Source: Halichondria panicea (lineage: Eukaryota > Porifera > Demospongiae > Suberitida > Halichondriidae). From it: a stretch of DNA of 64,000 nt. Shown here one piece after another: positions 1 through 64,000 of the stretch; the first letter of the stretch is position 1, and every line of letters begins with the position of its first letter. Under the pieces are notes generated by a model, which made no database searches, was not told where the DNA came from, and was given only the letters and a program-made list of their open reading frames with translations. Made by a program: the position numbers and the translations under genes. Where the stretch lies: positions 1,302,001 through 1,366,000 of the forward strand of contig NC_087381.1 in assembly GCF_963675165.1 (NCBI RefSeq). The letters run 5' to 3'.

Positions 1-534
1 TGGTAGACTTTACTTGCTTATTAGCACTGCTCAGCTGCTCAGAAAAGTTGTTTTGAAGGAGCAAAATTGAATGACTGAATTGAGCTTGTAGGATTTGAAT
101 CTGTTGACTGGATTGGTTGTTCAGTTGCTCGTTCATGGACTGTAATTGCTTATTGGTACTGATCATCTGGTTCTTCAACTCTATATTGGTGTACACCAGT
201 GCTGCCACAGCTACCAACAGAGACAGAACAAAAGCTATGACGGCAAAAATTGCAAACCATTTTTTACCATATTCATTTTTAGCCACTTCTTGCCTTATTC
301 TCTTTGTGTTGCTTTTGTTGTCCAGGACACTACTTTCGTTAGATTTAGTATCTCCAGCAGTATCATACGTTATGTATCCAGTGTTCTCAACGGTACTGTA
401 CTTATTATCTGTTTGGGTGAGACTTCTCTGGTTGATATTGTAGGCAGTGTTTTCCTGCAATGAAGTGGCTTGTGTTTCTCTTTCTCTTCTGTTGTTAGCG
501 TGCACAATATATCGTAGGCAGTGTTTAGCTCCAT
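1..534 (-). pseudogene. FReD-like type II receptor copy A, 5' part, frameshifted
   Basis: N-terminal tail, membrane segment and start of the coiled-coil stalk of a family member; the ectodomain would lie beyond base 1. The start ATG at 532-534 is followed by the usual MELNTAY codons. An extra AT dinucleotide near 505-509 (GATATATTGTG where relatives have GATGTTGTG) then shifts the frame, and translation from the ATG stops after about 54 codons. Past the shift the correct frame is intact and reads through the tail, a membrane segment like that of the copy at 32906, and the NEQLNNQSSQ stalk. The defect is one small indel in a dinucleotide run, so a sequencing or assembly error is possible. Confidence 0.8.
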
Positions 535-2615
535 CTTAATTCACTGTTGAAACTCTACCATGCATTGACTCGATATAGAGATGTTGTTACTCTACATAGT
601 TATACAGACTTTGCTGTGTGTTGTATACATCCCAGACATGCAGCACTCGATCACATTGTTTGTCATTCCTCAGTTATACAGTGTATGTCTTCAAATAGCT
701 GATACAGGCTGATATGTTGAGAATTGTATGTGGGAGGCTGCCTATTTGCTTAACTAGGCATATTGTTTGTGAATTAATTCATAGGCCGGGGATTCTTAGC
801 TATTAACAATACACAGTAAAAACACATTCGTTACAGTAACATAAAACATGTTAAATAAAACTCATAGAAATGACATAAATTTCTGTCATTTAACACTAAA
901 ATACGATGATGTGTCTCATAAAACATAATTATGTGTTTTTGCTGTGTAGAGGTGAAAGAGGTGCATAACTGCTGATCGACCCAATTAATAAAAATAATTC
1001 CTAAACCATACATGCAAGCTAGAAGACACGGTCTTGCTAATGGAAGGGTTTGCCTTCGCTAACCAACAAGCGGAATTTCCCCAACCACAACTGAGCAGTT
1101 AGTACGTGATGATGCACTGTTATAACTAAAGAAAAAATTTGTTTGCAAATCCACGAATAAAAATCCAGAGAACGTGGCTAGAAGCCTATAGAAGCTGTTA
1201 GTTTTCATCGCATTGTGAGAAGTTACAGCTGGAACAGACACACATACACACACACTTACCGTATCCCTCGTGTGGCTACGCCTCAAGGCATAATTAGTGT
1301 ATATAAAACTAATTATGGTAACCCTTTTATGTTATAGATAGTACATGGGCATGAAGTATCTATGTGTTATAGTGTCCCATATCACGAGGGCTTTGCCCGA
1401 GGGATAAGGGACACTATATAACCTTAGATCATGTTTGCCATAAATACTGCAATTTGATTGGCTAAAGGAAGTGTTCTATCCAACTTAGAAAATCATGTAC
1501 TTATTAAGAAAATCGTGTACTTACTTAGAAAATCATGCACTTCACTTAGAAAATCATGTAGCAAAGATTAGATAAGAACATTCAAATCTGATTGGCTAAA
1601 TACTCATGGTTGCTATGATCTAAAATACTTAGACACTGTTTAGGAAGTTTCCACATGATGTAGAAGTCCTCAGGGCTAGTAGAACCCTCACTGCATTCGG
1701 GATACTACAACCAGCCCTTTGGGCTTCTAAATCATGTAGAAACTTCCTAAACAGTGTCTAACTATTATATAGATACCGAATGCACATGTGCTAACTGATT
1801 TAGATTCCACTTTTCATTGGCTGCCTCAGGCAAGAAGTGTATCTATAAAAGCAGCAAGCCTTAGCAACAGCTTTATTTTTGAAAATGTCCTGTTCTGATA
1901 AGCTAGATGATTTCTGCTTCTCTGCTAAAAAACCTTTGCATTGGCCTTGCTTCAATATTAGAATGGACAAACTAGTGACTCCACCTTGTGCAGGAAGCGC
2001 TCTGCAACAAATGAGCCCAGCCTCCTCTTTTCTCTGCACTCAAGCTTCTAAGAGTCAGTAAACTGTTCAGATCTGTATGACTAGCTAGCAAGGAACAGCT
2101 TGTAGCAATGCTACAGTGCACTATCGTTCCCAAAAAGACACAGGAGTCTACTGAAGTAAACAATTTTGAAACATGGCTACAGGATAGAAACAGAAGTCAA
2201 GAGGACAAAGTTGACAAGTGCTACATGTAGAAGACATGCTTTCATGGTTGTGACAATGGACCCAGAACAGTTAAAATCATTGGCTCTTAGTGTTCCTCAT
2301 AGAGACAAGAAAAGATACTGGTGAACCCTACCATTAACCCAGCAAACGCTATAGAAACTGGTAGTGAAAAAAAACTGAACAGCCATAGCTAATTTTCATG
2401 CATGCAGCTACAGATTTACTTATCATTTCTGTACATTCAAAAAATTATACTTGTACTTTATATACCCTCAAGCTTATAATTCCCTGGGAAACTATGAGAT
2501 TATGGCTCATAATTCCCTGCTAAACACATACAAGTGGGATCTAAAAAATTGTAACACACATTAATTTCTATGTCTCGTCCTGCTATAGTGTCTATAATTG
2601 TTTTGAGCGTGCGAT
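535..2615. other. Repeat-rich intergenic region
   Basis: No supportable gene. It contains the family's 5' flank (535-760), a dispersed repeat with a CA/TG run and a TTATGCCTTGAGGCG-type core (about 1140-1300, minus orientation; relatives near 49.7, 57.3 and 59.1 kb), a hairpin whose arms read TATAGTGTCCC/GGGACACTATA (about 1367-1420), four spaced copies of TTAGAAAATC(A/G)TG (1480-1560), and an inverted-repeat element at 1629-1761. A 60-codon ORF at 1879-2061 lies downstream of a TATAAAA-like sequence but has no recognisable domain, so I do not call it. Confidence 0.5.
1629..1761. mobile_element. MITE-like element, TTAGACACTGTTT TIRs
   Basis: A 133 bp element with near-perfect terminal inverted repeats of about 23 bp, beginning TTAGACACTGTTTAGGAAG and ending in its complement. 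Related elements with the same ends lie at 6816-6912 and 18867-18984. The interior is itself imperfectly palindromic (CGGGATACTA). It has no coding capacity, so it is a non-autonomous element; I did not assign a superfamily. Confidence 0.7.
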
Positions 2616-3878
2616 TCAACGGACGTACACATCAACTAGCTCAATGGGTGTGTCTTCATTGCTAATGCGCTCATCACCACAAAGCCTCAACTCAATATCA
2701 TCTGTAGTTGGTTGAGGGAGTTGCTTGCAGAACCACGGTGGATTGTTGAACTCACAGCAAGCACTGGTACTCCCGCATTCCTGACCATCCCAGAGTGGAT
2801 CATCAGGGTAAAAGGTATCACTAAATGCTCGTCGACTTCCAGTTTCACAGAAGTAATCTTGACCAATGAATGGAGGTACAACTCCATCCCAGGGGAGGTC
2901 AGGTCTTGTGCAGGGACATACCCGTCTATCGATTTGAGTTTCATCGACTGCATTCACAAATGTCCAGATGTGCTGACGAGGCGAGTTACCATGAGTTAGG
3001 CTCACGCCATCAACGTAAATATCATCAATAGATACCTTTCTGTTGAAGAAATATGGAGTGAAAGCATCCGGAGTGCTACTTTGATATGCAATGATTCGAC
3101 CACAAACTTTTGAATACTCCACCCCATAAGTTGAATAGGTAGTAGACAGACATCCCAGTGCACGTTTTCCACAAGTACGCAGTGGTGGTGTCGTCCTGAT
3201 TACCAGTCTAAATCCTTCTGGGCAGTTTTGGTTGGAATCGGTCATGTCAAGGTTGGCTACTCTCATCCATCCTCCTGCAGTGTTGCACCTACAACTTGTT
3301 CGAATCATGTCACAGTAGACCTGGACAGGAGAGCTAGTACTCTCAGTCACAATCCAGTATTCTCCTGATAGTCGGTCTTGAGAGATGTCACTGCAAGAGC
3401 TAGCTGGGTTGTTGATTGTTCCAAGATTAAATGGATCAATTGTGTTGGATTGGTTATTTAGTTGTTCCGTCATTGACTGATCCTCCTGGTTCTTCAACTC
3501 TATATTGGAGTACGCGAGTGCTGCCGCGAGTGCTGCCACAGCTGCTAACAGAGACAAAAAAACAAAAGCTAGGACGGAAAGGATTGCAAACCGCTTCTTA
3601 GTACATCCATTTTTAGTTAAGACTTGCCTTGTTCCACTATTTGTATTGCTCAGAACGTTGGAGGTAGAATTAGTTTCTGCTGTAAACACTTCTCTGTTTA
3701 CTGCATAGGCTGTGTTAATTTTCGATGCAAATGTTTCTCTCCCATTGTTCTCAACCACAGTGTAGCCATTATCTTGGGTAGAATCGTTATTGTAAGCAGT
3801 GTTTCCTTGCAATGCAATGGCTTGTGTTTCTTTTGTGTTGTTAGCGTGCGCAACTTTGTAGGCAATGTTTACTTCCAT
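2616..3878 (-). CDS. FReD-like type II membrane receptor, intact copy B (420 aa)
   Basis: Uninterrupted single-exon ORF. Residues 1-96 form a polar tail with tyrosines in repeated contexts (IAY, NTAY, DNGYTVV, NTAY). CTKKR precedes a membrane segment at about 97-122, and positive-inside polarity puts the C-terminus outside. A short stalk (123-154) has NNQS sequons. The ectodomain (155-420) opens SCSDI..SGEYW and PVQVYCDM..GGWMRVANLDM, as in the N-terminal half of fibrinogen-related domains, then runs through CGRIIAYQ, SIDDIYVDGVSLTHG, PRQHIWTF, IGQDYFCETG and CCEFNNPPWFCKQLPQPTTDD. Two scaffold residues differ from most copies (QECGSTSACC for QGCGGTSTCC). The membrane segment carries an extra Ala-rich repeat. 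The usual family TATA box is absent upstream. Likely cell-surface binding or recognition; ligand unknown. Confidence 0.88.
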   Translation of the reverse strand: MEVNIAYKVAHANNTKETQAIALQGNTAYNNDSTQDNGYTVVENNGRETFASKINTAYAVNREVFTAETNSTSNVLSNTNSGTRQVLTKNGCTKKRFAILSVLAFVFLSLLAAVAALAAALAYSNIELKNQEDQSMTEQLNNQSNTIDPFNLGTINNPASSCSDISQDRLSGEYWIVTESTSSPVQVYCDMIRTSCRCNTAGGWMRVANLDMTDSNQNCPEGFRLVIRTTPPLRTCGKRALGCLSTTYSTYGVEYSKVCGRIIAYQSSTPDAFTPYFFNRKVSIDDIYVDGVSLTHGNSPRQHIWTFVNAVDETQIDRRVCPCTRPDLPWDGVVPPFIGQDYFCETGSRRAFSDTFYPDDPLWDGQECGSTSACCEFNNPPWFCKQLPQPTTDDIELRLCGDERISNEDTPIELVDVYVR

Positions 3879-4149
3879 AATTCACTGTTGAAACTCCACC
3901 AGACCACAGGCTTGAAATAGAGAGGCTGTTACTGTATTGAGGTGCTGGCCATTGCAATAGTTACAGGTTGTGTTATAAGAGAATTTGGTGACTTGCATGA
4001 GGATGATTCTACCACTTGCATAACCGTGTGCATTCATTTTGACACTTGACAAAACAGCAAAACACATTTTATTACATAATCAATACAACACTAAGCGTGC
4101 AGAGCTATTTTGTAACTAATTGTAAGCACAATTATACTACAACTGAGAA

Positions 4150-4271
4150 GAGGTCCGACATGCATGCTGAATCACTACAAATGCTAGTGCATTGACCTCA
4201 ACATCATCACGTGACCGCATTGACATTAATGCACTGAATTTGTAGTGATTCATGCACGCATGTCGGACCTC
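4150..4271. repeat. Inverted repeat (MITE-like), GAGGTCCGACATGCA ends
   Basis: Arms of about 34 bp (GAGGTCCGACATGCATGC... and its near-complement ending CATGTCGGACCTC) flank a centre of about 50 bp with CACGTGACCGCATTGACATTAATG. Relatives sit at about 14703-14816 and 28263-28375, at mirror positions in the large inverted duplication. Confidence 0.7.
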
Positions 4272-4592
4272 CTAGCTCTGACTACAACTAGAGCACTAAA
4301 GTACAGAACCCTCGGCGCTAGTTGCATGCATGGGGCTGTATAAAATCCGATAATTTCATATAAGAGATGTCCTATATTGGTGGGAGGGGCTGCTGGATGC
4401 TGCACAATGTTCACTAGCAGTGGGGCAGGATGGGTACGACATTGAAAATGATGCATAATAATAGTATGCACACATGCTCAATTTAAATATTTATACTGTG
4501 AACCATTTCATTCATCATTTGTCAATTGCTAAAAAGTGAAAGGAAAAATAGATCTATGCATGCTACTCTCTTTCTGATGGTGCCAGTGTCCC

Positions 4593-4928
4593 AGTATCGC
4601 CAAGAGTTTATGATAGAGAGAGAGTATCGAACGTAGGCATACTGTACATCAGATGTATGCGGAGAGTAACGTGACTTCCTGTATCTGTCACAAGCTTGGA
4701 ATTTGCACACTGACCAATCCAAGTGTGGGTGATGTCATCTATCAAGAAAGTAGATTACATCACCCACACTTGGATGGGTTGTAGATTACATCACCCACGC
4801 TTGGATTGGTCAGTGTGCAAATTCCAAGCTTGTAACAGATACAGGAAGTCACGTTACTCTCCGCATACATCTGATACACAGTATGCCTACGTTCGATACT
4901 CTCTCTCTATCATAAACTCTTGGTATCG
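4593..4928. repeat. Long inverted repeat with ~145 bp arms
   Basis: The left arm (about 4593-4737) and right arm (about 4774-4928) are near-perfect complements. Both include CAAGAGTTTATGATAGAGAG, the CGAACGTAGGCATAC block, GTAACGTGACTTCCTGTATC and AAGCTTGGAATTTGCACAC. The loop carries a third partial copy of GATTACATCACCCACACTTGG. No ORF of note. Probably a foldback element. Confidence 0.75.
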
Positions 4929-4929
4929 C

Positions 4930-5330
4930 TTGATCATCTCCCCCCACCCTCTGCCTAGTACCTGGGAGCGAGATGCTCTATCCTCTCCATTAATTATTCC
5001 GTTTACTTAATCTAACAGTAAATTAATTACCGTACCGTACTTCCTTGCGTTGCTGTCCCGTTTTTACGCCAGCGTTTTAACAACCGTTTGAAAAATGCAA
5101 CTGAAAGCTTATTCTGACGACTACTGTTATAGTACATGTATATCTAATTCTATCACGTATTGTATAGTGCATGCTAATTCTGCTGTTGGATAAAAGTATG
5201 ATGTAAATACGATTGCGTATATATGTGACTACATTGCTAACAAAAAAGAAAATTACTGCATTAAAATAACCTGGCCATTCAACCATGGCATATTAGTGTC
5301 TATTCGCATTTAATTGTCTTGAGCGTGTGG
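4930..5330. repeat. Family 3' flank, duplicated at 53.21-53.66 kb
   Basis: This block (CGCTTGATCATCTCCCCCCA through GCATTTAATTGTCTTGAGC) is repeated in the same orientation at about 53210-53660. In both places it is the downstream flank of a minus-strand family remnant, so the two loci descend from one duplicated gene plus its flank. Confidence 0.7.
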
Positions 5331-5331
5331 T

Positions 5332-6018
5332 TCAACGAACGTACATCTCAACTAGCTTAAGGTGACATATTTTCATAGGTAGATTTGTTTGTGTTCACTG
5401 TTTAGCTCATTTTGATGGTATTAAATTCTGCTAATTCTTGTGTTCAAGTTGTGAAATTAATGTTATTATAACGTTTCTAATTACTAAAAAGTGGGTTTAA
5501 TGAGATTCATTACAATTTCTAATTATCTGCGAGTACACATTTTTGCGATTTTGCTCTCATTCGCAGAAATAGCAGAAATTAATACTCGCAAAAATATGTC
5601 ACCTTAAGGTAGCTCGATGGGTGCATGTGTCTTCATTACTAGTGCTCTCATCGCTACGAAGCAGGCAAATTTTTTACATAATTATGTGCTTTTTGAAACA
5701 ATCTCGAAGCTTCGCAAACTTTTTTACTTAGTACTATAGCTGCAGGAGGGAGAAAAGAGCTGCAAAAAAGCTGAACTGTATATACAGCATCTAGATTTGT
5801 ACTTCTGGAGTGTTTGGGCTTTGCCCGGTTTCTGCAATCCTTTTTAGCAACAATCAAGTCGATGATTTCCCACTTTTTTTGCACCTTTCCTGCCTATAGA
5901 TTCCCAATAATTGCAGTCTATAATTATTATGCAGTAAATGTTGCATGCAAATGTTCAATTGTACAAAGTGCCTCCATCGAGGCATGCGCAACATTGTATA
6001 GGCAACGTTTGGATCCAC
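5332..6018 (-). pseudogene. FReD-like receptor remnant S (only ends survive)
   Basis: A heavily deleted copy. At the 3' end (5332-5662) the last 25 or so codons are recognisable (CGDES-like segment, then EDT..PIE and VEMYVR plus stop) but are split by a 252 bp element. At the 5' end (about 5980-6050) the family leader (CTATTTCAAGTCAGTGGTAG) and the first codons (DPNVAY type) survive without an ATG. Everything between is lost and replaced by unrelated sequence. Confidence 0.7.
5358..5609. mobile_element. 252 bp TIR element inserted in remnant S
   Basis: Terminal inverted repeats TTAAGGTGACATATTTT / AAAATATGTCACCTTAA flank a non-coding AT-rich interior. TAGCT occurs on both sides (5353-5357 and 5610-5614). 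Removing the element and one copy restores the family sequence ACTAGCTCGATGGGTG, so the insertion is directly supported. The ends lie beside TTAA, but a TTAA duplication would not restore the family sequence. Confidence 0.78.
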
Positions 6019-7353
6019 TGTTGAAACTCTACCACTGACTTGAAATAGACAGGCTAATATACTGTCAACATGTGTTAGTTATTGCAGTTACAAGAGAATT
6101 GTGGGAGGCTTGTATGATGATTCTACCACTTGCATGTTTGTTTTGACCCCTTGAATGATGATTCTTTCATTTAGTCACTGTTCCTACTATATTTAGTTGT
6201 TTGACATAATTATTACATGTATATGGCAATGTTCGTACACAGAGTATGATGATTGGATATTGATTGCTTGTAGTAACATCTTCTCATTTGTTCTGGTTAT
6301 AATTATTACAGCAATTGCAGCACTAAGGTCTGAGACTAGTCTTCTTAATATTGCCAAAACTTTGTCATAGTTTACTCAAATTACTTCTGTCTATCTATCT
6401 ACCGTATATATAGCGGGTAAGTTCCGATTAGTTAGTTTGTGGATATTATTTTTGGGGTTGCTGTTTGTACTGCAGGTAAAGATAGTCAATAATCTCTTCA
6501 ATCGTTTGTAAAATATTCACGTTCAGGGCTTTAACCACGAAAACAATGAACTTTTTGCCCCCCCCCCCCAAAAATATCCCGCTATTACGTAGAAGTGATA
6601 AGCTCCAAGCAGAAATAATGTAATGGCATACCATGGCCAGTTAACCACATAATTATATAATATATACAACATTAATGAAGTTGATGACAGGCCACTTTCA
6701 ATTGTTTATTTTTAGTAAGTCATCTGATGCCAACCAGTTACTTACAGGTTTTATGTTATAAGAGTAGTGTGGTGTGAGAGCTAGGCTGCACATTACAGGG
6801 TGCTTATAAATAATAGTTAGACACTGTTTTGGAAGTGTCTATGGGCCTAATGGCACTGATTTAGTATCCCGAGCGTTTCTAAATCACATGGACATCGATA
6901 AAACAGTGTCTAGATACTAGTGCGCATGCGTAAACCACTTGACTACAATACAATTACTTGACAACGGAGTACTAGATATACTAAGTAAATTTGCAGATAT
7001 ACTAAGTCCCATAGTATACCTGCTCTGGCACTTTTCCCATGTACTTCCCATGTACTTCCCATGTAGATCTTATCAACTAGTGTCTAATTATAATTATGAC
7101 TACAATTTGGAATCGAGAATTCTTGTAGACTATGTACTATGATTATAACATAATTATAGTTGATATTGTACTCTATGCAAGATGGTTTCTTGCTTATGCT
7201 TGCATGCGTCAGTTTGTATTTAATATGAGAAAACTATTCATGACAATATAAAAAGCATAATAATTAAAAATTAAACAAGTGGTGTTCTTGCATGGTTACT
7301 ATTTTTTTAACTTGCGTTATGTTGAGTGTTTAATGTGTTCAATTTAAATACTT
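6019..7353. other. Family 5' flank and miniature elements, no gene
   Basis: Holds the conserved far-upstream block (TTGACCCCTTGAATGATGAT, GTAACATCTTCTCATTTG, GCAATTGCAGCACTAAGGTC) also found at about 12.3, 17.7, 25.4, 31.1 and 45.7 kb. It is followed by a TAGCGGGTAAG-type miniature element (about 6405-6605, with a C10 run) and a short TTAGACACTGTTTT-ended element at 6816-6912. No coding sequence is supportable. Confidence 0.5.
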
Positions 7354-8761
7354 TCAGCGTATGTGCATCTCAACTAGCTCAATTAATGGGTGTGTTTTCA
7401 TTAAATGTCCTCATTACCACAAATCCTCAACTCGATATCGTCTGTAGTTGGTTGAGGGAGTTGCTTGCAGAACCAAGGTGGATTGTTGAACTCAAAGCAA
7501 GTACTGTTACCCCCGCATCTCTGACCATCCCAGAGTGGATAATCAGAATAAAAGGTATCATAAGTAAAGAGCTGTCGGCTTCCAGTTTCACAGAAGTAGT
7601 CTTGACCGATGAAGGGAGGTACAAATCCAATGTATAGGGGAAGTCGGGACGTGTACAAGGACAAGCCTCGCCATCGGATCGGGTTTCATCGATTGCATTG
7701 ACAAATGTCCAGATATGCTGACAAGGTGACTGTCCATGGGTTAGGCTCACACCATCAATGTAAACATCATCAATAGATAAAGCTCTGTTTTTGAAATATG
7801 GAGCAAAAGCATCTGGTGAACTGTTTTGAAATGCAATGATTCGACCACAAACCTTTGAATACTCCACCCCATAAGTTGAATAGGTAGTAGACATCCCAGT
7901 GCATGTTTGCCACAAGTACGCAATGGTGGTTTTCTGTTCTGGTTACCAGTCTCAATCCCTCTGGGCAATTTTGGTTGGGATCGGTCATATCCAGGTTGGC
8001 TACCCTCATCCATCCTCCTGCAGTGTTGCAGCTACAGCTTGCTCGATTCATGTCACAGTAGACCTGAACAGGAGAGCTAGTACTGTCAGTGGTAATCCAG
8101 TATTCTCCAGATGGTCGGTCTTGAGGGATGTCTTTGCAAGAGCTTGCTGGGTTTCCTATTCTAGTTCCAGGGTAGAATGCCATTGGACCTAACTCCGCAA
8201 TAATGGACTGTACGTCATTGAGGTCTCGAATAATAATTTCAATTTCCTCAGAAGTGTTACTTGAAAGAGCTAGGATTGAATTGCTGAGTTGACTGGATTG
8301 GTTGTTTAGTTCCTCGTTGGTAGACTGTACTTGCTTATTAGTACTGCTCAGTTGCTCAGAAAATTTGTTTTGAAGGGAGTAAAATTGAATTACTGAGTTG
8401 AGCTTGTAGGATTTGAATCTGTTGACTGGATTGGTTGTTCAGTTGCTCGTTCATTGACTGTACCAGCTTATTGGTACTGATCATCTGGTTCTTCAACTCT
8501 ATATTGGTGTACACCAGTGCTGCCACAGCTACCAACAGAGACAGAACAAAAGCTATGACGGCAAAAATTGCAAACCATTTTTTACCATATTCATTTTTAG
8601 CCACTTCTTGCCTTATTCTCTTTGTGTTACTTTTGTTATCCAGGACACAACTTTCGGTAGATTTAGTATCTCCAGCAGTATTACGCAGTGGCAGTGGCTT
8701 GTGTTTCTCTTTCTCTTCTGTTGTTAGCGTGCACAACATTGTAGGCAGTGTTTAGCTCCAT
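7354..8761 (-). pseudogene. FReD-like receptor copy C, several frameshifts
   Basis: Full-length layout but not translatable. From the ATG at 8759-8761 the MELNTAYNVVHANNRR frame hits a stop after about 26 codons because part of the tail is deleted (CCACTGCGTAATAC). The tail-membrane-stalk part (8356-8739) is open only in another frame. Further shifts fall near 7935 (RTE then out of frame, where relatives read PPLRTCG) and near 7635 (before VPPFIGQDYF), and a stop follows the CGNEDI segment. Ectodomain pieces remain well conserved, for example IDETRSDGEACPC and CETGSRQLFTYDTFYS. The VR1 cassette is the CGKHALGC type shared with the copy at 40748. Confidence 0.85.
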
Positions 8762-10322
8762 AACATTCACTGTTGAAACTCTACCAGAGAGGCTGTTACT
8801 GTATATACAGACTCTGCTGTGTTGTATACATCTCAGTGCAGCACGCGCTACATTTCCTTGTTTTTTCTAATTGGTATTTACCGCTTACACAGTATGTCAT
8901 CTGCTTTCGATCGACAACAAGTGTGGGAGGCTGCCCATTGGGAATTCTTAGCTAAACTCTATAATATACTTGAGTTGAGTTGGGTCCTCAAGGCCACTGT
9001 TGTTGCATACTTGTTTCAGATCTACCTCCCTCCTCGGTTTTGCTCACCGCCTCCATTAAGTCATTACTGCTGATGTCAGCACTATTTGACGTCAAAGTTC
9101 AAAAAAATCAAACGTCACTTCTATCTATTAGTACAACCAGTAGGTTGTACATAGAATTGACACTCACAGTGCTATTGACTGTGTGTGTTTTCAATTATTG
9201 CACACATTTTCACTCGTGTTCAAAATGCTCTATTTCTGCAGGAAAAGGCCACATCAAGAAACTGACTGAACAGATAGCTTATTATAATTATACTTAGTGG
9301 TTTGATATACTTAGTGGTTTGACATAACTTGCAATGTTTATATAGAGCAAGCCAATATTGATTACCGGCCGTAGTAATATAATTATTGGTGTATGGTGGG
9401 CCGTTTGTTTCAAAATTCAAATGTTACATTTTCATTCAGATTACAATACATATTCATTCAAGATACACGTTCATTCAAGATTTTGATGCATTCATATATA
9501 TACATTAATTCGTTCAAGATATGCATACAGTCATTAAAACACAACGTTTAATTATAAGAGATGATTAATGGTCAAAACTCGGAAATCGGCAATTAAATCT
9601 GCTTGACCTCCTGTTAAATTTTCGTTGAACTGCCCAAATAAACATTTTCGTACAATTACCTTGAATAATTTGATTTTCGTACGTACCACACTTACGTTAC
9701 CACTAATTGATAACAGCTGCATGATGTACATATTAAATTATACAGTTTTCAAAATATTTTTAAAGTTTTTTCCGAATTTTTTTAATTTACTTTCCTCGAC
9801 TTTTTGACCCTCTTGAACCTCCTTTGGGGTAGCGGAGGATACATGTATATGCATAGATATATGTGTGCATATTCTTCTAAGGTGTGCATGGTCATAGATA
9901 AACGAAAGGGAGGCAGAGCGATAGAGAGAGAGCAGAGGAGGATTGTCACGGTTAAAAGTATGAAGCTGCTGCTTCTGGAGGATTAAATCCCACTCAGCTA
10001 GCTCTCCGGAGTCCGGAGATACTAAAAAAAGAATAGATGTCCTGAATGGAATTCAATTAAAGTTCTCATTCAGGAAGCAGCTTTTGCACATTTTGCATGA
10101 ATTCGAATGCATAAAAATCTTGTATGAAAATTGCACATCTTGATTGAATACTTCAATGAATGTATAAAACGTTCGTGTACAGGTTACGATTAGTGTTATT
10201 ACTTCGTAGGGAATTGCTACAGCTATCACGACGTTCATAGCAATTATTATAGCTGCTATATTATTCAGTTTCTACTCTTGGTTCTAGAGCTATAGCTACA
10301 GTGTGTAAAAACGAAAATGTGT
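8762..10322. other. Intergenic, no supportable gene
   Basis: The family leader is followed by unique AT-rich DNA with TTCATTCAAGAT-like short repeats (about 9430-9530). About 10190-10322 is a 3' flank (TATTATTCAGTTTCTACTCTTG) duplicated at about 58870-58993. Short ORFs here lack recognisable motifs. Confidence 0.4.
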
Positions 10323-11582
10323 TCAGCGAATGTATATTTCGGTAATCTCAATTGGTGTGTCTTCATCACGTAAAGGTTGATCAGCACAAATCCTCAACTC
10401 GATATCGTCTGTAGTTGGTTGAGGGAGTTGCTTGCAGAACCATGGTGGATTGTTGAACTCACAGCAAGTACTGGTACCCCCGCATCCCTGACCGTCCCAG
10501 AGCAAATCATCAGCATAGAAGATACCATTATTAAAGAGCTGTCGGCTTCCAGTTTCACAGAAGTAATCTTGACCGATGAATGGAGGTACAACTCCAGTGT
10601 AGGGACGGGGACGGTCAGGTCTTGTGCAGGGACATACCACTGTTCTCATAGAGCTATCTTCATGAAGTGCGTTAGCAAATGTCCAGATGTGCTGACGAGG
10701 CGAGTGACCATGGGTTAGGCTCACACCATCAACGTAACCATCATCAATAGATAAAGCTCTGTTATCGAAATATGGATCGAAAGCATCCGGAGTACTATCT
10801 TGATATGCAATGATTCGACCACAAACGTTCGAGTACTCCACCCCATAAGTTGAATAGGTAGTAGAAGTACATCTTCGTTCCATTCGGCCACAAGTACGCA
10901 ATGGTGGTTCTTCCCTGGTTACCAGCATCAATTCTTCGGGGCAATTTTGGTTGGGATTGGTCATGTCAAGGTTGGCTACCCTCATCCATCTTCCTGCAGT
11001 GTTGCAGCTACAGCTTGTTCGATTCATGTCACAGTAGACCTGAACAGGAGAGCTAGTACTGTCAGTGGTAATCCAGTATTCTCCAGATGGTCGGTCTTGA
11101 GGAATGTCACTGCAAGAGTTTGCCGGGTTGTTGATTGTTCCAAGATTAAAAGGCTCAATTGTGCTGGATTGGTTATTTAGTTGTTCCGTCGTTGACTGAT
11201 CTTCTTTGTTCTTCAACGCTATGTTGGTGTATACCAGTGCTGCCACAGCTAGCAACAGAGATAAAAAAGCAATAGCTAGAACGGAAAGGATTGCAAACCA
11301 CTTCTTATCACATTCATTTTTAGCACATCCTTGCCTTTTTTTCTTTGTATTGTTCAGAACGTTGGAGGTGGAATTAGTTTCTGTTGTAAACACTTCTCTG
11401 TTTATTGCATAGGCTGTGTTATTTGTTGATGCAAATGTTTCTCTCCCATTGTTCTCAACCATAGTGTAGCCATTATCTTGGGTAGAATAGTTATTGTAGG
11501 CAGTGTTTCCTTGCAATGCAATGGCTTGTGTTTCTCTTCTCTTGTTGGCGTGCGCAACTTTGTAGGCAGTGTTTAGCTCCAT
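10323..11582 (-). CDS. FReD-like type II membrane receptor, intact copy D (419 aa)
   Basis: Intact single-exon ORF beginning MELNTAYKVAHANKRRETQ. Tail tyrosines occur in NTAYKV, NTAYNNY, DNGYTMVEN and NTAYAI. NECDKKW precedes a membrane segment at about 96-118, and the stalk is short (EQLNNQSSTIEPFN). The ectodomain starts at about 147. It carries the full scaffold with its own variable segments: RMERRC after RTCG, LHEDSSMRTVVCPC, and SRQLFNNGIFYADDLLW. In the last, ADDLLW replaces the near-invariant DDPLW. A TATA box lies 77 bp upstream of the ATG. The 5' half and promoter are mirrored by the truncated copy at 32049, marking the outer edge of the large inverted duplication. Confidence 0.9.
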   Translation of the reverse strand: MELNTAYKVAHANKRRETQAIALQGNTAYNNYSTQDNGYTMVENNGRETFASTNNTAYAINREVFTTETNSTSNVLNNTKKKRQGCAKNECDKKWFAILSVLAIAFLSLLLAVAALVYTNIALKNKEDQSTTEQLNNQSSTIEPFNLGTINNPANSCSDIPQDRPSGEYWITTDSTSSPVQVYCDMNRTSCSCNTAGRWMRVANLDMTNPNQNCPEELMLVTREEPPLRTCGRMERRCTSTTYSTYGVEYSNVCGRIIAYQDSTPDAFDPYFDNRALSIDDGYVDGVSLTHGHSPRQHIWTFANALHEDSSMRTVVCPCTRPDRPRPYTGVVPPFIGQDYFCETGSRQLFNNGIFYADDLLWDGQGCGGTSTCCEFNNPPWFCKQLPQPTTDDIELRICADQPLRDEDTPIEITEIYIR

Positions 11583-11658
11583 AATTCACAGTTGAAACTC
11601 TACCACTGACTTGAAATAGAGAGGCTGTTACTGTGCATGGGGTTATGTAGTTGCCGTG

Positions 11659-11665
11659 TTTTATA
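11659..11665 (-). promoter_or_regulatory. TATA box of copy D
   Basis: TATAAAA on the minus strand, 77 bp before the ATG and about 30 bp before the conserved leader (CCTCTCTATTTCAAG...GTTTCAAC.GTGAATTATGG). The same arrangement precedes the copies at 26350 and 46610, which supports it as a core promoter. Confidence 0.6.
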
Positions 11666-11699
11666 CTAAGCGGTGCAGCACTCGGTAAATATTTCCCTT

Positions 11700-13309
11700 T
11701 CTAATGCATCGATGAGTTACAGGTTGTTGTGTAACTTGTTTACAAGAGAAGTGTGCACGGGAGGCTTGCATGGTGATTCTACCGCTTGCTTGTTTGTTCT
11801 GACTGCTTGCATGATGATTCATTCATTTTGGCACTGCATGTGCATGATAACACAACACCTTGTACCATGGTTTCACCAAAGATCGGTTTTAATTACATGC
11901 ATATAATTATTATACCATGGCTGCCACAATAATGCTCTTCTTGCAGAAACTTCGATATTTGCTGTGTATACTTTCGCCGAGTGCATTACGTTATTGAGAG
12001 TCCATCTAAGTGCACCAGCAGTAAAAAATGCCAATTTGGCTAGCTAGTTCTCAGTGAAGGATTTAGTGCTGTCACATTGATCTATAGTTATACAGCTTGA
12101 CCAGTTTCTACCTGGCTACATTTGAACCTCAATGTCTCAATTTGCTTGTATTTTTCATGAGAAGCTGTGCACTCAAATGAATCTCGGCTAGCTAAGTATG
12201 GTTTCATTCCAGTGGTATCTTCCTATATTCAGTAAGTGTTTATGTCATTTGATACCATGCAACAGTTACAAGTTGTGGCATAAGAGAATTGTGAGAGGCT
12301 TGTGTGATGATTCTACCACTTGCATGTTTGTTCTGACCCCTTGAATGATGATTCTTTCATTTAGTCACTGTAAACACCAATTATTACATGTGTGGCAATT
12401 CGTACACAGAGTATGATGATTGGATATTGATTGCTTGTAGTAACATCTTCTCATTGTTCTGGTTATAATCATTACAGGAATTGCAGCACTAAGGTCTGAG
12501 ACTAGTCTTCTTAATGTTGCCAACACTTTGTCATAGTTTACTCAAATTAAAAAAACATATATAGCGGTAAATCCGATTAGTTAGTACGTGGATATTATTT
12601 TAGGGGATTACGGTTTGCATTCATGTACCTTAGGGTACATTGGCTGTGGTCAGCCTGAAGCCTTCTCTTATAACATAATTATAACCTGTAAGTACTTACC
12701 AAGAAATAAGAAACAAATCTTAATGCCCTGGAAGTTCTGTTATTAATTTCATCAATGCATGTTACAATAATTATGTGGTTAACTGGCATGCCATTACATT
12801 ACTTTCTGCTTGGACCTTATCACCTCTAAAGCATATACCGTAATAGAGCAGGTAATTTTTAGGGGAGTAAAAATGTCATTGTGTTCGTTTTTGAAGCCCG
12901 GAACCCGAATATTTTATCGACGACTGAAGAGATTATTGACTACCTTTACACCCTAGCAGGGTAATGGGATTTGTACCCTGGAGTATCCTGAGAGTTTCAA
13001 TGTATATCCCTTAGTATCAGAGCACATCATGGTACAAATAACTATAGACTATAATTTATGTTGTACTCTATAGTAATATTGCACTCTATATAGTAAGAAA
13101 CCATCTTGCATAGATGCAAGATGGTTTCTTACTATGTTTGCATGTGTCAGTTTGTATTTAATATGAGTTCAATTTAAAGCATAATAATCATGCTAGCTAA
13201 AAATTAATACTTATATATAACGAATGCTCTTGGTGACTTCAGTGTTTTCAATTACAATAACTAATACGTACAGAACATGCGTTATGTTGAGTGTTTAATG
13301 TGAGTACTT
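11700..13309. other. Intergenic flank in the left arm of the large inverted duplication
   Basis: Mirrors about 30190-31960. Contains upstream family flank, a TAGCGGTAA-type miniature element, CCTTAGGGTACATTGGCTGTG (mirrored at 30840), and the gene 3' flank with CATCTTGCATAGATGCAAGATG palindromes. No gene seen. Confidence 0.5.
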
Positions 13310-14392
13310 TTAGCGTATGTACATCTTAACTATCTCAATGGGTGTGTCTTCATTACTAATGACCTCATCACCACAAAGCCTCAACTCAATATTGTCTGTA
13401 TAATTATAGTTGATTGAAGGCGTTGCTTGCAGAACCACGGTGGATTGTTGAACTAGTACTGGTACCCCCGCATCCCTGACCATCCCAGACTGGATCATCG
13501 GAATAGAAGATATGGTTATTATGACTAATGTGTTGTCAGCTTCCAGTTTCACAGAAGTAATCTTGACCGATGAAGGGAGGTACAACTTCAGTATAGGGGA
13601 GGTTAGGTCTTGTGCAAGGACACACACTAGAATCGGATTGAGTTTCATCGATTGCATTCACAAATGTCCAGATGTGCTGACAAGGCGAGTGACATAGGTT
13701 AGGCTCACACCCTCAACGTAAACATCATCAATAGATAAAGTTATGTTGAAGAAATATGGGTGAAAAGCATTTTGGAGTGCTACTTTGATATGCAATGATT
13801 CGACCACTTGAGAGATGTCACTACAAGAGCTAGCTGGGTTCATTCTTGTTCCAGGATAGAATGCCATTAGATCTAACTCAGCAATAATATACTGTAGGTC
13901 ATTGAGGTCATTAAGGTCTCGAATAATAATCATTTTGCTCAGAAATGTTGCTTGAAAGAGCTAGGATTGAATTGCTGAGTTGACTGGATTGGTTGTTTCC
14001 CTCGTGGATTGTACGTGCTTGTTGGTACTGATCATCTGGTTTTTCAACTCTATATTGGTGTACACCAATGCTGCCACAGCTACTAACAGAGACAGAACAA
14101 AAGCTATGATGGCAAGGATTGCAAACCACTTTTTAGCACATCTATTTTTAGCCAATTGCAAGCCAAGCCTTTTTTTCTTTGTATTGCTCAGAACAAGTAG
14201 AATTGATTTCTGCTGTAACCACTTTTCTGTTTATGCATAGGCTGTGTTATTTTTCGATGCAAATATTTCTCTCCCATTGTTCTCAACCATAGTGTAGCCA
14301 TTATTGTAAGCAGTGTTTTCCTGCAATGCCACGGCTTGTGTTTCTCTTCTGTTGTTAGCGTGCGCAACTTTGTAGGCAATGTTTAGTTCCAT
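13310..14392 (-). pseudogene. FReD-like receptor copy E, internally deleted
   Basis: Starts with a normal MELNIAYKVAHANNRRETQ, then a 1 bp loss (TATGCATAAAC for TATGCAATAAAC) creates a stop. The ectodomain lacks about 250 bp: DISQ runs directly into the CGRIIAYQ region (VVESLHIKV in a shifted frame). The copy at 28687 has the identical junction, so the deletion predates the inverted duplication. Near the 3' end, CAACTATAATTATACAGAC stands where intact genes read CAACTACAGAC and where the mirror copy holds a 424 bp transposon. Confidence 0.85.
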
Positions 14393-15466
14393 AATTCACT
14401 GTTAACTCCACCGGACCACTGGCTTGAAATAGAGAGGCTGTTACTGTATTGAGGTGCTGCGTTAAGTACAGCACTCGGTACATTTCCTTGGTACATTTCC
14501 CTTTCCTGATTTTTCCTTCTTTTAAAGCATTGCAGCAGTTACAGGTTATGCATGTTATAAGAGAATCGTGGGTGACTTGCATGATGATGCATAACCGTGT
14601 GCATTCATTTTGGCACTTGACAAAACAGTAGTCAAAGCTAGTGCACAACACATCTTATTACATAATCAAGTGTGTAGAGCTTTTGTAGTACAACTCAGAA
14701 GAGGTTCGACATGTACGCATGAATCACTGCAAGTGCTAGTGCATTGGCCTGGCTGGACATTATCACGTGACCGCATTGACATTAATGAACTTGTAGTGAT
14801 TCATACATGCATGTCGATTAGAGCACTAACGTGCAGAACCCTCGGTGGTTGTACCATAATTTCACATGAAAATAAGCTGCAGCTTTCCTACATTGGTGAG
14901 AGCTGCTGGATGTTCACTAGCGGTGGGGCAGGATGAGTACAAATTTTACTCCATGAAAATTACACCCTACATACACGGTATTTGGTATTTCAGTCATCTG
15001 ATGTCAAGGTTGAGAAGTGTGGGAAGCTGCACATTTTAGGGTGCTTAAGAATAACTATAAATTTTGGAAATCATCGCTGCACATTTCAGGGTGCCTATAC
15101 ATTTTGGAATTAGGGAAATCTTATAATTGATTGAAATAATTGTGTAGGGTGGGCTTCTCACCAAAATAATATTAATATCGCTACAAACTGAGATGTAAGT
15201 TCCTACAATGCCGATATAATTATAGTGTCTGCACTCGATAGCTTGTCAATCATGACTCCATTGCTAACATAAAAAGAACGTTAACATAATTATTGTGCTA
15301 CATGTACATGCATATAGTGTACGTATAAAACTAATTATGGTAACCTGTCATATAATTATACCGAAGGTGGCCATCAATCCCAGAAGCTAGTTTGATTCAT
15401 ACACACATTAATGCCTATGTCTCGTCCTACTATAGTGTCTATGAATAATTGTCTTGAGCGTGATAT
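14393..15466. other. Intergenic flank, left arm
   Basis: Mirror of about 27650-28680. Contains the GAGGTTCGACATG inverted-repeat element (14703-14816) and family 3' flank (ATTAATGCCTATGTCTCGTCC). No gene seen. Confidence 0.5.
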
Positions 15467-16761
15467 TCAACGAACGTACATCTCAATTATCTCAATGGGT
15501 GTGTCTTCATTGCTAATGACCTCATTTCCACAAAGCCTCAACTCGATATTGTCTGTAGTTGGTTGAGGGAGTTGCTTGCAGAACCACGGTGGATTGTTGA
15601 ACTCACAGCAAGTACTGGTACCACCGCATCCCTGACCGTCCCAGAGTGGATCATCAGGGTAGAAGATAAGCCTAAAGCGCTGTCGGCTTCCAGTCTCACA
15701 GAAGTAATCTTGACCAATGAAGTGAGGTACAGTTCCAGCGTAGGGGAGGTCAGGTCTTGTGCAGGGACATACCGCTTCGTTAATAGAGCTATGTTCGTGA
15801 AGTGCGTTAGCAAATGTCCAGATATGCTGACGAGGCGACTGTCCATGGGTTAGGCTCACACCATTAACGTAAACACCATCAATTGATAAAGATTTGTCAT
15901 GAGTGAAACCATCTGGACTGCCACTTTGATATGCAATGATTCGACCACAAACTTTCGAATACTCCATCCCATAAGTTGAATAGGTAGTGGAAGTACATCC
16001 TGCTGGTCCTTCCACTCGGCCACAAGTACGCAGTGGTGGTTCTGTCCTGGTTACCAGTCTCAATCCCTCTGGGCAGTTTTGGTTGGGATCGGTCATGTCA
16101 AGGTTGGACACCCTCATCCATCCTCCTGTAGTGTTGCAGCTACAGCTTGTTCGATTCATGTCACAGTAGACCTGAACAGGAGAGCTAGTGGTGTTAGTGG
16201 CAATCCAGTATTCTCCAGATGGTCGGTCTTGAGGGATGTCACTGCAAGAACTTGCTGGGTTGTTGATTGTTCCAAGATAAAGTTTTTCAAGAATGCCCTG
16301 CAGTTGCTCGGTCATGAACTGCATTTGCTTATTGCTACTGCTCATCTGGTTCTTCAACTCTTTGGTACTGATCATCTGGTTCTTCAACTCTACATTACTG
16401 TACACTAGTGCTGCCACAGCTATTAACAGACACAGAACAAAAGCTATGACAGCAAGAAATGCAAACCACTTTTTAGTGCATTCGTTTTTAGCTAAGCGGT
16501 GCCCTTTTTCCTTTGCATTGCTCAGAACGTTGGAGGTAGAATTGGTTTTGTTGTACACATTTTTCCATAGGCTGTGTTATTTTTCGATGCGAATGTTTCT
16601 CTCCCATTGTTCTCAATGAGACTGTAGACATTATCTTGGGAGGAATTTATTTCATCTGAAGAAATCTCGTTGATATCATAAGCAGTGTTTTCCTGCAATG
16701 CAGTGGCTTTTCCTCGTCTGTTGTTGGCGTGAAAAACATTGTAGGCAACGTTTGGCTCTAT
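15467..16761 (-). pseudogene. FReD-like receptor copy F, near-identical mirror of copy I
   Basis: Paired with the intact gene at 26350. From the NSTSN segment to the C-terminus I count four amino-acid differences over about 359 residues. Two lesions stop it being a straightforward gene. The expected ATG is ATA (16759-16761). One A is also missing from an A-run (ACAAAACC for ACAAAAACC, about 16552), which separates the tail from the membrane and ectodomain parts. The TATA box is retained (16839-16845, minus). A downstream in-frame ATG at 16558 could give a 363-residue protein without most of the tail. Either a recent pseudogene or an N-terminally altered gene. Confidence 0.8.
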
Positions 16762-17409
16762 AATATTCACTATTGAAACTCTACCACTGACTTGAAATAG
16801 AGAGGCTGATACTGTATGGAGTTATTATAGGTACTGCGTTTTATACATTAAGTGCAGCACTTGGTAAGTATTTCCCTTCCAGATTTGTCTATAATGCATC
16901 GATGAGTTACAGGTTGTTGTGTAACTTGTTTACAAGAGAAGTGTGCATGGGAGGCTTGCATGATGATTCTACCGCTTGCTTGTTTGTTCTAACTGCTTGC
17001 GTGATGATTCATTCATTTTAGCACTGCATGCGCATGATAACACAACACCTTGTACCATGGTTTCACCAAAGATCGGTTTTAATTACATGCATATATACCT
17101 TGGCTGTTACAATAATGCTCTTTTTGCAGAAACTTCGATAGTTGGTGTGTATACATTCCTGTACTTTTATAGGAAGTTTTGCAAGGTGCATGCATGTGGA
17201 TGGTGCTTAGAACACACACTTAGCCAAGACTAAGTTTAGTTATACAACTTGACCAGTTTTCTACCTGGCTGCATTTGAATCCATTTCATTCAATGTCTCA
17301 ATTTGCTTGTATTTTTCATGAGAACAGTAACTAGTTTAACAGGTTCAGCTGTGCGCTCAAATGAATCTCGGCTAGCTAAGTATGGTTTCATTCCAGTGGT
17401 ATCTCCCTA

Positions 17410-17617
17410 CAGCGTATATAGCGGGTAATTTTCGTGTGGTAAAATATTCGTTATTTTCGTGGGCAGGCTGACCTCCACGAAATTTTAACGTAGGCATGGC
17501 TTATCAGAACGTAGGAATGCCGTGCAGCCACGAGACTAAACGAAATTTTTACTCACGAAAACCACCGTTTCTCGAGTTGAACGAATTTTTACCCCACGAA
17601 ACTTACCCGCTATACGG
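17410..17617. mobile_element. 208 bp MITE with TA target duplication and empty site
   Basis: Ends are CAGCGTATATAGCGGGTAA and TTACCCGCTATACGG, flanked by TA on both sides (17408-17409, 17618-17619). The mirror arm (about 25600) and the paralogous flanks at about 12230 and 31275 read straight through (CCTATATTCAGTAAGTG), giving the empty site. The TA duplication suggests Tc1/mariner-type mobilisation. It inserted after the arms were duplicated. Confidence 0.85.
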
Positions 17618-18866
17618 TATTCAGTAAGTGTTCATGTCATTTGATACCAACAGTTACAAGTTGTGGCATAAGAGAATTGTGGGAGGTTTGTGTGATGATT
17701 CTACCACTTGCATGTTTGTTCTGACCCCTTGAATGATGATTCTTTCATTTAGTCACTGTTCACACCATATTTAGTTGTTTGACATAATTATTACATGTGT
17801 GGCAATGTTCGTACACAGAGTAGGACAATTGGATATTAATTGCTTGTAGTAACATCTTCTCATTTGCTCTGGTTATAATTATTACAGCAATTGCAGCACT
17901 AAGGTCTGAGACTAGAGTCTTCTTAATATTGCCAAAACTTTGTCATAGTTTACTCAAATTAAAAAAGCACTTTTATCTATCTATCTACCGTATATATAGC
18001 GGGTAAGTTCCGATTAGTTAGTATGTATTATTATTGGGGTTGCTGTTTGCAATGCAGGTAAAAGTGGTCAATAATCTCTTCTCTTTTGGTGGGAGGTGGG
18101 GCACTTTCAAATTTTTGTATGTCATATAATGGCACTGCTATATTCCTTTGATCTCAGAGATCAAAAGGCAACAAGTATAAGAGAAGTATGAATTTACTAA
18201 CAAATTAAGACTGATAAAATTAATAGGCATGCTTTTCTTGATTATTATAATTATACCAGGTAACCATTATCTTAGCTTTTAGCCTTGATTCCAATTTGCT
18301 TGGATTACTTAACTGTATGGTGTTTACTGTTTACTCATAAAAAAGTTGCGAGCTTTCAGCAAAACTATAAGTTCATTGCATGCATGCTTAAGATAGTTTC
18401 AATGCTAGTTTGTGTGTTACATGCAGTAGATACATTTCAATGGAACCAAAAGCATATAATGAAAACCTAGTTTGGGGCAGCCAGCATACAGAATAGCGAC
18501 AGTGGCCATACTTTAGAGAGCCGGAATAGCGACAGTCTACTGCATATATGCTTTATAGAGGTGGTAAGCTCCAAGCAGCAATTTTGTTATAAGAGTATAT
18601 AGTGTGGGGTGTGGGAGCAGCTATAGGCTGCACATTATTTTTAGTGTGCTTATAATTAAATTTGGAATCGAAATAGACACTAGTTGATAAGATCTACATG
18701 GGAAGTACATGGGAAGTACATGAGAAAAGTGCCTCAGAGCAGGTATACTATGGGACTTAGTGTACCTTCAACTTACTTATATATACTTAGTGTTCTGTTG
18801 CCAAGTAATTGTATTGTAGTCAAGTATCGAGAGCAAGGTTTGAGCATGCACACTAGTCTAAATGAG

Positions 18867-18984
18867 TTAGACACTATGTGATTTAGAAGCCCTCAGCCAC
18901 TTTAGTACCCTCGCTACGCTCGGGATACTAAATCAGTGCCCTTGGGCTTCTAAATCCCATAGACACCTCCAAAACAGTGTCTAA
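18867..18984. mobile_element. MITE-like element, TTAGACACT TIRs
   Basis: Starts TTAGACACTATGTG and ends AAACAGTGTCTAA. The interior has the CTCGGGATACTAAATC and GGGCTTCTAAATC blocks of the 1629-1761 element. Non-coding. Confidence 0.6.
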
Positions 18985-19211
18985 CTATTATATAGTTGAT
19001 GTTGTACTATGATTTGTACTCTATGCAAGATGGTTTCTTGCTATGCTTGCGTGTGTCAGTTTGTATTTATAAATGAGAAAACCATTGAATGTAAAGCAAT
19101 AATTATGCTAGCTAAAAATTATAGCGTGTGATCTTGGTGACTTAATATTGCAATAACTAATACGTACAGAACATGAGTTAGTTGAGTGTTTAATGTTTAT
19201 AATAAGTATTT

Positions 19212-20476
19212 TCAGCGTATGTACATCTCAACTAGCTCAATGGGTGTGTCTTCATTGCTAATAAACTCATCACCACAAAGCCTCAACTCGATATCGTCTG
19301 TAGTTGGTTGAGGGAGTTGCTTGCAGAACCATGGTGGATTGTTGAACTCACAGCAAGTACTGGTACCCCCGCATCCCTGACCGTCCCAGAGTGGATCATT
19401 AGGGTAGAAGATATGACCACCACGCTGTCGGCTTCCAGTTTCACAGAAGTAGTCTTGACCGATGAGGGAGATACAACTCCAGTGTAGGTGCGTTCAGGTC
19501 TTGTGCAGGGACATACCTGTCTATGGGATTGAGTTTCATCATGTGCACCAGCAAATGTCCAGATGTGCTGACGAGGTGACTGACCATAGGTTAGGCTCAC
19601 ACCATCAACGTAAACATCATCAATAGATAAAGATATGTTGAAGAAATATGATCTAAAAGCATCCGGAGTACTACTTTGATATGCATTGACTCGACCACAA
19701 ACTTTTGAATATTCAACCCCATATGTTGAAAAGGTAATAGACACACATCCTGCTTGTCCTTCCACTCGACCACAAGTACGCAATGGTGGTTCTGTCTTGT
19801 TCACCAGTCTGAGTTCGTCTGGGAAGTTTTGGTTGGGATCGGTCATGTCAAGGTTGGCTACCCTCATCCATCCTCCAGCAGTGTTGCAGCTACAGCTTGT
19901 TCGATTCATGTCACAGTAGACCTGAACAGGAGAGCTAGCGGTGTTAGTGGCAATCCAGTATTCTCCAGATGGTCTGTCTTGAAATATGTCACTACAAGAG
20001 CTAGCTGGGTTGTTGATTGTTCCAAGATTAAAAGGCTCAATTGTGCTGGATTGATTATTTAGTTGTTCCCTCATTGACTGATCCTCCTGGTTCTTCAACA
20101 CTATAGTGGTGTACACGAGTGCTGCCACAGCTACTAACAAAGACAAAAAAGCAAAAGCTATGACAGCAAGGATTGCAAACCACTTCTTATCACATTCATT
20201 TTTAGCACATCCTTGCCTTTTTTTCTTTGTATTGCTTAGAACGTTAGAGGTGGAATTAGTTTCTGTTGTAAACACTTCTCCGGTTATTGCATAGGCTGTG
20301 TTAATTTTTGATGCAAACGTTTCTCTCCCATTGTTCTCAACGACACTGTAGCCATTATCTTGGGAGGAATATCTCTCATCTCGAGAAATTTCGTCGTTAT
20401 TGTAAGCAGTGTCTTGTGTTTCTCTTTCTCTTCTGTTGTTAGCATACACAACATTGTAGGCAGTGTTTGGTTCCAT
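19212..20476 (-). pseudogene. FReD-like receptor copy G, one frameshift near the 3' end
   Basis: Open from the ATG (MEPNTAYNVVYANNRRERE) for 397 codons. Its tail contains TAYNVV, which fits the ITSM consensus T.Y..[VI], and DNGYSVVEN. The membrane segment, short stalk and ectodomain are all present. One base is lost near 19467 (CCCTCATC for CCCTTCATC), so the last 85 or so residues shift frame just before the IGQDYFCETG block. The correct frame continues to a stop at 19212, with variable segment SRQRGGHIFYPNDPLW. A single 1-nt deletion could also be a sequence error. TATA is degenerate here. Confidence 0.8.
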
Positions 20477-21524
20477 AATTCACTATTGAAACTCTATATA
20501 TCACTGACTTGAAATAGAGAGGCTGTTACTGTACATGCATGCGGTTAGTTGTCGTGTTTTACATTTTACTAAATGCAGCACTCGGTATATTTCCCTCTAA
20601 TTGATATCTTACTTTATAATTATGTCAACAGTTACAAGAGAATAGTGGGAGGCTTGTGGTATGTTGATTCTACCGCTCGTATGTTTGGTCTAACCCCTTG
20701 CATGATGAGTTATTCATTTTGGCACTGTTTGTTACACACCTTGTTGCCCAGTGAGTGGGCAGATCAAAGCAATCCAGTGCTCAGTATAATTATGGCATGT
20801 TGCATCACTACCATGGCAACCCGTGCTGGGCAATAACTAATACATAAGTATACTTAGTAGTTTGACACAATTATTATGGCAATGTTTGTACAGAGCAGAA
20901 CGATATTGATTCCTCGTAGTAAACACCAATTGCAGCACTAAAGATATTTGCATGAATTCCCCTCATTTATAACTTTGTCATCAAATGTCATAAAGATACT
21001 TGCATTAAGAATTGCCCTCTTAATAATTATAATTATAACTTTGTCATAGTTTATTCAAATGTCATAATTACCAATTATGGTGTAGTAATTACAAACACTA
21101 ACTGTATTAAATTGCAATCACAACATGCTAAAATTCTGATAATTAGATCTATAAGTGGCAGATGTTTCTATGCTCCAAAATAATAATTGTTACGGATTCG
21201 ATATATGCAGAATGATAACAAAGCCTACACTTAAACAGTTCACTCATTGTATGAGGAACCAGATCAATACACGTACCACATGCCGAGATACTACGATCAG
21301 CCCTTGGTCTTCTAAATCACTTAGAAACTTCCCTTGTTTAGGCGTTACGTACACAGGACTTGCACATTCCAGAGCTGTTATGGCTAGAGAATAGTGCATT
21401 ACACGCATCCTTATGACGCTCCAATTGCTCCTGATAAAACACAGCAACTATAACTCTCTATACAGTTATTATTATGTAAAAGCCTCTCTATTTAAAGTCA
21501 GTGACAGAGTTTCAACAGGGAATT
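20477..21524. other. Divergent intergenic region between G(-) and H(+)
   Basis: The orientation of the array flips here, with genes diverging from about 21 kb. It contains a CCCAGTGAGTGGGCAGATC repeat half (about 20750-20840, related to 55300-55380) and a flank block (about 21085-21480) nearly identical to 40190-40585. No gene seen. Confidence 0.5.
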
Positions 21525-23010
21525 ATGGATCCAAATGTTGCCTACATGTTGTGCACGCTAGCAACAGAAGAGAAAGGGAAACACAAGTCACTGCATCGCA
21601 GGAAAATACAGCTTACAATGCCAACGAGAAAAATCTCACCCAAACAGATAAGGATAATGAGTACAGTACCATTGAGAATACTGGATACACTACTGGTGAT
21701 ACTAAACCTACCAAAACAGGTAACAAAAACAACACAAAGAGAATAAGGCAAAAATTGGATAAAAATGAATATAGTAAAAAACAGTTTGCAATTCTTATAA
21801 TTCTTGTCATCGTAGCTTTTGTTCTGTCTCTGTTGCTAGCTGTGGTAGCATTGGTGTACAGCAATATAGAGTTGAAGAACCAGATGATCAGCACCAATAA
21901 GCAAGTACAGTCCATGAACGAGCAACTGAACAACCAATCCAGTCAACAGATTCAAACCCTACAAGCTCGACTCAGTGATGCAATTTTGCTTCTTTAAAAC
22001 AACTTTTCTGAGCAGCTAAGCAGTACTAATAAGCAAGTACAGTCTACCAATGAGCAACTGAACAACCAATCCAGTCAACTCAGCAATTCAATCGTAGCTC
22101 TTTCAAGCAAGATTTCCGAGCAAAACAAACATATTTTGAGAAATCTCAACGATGCACATGCAGTCTATCCTTGAAGAACTGGAGCCACTTTATCTTGGAA
22201 CGATCAACAACCCAGCTAGCTCTTGTAGTGATATCCCTCAAGACCGACCATCTGGAGAATATTGGATTGCCACTGACAGTACTAGCTCTCCTGTTCAGGT
22301 CTACTGTGACATGAATCGAACAAGCTGTAGCTGCAACACTACAGGAGGATGGATGAGGGTAGCCAACCTTGACATGACCGATCCCAACCAAAACTGCCCA
22401 GAGGGATTGAGACTGGTAACCAGGACAGAACCACCACTGCATACTTGTGGTCGAGTAGAAGAACCAGGATGTACTTCCACTACCTATTCAACGTATGGGA
22501 TGGAGTATTCGAAAGTGTGTGGTTGAATCATTGCATATCAAAGTAGTACTCCGGATGCTTTTAATCCATATTTCGACAACATACTTTTATCTATTGATGA
22601 TGTTTACGTTGATGGTGTGAGCCTAACCCATGGTCAGTCGCCTCGTCAGCACATCTGGACATTTGCTGGTGCACATGATGAAACTGTTTCCAATGGACGG
22701 GGATGTCCCTGCACACGACCTGACCTCCCCTACACTGGAGTTGTACCTCCCTTCATTGGTCAAAACTACTTCTGTGAAACTGCAAGCCAACAAGGAATGG
22801 GGTAAAATTACCTTCTATTCTGATGATCCACTCTGGGATGGTCAGGGATGCGGGGGTACCAGTACTTGCTGTGAGTTCAACCATCCACCGTGGTTCTGCA
22901 AGCAACTCCCTCAACCAACTACAGATGATATCGAGTTGAGGATTTGTGGTAATGAGAGCATTGGTAATGAAGACACACCCATTGAGATAGTTGATATGTA
23001 CGTTCGTTGA
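21525..23010 (+). pseudogene. FReD-like receptor copy H, multiply disrupted
   Basis: The ATG (DPNVAY type) is followed at once by a 1 bp loss (TACATGTTG for TACAATGTTG). Further lesions are CAA to TAA in the stalk (21995-21997), a 4 bp gain (GATGCACATGCAGTC) at about 22155, CGA to TGA after KVCG (22524-22526) and a shift near 22795 inside the variable segment before FYSDDPLW. The stalk is of the long NEQLNNQSSQQIQTLQAQ type and the VR1 cassette is RVEEPGC. It ends with an intact CGNESIGNEDTPIEIVDMYVR tail. Clearly non-functional as a full protein. Confidence 0.88.
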
Positions 23011-24684
23011 AACACACGCTCAAGACAATTAAATGCAAATAGACAGTATTAGAGCCGAGACCGGGTACATGCACCATTTTTTGATTTTATCAATCATAAC
23101 TTTTAGCTTCTAATCTATTGTGGTCTAGATGATAATTAGTTACACATATATTATACATTAATGCACATTACATAGTTCTGACAGAGTCAGTATAGTAACG
23201 TTTTCTTTCTATTAGCAATGGAGTCACGTACGTATCACATAATTATTATAATTAACCACAACATTGGTATGTAAGATACAATAATTATATTTAACATTCC
23301 AATGGTGTAGTAATATCCCCCCATTTCCTCGAGGGAAAAAAGGGGGGGTTTGGTAAACTGCGGGGCCACTCCCTCACTGTGCCAACATTCATACCACTGC
23401 ATGCCTGAACAGCACCTTTTTAAAGCCTTATGCCGATGATTGCTTTGGCCGCTTGGCCACGTCATCTGCTAGGCCGCTTGGCCATACCACATTCATTATA
23501 GTTTTTATTATAATTATGCTTAGTAATTACCTATACTATAATCTAGGGGAGTGAAGCTTAAGTTCCCATAAATGTGAGAGAGTGGTGCAATGCCCCGACA
23601 GCAATCACGCCCGAAGGCGGAGAAGTATGGTAAATATACAAAATAAGCGTAACTAACAACATTTTCAAACCATGCTATATATAAGGGTGGGAAGGGAGGG
23701 AAGACTTTGCAGCTGACAACTGAATATGTTTATGCTTGTGATAGAGCTAGCAGTAGCTATAGTGCATGCACAATGATTGTATTATGCGCATTATGTGCAA
23801 CACATGATCCTTATACCTGGCCTTGCATTTGACCACAATTATGCTGCTAAACAGGAAGTGGCCCCATCTGATGTTAACTGCATTTAAATGCATGCCTTTA
23901 AATGCTATGACAAATGACGATAACAAATGACTAAGTATAGGATATACCACACCTAAGAGGAGGATATATAGGGTGCATATCCTCCGAGTAGGTGTGGCAT
24001 ATCTGACTTATACCACGTTGACCGCAGCACTATAAAAGGACCTCCCCCTAGCAACAATTCAATCCACAATGCAGACCTGCAAAAAAGAACAAGACTATGC
24101 TGGATTTTTCAGCCGTCAAAGAGCTAGTTGAGCAATATGTCGACTCCTACAGATGCTCAAGAGTTGACCATTCGACATCCCTTACTGGATTTGCAAGCTC
24201 TTCTTGGATAAAATGTATCTAAACCACGCCCATGCCATGGAAGCTTAGCCATCTTGTTGGAGAGCACCTTCCGTGTTTCTGCCGTCGTTTTGAGTCTTAA
24301 TACAGTCAAGCCTAGCTCTTTTCTCTTTGCTTACTTTCTTGAAAAAACTAAAAAACAACTTGAAAACTGTGCATGCCTGGGGCTGTATGCTACAGCTGTT
24401 GATCAATTAGTGGTGACGTATATAAGTGTGGTATAATGTGTGTTAACAGTGCCAAAAGACTCATCATGCAAGGAGTCAGAACAAACATGCGAGTGGTATA
24501 AAATCATCATACACAAGCCTCCCACTATTCTCCTGTATAACTGTGTGGCAAACACATACTGAATAAGGAGATATCAATTAAAGAGAAATAATTATACCAG
24601 TGCTGTACTTAATATACACAGCAACTATAATTGTAAGCAGCCTATATCTATTTCAAGTCAGTGGTAGAGTTTTAAGTGAATTTA
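23011..24684. other. 3' flank of H, shared with 43157-44880
   Basis: The first 430 bp or so (GCAAATAGACAGTATTAGAG, CATGCACCATTTTTTGATT) recur after the copy at 40748 and, inverted, beside the remnant at 53662. A unique insert (about 23290-23900, with a G7 run) separates it from the repeat at 23935-24435. No independent gene seen. Confidence 0.5.
23935..24435 (+). repeat. ~500 bp repeat with palindromic head and broken mini-ORF
   Basis: One of three copies (also 43465-43943 and 59316-59873). It begins with an imperfect hairpin (GATATACCACACCT...AGGTGTGGCATATC), then an ACTATAAAAGG box, then a version of the 52-codon ORF seen at 59450. Here an extra C (CAGACCTGC for CAGACTGC) breaks the reading frame. 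Confidence 0.65.
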
Positions 24685-24958
24685 ATGTATCCAAACACTG
24701 CCTATATACAATGTTGTGCACGCTAACAACAGAAGAGAAAGAGAAACACAAGCGCCCCTGCATTGCAGGAAAGCACTGCTTATACAATAATGACGAAATT
24801 TCTTGAGATGAGAGATATTTCTCCCAAGATAATGGCTACAGTGTCATTGAGAACAATGGGAGAGAAACGTTTGCATTGAAAATTAACACAGCCAATGCAA
24901 TAAACGGAGAAACAAATGTAACAGAAAGCAATTCTTGGAACAAGAGTATTGCTGCATA
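24685..24958 (+). pseudogene. N-terminal tail fragment of a FReD-like receptor
   Basis: Recognisable leader and tail codons (YPNTAY, then CHANNRRE-like and DNGYSVIENNGRETF-like segments in shifting frames) end at GCTGCATAA, before any membrane segment. Direct relative of the fragment at 44883-45158, so it was part of the duplicated block. Confidence 0.7.
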
Positions 24959-26258
24959 ATAATTATATAATTATAATTATGTGGTTAACTGGTATGCCAT
25001 TTACATTATTTCTGCTTGGAGCTTATCACCTCTAAAGCATACCATAATAGCGGGTAATTTTCGGCGGCCAAAAAGTTCATTGTTTTCGTGTTAAAATCCT
25101 GAACGCGAATATTTTAACAACGATTGAAGAGATCATTGACCACCTTTACCTGCATTGCAAACAGCAACCGCAAAAATAATATCCACAAACTAACTAATCG
25201 GAACTTACCCGCTATATAATACGGTATAGATAGATAGATATAGATAGAAATGATTTTTTTATCTGAGTAAACTATGACAAAGTGTTGGCAACATTAAGAA
25301 GACTATAGTCTCAGACCTTAGTGCTGCAATTGCTGTAATAATTATAACCAGAACAAATGAGAAGATGTTACTACAAGCAATCAATATCCAATCATCCTAC
25401 TCTGTGTACGAACATTGCCATATACATGTAATAATTATGTCAAACAACAAAATATGGTGTGAACAGTGACTAAATGAAAGAATCATCATTCAAGGGGTCA
25501 GAACAAACATGCAAGTGGTAGAATCATGCCTCCCACAATTCTCTTATACCACAACTTGTAACTGTTGGTATCAAATGACATGAACACTTACTGAATATAG
25601 GGAGATACCACTGGAATGAAACCATACTTAGCTAGCTGAGAATTCATTTTAGCGCACAGCTGAACATGTTAAACTATTTACTGTTCTCATGAAAAATACA
25701 AGCAAATTGAATGAAATGTAGCCAGGTAGAAAACTGGTCAAGTTGTATAACTATAGAGATCAATGTGACAGCACTAAATCCTTCAGAACTAGCTAGCCAA
25801 AATTGCGTATTTTAATGCTGGTGCACTTAGATGGACTCTCGGTTACGTAATGCACTCGGCGGCGTAAAGATTAAAACCTAGTCTTGGCTAAGTGCGTTCT
25901 AAGCACCAACCACATGCATACACCCTACAAAACTTCCTATAAAAGTACAGGAATGTATACACAGCAAATATCGAAGTTTCTGCAAAAAGAGCATTATTGT
26001 GACAGCCAAGGTATATAATATGCTAAAACCGATCTTTGGTGAAACCATGGTACAAGGTGTTGTGTTATCATGCGCGTGGTACCAAAATGAATGAATCATC
26101 ATGCAAGCAGTTAGAACAAACAAGCAAGCGGTATAGAATCATCATGCAAGCTTCCCATGCACACTTCTCTTGTAACAAGTTACGCAACAACCTGTAACTC
26201 ATCGATGCATTATAGACAAATCTGGAAGGGAAATACTTACCAAGTGCTGCACTTAATG
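24959..26258. other. Inner edge of the right arm and upstream flank of copy I
   Basis: Contains a complete TAGCGGGTAATTTTCGG...ACTTACCCGCTATA miniature element (about 25030-25215). Homology to the left arm begins inside it at about 25128. The rest is the conserved upstream block, including GTCAGAACAAACATGCAAGTGGTAGAATC. No gene. Confidence 0.5.
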
Positions 26259-26265
26259 TATAAAA
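26259..26265 (+). promoter_or_regulatory. TATA box of copy I
   Basis: TATAAAA 91 bp upstream of the ATG at 26350, followed by the conserved leader CCTCTCTATTTCAAG. Same arrangement as copies D and O. Confidence 0.6.
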
Positions 26266-26349
26266 CGCAGTACCTACAATAACTCCATATACAGTATCAG
26301 CCTCTCTATTTCAAGTTAAGTCAGTGGTAGAGTTTCAATAGTGAATATT

Positions 26350-27645
26350 ATGGAGTCAAATGTTGCCTACAATGTTTTTCATGCCAACAACAGACAAGGA
26401 AAAGCCATTGCATTACAGGAAAACACTGCTTACGATATCAACGAGATTTCTTCAGATGAAATAAATTCCTCCCAAGATAATGTCTACAGTCTCATTGAGA
26501 ACAATGGGAGAGAAACACTCGCATCGAAAAATAACACAGCCTATGGAAAAATGTGTACAACAAAAACCAATTCTACCTCCAACGTTCTGAGCAATGCAAA
26601 GGAAAAAGGGCACCGCTTAGCTAAAAACAAATGCACTAAAAAGTGGTTTGCATTTCTTGCTGTCATAGCTTTTGTTCTGTCTCTGTTAATAGCTGTGGCA
26701 GCACTAGTGTACAGTAATGTAGAGTTGAAGAACCAGATGATCAGTACCAAAGAGTTGAAGAACCAGATGAGCAGTAGCAATAAGCAAATGCAGTTCATGA
26801 CCGAGCAACTGCAGGGCATTCTTGAAAAACTTTATCTTGGAACAATCAACAACCCAGCAAGTTCTTGCAGTGACATCCCTCAAGACCGACCATCTGGAGA
26901 ATACTGGATTGCCACTAACACCACTAGCTCTCCTGTTCAGGTCTACTGTGACATGAATCGAACAAGCTGTAGCTGCAACACTACAGGAGGATGGATGAGG
27001 GTATCCAACCTTGACATGACCGATCCCAACCAAAACTGCCCAGAGGGATTGAGACTGGTAACCAGGACAGAACCACCACTGCGTACTTGTGGCCGAGTGG
27101 AAGGACCAGCAGGATGTACTTCCACTACCTATTCAACTTATGGGATGGAGTATTCGAAAGTTTGTGGTCGAATCATTGCATATCAAAGTGGCAGTCCAGA
27201 TGGTTTCACTCATGACAAATCTTTATCAATTGATGGTGTTTACGTTAATGGTGTGAGCCTAACCCATGGACAGTCGCCTCGTCAGCATATCTGGACATTT
27301 GCTAACGCACTTCACGAACATAGCTCTATTAACGAAGCGGTATGTCCCTGCACAAGACCTGACCTCCCCTACGCTGGAACTGTACCTCACTTCATTGGTC
27401 AAGATTACTTCTGTGAGACTGGAAGCCGACAGCGCTTTAGGCTTATTTTCTACCCTGATGATCCACTCTGGGACGGTCAGGGATGCGGTGGTACCAGTAC
27501 TTGCTGTGAGTTCAACAATCCACCGTGGTTCTGCAAGCAACTCCCTCAACCAACTACAGACGATATCGAGTTGAGGCTTTGTGGAAATGAGGTCATTAGC
27601 AATGAAGACACACCCATTGAGATAGTTGAGATGTACGTTCGTTGA
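26350..27645 (+). CDS. FReD-like type II membrane receptor, intact copy I (431 aa)
   Basis: Single exon. I chose the ATG at 26350 (MESNVAYNVF) because it matches the start position of other copies; the reading frame is open 9 bases further upstream but only with GTG. Tail tyrosines are at about residues 7, 28, 46 (DNVYSLIEN) and 65. The membrane segment is at about 99-121 after NKCTKKW. The medium stalk contains a duplicated ELKNQM.S heptad-like unit. The ectodomain starts at about 163. Distinctive sites are an 8-residue SGSPDGFTHDKS segment where others have DAF.PYF.N, VYVNGVSL for VYVDGVSL, and SRQRFRLIFYPDD. The inverted partner at 15467 is almost identical but has lost its ATG. Confidence 0.9.
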   Translation: MESNVAYNVFHANNRQGKAIALQENTAYDINEISSDEINSSQDNVYSLIENNGRETLASKNNTAYGKMCTTKTNSTSNVLSNAKEKGHRLAKNKCTKKWFAFLAVIAFVLSLLIAVAALVYSNVELKNQMISTKELKNQMSSSNKQMQFMTEQLQGILEKLYLGTINNPASSCSDIPQDRPSGEYWIATNTTSSPVQVYCDMNRTSCSCNTTGGWMRVSNLDMTDPNQNCPEGLRLVTRTEPPLRTCGRVEGPAGCTSTTYSTYGMEYSKVCGRIIAYQSGSPDGFTHDKSLSIDGVYVNGVSLTHGQSPRQHIWTFANALHEHSSINEAVCPCTRPDLPYAGTVPHFIGQDYFCETGSRQRFRLIFYPDDPLWDGQGCGGTSTCCEFNNPPWFCKQLPQPTTDDIELRLCGNEVISNEDTPIEIVEMYVR

Positions 27646-28686
27646 ATATCACGCTTAAAACAATTATTCATAGACACTATAGTTGGACGAGACATAGGCA
27701 TTAATGTGTGTATGAATCAAATTAGCTTCTAGGATCGATGGCCACCTTCAGTATAATTATATGACAAGTTACCATAATTAGTTTTATACGTACACTATGT
27801 GCATGTACATGTAGCACAATAATTATGTTAACGTTCTTTTTCTGTTAGCAATGGAGTCATGATTGACAAGCTATTGAGTGCAGACACTATAATTATATTG
27901 GCATTGTAGGAACTTACATCTCAGTTTGTAGCGATATTAATATTATTTTATCGAGAAGCCCACCCTACACAATTATTTCAATCAGTTAATGGGATTCCGA
28001 TTCCAAAATTTATAGTTATTCTTAAGCACCCTGAAATGTGCAGCTTCACTTCACCACACTTCTCAACCTTGGCATCAGATGACTGAAATACCAAATACCG
28101 TGTATGTAGGGTGTAATTTTTGTGGAGTAAAATTTTGTACCCATCCTGCCCCACCGCTAGTGAACATCCAGCAGCTCTCACCAATGTAGGAAAGCTGCAG
28201 CTTATTTTAATGTGAAATTATGGTACAACCACCGAGGGTTCTGCACTTTAGTGCTCTAATCGACATGCGTGCATGAATCACTACAAGTTCATTAATGTCA
28301 TTGCGGTCACGTAATAATTTCCAGCCAGGCCAATGCACTAGCACTTGTAGTGATTCATGCACACATGTCAGACCTTTTCTGAGTTGTACTACAAAAGGCT
28401 CTACACGCTTGATTATGTAATAAGATGTGTTGTGCACTTTGACTACTGTTTTGTCAAGTGCCAAAAATTAATGAATGCACACGGTTATGCATCATCATGC
28501 AAGTCACCCACGATTCTCTTATAACATGCATAACCTGTAACTGCTGCAATGCTTTAAAAGAAGGACGAATCAGGAAAGGGAAATGTACCAAGGAAATGTA
28601 CCGAGTGCTGTACTTAACGCAGCACCTCAATACAGTAACAGCCTCTCTATTTCAAGCCAGTGGTCCGGTGGAGTTAACAGTGAATT
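27646..28686. other. Intergenic, right arm
   Basis: Mirror of 14393-15466: family 3' flank, unique DNA and the CATGCGTGCATGAATCACTAC inverted-repeat element (about 28263-28375). No gene seen. Confidence 0.5.
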
Positions 28687-30185
28687 ATGGAATTAAACAT
28701 TGCCTACAAAGTTGCGCACGCTAACAACAGAAGAGAAACACAAGCCATGGCATTGCAGGGAAACACTGCTTACAATAATGGCTACACTATGGTTGAGAAC
28801 AATGGGAGAGAAATATTTGCATCGAAAAATAACACAGCCTATGCATAAACAGAAAAGTGGTTACAGCAGAAATCAATTCTACTTGTTCTGAGCAATACAA
28901 AGAAAAAAAGGCTTGGCTTGCAATTGGCTAAAAATAGATGTGCTAAAAAGTGGTTTGCAATCCTTGCCATCGTAGCTTTTGTTTTGTCTCTGTTAGTAGC
29001 TGTGGTGTATACACCAATATAGAGTTGAAAAACCAGATGATCAGTACCAACAAGTACGTACAATCCACGAGGGAAACAACCAATCCAGTCAACTCAGCAA
29101 TTCAATTCTAGCTATTTCAAGCAACATTTCTGAGCAAAATGATTATTATTTGAGACCTCAATGACCTCAATGACCTACAGTATATTATTGCTGAGCTAGA
29201 TCCAATGGCATTCTATCCTGGAACAAGAATGAACCCAGCTAGCTCTTGTAGTGACATCTCTCAAGTGGTCGAATCATTGCATATCAAAGTAGCACTCCAA
29301 AATGCTTTTCACCCATATTTCTTCAACATAACTTTATCTATTGATGATGTTTATGTTGAGGGTGTGAGCCTAACCTATGGTCACTCGCCTCGTCAGCACA
29401 TCTGGACATTTGTGAATGAAACTCAATCCGATTCTAGTGTGTGTCCTTGCACAAGACCTAACCTCCCCTATACTGGCGTTGTACCTCCCTTCATCGGTCA
29501 AGATTACTTCTGTGAAACTGGAAGCTGACAACACATTAGTCATAATAACGGTATCTTCTATCCCTAACCCTATGATCCAGTCTGGGATGGTCAGGGATGC
29601 GGGGGTACCAGTACTTGCTGTGAGTTCAATAATCCACCGTGGTTCTGCAAGCAACTCCCTCAATCAACTATTTGTGACAGGCTCTGGGAAAACCAGACTA
29701 TTGGAGCAGAATTTAGTATTGAGCTACAGCTAAATTTATGCCTACAGTATAAAATCTCAAATAAAATGTTATTGATGTATAAGTATCTACAGTCCTTCTA
29801 CTACCTCTCTGTAAAATCTGATGCTCTAAATCCAACTCTTTCCATCGAAACGCTTCGTCCAAAGTTTCGCTATTACCTTATTTTTCCTAATTAAGCAATC
29901 TTTGAGAGTCGTTTTTCTCGATACTACATTTTACGGCTTCGAGTTTCCAACGTGCATGACTCGGGTATGAAACTAGGTATGTGAACACTAAGCACATCAT
30001 TGTGTAGGCAATGCTCTGCTCTATTATTTGGTACATTAATCACACATATTTTAGTCTGCTCCAATAGTCTGGTTTTCCCAGAGCCTGTCACATTTACAGA
30101 CAATATTGAGCTGAGGCTTTGTGGTGATGAGGTCATTAGTAATGAAGACACACCCATTGAGATAGTTGAGATGTACATACGCTAA
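28687..30185 (+). pseudogene. FReD-like receptor copy J, mirror of E, with transposon
   Basis: Shares with copy E the stop in the tail (TATGCATAAAC) and the about 250 bp ectodomain deletion. Its own lesions are a 9 bp or larger loss in the membrane segment (GCTGTGGTGTATACACC), a stop after CETGS (GGAAGCTGACAAC), several small indels, and a 424 bp element between the PQPT-like segment and the C-terminal DNIELRLCGDEVISNEDTPIEIVEMYIR. Non-functional. Confidence 0.87.
29671..30094. mobile_element. 424 bp non-autonomous DNA transposon in copy J
   Basis: TIRs of about 39 bp begin TTTGTGACAGGCTCTGGGAA and end in the near-complement TTCCCAGAGCCTGTCACATT, flanked by TA (29669-29670, 30095-30096). Removing it restores CAACTACAGAC as in intact genes. 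The interior is AT-rich without a transposase ORF. The TA duplication suggests a Tc1/mariner-type source. Confidence 0.85.
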
Positions 30186-32048
30186 AAGTACTCACATTAA
30201 ACACTCAACATAACGCATGTTCTGTACGTATTAGTTATTGCAATTGAAAACGCTTAAGTCCCCAAGAGCACTTGATCGTTGTATAAGTATTAATTTTTAG
30301 CTAGCATGATTATTATGCTTTAAATTGAATGGTTTTCTCATATTAAATACAAACTGACACACATTGACACTGTGCACACATAGTAAGAGTGCAATATTAC
30401 TATAAATTATAGTCTATAGTTATTTGTACCATGATGTGCTCTGATACTAAGGGATATACATTGAAACTCTCAGGATATTCCAGGATACAAATCCCATTTA
30501 ATACCCTGCTAGGGTGTAAAGGTAGTCAATAATATCTTCAGTCGTCGGTAAAATATTCGCGTTCCGGGCTTCAACAACCAAAACAATGAAATTTTTGCTC
30601 CCCCAAAAATTACCTGCTATATTACGGTATATGCTTTAGAGGTGATAAGCTCCAAGCAGAAATAATGTAATAGCATACCAGTTAACCACATAATTATTGT
30701 AGCATGCATTGATGAAGAACTTCCAGGGCATTTTCAACACAAATATACTTTAAGATTCGTTTCTTATTTCTCTCTTTATTTGGTAAGTACTTACAGGTTA
30801 TAATTATGTTATAAGAGAAGGCTTTAGGCTGACCACAGCCAATGTACCCTAGGGTACATGAATGCAAACAGTAACCCCCTAAAATAATATCCATGTACTA
30901 ACTAATCGGATTTACCGCTATATATGTTTTTTTAATTAATTTTGAGTAAACTATGACAAAGTGTTGGCAACATTAAGAAGACTAGTCTCAGACCTTAGTG
31001 CTGCAATTGCTGTAATAATTATAACCAGAGCAAATGAGAAGATGTTACTACAAGCAATCAATATCCAATCATCCTACTCTGTGTACGAACATTGCCACAC
31101 ATGTAATAATTATGTCAAACAACTAAATATGGTAGGAACAGTGACTAAATGAAAGAATCATCATTCAAGGGGTTAGAACAAACATGCAAGTGGTAGAATC
31201 ATCACACAAGCCTCCCACAATTCTCTTATGCCACAACTTGTAACTGTTGGTATCAAATGACATGAACACTTACTGAATATAAGGAGATACCACTGGAATG
31301 AAACCATACTTAGCTAGCCGAGAGTTCATTTGAGTGGGCAGCTGAACCAGTTACTGTTCTCATGAAAAATACAAGCAAATTGAGACGAAATGGATTTAAA
31401 TCCAGCCAGGTAGAAAACTGGTTTAACAGGTCAAGCTCTATAATTATAAAAAGATAAATGTGACAGCACTAAATCCTTCAGAACTATAGCTAGCCAAAAT
31501 CGCGTATTTTAATGCTGATGCACTTAGATGGACTCTCGGTTATGTAATGCACTCGGTGACACACAGATTAAAACCTAGTCTTGGCTAAGTGTTGTGTGTT
31601 CTAAGCACCATCCACATGCATACACCTTACAAAACTTCCTATAAAAGTACAGGAATGTATACACAGCAAATATCAAAGTTTCTGCAAGAAGAGCATTATT
31701 GTGACAGCCAAGGTATTATAATTAAATGCATTTACTGAAAATTTTGATCTTTGGTGAAACCATGGTACAAGGTGTTGTGTTATATATATCATGTGCTAAA
31801 ATGAATGAATCATTATGCAAGCAGTCAGAGCAAACAAGCAAGTGATAGAATCATCATGCAAGCCTCCCATGCACACTTTTCTTAAAGTTACACAACAACC
31901 TGTAACTCATCGATGCATTAGAAATCTGGAAGGGAAATATTTATCGAGTGCTGCACTTAGTATAAAACACAGGAACTAGACATTAACCTCATGCAGAGTA
32001 TAACAGCCTCTCTATTTCAAGTCAGTGGTAGAGTTTCAACAGTGAATT
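30186..32048. other. Intergenic, outer part of right arm
   Basis: Mirror of about 11590-13309: gene 3' flank, a TAGCGGTAA-type element (about 30480-30930), and the conserved upstream block with GTTAGAACAAACATGCAAGTG and GTCAGAGCAAACAAGCAAGTG. The family leader precedes 32049; TATA is retained as AGTATAAAACACAGG at about 31970. No gene seen. Confidence 0.5.
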
Positions 32049-32516
32049 ATGGAGCTAAACACTGCCTACAAAGTTGCGCATGCTAGCAAGAGAAGAGAAA
32101 CACAAGCTATTGCATTGCAAGGAAACACTGCTTACAATAACGATTCTACCCAAGATAATGGCTACACTATGGTTGAGAACAATGGGAGAGAAACATTTGC
32201 ATCGAAAAATAACACAGCCTATGCAATAAACAGAGAAGTGTTTACAACAAAACCTAATTCTACCTCCGATGTTCTGAGCAATACAAAGAAAAAAAGGCAA
32301 GGATATGCTAAAAATGAATGTGATAAGAAGTGGTTGGCATACATCTGAGCAATACCAATAGTGGAACAAGGCAAGGCTTGGCTAAAAATGAATGTGCTAA
32401 AAAGTGGCTTGCAATTTTTACTGTCATAACTTTTGTTCTGTCTCTGTTGCTAGCCGTGGCAGCACTGGTGTACACCAACATAGAGTTGAAGAACCAGATG
32501 ATCAGTACCAATAACA
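32049..32516 (+). pseudogene. Chimeric, truncated FReD-like receptor copy K
   Basis: The tail is copy-D-like up to KNECDKKWLAYI (stop at about 32346-32348). The sequence then restarts at the upstream position SNTNSGTRQGLAKNECAKKW, resembling copy B's SNTNSGTRQ, and runs through a second membrane segment. The membrane entry region is thus present twice, from two different donors. After the stalk start (QMISTNN) it breaks directly into the upstream minisatellite of the next gene. There is no ectodomain. Homology to the left arm ends at the internal junction (about 32336). Confidence 0.8.
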
Positions 32517-32526
32517 TTAATAAGTT

Positions 32527-32720
32527 AACAGTTCTAACAACATGCAAGCTGTCAGAACCATCATCCAAGCGGAAGAATAAAAGCTGTCAGAACCATTATC
32601 CAAGCGGAAGAATAAAAGCTGTCAGAACAATCATACAAGCTGTCAGAACAATCAGTCAGAACAATCATGCAAGCTGTCAGAACAATCATGCAAGCAAAAG
32701 AATCATACAAGCTTCCTGTA
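32527..32720. repeat. Minisatellite of GCTGTCAGAACAATCATGCAA units upstream of L
   Basis: About nine irregular units of 18-32 bp built on CTGTCAGAAC(A/C)ATCATCCAAGC, some with GGAAGAATAAAA between them. Most other copies carry only one or two units (GTCAGAACAAACATGCAAGTGGTAGAATC) in this upstream position. Similar arrays lie at 35325-35545 and, inverted, at 61905-62215. Confidence 0.7.
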
Positions 32721-32905
32721 ATTCTCTTATAACATAACCTGTAACTGTTGGTATTGATGACTTAAACACCTACTGAAAGGAAATAACAATTAGAAGGGAA
32801 ACGATTGCTGCACTAGTAAAACATACGTTCAGCAACTATACGATAAGTCTATATATATAACAACCTCTCTATATCAAGCCAGTGGTAGAGTTTCAACAGT
32901 GAATT

Positions 32906-34513
32906 ATGGAGCTAAACACTGCCTACGATGTTGTGCATGGTAACAGAGAAATACAAGCAATTGATTTGCAGGAAAGCATTGCCTACAATGTCAACCAGAG
33001 AAGTCTCACCCAAACAGATAATGAGTACAGTACCATTGAGAACACTGGATACAATACTGCTGGAGATACTAAATCTACCGAAAGTGTTTTGGACAACAAA
33101 AGCAACACAAAGAGAATAAGGCAAGAAGTGGCTAAAAATGAATATGGTAAAAAACGATTTGCAATTCTTGTCATCGTAGCTTTTGTTCTGTCTCTGTTGG
33201 TAGCTGTGGCAGCACTGGTCTACACCAATATAGAGTTGAAGAATCAGATGATCAGTACCAATAAGCAAATACAGTCCATGAACGAGCAACTGAACAACCA
33301 ATCCAGTCAACAGATTCAAATCCTACAAGCTCAACTCAGTCATTCAATTTTACTCCTTCAAAACAACTTTTCTGAGCAGCTGAGCAGTACTAATAAGCAA
33401 GCACAGTCCATGAACGAACAACTGATCATGAACAACCAATCCAGTCAACAGATTCAAATCCTACAAGCTCAACTCAGTCATTCAATTTTACTCCTTCAAA
33501 ACAACTTTTCTGAGCAGCTGAGCAGTACTAATAAACAAGTACAGTCTACCAACGAGCAACTGAACAACCAATCCAGTCAACTCAGCAATTCAATCATAGA
33601 TCTTTCAAGCAACATTTCCGAGCAAAACAAACATATTTTGAGAAATCTCAATGATGCACAGTCTATCCTTAAAGAATTGGAGCCACTACTTTATCTTGGA
33701 ACAATCAACAACCCAGCTAGCTCTTGTAGTGATATCCCTCAAGACCGACCATCTGGAGAATACTGGATTGCCACTAACACTACTAGCTCTCCTGTTCAGG
33801 TCTACTGTGACATGAATGGAACAAGCTGTAGCTGCAACATTGCAGGAGGATGGATGAGGGTAGCCAACCTTGACATGACTGATCCCAACCAAAACTGCCC
33901 AGATGGAATGAGACTGGTTACCAGGACAACAGCACCACTGCGTACTTGTGGTGGCCAAATCGAACGACAAGTAGGATGTACTTCCACTACCTATTCAACT
34001 TATGGGGTGGAGTATTCAAACGTTTGTGGTCGAATCATTGCATATCAAAGTAGTACTCCGGATGCTTTTGAGCCATATTTCACAAACAGAGCTGCATCTA
34101 TTGATGATGTTTACGTTGATGGTGTGAGCCTAACCCATGGACAGTCGCCTCGTCAGCATATTTGGACATTTGCTAATGCACTTGATGAAGTTCGATTTAA
34201 CGGTTATGTATGTCCCTGCACAAGACCTGACTTGACCTATACTGGAGTTGTACCTCCATTCATCGGTCAAGACTACTTCTGTGAAACTGGAAGTCGACAA
34301 GCATTTATTATTGGTATGTTCTATCCTGATGATCCACTCTGGGATGGTCAGGGATGCGGGGGTACCAGTACTTGCTGTGAGTTCAACAATCCACCGTGGT
34401 TCTGCAAGCAACTTCCTCAACCAACTACAGACGATATTGAGTTAAGGCTTTGTGGTAATCAAATACCAGACGAAGACTCACCAATTGAGATTGTGGAAAT
34501 ATACATTCGCTGA
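32906..34513 (+). CDS. FReD-like type II membrane receptor, long-stalk intact copy L (535 aa)
   Basis: Longest intact member. The tail contains TAYDVV (T.Y..V, ITSM-like), IAYNV, NEYSTIENTGY, and a basic patch (KRIRQEVAKNEYGKKR) before the membrane segment (about 85-107). Residues 110-262 are a Gln/Asn/Ser-rich coiled coil. In it the unit NEQL..NNQSSQQIQILQAQ - LSHSILLLQNNFSEQLSSTN is tandemly duplicated at about 47-50 residues; the next-door copy M has a single unit. The ectodomain (263-535) has variable segments GGQIERQVGC, LDEVRFNGYVCPC and SRQAFIIGMFYPDD. NNQS, NISE and NTTS provide N-glycosylation sequons. Upstream is an expanded minisatellite; TATA is the variant TCTATATATATAAC. Confidence 0.92.
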   Translation: MELNTAYDVVHGNREIQAIDLQESIAYNVNQRSLTQTDNEYSTIENTGYNTAGDTKSTESVLDNKSNTKRIRQEVAKNEYGKKRFAILVIVAFVLSLLVAVAALVYTNIELKNQMISTNKQIQSMNEQLNNQSSQQIQILQAQLSHSILLLQNNFSEQLSSTNKQAQSMNEQLIMNNQSSQQIQILQAQLSHSILLLQNNFSEQLSSTNKQVQSTNEQLNNQSSQLSNSIIDLSSNISEQNKHILRNLNDAQSILKELEPLLYLGTINNPASSCSDIPQDRPSGEYWIATNTTSSPVQVYCDMNGTSCSCNIAGGWMRVANLDMTDPNQNCPDGMRLVTRTTAPLRTCGGQIERQVGCTSTTYSTYGVEYSNVCGRIIAYQSSTPDAFEPYFTNRAASIDDVYVDGVSLTHGQSPRQHIWTFANALDEVRFNGYVCPCTRPDLTYTGVVPPFIGQDYFCETGSRQAFIIGMFYPDDPLWDGQGCGGTSTCCEFNNPPWFCKQLPQPTTDDIELRLCGNQIPDEDSPIEIVEIYIR

Positions 34514-35324
34514 ACACTTTTTCACTTAGCTATATAGCTAGCTGCATGCTGCTATAAACATTTAAGAAAGTAGAAACTGAATAATACAGCAGCTATGAAC
34601 ATAATAGCTATATCAATTTCCTACCTATTATATATTGAGCAGTTCATATTTGCCCATGCATGCAACACAACTGATTGAGTCGCTATATTGCCATGCCCAT
34701 GGCCATGCAAACTCATGAGTGAAACTACATCAATGGTGAATACTCATAGAACACTTGAGGCTAAAAACATTATAACATACAAATTAACTCATGACTTTGT
34801 GCAGTATACTATATAGGTATACGACAGCCATCCCTCAACACATGGTCTGCATGGTCTGATTAAATAATCTTACTTGCTTAAAAACTCATTAGTCAACTTT
34901 CGGGCATGAGCTATAAATTAGCTGAAAAGAAAATGTCAACAGTTATTCAATTTCTGGATTTCAAGAGTTCAGTTGATTTCAGTTGATTTCAGGAGTTGAG
35001 TTGACCTTAAAGAGTTGATTCTATGTGAGAGTTGATCTATATACTGACATGCAGTTAACGTCATGCAAAGCTGCTCTTGTAAGAAATGATAATATACCGC
35101 GTAAAATGAGCAGCCTCCCATGCATACTTCATTTATAACACACAACCATTGTCTTCAAATTAGACAAATTTGGGGAGAAAATAAAACAAATCCGCTGAAC
35201 TGTATAAAACCAATATGAGCGTATTAGCTTTATAGTACTACCGTTCTCTCGCGAAAATACGGTACGGAACAGGATCTATCGTTGCCAAGTAATATTATGT
35301 CAAACCAATAATTATGGTGTGCAT
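34514..35324. other. Intergenic between L and M
   Basis: L's 3' flank (TAGAAACTGAATAATACAGC) then AT-rich DNA with short GAGTTGATTTCAGTTGATTTC direct repeats (about 34970-35010). The tandem-duplication boundary lies near 35315. No gene seen. Confidence 0.45.
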
Positions 35325-35545
35325 GTTAACAGTTCTAACAACATGCAAGTTGTCAGAACCATTATCCAAGCGGAAGAATAAAAGCTGTCAGAACAAATCC
35401 AAGCTGTCAGAACAATCAAGCAGAAGAATAAAAGCTGTCAGAACAATCATCCAAGCTGTCAGAACAATCAAGCGGAAGAATCGTGCAAGCTGTCAGAACA
35501 ATCAGTCAGAACAATCATACAAGCTGTCAGAACAAGCTTCCTGTA
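35325..35545. repeat. Minisatellite upstream of M
   Basis: Ten or so irregular GCTGTCAGAACAATCA(A/T)-type units, many with AGCGGAAGAATAAAA between them. Sister array of 32527-32720 with a different number and order of units. Confidence 0.7.
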
Positions 35546-35730
35546 ATTCTCTTATAACATAACCTGTAACTGTTGGTATCGATGACTTAAACACCTACTG
35601 AAAGGAAATAACAATTAGAAGGGAAACGATTGCTGCACTAGTAAAACATACGTTCAGCAACTATACGATAAGTCTATATATATAACAACCTCTCTATATC
35701 AAGCCAGTGGTAGAGTTTCAACAGTGAATT

Positions 35731-37192
35731 ATGGAGCTAAACACTGCCTACGATGTTGTGCATGGTAACAGAGAAATACAAGCAATTGATTTGCAGGAAA
35801 GCATTGCCTACAATGTCAACCAGAGAAGTCTCACCCAAACAGATAATGAGTACAGTACCATTGAGAACACTGGATACAATACTGCTGGATACTAAATCTA
35901 CCGAAAGTGTTTTGGACAACAAAAGCAACACAAAGAGAATAAGGCAAGAAGTGGCTAAAAATGAATAATTATGGTAAAAAACGATTTGCAATTCTTGTCA
36001 TCGTAGCTTTTGTTCTGTCTCTGTTGGTAGCTGTGGCAGCACTGGTCTACACCAATATAGAGTTGAAGAATCAGATGATCAGTACCAATAAGCAAATACA
36101 GTCCATGAACGAGCAACTGAACAACCAATCCAGTCAACAGATTCAAATCCTACAAGCTCAACTCAGTCATTCAATTTTACTCCTTCAAAACAACTTTTCT
36201 GAGCAGCTGAGCAGTACTAATAAACAAGTACAGTCTACCAACGAGCAACTGAACAACCAATCCAGTCAACTCAGCAATTCAATCGTAGCTCTTTCAAGTA
36301 ATACTTCTGAGCAAAATGAAATTATTATTCGAGACCTCAATGACCTGCAGTCTATTTTTGCTGAGTTATAGGTCCAATGGCATTCTATCCTGGAACAATC
36401 AACAACCCAGCTAACTCTTGCAGTGACATCCCTCAAGATCGACCATCTGGAGAATACTGGATTGCCACTGGTTCTCCTGTTCAGGCCTACTGTGACATGA
36501 ATCGAACAAGCTGTAGCTGCAACACTGCAGGAGGATGGATGAGGGTAGCCAACCTTGACATGACTGATCCCAACCAAAACTGCCCAGAGGGATTGAGACT
36601 GGTAACCAGGACAGAACCACCATTGCATACTTGTGGCCGAGAAGGACCAGGATGTACTTCTACTACCTATTCAACGTATGGGGTGGAGTATTCGAAAGTT
36701 TGTGGTCGAATCATTGCATATCAAAATAATACTCTGGATGCTTTCACTCCATATTTCATTAATATATCTTTATCTATTGATGATGTTTACGTTGATGGTG
36801 TGAGCCTAACCTATGGACAGTCGCCTCGTCAGCACATCTGGACATTTGCTGGTGCAGTCGATGAAACTCGATCCGATGCTCATGTGTGTCCTTGCACAAG
36901 ACCTGACCTCCCCTACCCTAGAGTTGTACCTCCCTTCATTGGTCAAGACTACTTCTGTGAAACTGGAAGCCTACAGCGCTTTATTTATAATACCTTCTAT
37001 TCTGATGATCCACTCTGGGATGGTCAGGGATGCGGGGGTACCAGTACTTGCTGTGAGTTCAACAATCCACCGTGGTTCTGCAAGCAACTCCCTCAACCAA
37101 CTACAAACGATATCGAATTGAGGATTTGTGGTGAGCAATCTTTAGTCGATGAAGACACACCAATTGAGATTGCCGAAATATACATCCGCTGA
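35731..37192 (+). pseudogene. FReD-like receptor copy M, tandem sister of L, frameshifted
   Basis: Tail and stalk nearly match L but contain a 2 bp loss (GCTGGATACTAAATC for GCTGGAGATAC, about 35888), a 4 bp gain (GAATAATTATGG for GAATATGG, about 35966), and a TA gain (GAGTTATAGGTCC, about 36370) that stops the stalk frame. The ectodomain from MAFYPGTINNPANSC (36377) is open for 271 codons with all scaffold motifs, one deletion (IATGSPVQAYC lacks the TDSTSS residues) and variable segments VDETRSDAHVCPC and GEQSLVDEDTPIEIAEIYIR. Those two are identical to the copies at 48425 and 60207. The stalk has one repeat unit against L's two. Confidence 0.82.
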
Positions 37193-38910
37193 ACATGTTT
37201 TCGTTTCTATTCATAAGCTAGCTCTCAAGAGTAGAAACTGAATAATAGCATACAGTGCTTATAATTTTATACATTTGGAACATTAATCATGTAACTTGAT
37301 ACGCATGTTCATAATATAGATTATAATATATTATATATTATTTGAATCAGTGGAAATTGTTCATACTAATTTTTTCATGGTTATTTTTATTTACAGCAGT
37401 CGCCTGAACATTTTACGACATTGAAATGTACACAAAGACTATAATTATGTAGCCATTTTTGAGCTAATCTATGTCACTGATTCATGCAGGGAATTGCTAC
37501 AGTTATCATGTATAGTATAGTAACAACCTGTATTGTTTAGCATTAACAACTATGAGGTGTTAAATTATAGAACAAGTGTATAGGCAACCCAAAAGTTATT
37601 ACTAGAACAACACATTTTTCAGTAGAACGAAACATCATTTTGCAAATCCATGAATTAAAAATTAAAACCCATGACAAGAAGCCTATAGAAACTCTTACTT
37701 GCACTTCATCGTTGTTTCAGTATGACACTGTACAATTGGTTTAAACATGATACTTACATGCAGATGGATAGTACAGAGCACTGTACATGTACCATGATGT
37801 GCTGTGACACTAAGGAATATCCATTGAAACTCTCAGGATACTCCAGGGTACAAGTCCCATGTACCCTGCTAGGGTACATTGGCTTGTGTTCAGCCTAAAG
37901 TCCTCCCTCCACCCTTTAAGGACCATCTTGAAAAGTACTGCGACAAAAATTGTGAGAAGCACAAAAATGTGTACACCCACTTGGATTACATTGTGAAGAT
38001 CAGTATCCAATCAGATTCACTAAAACTACACGACCGCATTTGAAACCGGTTGTCTGAATTGTAAATGTGGTTTATCAAGTGCAAGCACACGCACACAAAA
38101 CATGCAGGGATCAAAGAGTGTTTACTACTACTAAGTTGTAAATGGGTTGGATTAACAGCGGTTCTAGTTATTCATAGTACAAGCTACCTGTACCATGGAT
38201 ATCTGTACGGTGGCCCGAGGTATACACCTACTCCATTTTGCATTTGCGGTTCATTTCACAGTTCACCTGCGCTTCTGCAGTTCAACTACGCTTCTGCACT
38301 TGGCTTATGCAGTTGGCTTTTGCAGTTGACTTTTGCAGTTGACTTTTGCAGTTGGCAGTTGACTTTTGCAGTTGCTCAATCACAATGATCACAATTCCAT
38401 ATGATTTACAGCATTATAAGGACATAGAAATATTGTACAGCAGTACCTAGAAATGCTGATAGCAAGTCTGTATAACAGGTTACCATAATCAACATATATT
38501 TCTTAATAAGAAACAGGCAAGCCAATGATTATGCTGGCTAGCTAGCTGTGTCTAATATCTCTTGTGTCTGTCTGTGTTTGAACAATTATTTGTAAGGTCT
38601 CCACGAGTAAAAATATTTCATCAACAGATAGTTGAAATGGGGTATTCAATATTAATGTCTGCATATATATCCGGCAGTCCTATTACCCGTATACCGTTGA
38701 GTTGTTGCAAATGTGCCATGATAAAACACAGACAGACACAGCAGAGATATTAGAATTAGACACAGCTATAGCTATAGCTATAGCCAGCATAATTATTCTC
38801 TTGCCTGTTTCTTATTAAAGCACATGTTGATGTCATGTGAGATTGTGAGATTGAGCAACTGAAAAAGTCAACTGCAGAAGCGAACTGCAGAAGCGAACTG
38901 CAAGAAGATT
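37193..38910. other. 3' flank of M and arm of the second inverted duplication
   Basis: The 37193-37480 flank recurs at 49283-49610 and inverted at 59880-60206. From about 37735 the sequence is the mirror of 55.9-57.1 kb: CTCAGGATACTCCAGGGTAC, GGACCATCTTGAAAAGTACTG, an AGTTGGCTTTTGCAGTTGAC repeat (about 38265-38390), and an ATAGCTATAGCTATAGC run. No gene is supported. Confidence 0.55.
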
Positions 38911-39000
38911 TTGTGCAATTCTTGTCATCGTAGCCGAGTTTTATTCTGTCTATATTGCTAGCTGTGGCAGCACTAGTGTGCATGTACACCAATATAGATA
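38911..39000 (+). pseudogene. Membrane-segment fragment of the FReD-like family
   Basis: Only the codons for CAILVIV...FILSILLAVAALV..YTNID remain. The 5' junction (AAGATTTTGTGCAATTC) is identical to the one in the inverted partner at 55236, so the truncation preceded the inverted duplication. Confidence 0.7.
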
Positions 39001-39900
39001 ATATATATAGTGTAAGTGTTACTAAGGTATACTCAGCAATAGTACATGCAATCATGCGGCAAGTAGTATTCTTATCTGATATTTGGTCCAGGAGCGCATA
39101 CAGTGTGTTCACAATCTCATTGTCCAGCTCAGGATTTGCTGTCGACAGCAACCGTGACAATCCCCTCCGAGGGCAAGTACTATGGCCTGTCAACTATAAC
39201 GCTCATCACCTACCAATTATAGGTTCAGCACAGCATTCACAGTAGCTCTGTATGGGATGCGGGGTAAATTTTGTAATGAAAGTAACTAAATACACATCTT
39301 CTAGTATATTTTATGTGGTGAGATGGTGAGATGTCGTAGATACTCTCAACTACAGAGCCATGAGCAACTTCAGAATTCAACACATACTTTGTCAAAAACA
39401 CCGATCCTTCTACTGTTGAGAAAGTGAGAGAGTGAATTTATTAGCAATTACATTGTCTGCAAATCCTTCTTCATTGATGTAGTGAAATAATCGTCCAGAA
39501 AATGTGCAATGTCATTGAAATAGTGAAGTCCACGTTTGAATTAAGGCAATTAATATATTAGTGTCACGTTGACAATTATTAAGAGTTGTGGTAATCGTGA
39601 GGGACAATTGAGATACTGGAAATAATCAGTAATCTCCTCGATCCTTGATGGTACTGACCACACCCATTTCACAGGAGTTCAATCTCATTGAATGTGACAA
39701 GTCAATATGTCTGGCAAGGATCTGTGTGCATTTACTAGGTTGTGCGATTGTGACAGCACTTCCTGTAAAACCCCATTTCCTGTCAATTAAAACAACCTTA
39801 CCGTAATGAAACTTTCGGACTCAGTGCTCAGTAACTAGTTGCTGCGAATTGATCATCCCTCGCAAAGTTTGCATATGTTGATGCTTGCAAAACATTCTAG
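39001..39900 (-). other. Possible remnant of an unrelated split gene
   Basis: Non-family DNA with coding-like stretches on the minus strand. One (about 39193 down to 39010) reads RRGLSRLLSTANPELDNEI..TLYALLDQISDKNTTC. Another, after a good acceptor (CTCTCACTTTCTCAACAG, ending 39413), reads VEGSVFLTKYVLNSEVAHGS. A third (about 39760-39660) reads GSAVTIAQPSKCTQILARHI. Two candidate GT-AG introns measure 39 nt each (39763-39801 and 39413-39451). I could not join the pieces into one open frame and recognise no domain. Confidence 0.25.
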
Positions 39901-40189
39901 TAATATGGTATAGTAATTCCTACATTGTACACATGTTATTGCCAAAGATCTGAGGTTGTTGCAGTCCAGTTTATTCTAGCTAGCACGATCTCTACAACCC
40001 ACCCACCCACTCACCTGTGGCTGTGGTTGTGTTGTGTAATGTGTAAGGGGGCCGTACATTACCGTAGAATCTGAACGACAGACTATGTAACATTGACTTG
40101 GAACATCACCTATACGTGTAAGAAATAGCTATTAGACTTCACTATAATAATAACACCATTACTGTACGGAAATTGAAAACTAACTCATC

Positions 40190-40585
40190 TCATGGTGTAG
40201 TAATTACAAACACTAACTGTATTAAATTGCAATCACAACATGCTAAAATTCTGATAATTAGGTGGCAGATGTTTCTATGTTCCAAAATAATAATTGTTAC
40301 GGATTCGATATATGCAGAATGATAACAAAGCCTACACTTAAACAGTTCACTCATTGTATGAGGAACCAGATCAATACACGTACCACATGCCGAGATACTA
40401 TACGATCAGCCCTTGGTCTTCTAAATCACTTAGAAACTTCCCTTGTTTAGGCGTTACGTACACAGGACTTGCACATTCCAGAGCTGTTATGGCTAGAGAA
40501 TAGTGCATTACACGTATCCTTATGACGCTCCAATTGCTCCTGATAAAACACAGCAACTATAACTCTCTATACAGTTATTATTATA
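40190..40585 (+). repeat. Direct duplicate of 21085-21480 upstream flank
   Basis: Nearly identical to the upstream flank of copy H, for example AATTACAAACACTAACTGTATT, CGATATATGCAGAATGATAAC and GGCGTTACGTACACAGGAC. It ends at ATACAGTTATTATTAT, after which H continues into its leader but this locus switches to unrelated sequence. Confidence 0.8.
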
Positions 40586-40747
40586 CTAGGGTGACACAAG
40601 GTGTCATGGGGCGAGCGTGTTAGCAGTACAGGTGGTTCACTGTGTTGTGAATACCTATGCCTGTCTGGCCTCAGGAGTCTCTGTAGAAAAAAAAACACTG
40701 GCTTATCAGTAATAATATTGGAAGAGAAAAATACACAACCAACACTG

Positions 40748-43156
40748 ATGGAGGTAAATGCACTAATTCTGACAGTGTTCTTGGACATCACACAGAGAAT
40801 AAGGCAAGAAGTGGTTAAAAATGAATCTGGTAAAAAACGGTTTGCAATTCTTGCTGTCATAGCTTTTGTTTTGTCTCTGTTGGTAGCTGTGGCAGCACTT
40901 GTATACACCAATATAGAGTTGAAGAACCAGATGAACAGTATCAACTGAACAACCAATCCAGTCAACAAATTCAAACCCTACAAGCTCAACTCAGTGATTC
41001 AATTTTGTTCCTTCAAAATAACTTTTCTGAGCAGCTGAGCAGTACTAATAAAATAAGCAAGTACAGTCTGCCAACGAGCAACTGAACAACCAATCCAGTC
41101 AACTCAATGACGTACAGTCCATTATTGCTGAGTTAATCAACAACCCAGCTAGCTCTTGCAGAGATATCCCTCAAGATCGACCATCTGGAGAATACTGGAT
41201 TACCACTGACAGTACTAGCTCTCCTGTTCAGGTCTACTGTGACATGAATCGAACAAGCTGTAGCTGCAACACTACAGGAGGATGGATGAGGGTAGCCAAC
41301 CTTGACATGACCGATCCCAACCAAAACTGCCCAGAGGGATTGAGACTGGTAACCAGGGAAGAACCACCATTGCGTACTTGTGGCAAACATGCACTGGGAT
41401 GTCTGTCTACTACCTATTCGACGTATGGGGTGGAGTATTCAACAGTTTGTGGTCGAATCATTGCATATCAAAGTAGCACTCCGGATGCTTTTACTCCATA
41501 CTTCTCTAACAGATTTTTATCTATTGATGATGTTTACGTTGATGGTGTGAGCCTAACCCACGGTCACTCGCCTCATCAGCACATCTGGACATTTGTGAAT
41601 GCAGTCAATGAAACTCAAACCGATAGACGGGCATGTCCCTGCACAAGACCTAACCTCAACTACATTGGAGTTGTACCTCCCTTCATTGGTCAAGATTACT
41701 TCTGTGAAACTAGAAGCCAACAGCACGTTATTCATAATACCTTCTACCCTGATGATCCACTCTGGGATCATAGATACTATAAATTACATGGATATGAAAC
41801 GCCTCCGTAAACGGACGTTTGGGCTGGGATGATGATTGCCTCGGATGTAACGGTCTAGTATACGAATTTTTCCGAATAAAAATGGCTACTGAAAGTGTGT
41901 CTCGTTGTTCCAGCTCTGAGAGCGTCTCAGATGACTTTTGAAAATTTCTGACAGAGAATGATGATGATGGAGGCTTGACAATAACAAGAATACACTTTAC
42001 ATGTGCATTCTGCATGGGATTTAATATAGCACAAAATATTATTATTATTTAATAACAAAAACTATGTGTCTAGATAGATTGGAAATGAATGAATCATGAT
42101 AATGCTTGGCTATAATAGCTGATGTGGAGTAGAGGCTTTGACATAGACATGTGGACGTCACATTCTCGTGTCATTCTTTCGCCAGTCAATGAATGGTTCC
42201 TTCTTCTCGCAAGGCATTGTCTGAGGTGTAGTCTGGCTGCAAAACATAAGCAAACAGTCAAGTATGACATTGTAACTACTATAATAATTATACGAACGAA
42301 TAATAATTATGTAGCTATAATTTCATAATCAAAAAATAATAAATAATCAACAACAATTCATTGAGAGCGTGAATTTTTAGTACATTTGAACTTGCTTTTT
42401 AGCCAAACTAAGACATGTGCATCAATAAAACTTTGTGGACCCGGTGAACATGCTCTTACTCTATGCAATAAAACTTAGTACAGACATTCAACAAATATGG
42501 TTCAAGAAATCAACTGACACAAAGAAGGACACTTTAAAACACCTTCAACTGTTTGTAACCAGATAGTTAAAGCATACACAAGGTCAAAAGTAAGTGGACC
42601 CAGTACCTATACCTACTGGCTAACTACTACACAAAAAATAAACACAGTAATTCTTTTCAAACAGCAGATCAACTAACACAAAGTTATTAATAGAGTGAAT
42701 ATAGCCATTTTCAGCTCCACAAATCAGCTACAACGCTCTAACTGGAACAATCATAACTAAAACTTACTTTACAGACCTAGTTAAAGCCAATCATAGTGGT
42801 GGTCTATCACTTCAGCTTTCAATCGTACACTCTTGTGACAACAGATTCTTTGCTTGCCAGTAGCTCTTCATTTTCTGGTAGCTGTGAGACAATCCTCCTC
42901 CCAGCAAAACTCCCGATACTATCTGGAATCACTGTAATCTAGAGGCGTTTCATATCCATGTAATTTATAGTATCTATGCTGGGATGGTCAGGGATGCGGG
43001 GGTACCAGTACTTACTGTGAGTTCAACAATCCACCGTGGTTCTGCAAGCAACTCCCTCAACCAACTACAGACAATATCGAGTTGAGGCTTTGTGGTGATG
43101 AGGGTATTAGCAATGAAGACACACCCATTGAGATAGTTGAGATCTATGTTCGTTGA
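40748..43156 (+). pseudogene. FReD-like receptor copy N, split by a 1.2 kb transposon
   Basis: The usual tail is replaced. An ORF from 40748 (MEVNALILTVFLDITQ) joins the family at RIRQEVVKNESGKKR and runs through the membrane segment, stopping at MNSIN* because of a deletion in the stalk (ATCAACTGAACAACC). The stalk also has a 5 bp gain (ACTAATAAAATAAGC) and lacks its end. The ectodomain is open from about 41130 to PDDPLWD, where a transposon (41769-42978) interrupts it. The last 57 codons follow (42979-43156, CTYCEFNNPPWF...IVEIYVR). VR1 is the CGKHALGC cassette, as in copy C; VR3 (VNETQTDRRACPC) resembles copy B. Confidence 0.88.
41769..42978. mobile_element. 1.21 kb DNA transposon, 37 bp perfect TIRs, 7 bp target duplication
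   Basis: Ends are CATAGATACTATAAATTACA... and its exact complement; the TIR is 37 bp and reaches GAAACGCCTC. CTGGGAT is duplicated at 41762-41768 and 42979-42985, and excision in silico restores the family's CTCTGGGATGGTCAGGG. Near the left end an ATG-initiated stretch (MATESVSRCSSSESVSDDF, then stop) looks like a decayed protein start. No transposase is intact. A 7 bp duplication is unusual; I do not assign a superfamily. Confidence 0.9.
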
Positions 43157-43943
43157 ATTACACGCTCAAGACAATTAAATGCAAATAGACAGTATTAGAG
43201 CCGAGACCGGGTACATGCACCATTTTTTGATTAATAATTTTATCAATCATAGCTTTTAGCTTCTAATCTATTGTGGTCTAGATGATAATTAGTTACACAT
43301 ATATACATTAATGCACATTACATAGTTCTGACAGAGTCAGTATAGTAACATTTTCTTTCTATTAGCAATGGAGTCACGTACGTATCACATAATTATTATT
43401 TAACCGCAACATTGGTATGTAAAATACAATAATTATATGACAAATAACGATAACAAATGACTAAGTATAGGATATACCACACCTAAGAGGAGGATATATA
43501 GGGTGCATATCCTCCGAGTAGGTGTGGCATATCTGACTTATACCACGTTGACGCAGCACTATAAAAGGACCTCCCCCTAGCAACAATTCAATCCACGATG
43601 CAGACCTGCAAAAAAGAACGAGACTATGCTGGATTTTGCAGCCGTCAAAGAGCTAGTTGAGCAACATGTCGACTCCTACAGATGCTCAAGAGTTGACCAT
43701 TCGATGTCCCTTACTGGATTTGCAAGCTCTTCTTGGATAAAATGTATCTACGCCCATGCCATGGAAGCTTAGCCATCTTGTTGGAGAGCACCTTCCGTGT
43801 TTCTGCCGTCGTTTTGAGTCTTAATACAGTCAAGCCTAGCTCTTTTCTCATTTCTTGAAAAAACTAAAAAAACAACTTGAAAACTGTGCATGCCTGGGAC
43901 TGTATGCTACAGCTGTTGATCAATTAGTGGTGACGTATATAAG
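43157..43943. repeat. 3' flank of N and second copy of the palindrome/mini-ORF repeat
   Basis: Direct duplicate of 23011-24430 without the 600 bp unique insert. From 43465 it carries the GATATACCACACCT hairpin, the ACTATAAAAGG box and a broken 52-codon ORF (CAGACCTGC, same extra C as at 24070). Confidence 0.7.
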
Positions 43944-44620
43944 TTATAGTTATTGACTGGTTGACTAGTAATTATGGCTTATAACCAACCAACGCCGAGG
44001 GCGTAGCCCGAGGCTGAGGTTAGTTATAAACCATAATTACTAGGCAACCAGTCAACAACTGATTTATTTACTGCAAAAACAGCAAAACAGTCATTTGAAC
44101 ATCAATGGAGACAGTCAAGCTTGCTCTCACAGCCACTTTTGTGCCTCAGAATATGCAGTTAGAACAGTCACAGCTGTCAAGTATTAGAGCTAGCTACTTC
44201 TCCAAGCAGCTAGGTTCTACTGGAAGCCATAAACTTTGACCAGACCCGCCCACCAATATCAGCAGCTGCCGTTTTCAATTTGCATTGCACAAGTCTACCT
44301 ATACCAACACTGCACTGTACTCCTTTACCTCTGAGCCACAGCCTTGACTAGAAACACAGAGCAAGGATTGAACTGCAGTGTTTCAAGCCTCATGAACATG
44401 CAATAAGTAGCTTAGACTGCTAGCTAGCTCAGGTCAATGTGACAATAGCACAAAACATAGTCTACAAAAACTTTTTGCGTGCTGTATTGCTATTTTACTG
44501 TGTACAAATTGTCAAGATGATTCAAAAGTTGAATAGTGCTTGTAGGAAGTAAAAATATGAGCCATAAAAATATGGCTCATATTCACTGGAAATCACCTAG
44601 GATACGGAGTGAATCAGTAA
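43944..44620. mobile_element. 677 bp insertion with 5 bp ATAAG duplication
   Basis: Absent from the paralogous site at about 24425 (GACGTATATAAGTGTGG). ATAAG is present on both sides (43939-43943, 44621-44625). The first 110 bp form a hairpin (GTTGACTGGTTGACTAG..., mirrored by AACCAGTCAAC). The ends show only TTA/TAA symmetry, so the class is unclear. No ORF. Confidence 0.7.
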
Positions 44621-44882
44621 ATAAGTGTGGTATAATGTGTGTTAACAGTGCCAAAAGACTCATCATGCAAGGAGTCAGAACAAACATGCGAGTGGTATAG
44701 AATCATCATACACAAGCCTCCCACTATTCTCCTATATAACTGTTGGCAAACACATACTGAATAAGGAGATATCAATTAAAGAGAAATAATTATACCAGTG
44801 CTGTACTTAATATACACAGCAACTATAATTGTAAGCAGTCTATATCTATTTCAAGTCAGTGGTAGAATTTTATGTGAATTTA

Positions 44883-45158
44883 GTGTATCCAAACACTGCC
44901 TACGATGTTGTGCACGCTAGCAACAGAAGAGAAAAAGAAACACAAGCCCCTGCATTGCAGGAAAGCACTGCTTATCTAGTACAATAATCACAAAATTTCT
45001 TGAGATGAGAGATATTCCTCCCAAGATAATGACTATACAGTGTCATTGAGAACAATAGGAGAGAAACGTTCGCATCGAAAATTAATACAGCCTATGCAAT
45101 AAACGAAGAAACGAATATAACAGAAAGTAATTCTTGGAACAAGATTATTGCTGCATAA
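44883..45158 (+). pseudogene. N-terminal tail fragment, duplicate of 24685-24958
   Basis: Leader and tail codons (YPNTAYDVVHASNRRE) survive, but the ATG has become GTG and the frame breaks after the ESTAYL segment. The fragment ends at GCTGCATAA like its partner. No membrane segment. Confidence 0.7.
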
Positions 45159-46521
45159 TTATATAATTATAATTATGTGGTTAACTGGTATATGCCATTA
45201 CATTATTTCTGCTTGGAGCTATCACCTCTAAAGCATACCGTAATAGCAGGTAATTTTCGGGGGCCAAAGAGTTCATTGTTTTCGTGTTAAAAATATGTTA
45301 CCAACGATTGAAGAGATTATCGACCACCTAAACAAACAGCAACCCCCAAAATAATATCTAAAGCATATACTGTAATATGCAGGTCATTTTTTGGGGGAGC
45401 AAACATTCATTGTTTTCATTGTTGAAGCCCGGAACGCGAATATTTTACCAACAACTGAAGAGATTATTGACCACCTTTACCTGCAGTGCAAACAGTAACC
45501 AAAATAATATCCACGTACTAACTAATTGGATTTACCCGCTATATATACGGTAGATAGATAGATAGAAGTTATTTTTTAATTTGAGTAAACTATGACAAAG
45601 TGTTGGCAATATTAAGAAGACTAGTCTCAGACCTTAGTGCTGCAATTGCTGTAATAATTATAACCAGAGCAAATGAGAAGATGTTACTACAAGCAATCAA
45701 TATCCAATCATCCTACTCTGTGTACGAATTGCCATACATGTAATAATTATGTCAAACAACTAAATATGGTGTGAACAGTGACTAAATGAAAGAATCATCA
45801 TTCAAGGGGGTCAGAACAAACATGCAAGTGGTAGAATCATCACACAAGCCTCCCACAATTCTCTTATGCCACAACTTGTAACTGTTGGTATCAAATAACG
45901 TGAACACTTACTGAATATAGGAAGATACCACTGGAATGAAACCATACTTAGCTAGCCGAGATTCATTTTAGCGCACAGCTGAACATGTTAAACTATTTAC
46001 TGTTCTCATGAAAAATACAAGCAAATTGATTGAAATGCAGCCAGATAGAAGTTGTATAACCTAACCAATGTGACAGCACTAAATCCTTCACTGAGAACTA
46101 GCTAGCCAAAATTGCGTATTTTAATGCTGGTGCACTTAGACCTTAGTGCTTGGTTACGTAATGCACTCAGCGGCATAAAGATTAAAACCTAGTCTTGGCT
46201 AAGTGTGTTGTGTTCTAAGCACTATCCACATGCATACACCTTACAAAACTTCCTATAAAAGTACAGGATTGTATACAATTATATATATGCAACTGATTTT
46301 TGGTGAAACCATGGTACAAGGTGTTGTGTTATCATACACATGCAGTGCTAAAATGAATGAATCATCATGCAAGCAGTCAGAACAAACAAGCAAGCAGTAA
46401 AATCATCATGCAAGCCTCCCATGCACACTTCTCTTGTAACAAGTTACACAACAACCTGTAACTCATCGATGCATTAGACAAATCTGAAAGGGAAATATTT
46501 ACCGAGTGCTGCACCGCTTAG
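45159..46521. other. Upstream flank of O with TAGCGGGTAA elements
   Basis: Two neighbouring miniature-element copies (about 45230-45350 and 45365-45550), then the conserved upstream block ending in GTCAGAACAAACAAGCAAGC. Closely matches 25030-26250. No gene. Confidence 0.5.
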
Positions 46522-46528
46522 TATAAAA
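46522..46528 (+). promoter_or_regulatory. TATA box of copy O
   Basis: TATAAAA 88 bp upstream of the ATG at 46610, followed by the conserved leader CCTCTCTATTTCAAGTCAG. Confidence 0.6.
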
Positions 46529-46609
46529 CGTGGGAAGTACATTAACCCCATGCATGCACAGTAACAACCTCTCTATTTCAAGTCAGTGGTAGAGTTTCAA
46601 CTGTGAATT

Positions 46610-47860
46610 ATGGAGCTAAACACTGCCTACAAAGTTGCGCACTCCAGCAAGGGAAGAGAAACACAAGCAATTGCATTGCAAGGAAACACTGCCTACAATA
46701 TCTATTCTACCCAAGATAATGGCTACACTATGGTTGAGAACAATGGGAGAGAAACATTTGCATCGAAAAATAACACAGCCTATGCAATAAACAGAGAAGT
46801 GTTTACAACAGAAACTAATTCCACCTCCAACGTTCTGAGCAATACAAACAAAAAAAGGCAAGGATGTGCTAAAAACAGATGTACTAAGAAGTGGTTTGCA
46901 ATCTTTACCGTCCTAGCTATTGCTTTTTCCTCTCTGTTAGTAGCTGTGGCAGCACTGGTGTACACCAATATAGTGTTAAAGAACCTGGAAGATCAGTCAA
47001 TGACGGGACAACTAAATAACCAATCCAGCACAATTGAGCCTTTCAATCTTGGAACAATCAACAACCCGGCAAGCTCTTGCAGTGACATCTCTCAAGATTG
47101 ACCATCTGGAGAATACTGGATTGCCCCTGACACTAGCTCTCCTGTTCAGGTCTACTGTGACATGAATCGAACAAGCTGTAGCTGCAACACTGCAGGAGGA
47201 TGGATGAGGGTAGCCAACCTTGACATGACTGATCCTAACCAAAACTGCCCAGAGGGATTGAGACTGGTAACCAGAACAGAACCACCATTGCGTACTTGTG
47301 GCCGAATAGAAGGACCAGCACGATGTGTGTCTACTACCTATTCAACTTATGGGGTGGAGTACTCAAAAGTTTGTGGTCAAATCATTGCATATCAAAGTAG
47401 TACTTCAGATGCTTTCGATCAATTCTTCAAAAACAGATCTTTATCTATTGATGATGGTTATGTTGATGGTGTGAGCCTAACCCACGGACAGTTGCCTCGT
47501 CAGCACATCTGGACATTTGCTAATGCAATCGATGAAACTCAATCCAATAGATTGGTGTGTCCTTGCACAAGACTTGACCTCCCCTACATTGGAGTTGTAC
47601 CTCCCTTTATTGGTCAAGACTACTTCTGTGAAACTGGAAGCCGACAAGAACATACATTTACTTTCTACCCTGATGATCCACTCTGGGACGGTCAGGGATG
47701 CGGGGGTACCAGTACTTGCTGTGAGTTCAACAATCCACCGTGGTTCTGCAAGCAACTCCCTCAACCAACTACAGACGATATCGAGTTGAGGCTTTGTTCT
47801 GATGAAAGCATTTATGATGAAGACACACCCATTGAGATAATAGAGATGTACGTACACTAA
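46610..47860 (+). pseudogene. FReD-like receptor copy O, one in-frame stop
   Basis: The entire 417-codon frame is preserved except for one TGA (47099-47101), where every other copy has a CGA arginine codon in QDRPSGEYW. A clean in-frame loss of codons (IAPDTSSPVQVYC) follows. Tail is D-like (NTAYKV, NTAYNIY, DNGYTMVEN, NTAYAI), stalk short, VR1 RIEGPARC, VR3 IDETQSNRLVCPC, VR4 SRQEHTFTFYPDD, and the last residues are EIIEMYVH with His for the usual Arg. The promoter is intact. A CGA-to-TGA change is a typical CpG transition, so this may be a recent or polymorphic null. Confidence 0.8.
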
Positions 47861-48424
47861 AATAGACATATTGAATCATTTCTAGAACTGAAGACATTAA
47901 TAAATAATGTACAGCCACTTACATTGTGAGTTAACTTCATTAATTAAAGGCATGCATGTATGTACAATGTACCGTACTATACTATCAAAACACAACTATA
48001 TTTAATGAGCATAACTTAATTGAGTTCTGGTAGTCCAGATTTAAGTTTTTGTGGTTTTCTGAAAGTTTAGAAACAGTGTTTTCAAATCATTTTCACCCAA
48101 TTTAAGCAAAAGGAATGGTACAACATCTAAAATTAAGAGCTAAGCACATGCACCATTTGACAATAATTAGTACAGGGCACTCATGAGAATTTCCACCGGT
48201 AGTTTTGTCTGCACAAGCGACAGCTAAAATATCAACAAGTGTATAGTACATGTACATTAAGTATACGGTATACCCTGTCCAGAAATTGTCAATTAAGGAA
48301 AGTATGTACATGCACTAAAAAAGAAAGGCCAACAAACTAACAAGGATGCTACTAAACAGTTTTACACACATGCATGTATATAATTATTACAGCAATAATT
48401 GTAACCCTACTTTGGAGATCCCAC
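47861..48424. other. Intergenic with repeat shared with 52.03-52.28 kb
   Basis: About 48175-48435 (CTCATGAGAATTTCCACCGG, GTATACGGTATACCCTGTC, GGAGATCCCACTACTAGGGT) recurs directly at about 52040-52285. No gene seen. Confidence 0.5.
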
Positions 48425-49282
48425 TACTAGGGTGTACACCAATATAGAGTTGAAGAATAACCAATCCAATCTTGGAACAATCAACAACCCAGCAAGCTCT
48501 TGTATAATAGTGACATCCTTCAAGACCGACCATCTGGAGAATATTGGATTGTCACTGACAGTACTAGCTCTCCTGTTCAGGTCTACTGTGACATGAATCG
48601 AACAAGCTGTAGCTGCAACACTGCAGGAGGATGGATGAGGGTAGCCAACCTTGATATGACTGAATTCAACCAAAACTGCCCCGAGAGATTGAGACTGGTG
48701 AACAGGACAGAACCACCATTGCGTACTTGTGGCCGAGAAGGACCAGCAGGATGTACTTCCACTACGTATTCAACTTATGGGGTGGAGTATTCGAAAGTTT
48801 GTGGTCGAATCATTGCATATCAAAATAATACTCTCACTCCTTATTTCATTAACATATCTTTATCTATTGATGATGTTTACGTTGATGGTGTGAGCCTAAC
48901 CTATGGACAGTCGCCTCGTCAGCACATCTGGACATTTGCTGGTGCAGTCGATGAAACTCGATCCGATGCTCATGTGTGTCCTTGCACAAGACCTGACCTT
49001 CCCTACACTAGAGTTGTACCTCCCTTCATTGGTCAAGACTACTTCTGTGAAACTGGAAGCCGACAGCGCTTTATATAATACCTTCTATTCTGATGATCCA
49101 GTCTGGGATGGTCAGGGATGCGAGGGTATACCAGTACTTGCTGTGAGTTCAACAATCCACCGTGGTTCTGCAAGCAACTCCCTCAACCAACTACAAACGA
49201 TATCAAATTGAGGATTTGTGGTGAGCAATCTTTAGTCGATGAAGACACACCAATTGAGATTGCCGAAATATACATCCGCTGA
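48425..49282 (+). pseudogene. FReD-like receptor copy Q, 5' truncated
   Basis: Starts abruptly at the end of the membrane segment (YTNIELKN), then the stalk is almost gone. An insertion (TGTATAATAGTGAC for TGTAGTGAC) shifts the start of the ectodomain. The frame is open to SRQRFI, stops, and continues in another frame (FYSDDPVWDGQGCEG). VR3 (VDETRSDAHVCPC) and the C-terminus (GEQSLVDEDTPIEIAEIYIR) match copies M and R. The 3' flank also matches M. Confidence 0.82.
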
Positions 49283-50700
49283 ACATGTTTTCGTTTCTAT
49301 TAATATTAAAGCTAGCTCTCAAGAGTAGAAACTGAATAATAGCATACGGTGCTTATAATTTTATACAGTCATGATAACTGTAGCAATTCCCTGCATGGAA
49401 CATTAATCCCTGGAACATTAATCGTGTAACTTGATACGCATGTTCATAATAATATAGATTATATATATTATTTGAATCAGTGGAAATTGTTCATGCTAAT
49501 TTTTTTCATGGTTATTTTTATATACAGCAGTCGCCTGAACATTTTATGACATTGAAATGTACACAAAGACTATAATTATGTTGCCATTTTTGAGCTAAAT
49601 CTAAAAGTGTGTGATATTGACTTCATGCATGCATGTATATGCACTATTAGAAATCAACATAATTATAGAGTATCATTATATAGGTCTATGCTGACAACCA
49701 CACCAGTTATTATGCCTCGGTGTGCATGCGCAAGCGAGGTATACGGTAGTGTGTGTTTGTGTGTTTGTGTGTGTGTGTAGACCGCTACAGCTGCTCAAGG
49801 ATGAATCAAGTGCAAGTAAGAGTTTCTATAGGCTTATAGTCATGTTTACTTGGATCATAATTCGTGGATTTGCAAAATAATGCTTCGTTCTCGAGTTACG
49901 CCTAGTTTTGCTTACTTGGAATGCCATGCATTGCAGTCTTTTCAGAAGAGTCCGTAGCAAAACTTGTTCACCGAGTGTTACTACTCTACTTAGTAGTTAG
50001 CTCTGCACTAGAACGCTAGCTGCAAGAGTGAGCAGAGAGCTGCAAGGCTCTGCTGACTTGCAGCCTTAGACTCGATCGTTTTTAACAATAATCAGAGCTG
50101 ATCATTACCCACTATTTGCATACAAAGATGTTCATCACTTGTGATGATTATAATCTGACAATGTGACAGTGTGTATAAAAAGCTAGCTATTAGTAGTTTT
50201 ATGTTATGTAGCTTTGGCACCTCCACCGAGGCATCAGCACCCGCGGTGCTTTCATTGTACCATTAACAACAGCTGATGGCATGCAGGTCAATGGAAGGTA
50301 ATATTTTAATTAAAAAAATTGAGGAAACAACAGTGGGACACACTTGCAATCAATCGTTATTTCAGGCCATACATGCATGCAGTCCCACACACAATGTTGA
50401 GGTTATTACTTGTATGGTATGTACTATATACGATGGGTATAAACGTGTGCATGCAGTCCATGCGTTCTATGCATGTATGTTATTATGTTATTTCAGGCCA
50501 TGTATATAATCTCCCACAAAACTTGATATGCTAACATGGTGTACGTGTACGAAAGCACCACGGGTGCTGAAGCCTCTTGGGGAGATCCAAAGCTACATAA
50601 CATAAATCTACTAGTAATAGCTTTTATATACACATTGCTAGACTCGCAAGACATCACTGTTGCACGGCAAACAGTAGACAAACTTTGTGTATAGAGACTT
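49283..50700. other. Repeat-rich region, no supportable gene
   Basis: M-type 3' flank (49283-49610), then a dispersed repeat ATTATGCCTCGGTGTGCATG...GGTATACGG with a TGTGTTTGTG run (about 49715-49790) and AGTGCAAGTAAGAGTTTCTATAGGC. A hairpin pair of about 100 bp follows: GTAGCTTTGGCACCTCCACC...GCACCCGCGGTGC at about 50210-50250 against GCACCACGGGTGC...CCAAAGCTAC at about 50556-50600. GCATGCAGTC and ATTTCAGGCCAT occur twice in between. Confidence 0.45.
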
Positions 50701-51964
50701 ATGAGGTGCCGTTTGTCTCAAAACTGTGTAAAAGTGAGACATAAGCCCCGTTTACACGACACCTAATCCGGGTCAGATTTTTCTGAGTAGTGGACATAGT
50801 AAAATGACCGGCACTATAATTTCATTTGCGCAAACATTGGCTGATAGGAAGCTACAGGCTTACTCTAGAAACACCCACGAACATGTACAACACCTCAGAA
50901 TTAGCCCTTTGTGCTTACTCACAGCTAAACTGCTTCTGACACAACCTGAACCACCTCCAAAGGTGGGTTGGCTAATCCGGATTAGAACCCGGATAAGGGC
51001 CGTTTACACGAATGCGGTTAGGTTTAATCCGGATTCCAACCCGGATTAAAGGAATCCGGATTCCAACCCGGATTAAAGGCCTCGTGTAAACAGGGCTATA
51101 TATATATATGTCCATGCATGGGTATTTATAAATGTACATGGGTATATGGGTATATATAAATGTCCATTGGTATATATAAATGTCCATGGGTATTTATAAA
51201 TGTCTATATTAGGTATATATTTATATATATCTTTAGTCCATGGGTATTTTAAAATGTTAGTGGGTATTTATCAAAGTGAGGGTATTTATCAGAAGGTGAT
51301 GATACTTTTCAAGGTGTGGTTTTGTTACATTACAAGGGATAGTCACAAGACTGTTACATAACCTGCCATATGGACACAAGCAAGCCACGCCCCTTCACTC
51401 TAAAAAGGGTCTAGTAACAGTGTGCATATCAGTGGAGCCTGTGCGCCGCCAATCAGATTGTAGATGTGCATAAAACGTCATCATCAACTCATAAAACCAC
51501 ACCCACATAATGTCATGGATTAGCATGCTGAGCAGCTAATCTGCCATGCTTACCATAGAGTGGGCACATGCATGCCGGCACCTGCAGTTGCCAGACCCTT
51601 CTTCGAGTGAAGGGGCGTGGCTTGCATTGTGACCATGTGGCAGGTTGTGTAACGGTCACGTGACTATCACTGTAATGTAACAAAACCACACCTTGAAAAG
51701 TATCATCACCTTATGATAAATACCCTCACTTTGATAAATACCCATGGATATATATATAAAATCTTTGATAACTAACATTTTTAAATGCCCATGGAAAATA
51801 CCCATAGACATTAATTTATATACCTATGGACATTTAAAAATACCCATGGACATTTATAAATACCCATGGATATTAATTTATATATACCCATGGACATTTA
51901 TAAATACCCATGGACATATATATATGTCTCACTTTTACACAGTTTTGAGACAAACGGCACCTCA
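50701..51964. repeat. 1.26 kb foldback element
   Basis: The left end (ATGAGGTGCCGTTTGTCTCA...GTGAGACATA) and right end (GTCTCACTTTTACACAGTTT...GGCACCTCAT) are complements. The symmetry continues inward through GGGTATTTATAAATGTCCATG units, AGTATCATCACCTT-type and GGGGCGTGGCTTGC segments to a centre near 51450-51590. The left arm is longer only because it contains the nested element at 50744-51096. Confidence 0.8.
50744..51096. mobile_element. 353 bp MITE nested in the foldback
   Basis: TIRs AGCCCCGTTTACACGA / TCGTGTAAACAGGGC enclose several AATCCGGATT-N-AACCCGGATTA palindromic units. The opposite foldback arm reads GAGACATATATATATGTCC without it, giving the empty site. The target duplication is TA or ATA, ambiguous in the AT run. 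Confidence 0.78.
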
Positions 51965-53209
51965 TATAGTTTTGAGACAAATGGCACCTTATATATATGT
52001 CTGTCTGCACTATACACTGGTAAGACAATAATCAATAGAGCTAGGGTACTTATGAGAATTTCCAACGGTAGTTTTATCTGTGCAAGCGATAGTTAGAATA
52101 TAAACAAGTATTGTACATTAAGTATATATGGTATACCCTGTCTACCAATTAAGGAAAGTATGTACACTCAAGGCCACAAAAGAATAACAATGATATCACC
52201 AACCAAACAGTTATACACCTGTATTAAATAGCAATAATGATTACACTATGACCCTAATTTGGAGATCCCACTACTAGGGTGGTGTGTTTAGCAGGGAACT
52301 ATTGGCCATATCTAAAGTATTTGTGTTGCATGAGAGTGCCGCCCTGGAAATTCTGTCATCAATTTTATGGCTTTATTAATGCTGTATGTGGCTGGCTAAC
52401 TCAGGTATGCATGCCATAGACTTCCTTGTATACAAAATCCTAACTTTCAGGACTCATCACTAAAATTACGGCGGGTAATTTTCGGGGGGCAAACATTTCA
52501 TGACATAGTTTTCCTAGTTGAAGCCCTGAGCACGAATATTTTACTCGAATGAAGCGATTATTGACCACCTTTACCTGCAGTGGCACCACGAAATTAATAT
52601 CCACAAACTGACTAAATATTGCTCAACCACGAATGTTGAAATTATACCTACTATAGATAGAAGAGCTGGTAGATAGAAGTGCTTTGATGAGTTAGTTTTC
52701 AATTTCCTTACAGTAATGGTGTTATTATTATAGTTAAGTCTAATAGCTATTTCTCACACTTAGGTGATGTTCCAAGTCAATGTTACATAGTCTGTCTTAC
52801 ATAGTCTGTTTTTAATTACAAAGTGAATTGGCTCACTCGTAAAGGTTTTCCAATTATAGTAAGGTATTGTTTTGTACTAATGCGTGTGAAGATCACACAC
52901 ACTGTTACTGTTACCTATTACAATGTCATGTGTAGTAGCTGTTAGAATAAAGTCCCTGTTCCGTTTTGCGTTGCACATAAAATTATAGCAAGGCTGCAAA
53001 CAGAAATATAACGATAATTGAACGCACCATAATCACGATTTTTCGCCACTTTATACTGAGTCAGCAACATTGAGACACAAAGATCCAAGAAAGGCAGCTT
53101 CGTCTAGCTAGCCATTGTGGAAGGCTAGCGCTAGTGAGATCAGTGTATGCAGAGAGTTCATTTCTACCGTATAGCAGGTTATTTCGTATGGTAGAAATGG
53201 AGTATCCCA
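51965..53209. other. Repeat-rich region, no supportable gene
   Basis: Contains the direct repeat of 48.2-48.4 kb (52040-52285), a degenerate GCGGGTAATTTTCGGGGGGC element (about 52470-52640), and unique AT-rich DNA. No coding sequence recognised. Confidence 0.45.
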
Positions 53210-53660
53210 GTATTGCTTGATCATCTTCCCCCACCCCTCACCTAGTATCAGCTGGCACTGAGATGCTCTCCTCTCCAATATTCTGTTTTTACGCTAATGT
53301 AACAGTAAATCAATTAACTTGCCGTAATAATTTTTAATGAACTGCCTTGCATTGCTGTCCCGTTCTTTACAGAAGCGCTTCAACAGCCATTTGAAAAATG
53401 CTACTGAAAGCTTATTCTCTATAATAATTGTCATTAATTTTGTCATGTATTGTATCGGGCCACCAATTCTGCTGTTTGAATAGTATGGTAAAAGTGAGAT
53501 GTAATACGTAACCCCATTGCTAACAAAAAAAAAAAGTTACTATATTAATGTAATGCAACCTGGCCATTCAACCATAGATGATTACAAACTAGATTTTTTT
53601 AAAACAGCATGTACCCAGGTCTCGGCTCTAATACTGTCTATCTGCATTTAATTGTCTTGA
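53210..53660. repeat. 3' flank duplicated from/with 4930-5330
   Basis: GCTTGATCATCTTCCCCCAC through GCATTTAATTGTCTTGAGC. It also contains the CATGTACCCAGGTCTCGGCTC block that follows copies H and N. Confidence 0.7.
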
Positions 53661-53661
53661 G

Positions 53662-55236
53662 CAAATGTCCAGATGTGCTGACGAGGCGACTGACCATGGG
53701 TTAGGCTCACACCATCAACGTAAACATCATCAATAGATAAAAATCTGTTGTCGAAATATGGATTGAAAGCATCCGGAGTTCTACTTTGATATGCAATGAT
53801 TCGACCACAAACTTTCAAATACTCCATCCCATACGTTGAATAGGTAGTGGAAGTACATCCTGGTTCTTCTACTCGGCCACAAGTACGCAGTGGTGGTTCT
53901 GTCCTGGTTACCAGTCTCAATCCCTCTGGGCAGTTTTGGTTGGGATCGGTCATGTCAAGGTTGGCTACCCTCATCCATCCTCCTGCAGTGTTGCAGTTAC
54001 AGCTTGTTCGATTCATGTCAAAGTAGACCTGAACAGGAGAGCTAAAGGTGTCAGTGGCAACCCAATATTCTCCAGATGGTCGGTCTTGATGGATATCACT
54101 ACAAGAGCTAGCTGGGTTGTTGATTGTTCCAAGACAAAATGACTCCAGTTCTTCAAGGATAGACTGTACGTCGTTGAGATTTTTCAAAATATGTTTGAAA
54201 TGTTGCTTGAAAGATCTACAATTGAATTGCTGAGTTGACTGGATCGGTTGTTCAGTTCCTCGTTGATAGACTGTACTTGCTTATTGGTACTGCTCAGCTG
54301 CTTAGAAAAGTTGTTTTGAAAGAGTACAATTGAATCATTGAGTTGAGCTTGTAGGGTTTGAATCTGTTGACTGGATAGGTTGTTCAGTTTCTCGTTCATG
54401 GACTGTACAGTGCATCCAGTCTAGAGAGTAGAATACAAAAATTGGTGAGTAGTTGTACTTAGATGTATCTCAAGATTGGAACATTTCTAAGAAATTGTGC
54501 TGATACCATTGTATAGGTAAAAGAATAAGCTACAACACAGTTCAAAAATATTTCCCCAAAAGTTGTTGTAGTGGGAAATAATTTTAGGAGATAATGGGGT
54601 GATTATAAAAAAATGTACGTAACATCAATTATCTCTGGAACTAAAGTATTTTTGGAAAATTTTTTCTTATCAAAAGTTTAACAATTTATTCAAGCTTACT
54701 CTGTGTAATTTTTAGACCTTAGCCGTGAGATTGTCTTCAAATCTCTCCCTAACCGAAACGGCACTAAAAACTAGCAATTTTGAGCACTGCAGAGGATGTG
54801 TAGATATTTAAGTAACATCGAATCTTTCATAAGATAGCCAAACTATCTATAGATGTTGTGACAAAGTTCCAAACCTTAGCCGGAAACCGTTGGCCTTTTC
54901 TCTCCCTAACCGATTACCCACTATAACAATTGGGTACTGTTTTATTAATCACAACAAACCCACCATCTTATGTTGTCATGGAAACAATTTTGGACGTATT
55001 GTAGCTCATTCATTTGCCCACTCAATGGTATCAGCAGATTTTCTTAGAAATGTTCCAATCATAAGATATTTACATTTAAGTACAACTACTCACACATTTT
55101 TGGTATTCTACTGGATGCACTGTACTTGATTTGGTACTGATCATCTGGTTCTTTAACTCTATATTGGTGTACACTAGTGCTGCCACAGCTAGCAATATAG
55201 ACAGAATAAAAGCTACGATGACAAGAATTGCACAAA
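53662..55236 (-). pseudogene. FReD-like receptor copy P, truncated at both ends and transposon-split
   Basis: In transcription order it begins inside the membrane segment (about 55236, CAILVIVAFILSILLAVAAL), continues to the stalk start, is interrupted by a 713 bp element (54409-55121), resumes with the NEKLNNLSSQQIQTLQAQ stalk, a frameshift near 54186, and an ectodomain open through HGQSPRQHIWTFA. There it is cut and joined directly to the gene's own 3' flank (CTCAAGACAATTAAATG), losing the VR3-to-C-terminus part. VR1 is RVEEPGC as in copy H. One conserved Cys codon is changed (QVYFDMN for QVYCDMN). Confidence 0.85.
54409..55121. mobile_element. 713 bp TIR element in copy P, GTAC target duplication
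   Basis: Ends AGTGCATCCAG...CTGGATGCACT, with imperfect TIRs extending about 70 bp (GAGTAGTTGTACTTA, GATTGGAAC). GTAC is duplicated at 54405-54408 and 55122-55125, and removal restores GACTGTACTTG of the stalk. It has no transposase; a short ORF at 54890 shows no known motif. Confidence 0.83.
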
Positions 55237-55645
55237 ATCTTCTTGCAGTTCGCTTCTGCAGTTGACTTTTTCAGTTGCTCAATCTCACAATCTCACTTGT
55301 TGCCCAGTGAGTGGGCAGATCAAAGCAATCCAGTGCTCAGTATATGGCATGTTGCATCACTGCCATGGCTACCATATATTGCACTGGATTATATGCACTT
55401 GCACTGTGTGTAAATGCAGTAGATTTCTTTAACCATTTGGGACTTATGCCCCACCATCCCACCTAATAACTCATTTGGTTCGTTTTATAGGCTACTACTT
55501 TTATAACTACTAGTGGGAAGAAAACCTAAAAATTTACTATGGAATTCAGCAAACTAATGAATACACTAAATTCCTTCAAAACACATGTCTTTTATTACGA
55601 TTTATATGACCAGTCAGACGAGTTTAACGTTATTGGGCAACAAAT

Positions 55646-55793
55646 TAGTTATTGCAGGTGCCCTCGTGCAACATGCCATATATTGCACTGGATGACATAA
55701 TGCCCGAGGGCCGCAGGCTGCAGGTCCCGAGGGCATTATATTGCTCCAGTGCAATATATGGCATGTGTTGCACTCTGGCTGGGCAATAACTAA
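55646..55793. mobile_element. MITE-like palindromic element, TTAGTTATTGC ends
   Basis: Arms TTAGTTATTGC..CCCTCGTGCAACATGCC and its complement flank a centre with ATTGCACTGGA and GCCCGAGGG palindromes. Partial relatives lie at about 20750-20840 and 55310-55390. Confidence 0.6.
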
Positions 55794-55824
55794 TACATGA
55801 CATCAACATGTGCTGATCTGATTC

Positions 55825-55900
55825 TGATCATGTGAGCTGTCCTACCTTAATTAATTAATTAATTAATTAATTAATTAAGGTAGGACAGCTCACATGATCA
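55825..55900. repeat. 76 bp perfect palindrome with (TTAA)8 core
   Basis: TGATCATGTGAGCTGTCCTACC, then eight TTAA units, then the exact complement of the first arm. Could extrude as a cruciform. Confidence 0.85.
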
Positions 55901-57110
55901 GTTAATTAATAAGAAACAGGCAAGAGAATAATTATGCTGGCTATAGCTATAGCTATATAGCTGTGTCTAATTCTAATATCTCTGCTGTGTCTGTCTGTGT
56001 TTTATCATGGCACATGCATTTGCAACAACTCAACGGTATACGGGTAATAGGACTGAGATATATGGAGACATTGAATACCCCATTTCAACTATCTGTTGAT
56101 GAAATATTTTCACTCGTGGAGACCTTACAAATAATTGTTCAAACACAGACAGACACAAGAGATGATTAGACACAGCTAGCTAGCCAGCATAGTCATTGGC
56201 TTGCCTGTTTCTTATTAAGATATATATGTTGATTATGGTAACCTGTTATACAGGCTTGCTATCAGCATTTCTAGGTCCTGCTGTACAATATTTCTATGTC
56301 CTTATAATGCTGTAAATCATATGGAATTGATGTGATCATTGTGATTGAGCAACTGCAAAAGTCAACTGCCAACTGCAAAAGCCAACTGCAAAAGTCAACT
56401 GCAAAAGCCAACTGCAAAAGTCAACTGCAAAAGCCAACTGCATAAGCCAACTGCAAAAGACAACTGCAAAAGCCAACTGAAAAAGCCAACTGCAAAAGCC
56501 AACTGTAAAAGCCAACTGCAGAAGCCAACTGCAAAAGCCAACTGCAGAAGCGTAGTTGAACTGCAGAAGCCCAGGTGAACTGCGAAATGAACCGCAAATG
56601 CAAAATGGAGTAGGTGTATACCTCAGGGCCACCGTACAGATGTCCATGGTACAGGTAGCTTGTACTATGAATAACTAGAACCACTGTTAATCTAACCCAT
56701 TTACAACTTAGTAGTAGTAAACACTCTTTGATCCCTGCATGTTTTGTGTGCGTGTGCTTGCACTTGATAAACCACATTTACAATTCAGACAACCGGTTTC
56801 AAATGCGGTCGTGTAGTTTTAGTGAATCTGATTGGATACTGATCTTCACAATGTGATCCAAGTGGGTGTACACATTTTTGTGCTTCTCACAATTTTTGTC
56901 GCAGTACTTTTCAAGATGGTCCTTATAAAGGGTGGAGGGAGGGCTTTAGGCTGAACACAAGCCAATGTACCCTAGCATGCAGGGTACATGGGACTTGTAC
57001 CCTGGAGTATCCTGAGAGTTTCAATGGATATTCCTTAGTGTCACAGCACATCATGGTACATGTACAGTGCTCTGTACTATCCATCTGCATGTAAGTATCA
57101 TGTTTTAAAT
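55901..57110. repeat. Arm of the second inverted duplication (mirror of 37.74-38.83 kb)
   Basis: Colinear inverted match: GCAAGAGAATAATTATGCTGG, GTATACGGGTAATAGG, the AACTGCAAAAGCC array, CCGGTTTCAAATGCGG, CAGTACTTTTCAAGATGGTC and GTACCCTGGAGTATCCTGAG. It differs mainly by array length and small indels. Confidence 0.8.
56345..56580. repeat. 12 bp tandem array AACTGCAAAAGCC/GTC
   Basis: About 17 units of (C)AACTGCAAAAG(C/T)C with drift to AACTGCAGAAGCC toward the right. The mirror array at about 38265-38390 is about half as long, so the array expanded or contracted after duplication. A 77-codon Lys/Pro/Cys-rich ORF through it is a by-product of the repeat. Confidence 0.8.
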
Positions 57111-57409
57111 CAATTGTAGAGTGTCATACTGAAACGACCCACATACTGCTGGACAAACAAATAAAGCTATCATGCACAGCAGAATGATGACAAGCATTTA
57201 ATTCCTAGTCATGTTCGTACACATAGTCATGTTAGTTTAGACCGGACAAACAAAGAAAGCTATCATGAACAGCTATATAGACACAAAATTAATTATGCCT
57301 CGAGGCGTAGTCATGTGAGGGATATGCTCCTCCTTCTCCTCAACGTGCTTAACAGATGACGAAACTAACAGCCTCCACAGGCTTCTTACCAGTCACGTTT
57401 TGATTCGTT

Positions 57410-58018
57410 CTTTTTTTTATTTATTTTATTTTATAATAATTCAGCATATAGCATAGGATATACACAATTAGCTAGTAGCTAGATGTAAAGTGCATCCTAA
57501 ACAGAAAATATTTAAACACACTGACAGTAATAATTATTAATATCTTCTATGTTGTACTTACTAACAAGTTTGTTCCATAAAGTTACAGCGTGTGGGAAGA
57601 ATGAGTATTGGTACATTGATGTTCGAAATCTAATTGGTACCAGGGAGAGCCCATTAACTGAATGGCTATTGTAGACAATCTCCCTTCTTTCAACCGGTGG
57701 GTTGGGAAAGTCTATCATGTCATGTAAAATGTTGTACAAGTGGCACATTCTTGCAACTACTCTTCTTGTCTCCAGACTTGTAAGGCCAGATGCTGACAGC
57801 AGTTCTCCCTGCTTTAGATCCCACTGACCCAGACACACTCTCATGGCAAATCTCTGTACTTTTTCCAGGTTTTCTATATCACTTCTATAGTGGGGACTCC
57901 ATACTTCTGAACCATATTCCATATATGTGGCTTTTATATAGTTTTAAGAGAGTGGATGGAGATGCATTGGTTGAGAACCTTCGATAAAGTAGACCAATTA
58001 GTTTTCTTGTTTTGTTAC
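57410..58018 (-). mobile_element. 5'-truncated LINE, reverse transcriptase C-terminal end
   Basis: An ORF at 57922-57512 reads MEYGSEVWSPHY..IENLEKVQRFAMRVCL, LTSLETRRVVARMCHLYNIL and FFPHAVTLWNKL. This is the typical end of ORF2 in Jockey/CR1-type non-LTR retrotransposons. Upstream, after a frameshift, KTRKLIGLLYRRFS and ASPSTLLKLYKS continue the same protein to about 58010. The 3' end runs into an A-rich tail (AATAAAATAAATAAAAAAAA on the minus strand, about 57410-57440). Length and tail indicate a dead-on-arrival insertion. Confidence 0.82.
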
Positions 58019-58993
58019 AAATGGTTTAAAAAAATTTTTTTTTTATTTTTGTTAAAAATGTAATATGAGGGTTGACCCAGATATTCTTTCTCGAGTTATA
58101 ACTTTTACACAGTGAAGGCTAGCTGTTACAGTTTGCAGTCTCTTCAAAGTCTTTCGTAGCTGTACTATAGCGCTAGCTGTTTGCAATAGTGAATTGATCC
58201 ACATGCATACTTTCAATAGAGATCTGCTTTTCTAAATCTTCATATTGCTTGTCAAGAGTGATCATGCATGGCTGTCACAATAATTTATTGCTATACATAC
58301 AGAAACTTCGATATTTGCTGTATACAATCTCGAGGAAGTTTTGTAGGTTTATGTGGACGGTGCTTTAAGTATTATTTAGAACATACAACTTAGCCAAGTT
58401 TTAATCTGTGTGCCTGCGCCTAATGTACTGACCACGTTAACCTCGAATCCATCCAAATGCATTAGCATTGAAATACGCGATTTTGTCTAGGTTCTATAAA
58501 GGATTTAGTGTTGTCACATTGATCTCTATAATTATATAGCAGCCTCGCGTACAGCTTGCCATTTATACAGCTTGACTTGTTAAACCAGTTTTCTACCTGG
58601 CTGCATCTGATCCAACAGTATATAACTGGTCCAGCTGTGTATGTCAACAGACCGTTACTATCTGGCTATTCACTCTCCTCTGACTCAACTAGGCCATAGG
58701 CATCAATATCCTCACTGTCAAGCTGCCTTAAAACCTCGCTAAGATTATCCTACGAAGATCTTGTATCATGTTCATAGCATTTATAAATATTTAGACGAAT
58801 GTTTTAACTTCTACTATTAGTGTATAATTATAGCTAATACGCTTTCTTAAGTGTGCACAGGTTACACAATTAGTATTATTACTTTGTAGGGGATTGCTAC
58901 AGCTATCGTGTTCATATCAATACAGCTGCTATATTATTCAGTTTCTACTCTTGGTTCTAGAGCTAGCTATAGTGTGTAAAAACGAAAACCTGT
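58019..58993. other. Intergenic, no supportable gene
   Basis: Contains scattered pieces of family upstream flank (ACTTCGATATTTGCTG and GACTTGTTAAACCAGTTTTC, about 58270-58610) and the 3' flank duplicated from 10190-10322 (58870-58993). Confidence 0.4.
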
Positions 58994-59079
58994 TCAGCGG
59001 ATGTATAATTCGGTAATCTCAATTGGTATGTCTTCATCGAATGAAGATTGATCAGCACAAATCCTCAACTCGATATCGT
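58994..59079 (-). pseudogene. C-terminal fragment of a D-like receptor
   Basis: Last 28 or so codons only (DIELRICADQSSFDEDIPIEITELYIR plus stop), with the D-type 3' flank. Its upstream side breaks into an AGTGCAAGTAAGAGTTTC repeat. Confidence 0.75.
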
Positions 59080-59315
59080 GTGTCTGCTCAAGGTTCGATG
59101 AAGTGCAAGTAAGAGTTTCTATAGGCTTCTTGTCATGGACCAAAATGTGTTGTTCTAGTAACAACTTTTGGGTTGCCTATACACTTGTTCTATAATTTAA
59201 CACCTCATAGTTGTTAATGCTAAACAATACAGGTTGTTACTATACTATACAATTCTCTGCATGGAACATTAATCCCTGGAACATTAATCGTGTAACTTGA
59301 TACGCATGTTCATAA

Positions 59316-59873
59316 GTATAGGATATACCACACCTATAAGAGGAGGATATATAGGGTGCATATCCTCCGAGTAGGTGTGGCATATCTGACTTATACCACG
59401 TGACCGCAGCACTATAAAAGGACCTCCCCCTAGCAACAATTCAATCACGATGCAGACTGCAAAAAAGAACAAGACTATGCCGGATTTTGCAGCTGTCAAA
59501 GAGCTAGTTGAGCAACATGTTGACTCCTACAGATGCTCAAGAGCTTCCTTGGTCCAAGCGTTGACCATTCGACGTCCCTTACTGGAGTTGCAAGCTCTTC
59601 TTGAATAAAATGTATCTAAACCGCGCCCATGGACCCATGGAAGCTTAGCCATCTTGTTGGAGAGCACCTTCCGTGTTTCTGCCGTCGCTTTGAGTCTTAG
59701 TACCGTCAAGTATGGCTCTTTTCTCTTTGCTTACTTTCTTGAACAAATGAAAAAACAAAAAAAACAACTTGAAAAACTGTGCATGCCTGGGGCTGTATGC
59801 TAATATTCTATATATCCTACAGCTGTTGACCAATGAGATCAATTTGTGGTGACGTAAGTGTAGTATAATATAG
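59316..59873 (+). repeat. Repeat with palindromic head carrying a mini-ORF (third copy)
   Basis: Same unit as 23935-24435 and 43465-43943, inserted in unrelated flanks (D/M-type 3' flank on both sides). Contains the hairpin GATATACCACACCTATAAG... / ...GAGTAGGTGTGGCATATC, a TATAAAA at 59413-59419 and the ORF at 59450. Confidence 0.65.
59450..59608 (+). CDS. Hypothetical 52-residue protein in a repeat
   Basis: The ORF starts 31 bp after a TATAAAA box. It begins with a basic stretch (MQTAKKNKTMPDF) and continues as a probable amphipathic helix (AAVKELVEQHVDSYRCS, then SLVQALTIRRPLLELQALLE). AATAAA overlaps the stop. The two other repeat copies are frameshifted but keep most of the codons. Not recognised; it may be a fragment of a transposon-borne or host gene captured by the repeat. 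The TATA-to-AATAAA arrangement makes a transcribed unit plausible, not certain. Confidence 0.35.
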   Translation: MQTAKKNKTMPDFAAVKELVEQHVDSYRCSRASLVQALTIRRPLLELQALLE

Positions 59874-59879
59874 ATTATA

Positions 59880-60206
59880 TGAATCAGTGACATAGATTAG
59901 CTCAAAAATGGCAACATAATTATAGTCTTTGTGTACATTTTCAATGTCATAAAATTAATGTTCAGGCGACTGCTGTAAATAAAAATAAGCATGAAAAAAA
60001 TTAGTATGAACAATTTCCACTGATTCAAATAATATATATAATCTATATTATGAACATGCGTATCAAGTTACACGATTAATGTTCCAAATGTATAAAATTA
60101 TAAGCACCGTACGCTATTATTCAGTTTCTACTCTTGAGAGCTAGCTTTTCAGTTTCTACTCTTGAGAGCTAGCTTTAATAAATTATGAATAGAAACGAAA
60201 ACATGT
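59880..60206. repeat. M/Q-type 3' flank, inverted
   Basis: Inverted match to 37193-37480 and 49283-49600 (ATTTGAATCAGTG, GCGACTGCTGTAAATA, TTCAGTTTCTACTCTTGAGAGC). The last motif is tandemly duplicated here. Confidence 0.7.
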
Positions 60207-61680
60207 TCAGCGGATGTATATTTCGGCAATCTCAATTGGTGTGTCTTCATCGACTAAAGATTGCTCACCACAAATCCTCAATTCGATATCGTTTGTAGTT
60301 GGTTGAGGGAGTTGCTTGCAGAACCACGGTGGATTGTTGAACTCACATGCAGCAAGTACTATTACCCCCGCATCCCTGACCATCCCAGAGGGGATCATCA
60401 AGGTAGAATATACGACTAACTGCTTGTCGGCTTCCAGTTTCACAGAAGTAGTCTTGACCAATGAAGGGAGGTACAACACTAGTGTAGGGGAGGTCAGGTC
60501 TTGTGCAAGGACACACATGAGCATCGGATCGAGTTTCATCGACTGCACCAGCAAATGTCCAGATGTGCTGACGAGGCGACTGTCCATAGGTTAGGCTCAC
60601 ACCATCAACGTAAACATCATCAATAGATAAAGCTCTGTTAATGAAATATGGAGTGAAAGCATCCGGAGTATTATTTTGATATGCAATGATTCGACCACAA
60701 ACTTTCGAATACTCCACCCCATAAGTTGAATAGGTAGTAGAAGTACATCTTCGTTCCATTTGGCCACAAGTACGCAATGGTGGTTCTGTCCTGGTTACCA
60801 GTCTCAATCCCTCTGGGCAGCTTTGGTTGGGATCGGTCATGTCAAGGTTGGCTACCCTCATCCATCCTCCTGCAGTGTTGCAGCTACAGCTTGTTCGATC
60901 CATGTCACAGTAGACTTGAACAGGAGAGCTAGTACTGTCAGTGGCAATCCAGTATTCTCCAGACGGTCGGTCTTGAGAGATGTCACTACAAGAGCTTGCT
61001 GGGTTGTTGATTATTCCAGGATAGAATGTCATTGGACCTAACTCCGCAATAATGGACTGTACGTCAATGAGGTCTTCATTTTGCTTGGAAATGTTGCTTG
61101 AAAGAGTTAGGATTGAATTACTGAGTTGACTGAATTAGTTGTTCAGGTCCTCAATGGTAGACTGTACTTGCTTATTAGTACTGTTCAGCTGCTCAGAAAA
61201 GTTGTTTTGAAGGAGTTAAATTGAATCACTGAGTTGAGCTTGTAGTGTTTGAATCTGTTGACTGGATTGGTTGTTCAGTTCCTCGTTCATGGACTGTACT
61301 TGCTTATTGGAACTGATCATTTGGTTCTTCAACTCTATATTGGTGTACACCAGTGCTGCCACAGCTACCAACAGAGACAGAACAAAAGCTATGACGGCAA
61401 GAATTGCAAACCATTTTTTACCGTATTCATTTTTATCCAATTCTTGCCTTATTTTCTTTGTGTTGCTTTTGTTGTCCAAAACAATTTCGGTCGATTTAGT
61501 AGCTTCAGCAGTATTATACGTTATGTACGTAGTGTTGTCAACGGTACTGTACTCATTTTCGTCTGTTTGGGTGGGGCTTTTCTGGTTGGCATTGTGAACA
61601 ATGTTTTCCTGCAATGCAGTGGCTTGTGTTCCTCTTCTGTTGTTAGCATGCACAACATTGTAGGCAACGTTTGGCTCCAT
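60207..61680 (-). pseudogene. FReD-like receptor copy R, mosaic and disrupted
   Basis: The tail (MEPNVAYNVVHANNRR) includes VAYNVV, fitting the ITIM consensus [SIVL].Y..[ILV]; DENEYSTVDN follows. The membrane segment is intact. The stalk has two in-frame stops (TTATTG-type codons changed to TAA near 61216 and 61140) and a deletion. The ectodomain is open from MTFYPGIINNPASSC. A 4 bp gain (TGCTGCATGTGAG for TGCTGTGAG, about 60350) shifts the final 46 codons. VR1 (QMERRC) is copy-D-like, whereas VR3 (VDETRSDAHVCPC) and the C-terminus (GEQSLVDEDTPIEIAEIYIR) are identical to copies M and Q. TATA is at 61758-61764 (minus). Confidence 0.85.
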
Positions 61681-61904
61681 AATTCACTATTGAAACTCTG
61701 CCACTGGCTCAAAATAGAGAGGCTGTTACTATAATTATAGACTTAGCTGAATGTTGGTTTTATATACTAAGTGCAGCACTCGATCAGTATACATGCGTTT
61801 CCCTTCTAGGTTTGTCTAATTGATACTCCTTACTCAGTAGGTGTTTAAGTCATCGATGCGAACAGTTACAGGTTGTAGGAGGCTACCTTATATCCGATAT
61901 TGCA

Positions 61905-62215
61905 TGATTGTTCTGTCAGTTTGAATGATTGTTCTGACAGCTCGCATTATTGTTCTGACAGCTTGGATATTTGTTCTGACCACTCATGATTGTTGACAGC
62001 TTGGATGTTTGTTCTGACCACTCATGTTGTTCTGACACGCAGCTTTGATGTTTGTTCTGACCACTCACGATTGTTCTGACAGCTTTGATGTTTGTTCTGA
62101 CCACTCATGTTGTTCTGACACACAGCTTTGATGTTTGTTCTGACCACTCACGATTGTTCTGACAGCTTTGATGTTTGTTCTGACCACTCATGATTGTTCT
62201 GACAACTTTGATGAT
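61905..62215. repeat. Minisatellite of TGTTCTGACAGCTTTGATGTT units upstream of R
   Basis: About 14 units alternating TGATTGTTCTGACAGCTT(T/G)GATG and TTTGTTCTGACCACTCA. This is the inverted counterpart of the GTCAGAACAATCATGCAAGC arrays upstream of L and M, in the same position relative to the gene (about 230-540 bp before the ATG). Confidence 0.75.
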
Positions 62216-62601
62216 GATTCATTCATTTGGAACTGTTAGAGTGGTTTAACATAATTATTACCTGATAATTATTGATTCCTGTAGTGCTAAATGAAATAGT
62301 ATAAATGTAGCTAGCTATGCAATGCTCAATATCACTTGAGGGGGCACTGAATTCCTTGGAGTCAAGAGAGTTGACCACACCCGGCTAGTTTACGACAACG
62401 GTAGTTCTCATAGTGATACGCTCATAGTTATGGTTTTCAACTGATGCAGTTCAGCATTAGATTCATTTCCTCTTCTTATTTGAAGACAAAGTTATACAGG
62501 TTATTATAATGCAGTGTGGGAGGCTAACCCATTTTAAGTGCTTAAGTATGAATTTATAGAATTGGGAATTCCTATTAGTTGACTGCAGTACTCTATGTTA
62601 T

Positions 62602-62718
62602 AGTTAGAACATGGGCAAGAGGTATCTATATGTGTTATAGTGTCCCAAAGCTCGAGGGCTTTAGCCCGAGGGATGAGGGACACTATAACCATAGATACCG
62701 AATGCACATGTTCTAACT
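62602..62718. mobile_element. 117 bp MITE-like hairpin, AGTTAGAACATG ends
   Basis: Ends AGTTAGAACATGGGCA and TGCACATGTTCTAACT, with an inner stem TATAGTGTCCC/GGGACACTATA and GAGGGCTTTAGCCCGAGGG loop. An exploded relative spans about 1337-1796. Confidence 0.65.
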
Positions 62719-63280
62719 GATTTAGATCCCAAAACCTATTGGCTACTAGAAATGCACTAGCTTAGCAACAGTCAACCTATATAAACAACCAACCTAGCAA
62801 CTGCATCATTATTTTTTTGAAAACTACACAGCCAAAAATCCACGGGGCGTATCAGGTCCGTTACATGTCCATTACAGGACGTTTACCACATCCTGATACG
62901 GGACCGTTGGGTAGACACTACTGAACAGGCCGTTCACATACAGCCTGTAAACAGCCCGTACAAACAGCCTGTATTCAGCCTGTATCATACTGTTCTCATG
63001 CACAATTTAATAAGCTAGTATCATGCTTCAAAAGGTCACAATTCAAAGACAAAGAAGACAAGAACAAGATATATATATATATTAATTTCTGTTCAGCTAC
63101 ATTATGTCTCTCATTATCATGTCCGTGTCTTCACATCCCCACGGTGGCACTGCAGATAAAAACAACCAGTTGAACCGTACGTTAACGCCACATAAGTATA
63201 CTAACTTACTGTATTTATATTCGTCTTGTTTTTGTGCACAAAGATAGACTCTGAGGAGAAGAGGCTGGGAATTATACAAA
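62719..63280. other. No supportable gene
   Basis: Contains the inverted pair GTATCAGGTCCGTTACATG / GTTTACCACATCCTGATAC-GGACC (about 62850-62910) and five CAGCCTGTA/CAGCCCGTA units (about 62950-62990). AT-rich, no recognised coding. Confidence 0.4.
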
Positions 63281-63284
63281 AAAT

Positions 63285-64000
63285 ACACCACTGCTTACCG
63301 GCGTACTATGAAGTCAGTGACAGCTTGAAGGGCCGTTCTTCATCTCCGAGATAGCTCGCCAGCTGTACACTAATAATACTTATTCACATAGATTAAACTA
63401 AGTTGCTTACCAGGCAATTGTTGCATTCTCTTTATCATTCGTCTAAAAACTTCAATCTATGAGGCATATAATGTATCACCAAACACATACAAAATAATGG
63501 CACTTACCTAACACACCCACACTCCAACTCGGCATGCCAATAAAGAAATCATTAAATAACATGTGTAACGAGTGCTAAAGATGAAAACAATAAACAAACC
63601 TTGAATTTTGCAACATCTGAAGAAGAGTTAGAAGATTAAAAGAACACACCACTGTGAATAATCTTACCGGCGTACTATGAAGTCAGTCAACAGCTTACAG
63701 TGTGCTGTACACATTACAAGGGCTCTTTTTCATCTCAAAGATATCTCGCAACTGTACACCAATACGCTATTCACACAGATTACATAGTTGCTGAATTTTC
63801 TTACCAGGAAACTGTTGCTTTATCTTTAGTTCATTCTTCTGACAACATCTAGTGTCTACAGAAGCAATAACGTATCACAAAACACAATAGAACAGTGGCA
63901 CTTACGTAATTAGCCCAGACTTCAACTCGGCAGCATTATCTAAAGTCAATTTGATCGCGTGTTTAATATGTGAATGCTAGTGAAAGAGAATAACAAACCT
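63285..64000. repeat. ~370 bp tandem repeat, two diverged units, with splice-like sites
   Basis: The unit starting CTTACCGGCGTACTATGAAGTCAGT at 63294 repeats at 63663 (369 bp later). Shared landmarks are TCGC..CAACTGTACACCAATA, TTACCAGG.AA.TGTTGC and TGGCACTTAC. Read on the minus strand, each unit has donor-like CCG/GTAAG, CTG/GTAAG and a GTAAGTG, with TGTACAG acceptors, so these may be duplicated small exons. All three frames of the candidate exon contain stops. The second unit runs off the window. Confidence 0.55.

Follow-up and report, generated by a model that had tools for sequence, protein, structure and literature searches.

An array of single-exon type II receptor genes in a demosponge, with an ectodomain core apparently common to myxobacteria and cyanophages

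The 64,000-nucleotide stretch of Halichondria panicea DNA analysed in this paper (the window, C5:1302001-1366000) carries an array of single-exon genes for type II membrane proteins, whose ectodomains consist of a module of about 50-65 amino acids of the GGGWT or fibrinogen-A type followed by a core of about 220 residues. Judged by its sequence, the core is an unnamed domain common to myxobacteria and cyanophage genes. The array genes make good candidates for receptors that recognise microbes or self. The explanation favoured here, with moderate confidence, is that they form a birth-and-death family of type II recognition receptors on the cell surface, each encoded by a single exon; some relatives look soluble, and the tails would signal or endocytose through their tyrosines.

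As seen in Table 1, 21 family copies or fragments were counted within positions 1-61683 from open frames and tblastn searches with the intact proteins, the HSPs being grouped by hand. Four copies are intact, 3 have one break (located by open frames and tblastn), and 14 others are decayed, fragmentary or, in one case, cut by the window edge. These counts agree with the original prediction of about 20 single-exon copies, with 4 intact and 3 near-intact members among many broken ones. The predicted spread over both strands is likewise seen, as three blocks (minus at 1-20.5 kb, plus at 21.5-49.3 kb, minus at 53.6-61.7 kb), and the reading as an array of type II receptors evolving by birth and death is supported. 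The intact copies run from Met to stop without internal stops, and each has 16 Cys in its ectodomain. In the predicted gene plan, the tyrosine-bearing tail and a single membrane segment (within residues 81-137) were found in all 4 intact members; the coiled-coil nature of the stalk was judged by eye alone. The 25 longest inverted repeat pairs of the window measure 300-1426 bases and show 85-99% complementarity, which excludes chance. A scan of the window against Rfam gave nothing at gathering scores.

Table 1. Family copies and related features of the window
Feature	Position	Strand	Remarks and evidence
Copy 1, 5' part, runs off left edge	1..508	-	536-aa open frame in L035; usual in-frame start Met not seen
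Copy 2, intact type II receptor, 420 aa	2616..3878	-	
Copy 3, decayed, several frame breaks	7404..8764	-	open frames, tblastn
Copy 4, intact type II receptor, 419 aa	10323..11582	-	
Copy 5, decayed	13313..14395	-	tblastn
Inverted duplication	13693..16549 (other arm 26563-29379)	.	three blocks (I1, I4, I13), 98-99% complementary
Copy 6, near-intact, one tail frame break	15467..16764	-	belongs, with copy 10, to the 98-99% inverted duplication
Copy 7, near-intact, one frame break in last quarter	19215..20479	-	open frames, tblastn
Copy 8, decayed	21548..23007	+	open frames, genome search, tblastn
Copy 9, tail fragment	24783..24935	+	tblastn
Copy 10, intact type II receptor, 431 aa	26350..27645	+	
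Copy 11, decayed	28684..30182	+	overlaps inverted duplicate of copy 5; tblastn, inverted repeats
Copy 12, 5' fragment (tail and membrane segment)	32046..32512	+	open frames, tblastn
Copy 13, intact type II receptor, 535 aa	32906..34513	+	longer stalk
Stalk tandem repeat of copy 13	33245..33581	+	138 bp (46 aa), 2.5 copies
Copy 14, decayed, several frame breaks	35728..37189	+	ectodomain frame complete; open frames, tblastn
Copy 15, decayed	40790..43153	+	1.2 kb insert splits ectodomain; open frames, tblastn
1.2 kb insert in copy 15, DNA-transposon-like	41769..42979	.	ends look like inverted repeats; flanks read by eye
Copy 16, tail fragment	44892..45152	+	tblastn
Copy 17, near-intact, one in-frame stop	46607..47860	+	open frames, genome search, tblastn
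Copy 18, decayed ectodomain	48432..49279	+	open frames, tblastn
Copy 19, decayed, interrupted	53612..55249	-	tblastn
Copy 20, C-terminal fragment	58997..59083	-	tblastn
Copy 21, decayed, at least 2 breaks	60207..61683	-	open frames, tblastn

The array extends beyond the window, which forms the centre of a cluster of about 120 kb with family matches from 1.254 to 1.373 Mb of C5. Across the genome, the family has at least 109 matches, spread over 14 contigs (a split gene being counted more than once), and by our own count of the search listing 56 of the 109 lie on C5. All 43 genome matches to the tail-plus-membrane module are on this contig. In relatives, the core is also found with a signal-peptide-like start (by eye), with collagen (PF01391) and with CUB (PF00431). 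An Ig domain that seemed present by eye in L007 was dropped, having no Pfam match at E <= 0.01.

The core itself has no match in Pfam, NCBIfam or, with a core-only profile at E <= 10, among PDB sequences, which bears out the earlier suggestion that the second half of the ectodomain is not classic fibrinogen and may be a family of its own. Its signature is a block Y-V/L-D-G-x-S-x-T-x-G...R-x-H together with a C-terminal ExR...E-D/E, and the same motif is presumably present in cnidarian and lancelet proteins. A core profile built from sponge sequences only matched the myxobacterial proteins L045, L046 and two frames of L047 at E 5e-21 to 2e-45, and the phage proteins L042 (E 5e-9) and L044 (E 1e-10) along roughly the final 155 of its 220 columns; the lowest E among shuffled controls, 50 for each of six sequences, was 0.006. 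Of 282 Myxococcota genomes, 13 matched the core; in 11 the match spanned the full 214 profile positions, and two of the 13 had contributed rows to the profile. In genome G001, 1 of 70 matches was full-length. Myxococcota proteins of the GGGWT_bact family (NF040941) share the N-terminal module with the window genes, and the core in the genomes just counted, but differ in their other N-terminal parts, such as MopE-type repeats.

Cyanophages Syn33 and P-RSM1 also match the core, at E 3e-6 and 4e-10, and none of 5 other proteins of these loci does. The Syn33 gene sits in a block with gp38 and two genes annotated as fiber, and that of P-RSM1 has hypothetical proteins and a prolyl 4-hydroxylase as neighbours. 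The cyanophage proteins of phrog_1710 (Syn33_041, CPPG_00054), whose C-terminal part aligns with the core, differ in being phage proteins of unknown function with low identity to it (19-24%). The phage link depended on profiles and on the bacterial relatives: searching phages directly with the window ectodomain by tblastn gave no match, nor did a first scan of genome contigs or a viral scan with A6, and tblastn from a bacterial relative reached phages weakly, at E 1e-4 to 0.1 among the matches listed that covered at least 70%.

The cytoplasmic tails carry repeated N-x-A-Y, often as N-x-A-Y-x-x-hydrophobic. In the tails of 17 hand-chosen receptors, 37 NxAY motifs were counted against 0.8 in shuffles, although these counts stem from related tails and are not independent, and NxxY holds 46 of the 78 tyrosines against 9.8. 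YxxPhi is also enriched in the 17 tails (38 against 13.5), and the ITAM-like pattern YxxL/I-x6-12-YxxL/I, with V allowed, gave only 2 strict spacings against 0.4 in shuffles. Additionally, tail and ectodomain distances among 14 receptors are uncorrelated (rho 0.16, p 0.18), whereas the two halves of the tail correlate (0.80, p 0.002), as do the two halves of the ectodomain (0.54, p 0.006). The lack of correlation suggests that tails and ectodomains have been reassorted among receptors. The open ectodomains are under purifying selection, with omega 0.39 and variable loops. Positive selection on them was dropped as an explanation, since omega exceeded 1 in no sliding window (highest 0.85), and there is thus no direct sign of an arms race.

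In the favoured explanation, the core would be a surface-binding module, probably carbohydrate-binding, and the stalks would cluster several such heads. Binding of a ligand may lead to tyrosine phosphorylation with SH2 or PTB docking, or to clathrin-type uptake, by which the cell would respond to or engulf microbes, symbionts or foreign cells. The repertoire would be renewed by duplication, both tandem and inverted, by decay, and by the reassortment of tails with ectodomains. We infer both the immune or self/non-self role and the ligand. A wider reading is possible, though on balance doubtful: an ancient surface-recognition domain, present in cyanophages (in the tail-fibre region), in Myxococcota and in an animal with germline-diversified receptors, reassorted NxAY signalling or endocytic tails and soluble forms, would constitute an innate recognition system that has not been described.

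Allorecognition or self/non-self recognition in the narrower sense, with the array encoding polymorphic individual labels used in tissue fusion, is an unlikely explanation. Graft rejection occurs in sponges, and such labels would suit the density of the array, its decaying and inverted duplicate copies and the reassortment of tails and ectodomains; but no window with omega above 1 was found, and the signal-peptide-like, collagen and CUB architectures of the core suit humoral recognition at least equally well.

A role in cell-cell or matrix adhesion, with an ectodomain akin to the fibrillar collagen C-propeptide and serving homotypic assembly rather than non-self recognition, is judged similarly improbable. 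COLFI (PF01410, cut-off 26.2 bits) is the best-placed Pfam match, with 13 of 26 family members at E <= 0.1. P0004 reaches 26.5 bits, P0003 23.8 and P0001 20.0; for P0002 the whole protein was not listed, and its ectodomain gave 20.4. However, the P0004 match spans only profile positions 6-74 of 233, and COLFI was rejected as the identity of the ectodomain because only about its first 70 residues match. No Collagen domain precedes the COLFI-like part in the 4 intact window proteins according to Pfam. Moreover, tyrosine-motif tails, a pseudogene load and such a copy number are unusual for matrix genes.

Predicted structure bears on the same question. AlphaFold2 on the window sequences alone gave pLDDT 30, and that model was not used for fold search; with bacterial and phage-type relatives aligned, a beta-sandwich composed almost entirely of strands was predicted at pTM 0.82. 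The collagen III C-propeptide aligns with this model over residues 1 to 269 (Z 6.4, rmsd 4.3, 164 aligned), but unrelated folds equal that Z. The best VIA-align Z was 7.5, and the rows at Z 6-7.5 include meprin/MAM, CBM, galactocerebrosidase, Cry protein, Eph and COLFI. None stands out, and so no fold name is claimed; as all matches fall below Z 8, a range shared with unrelated folds, a glycan-binding fold is presumed only. The best viral model match, a cyanophage P-SSM4 protein whose name refers to a fibrinogen C-terminal domain (E 0.0019, TMq 0.25), was too weak to use. In the comparison with FReD folds, a check set beforehand, Foldseek placed the Ang1 FReD at rank 45 (E 0.045, probability 0.93, 126 columns, TMq 0.20). 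No FReD was among the best 50 VIA-align rows, an absence that excludes nothing.

The ectodomains were originally called FReD-like, and this holds for their first 50-65 residues or so. The module there is common to fibrinogens, intelectins, collagen C-propeptides and bacterial GGGWT proteins, and the family profile matched PDB sequences of intelectin (best, E 1e-7), fibrinogen beta (1e-5), tachylectin-5A, FIBCD1 and angiopoietin. FReD matches stop by profile position 55 of 261, and those of intelectin cover positions 4-75; the identity of the whole with intelectins was rejected, as the matches are confined to about the first 70 residues. P0002, the only window protein scanned against GGGWT_bact (cut-off 30 bits), gave 27.0 bits, and the bacterial L045, L046 and L047 gave 52-66. 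On sequence grounds, the FReD identity did not stand for the whole ectodomain. Fibrinogen_C (PF00147, cut-off 22 bits) is not reached by the window genes: P0004 gave 10.9 bits and the P0002 ectodomain 13.2, and the other three intact proteins, scanned whole, had no row for the profile at E <= 1. Classic FReD receptors of the ficolin, FREP or FIBCD1 kind are very improbable: FIBCD1 shares the type II layout, the module and the Foldseek row are as described, and L046 and L047 (second frame) exceed the Fibrinogen_C cut-off at 24.9 and 24.4 bits, but these scores rest on profile positions 3-50 of 221, only 3 of 26 family members match at E <= 0.1, none of the 32 PF00147 genome matches listed lies on C5, and the core has no PDB sequence match. 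VitD-bind_III and other weak Pfam matches were taken as chance.

Decaying arrays of type II receptors are already known. The Ly49/NKR-P1 and Dectin clusters are tandem arrays of type II lectin-like genes with a stalk, a tyrosine-bearing tail and many pseudogenes, as here; they differ in that the window ectodomain has no C-type lectin match, the window genes are single-exon, and the tails bear NxAY rather than a plain ITIM or ITAM. FIBCD1, ficolins, tachylectin-5A and FREPs share about 50 N-terminal ectodomain residues with the window genes, and FReD lectins use coiled-coil or collagen stalks, as do the relatives found here, but the core of the window genes sets them apart. In intelectins (X-type lectins) an A-type module precedes a core that is not FReD, a plan also seen in the window ectodomains. 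In the sponge Dysidea avara, PF00147 genes respond to microbial cues according to one paper, by whose definition they are classical FReDs (PMC6208332). The cnidarian ficolin-like CniFL are described in another as putative recognition proteins that vary in copy number and mostly carry a transmembrane domain, identified by Collagen, Ig and Fibrinogen (PF00147) domains (PMC5094078). All three domains are below cut-off in the 4 intact window proteins. No match to the domain motif strings was found in the literature searched, and no description of the array or core was recognised in the titles and abstract starts of the literature matches listed.

The array studied here stands apart through its ectodomain core, which gave no match in Pfam, NCBIfam or the PDB but has relatives in myxobacteria and phages. 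Should this core bind a surface glycan, a single small domain would connect the choice of hosts by phages with surface recognition in bacteria and with animal receptors, and there would be an early-animal recognition repertoire that searches for FReD, SRCR, NLR and Ig domains overlook. Soluble domains from animal, bacterium and phage allow a direct binding test.

Two further observations concern the parts N-terminal to the ectodomain. In some other membrane-anchored members (L013, L020), these parts are without the NxAY motif, which counts against the favoured explanation. Also, 46-aa repeats are present in the stalks of some members.

Relatives of the receptor core, as recognised by sequence, are found in bacteria and phages. 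Scanning bacterial and archaeal contigs yielded three Myxococcota loci. One of them, L045, shows the whole ectodomain pattern, including the CPC, YC, GC, CC and PWF blocks. With the sponge core-only profile the E values are 1.6e-45 for L045, 1.8e-28 for L046, and 5.3e-21 and 6.2e-23 for L047, while the lowest value among 50 shuffles of each of six bacterial and phage sequences is 0.006. With the full profile, four sequences shuffled 60 times each gave a lowest E of 0.0013, and the best value from 38 other frames at the L045, L046 and two phage loci (L042 and L044) was 0.0023. The core is matched in 13 of 282 Myxococcota genomes, two of which had supplied rows to the profile, and 11 of the 13 match along all 214 positions. 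The L045 genome has 70 full-profile matches, one of full length; this is a large bacterial family in which one constant GGGWT-type first module is joined to many different ends.

The phage loci L042 and L044 match the sponge core-only profile at 4.8e-9 and 1e-10, in alignments that span roughly its final 155 of 220 columns. At E <= 0.1 the L045 domain has 37 matching records among cultured phages; in 4 of the 37 the match extends across 80% or more of the domain, with 22-23% identity. The sponge core matches Syn33_041 (2.8e-6) and CPPG_00054 of P-RSM1 (3.6e-10), and none of five hand-picked other proteins of the two loci; the first module finds a match in Syn33_040 (1.7e-4). Syn33_041 is surrounded by genes annotated fiber and gp38, and the best PHROG family for both core matches is phrog_1710, with no assigned function. 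PMC3909814 reports that in variable islands of marine phages, where a gene could be identified, it was often a recognition gene; three "fibrinogen-like coiled coil" proteins listed there may belong to this family.

In a tree of 29 sponge and 15 bacterial cores, from which 10 similar C5 rows, repeat loci and phage rows had been dropped beforehand, the two sets separate at one branch with support of 100/99; L064 and L065 form long branches. The tree is unrooted and would fit a transfer in either direction. The host is an animal genome, since 10 of 10 Wnt matches in a genome search were over the cut-off. A COX1-like stretch in the genome data carries TGA inside the frame, in keeping with an animal that is probably a sponge.

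The ectodomain was originally predicted to be FReD-like, which holds for its first module only. Residues 1 to about 65 match intelectins (E 1e-7), fibrinogen beta (1e-5), collagen C-propeptides (9e-5) and other FReDs in a PDB profile search. This kind accounts for 55 of the 57 listed matches, and these extend no further than position 75 of 261; the remaining two, at E about 2, were taken as chance. Searched against 177635 PDB sequences, the core alone had no match at E <= 10, in agreement with the proposal that the second half is not classic fibrinogen, and it represents an unnamed domain. It is a unit of its own, because open frames of three sponge loci (L002, L003 and L021) carry it without the first module. 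By virtue of their first module, two of the bacterial relatives score above the Fibrinogen_C cut-off, which speaks against a clean split. Classical FReDs of the same genome gave 32 matches, all of them away from C5, on C6, C9, C10 and C17. A separate tandem array of classical fibrinogen_C lies at C6:4161286-4209973, with 22 of the matches listed.

The AlphaFold2 pLDDT rose from 30 to 77 once six bacterial and phage rows were added (pTM 0.82, almost all strands). Foldseek searches of the PDB and of viral models gave no match to this model at E <= 0.001. The best VIA-align Z was 7.5, to a meprin region; among the rows below it, which reach Z 6.1 by rank 50, are CBM, MAM, Eph and COLFI. The predicted fold is a beta-sandwich and nothing finer.

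The window covers C5:1302001-1366000; the genome totals 131 Mb in 39 contigs. By open frames and tblastn the window holds 21 copies or fragments, arranged in three strand blocks. Of these, four are intact (420, 419, 431 and 535 aa), three (copies 6, 7 and 17) carry a single break, and the remaining 14 comprise decayed copies, fragments and one copy truncated by the left window edge. The originally noted array of four intact and three near-intact members was thus recovered, together with its decay. An inverted duplication at 98-99% includes copies 5-6 and 10-11.

Across the genome, a protein search gave at least 109 family matches, split genes being counted more than once; 56 of the 109 listed are on C5. 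Clusters lie at 0.88-0.95, 1.25-1.37 and 1.58-1.62 Mb of C5 and 4.1-4.4 Mb of C13. All 43 matches of the tail-plus-membrane module in a genome search are on C5. Outside the window, 10 of 12 fetched C5 copies with a window-type tail reach an apparent start Met, which is not a rate, as they were picked for long open frames (one overlaps the left window edge). Members elsewhere carry other N-terminal parts. Read by eye, L026 and L029-L032 combine a signal-peptide-like start with coiled-coil-like stretches, and L002 and L016 have Thr/Ser-rich stalks; Pfam confirms a collagen stretch in L021 (PF01391, 67.5 bits) and a CUB domain in L015 (PF00431, 41.1 bits). Stalks of 14 members range from 34 to 370 aa. 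The 742-aa member L033 (C5:1273100-1275500) has a 370-aa stalk with about seven stalk-motif copies.

The open copies are under constraint: for the ectodomain, pooled omega is 0.39 over 22 copies, made up of the 4 intact window genes, the open stretch of copy 6 and 17 loci fetched from C5, among them soluble-looking ones, while 13 tails give 0.50. Sliding windows range from 0.08 (NPPWFCKQLPQPTTDDIELR) to 0.85. Variable ectodomain columns cluster in loops. Synonymous distance dips locally to 0.07 and 0.12, against up to 0.74 elsewhere, which fits local gene conversion. Among 14 receptors, tail halves correlate (rho 0.80), as do ectodomain halves (rho 0.54); tail and ectodomain distances are uncorrelated (rho 0.16, p 0.18; 0.09 in a run on 13), for which reassortment at the membrane or stalk is the simplest reading.

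A tyrosine motif recurs in the predicted tails. In 17 tails, 46 of 78 tyrosines lie in NxxY (9.8 in shuffles), with 37 NxAY (0.8) and 16 NxAYxxPhi (0.2), counts inflated by the relatedness of the tails. The repetition of NxAY inside single tails (four times in L025) and its two occurrences in L018 on another chromosome are not explained by duplication of C5 genes alone. PTB-domain and NPxY-type uptake signals are built around NxxY, and SH2/AP2 sites around YxxPhi. We infer that the receptors bind a ligand and signal or mediate uptake through the tail, and that they may serve an immune or self role, as suggested originally.

The minisatellite unit GTCAGAACAATCA, with one mismatch allowed, occurs 29 times in the window, against 0.05 in 20 base shuffles, and its arrays are possibly a promoter or recombination element. 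The dense arrays lie upstream of copies 13, 14 and 21, each oriented as its gene.

Repeats and mobile-element traces in the window
Feature	Position	Strand	Remarks
1.2 kb insert, DNA-transposon-like	41769-42979		splits copy 15 ectodomain; terminal inverted repeats, by eye
Minisatellite, dense arrays	32546-32695, 35337-35535, 61900-62215		plus single sites
143-aa frame	57512-57943	minus	
300-bp inverted repeat pair	37917-38216 and 56626-56925		99%

The 143-aa frame looks like the end portion of a protein from a non-LTR retrotransposon. An apparent short target-site duplication was seen by eye at the flanks of the copy 15 insert. The inverted repeat pair flanks copies 15-19 and adjoins short tandem repeats.
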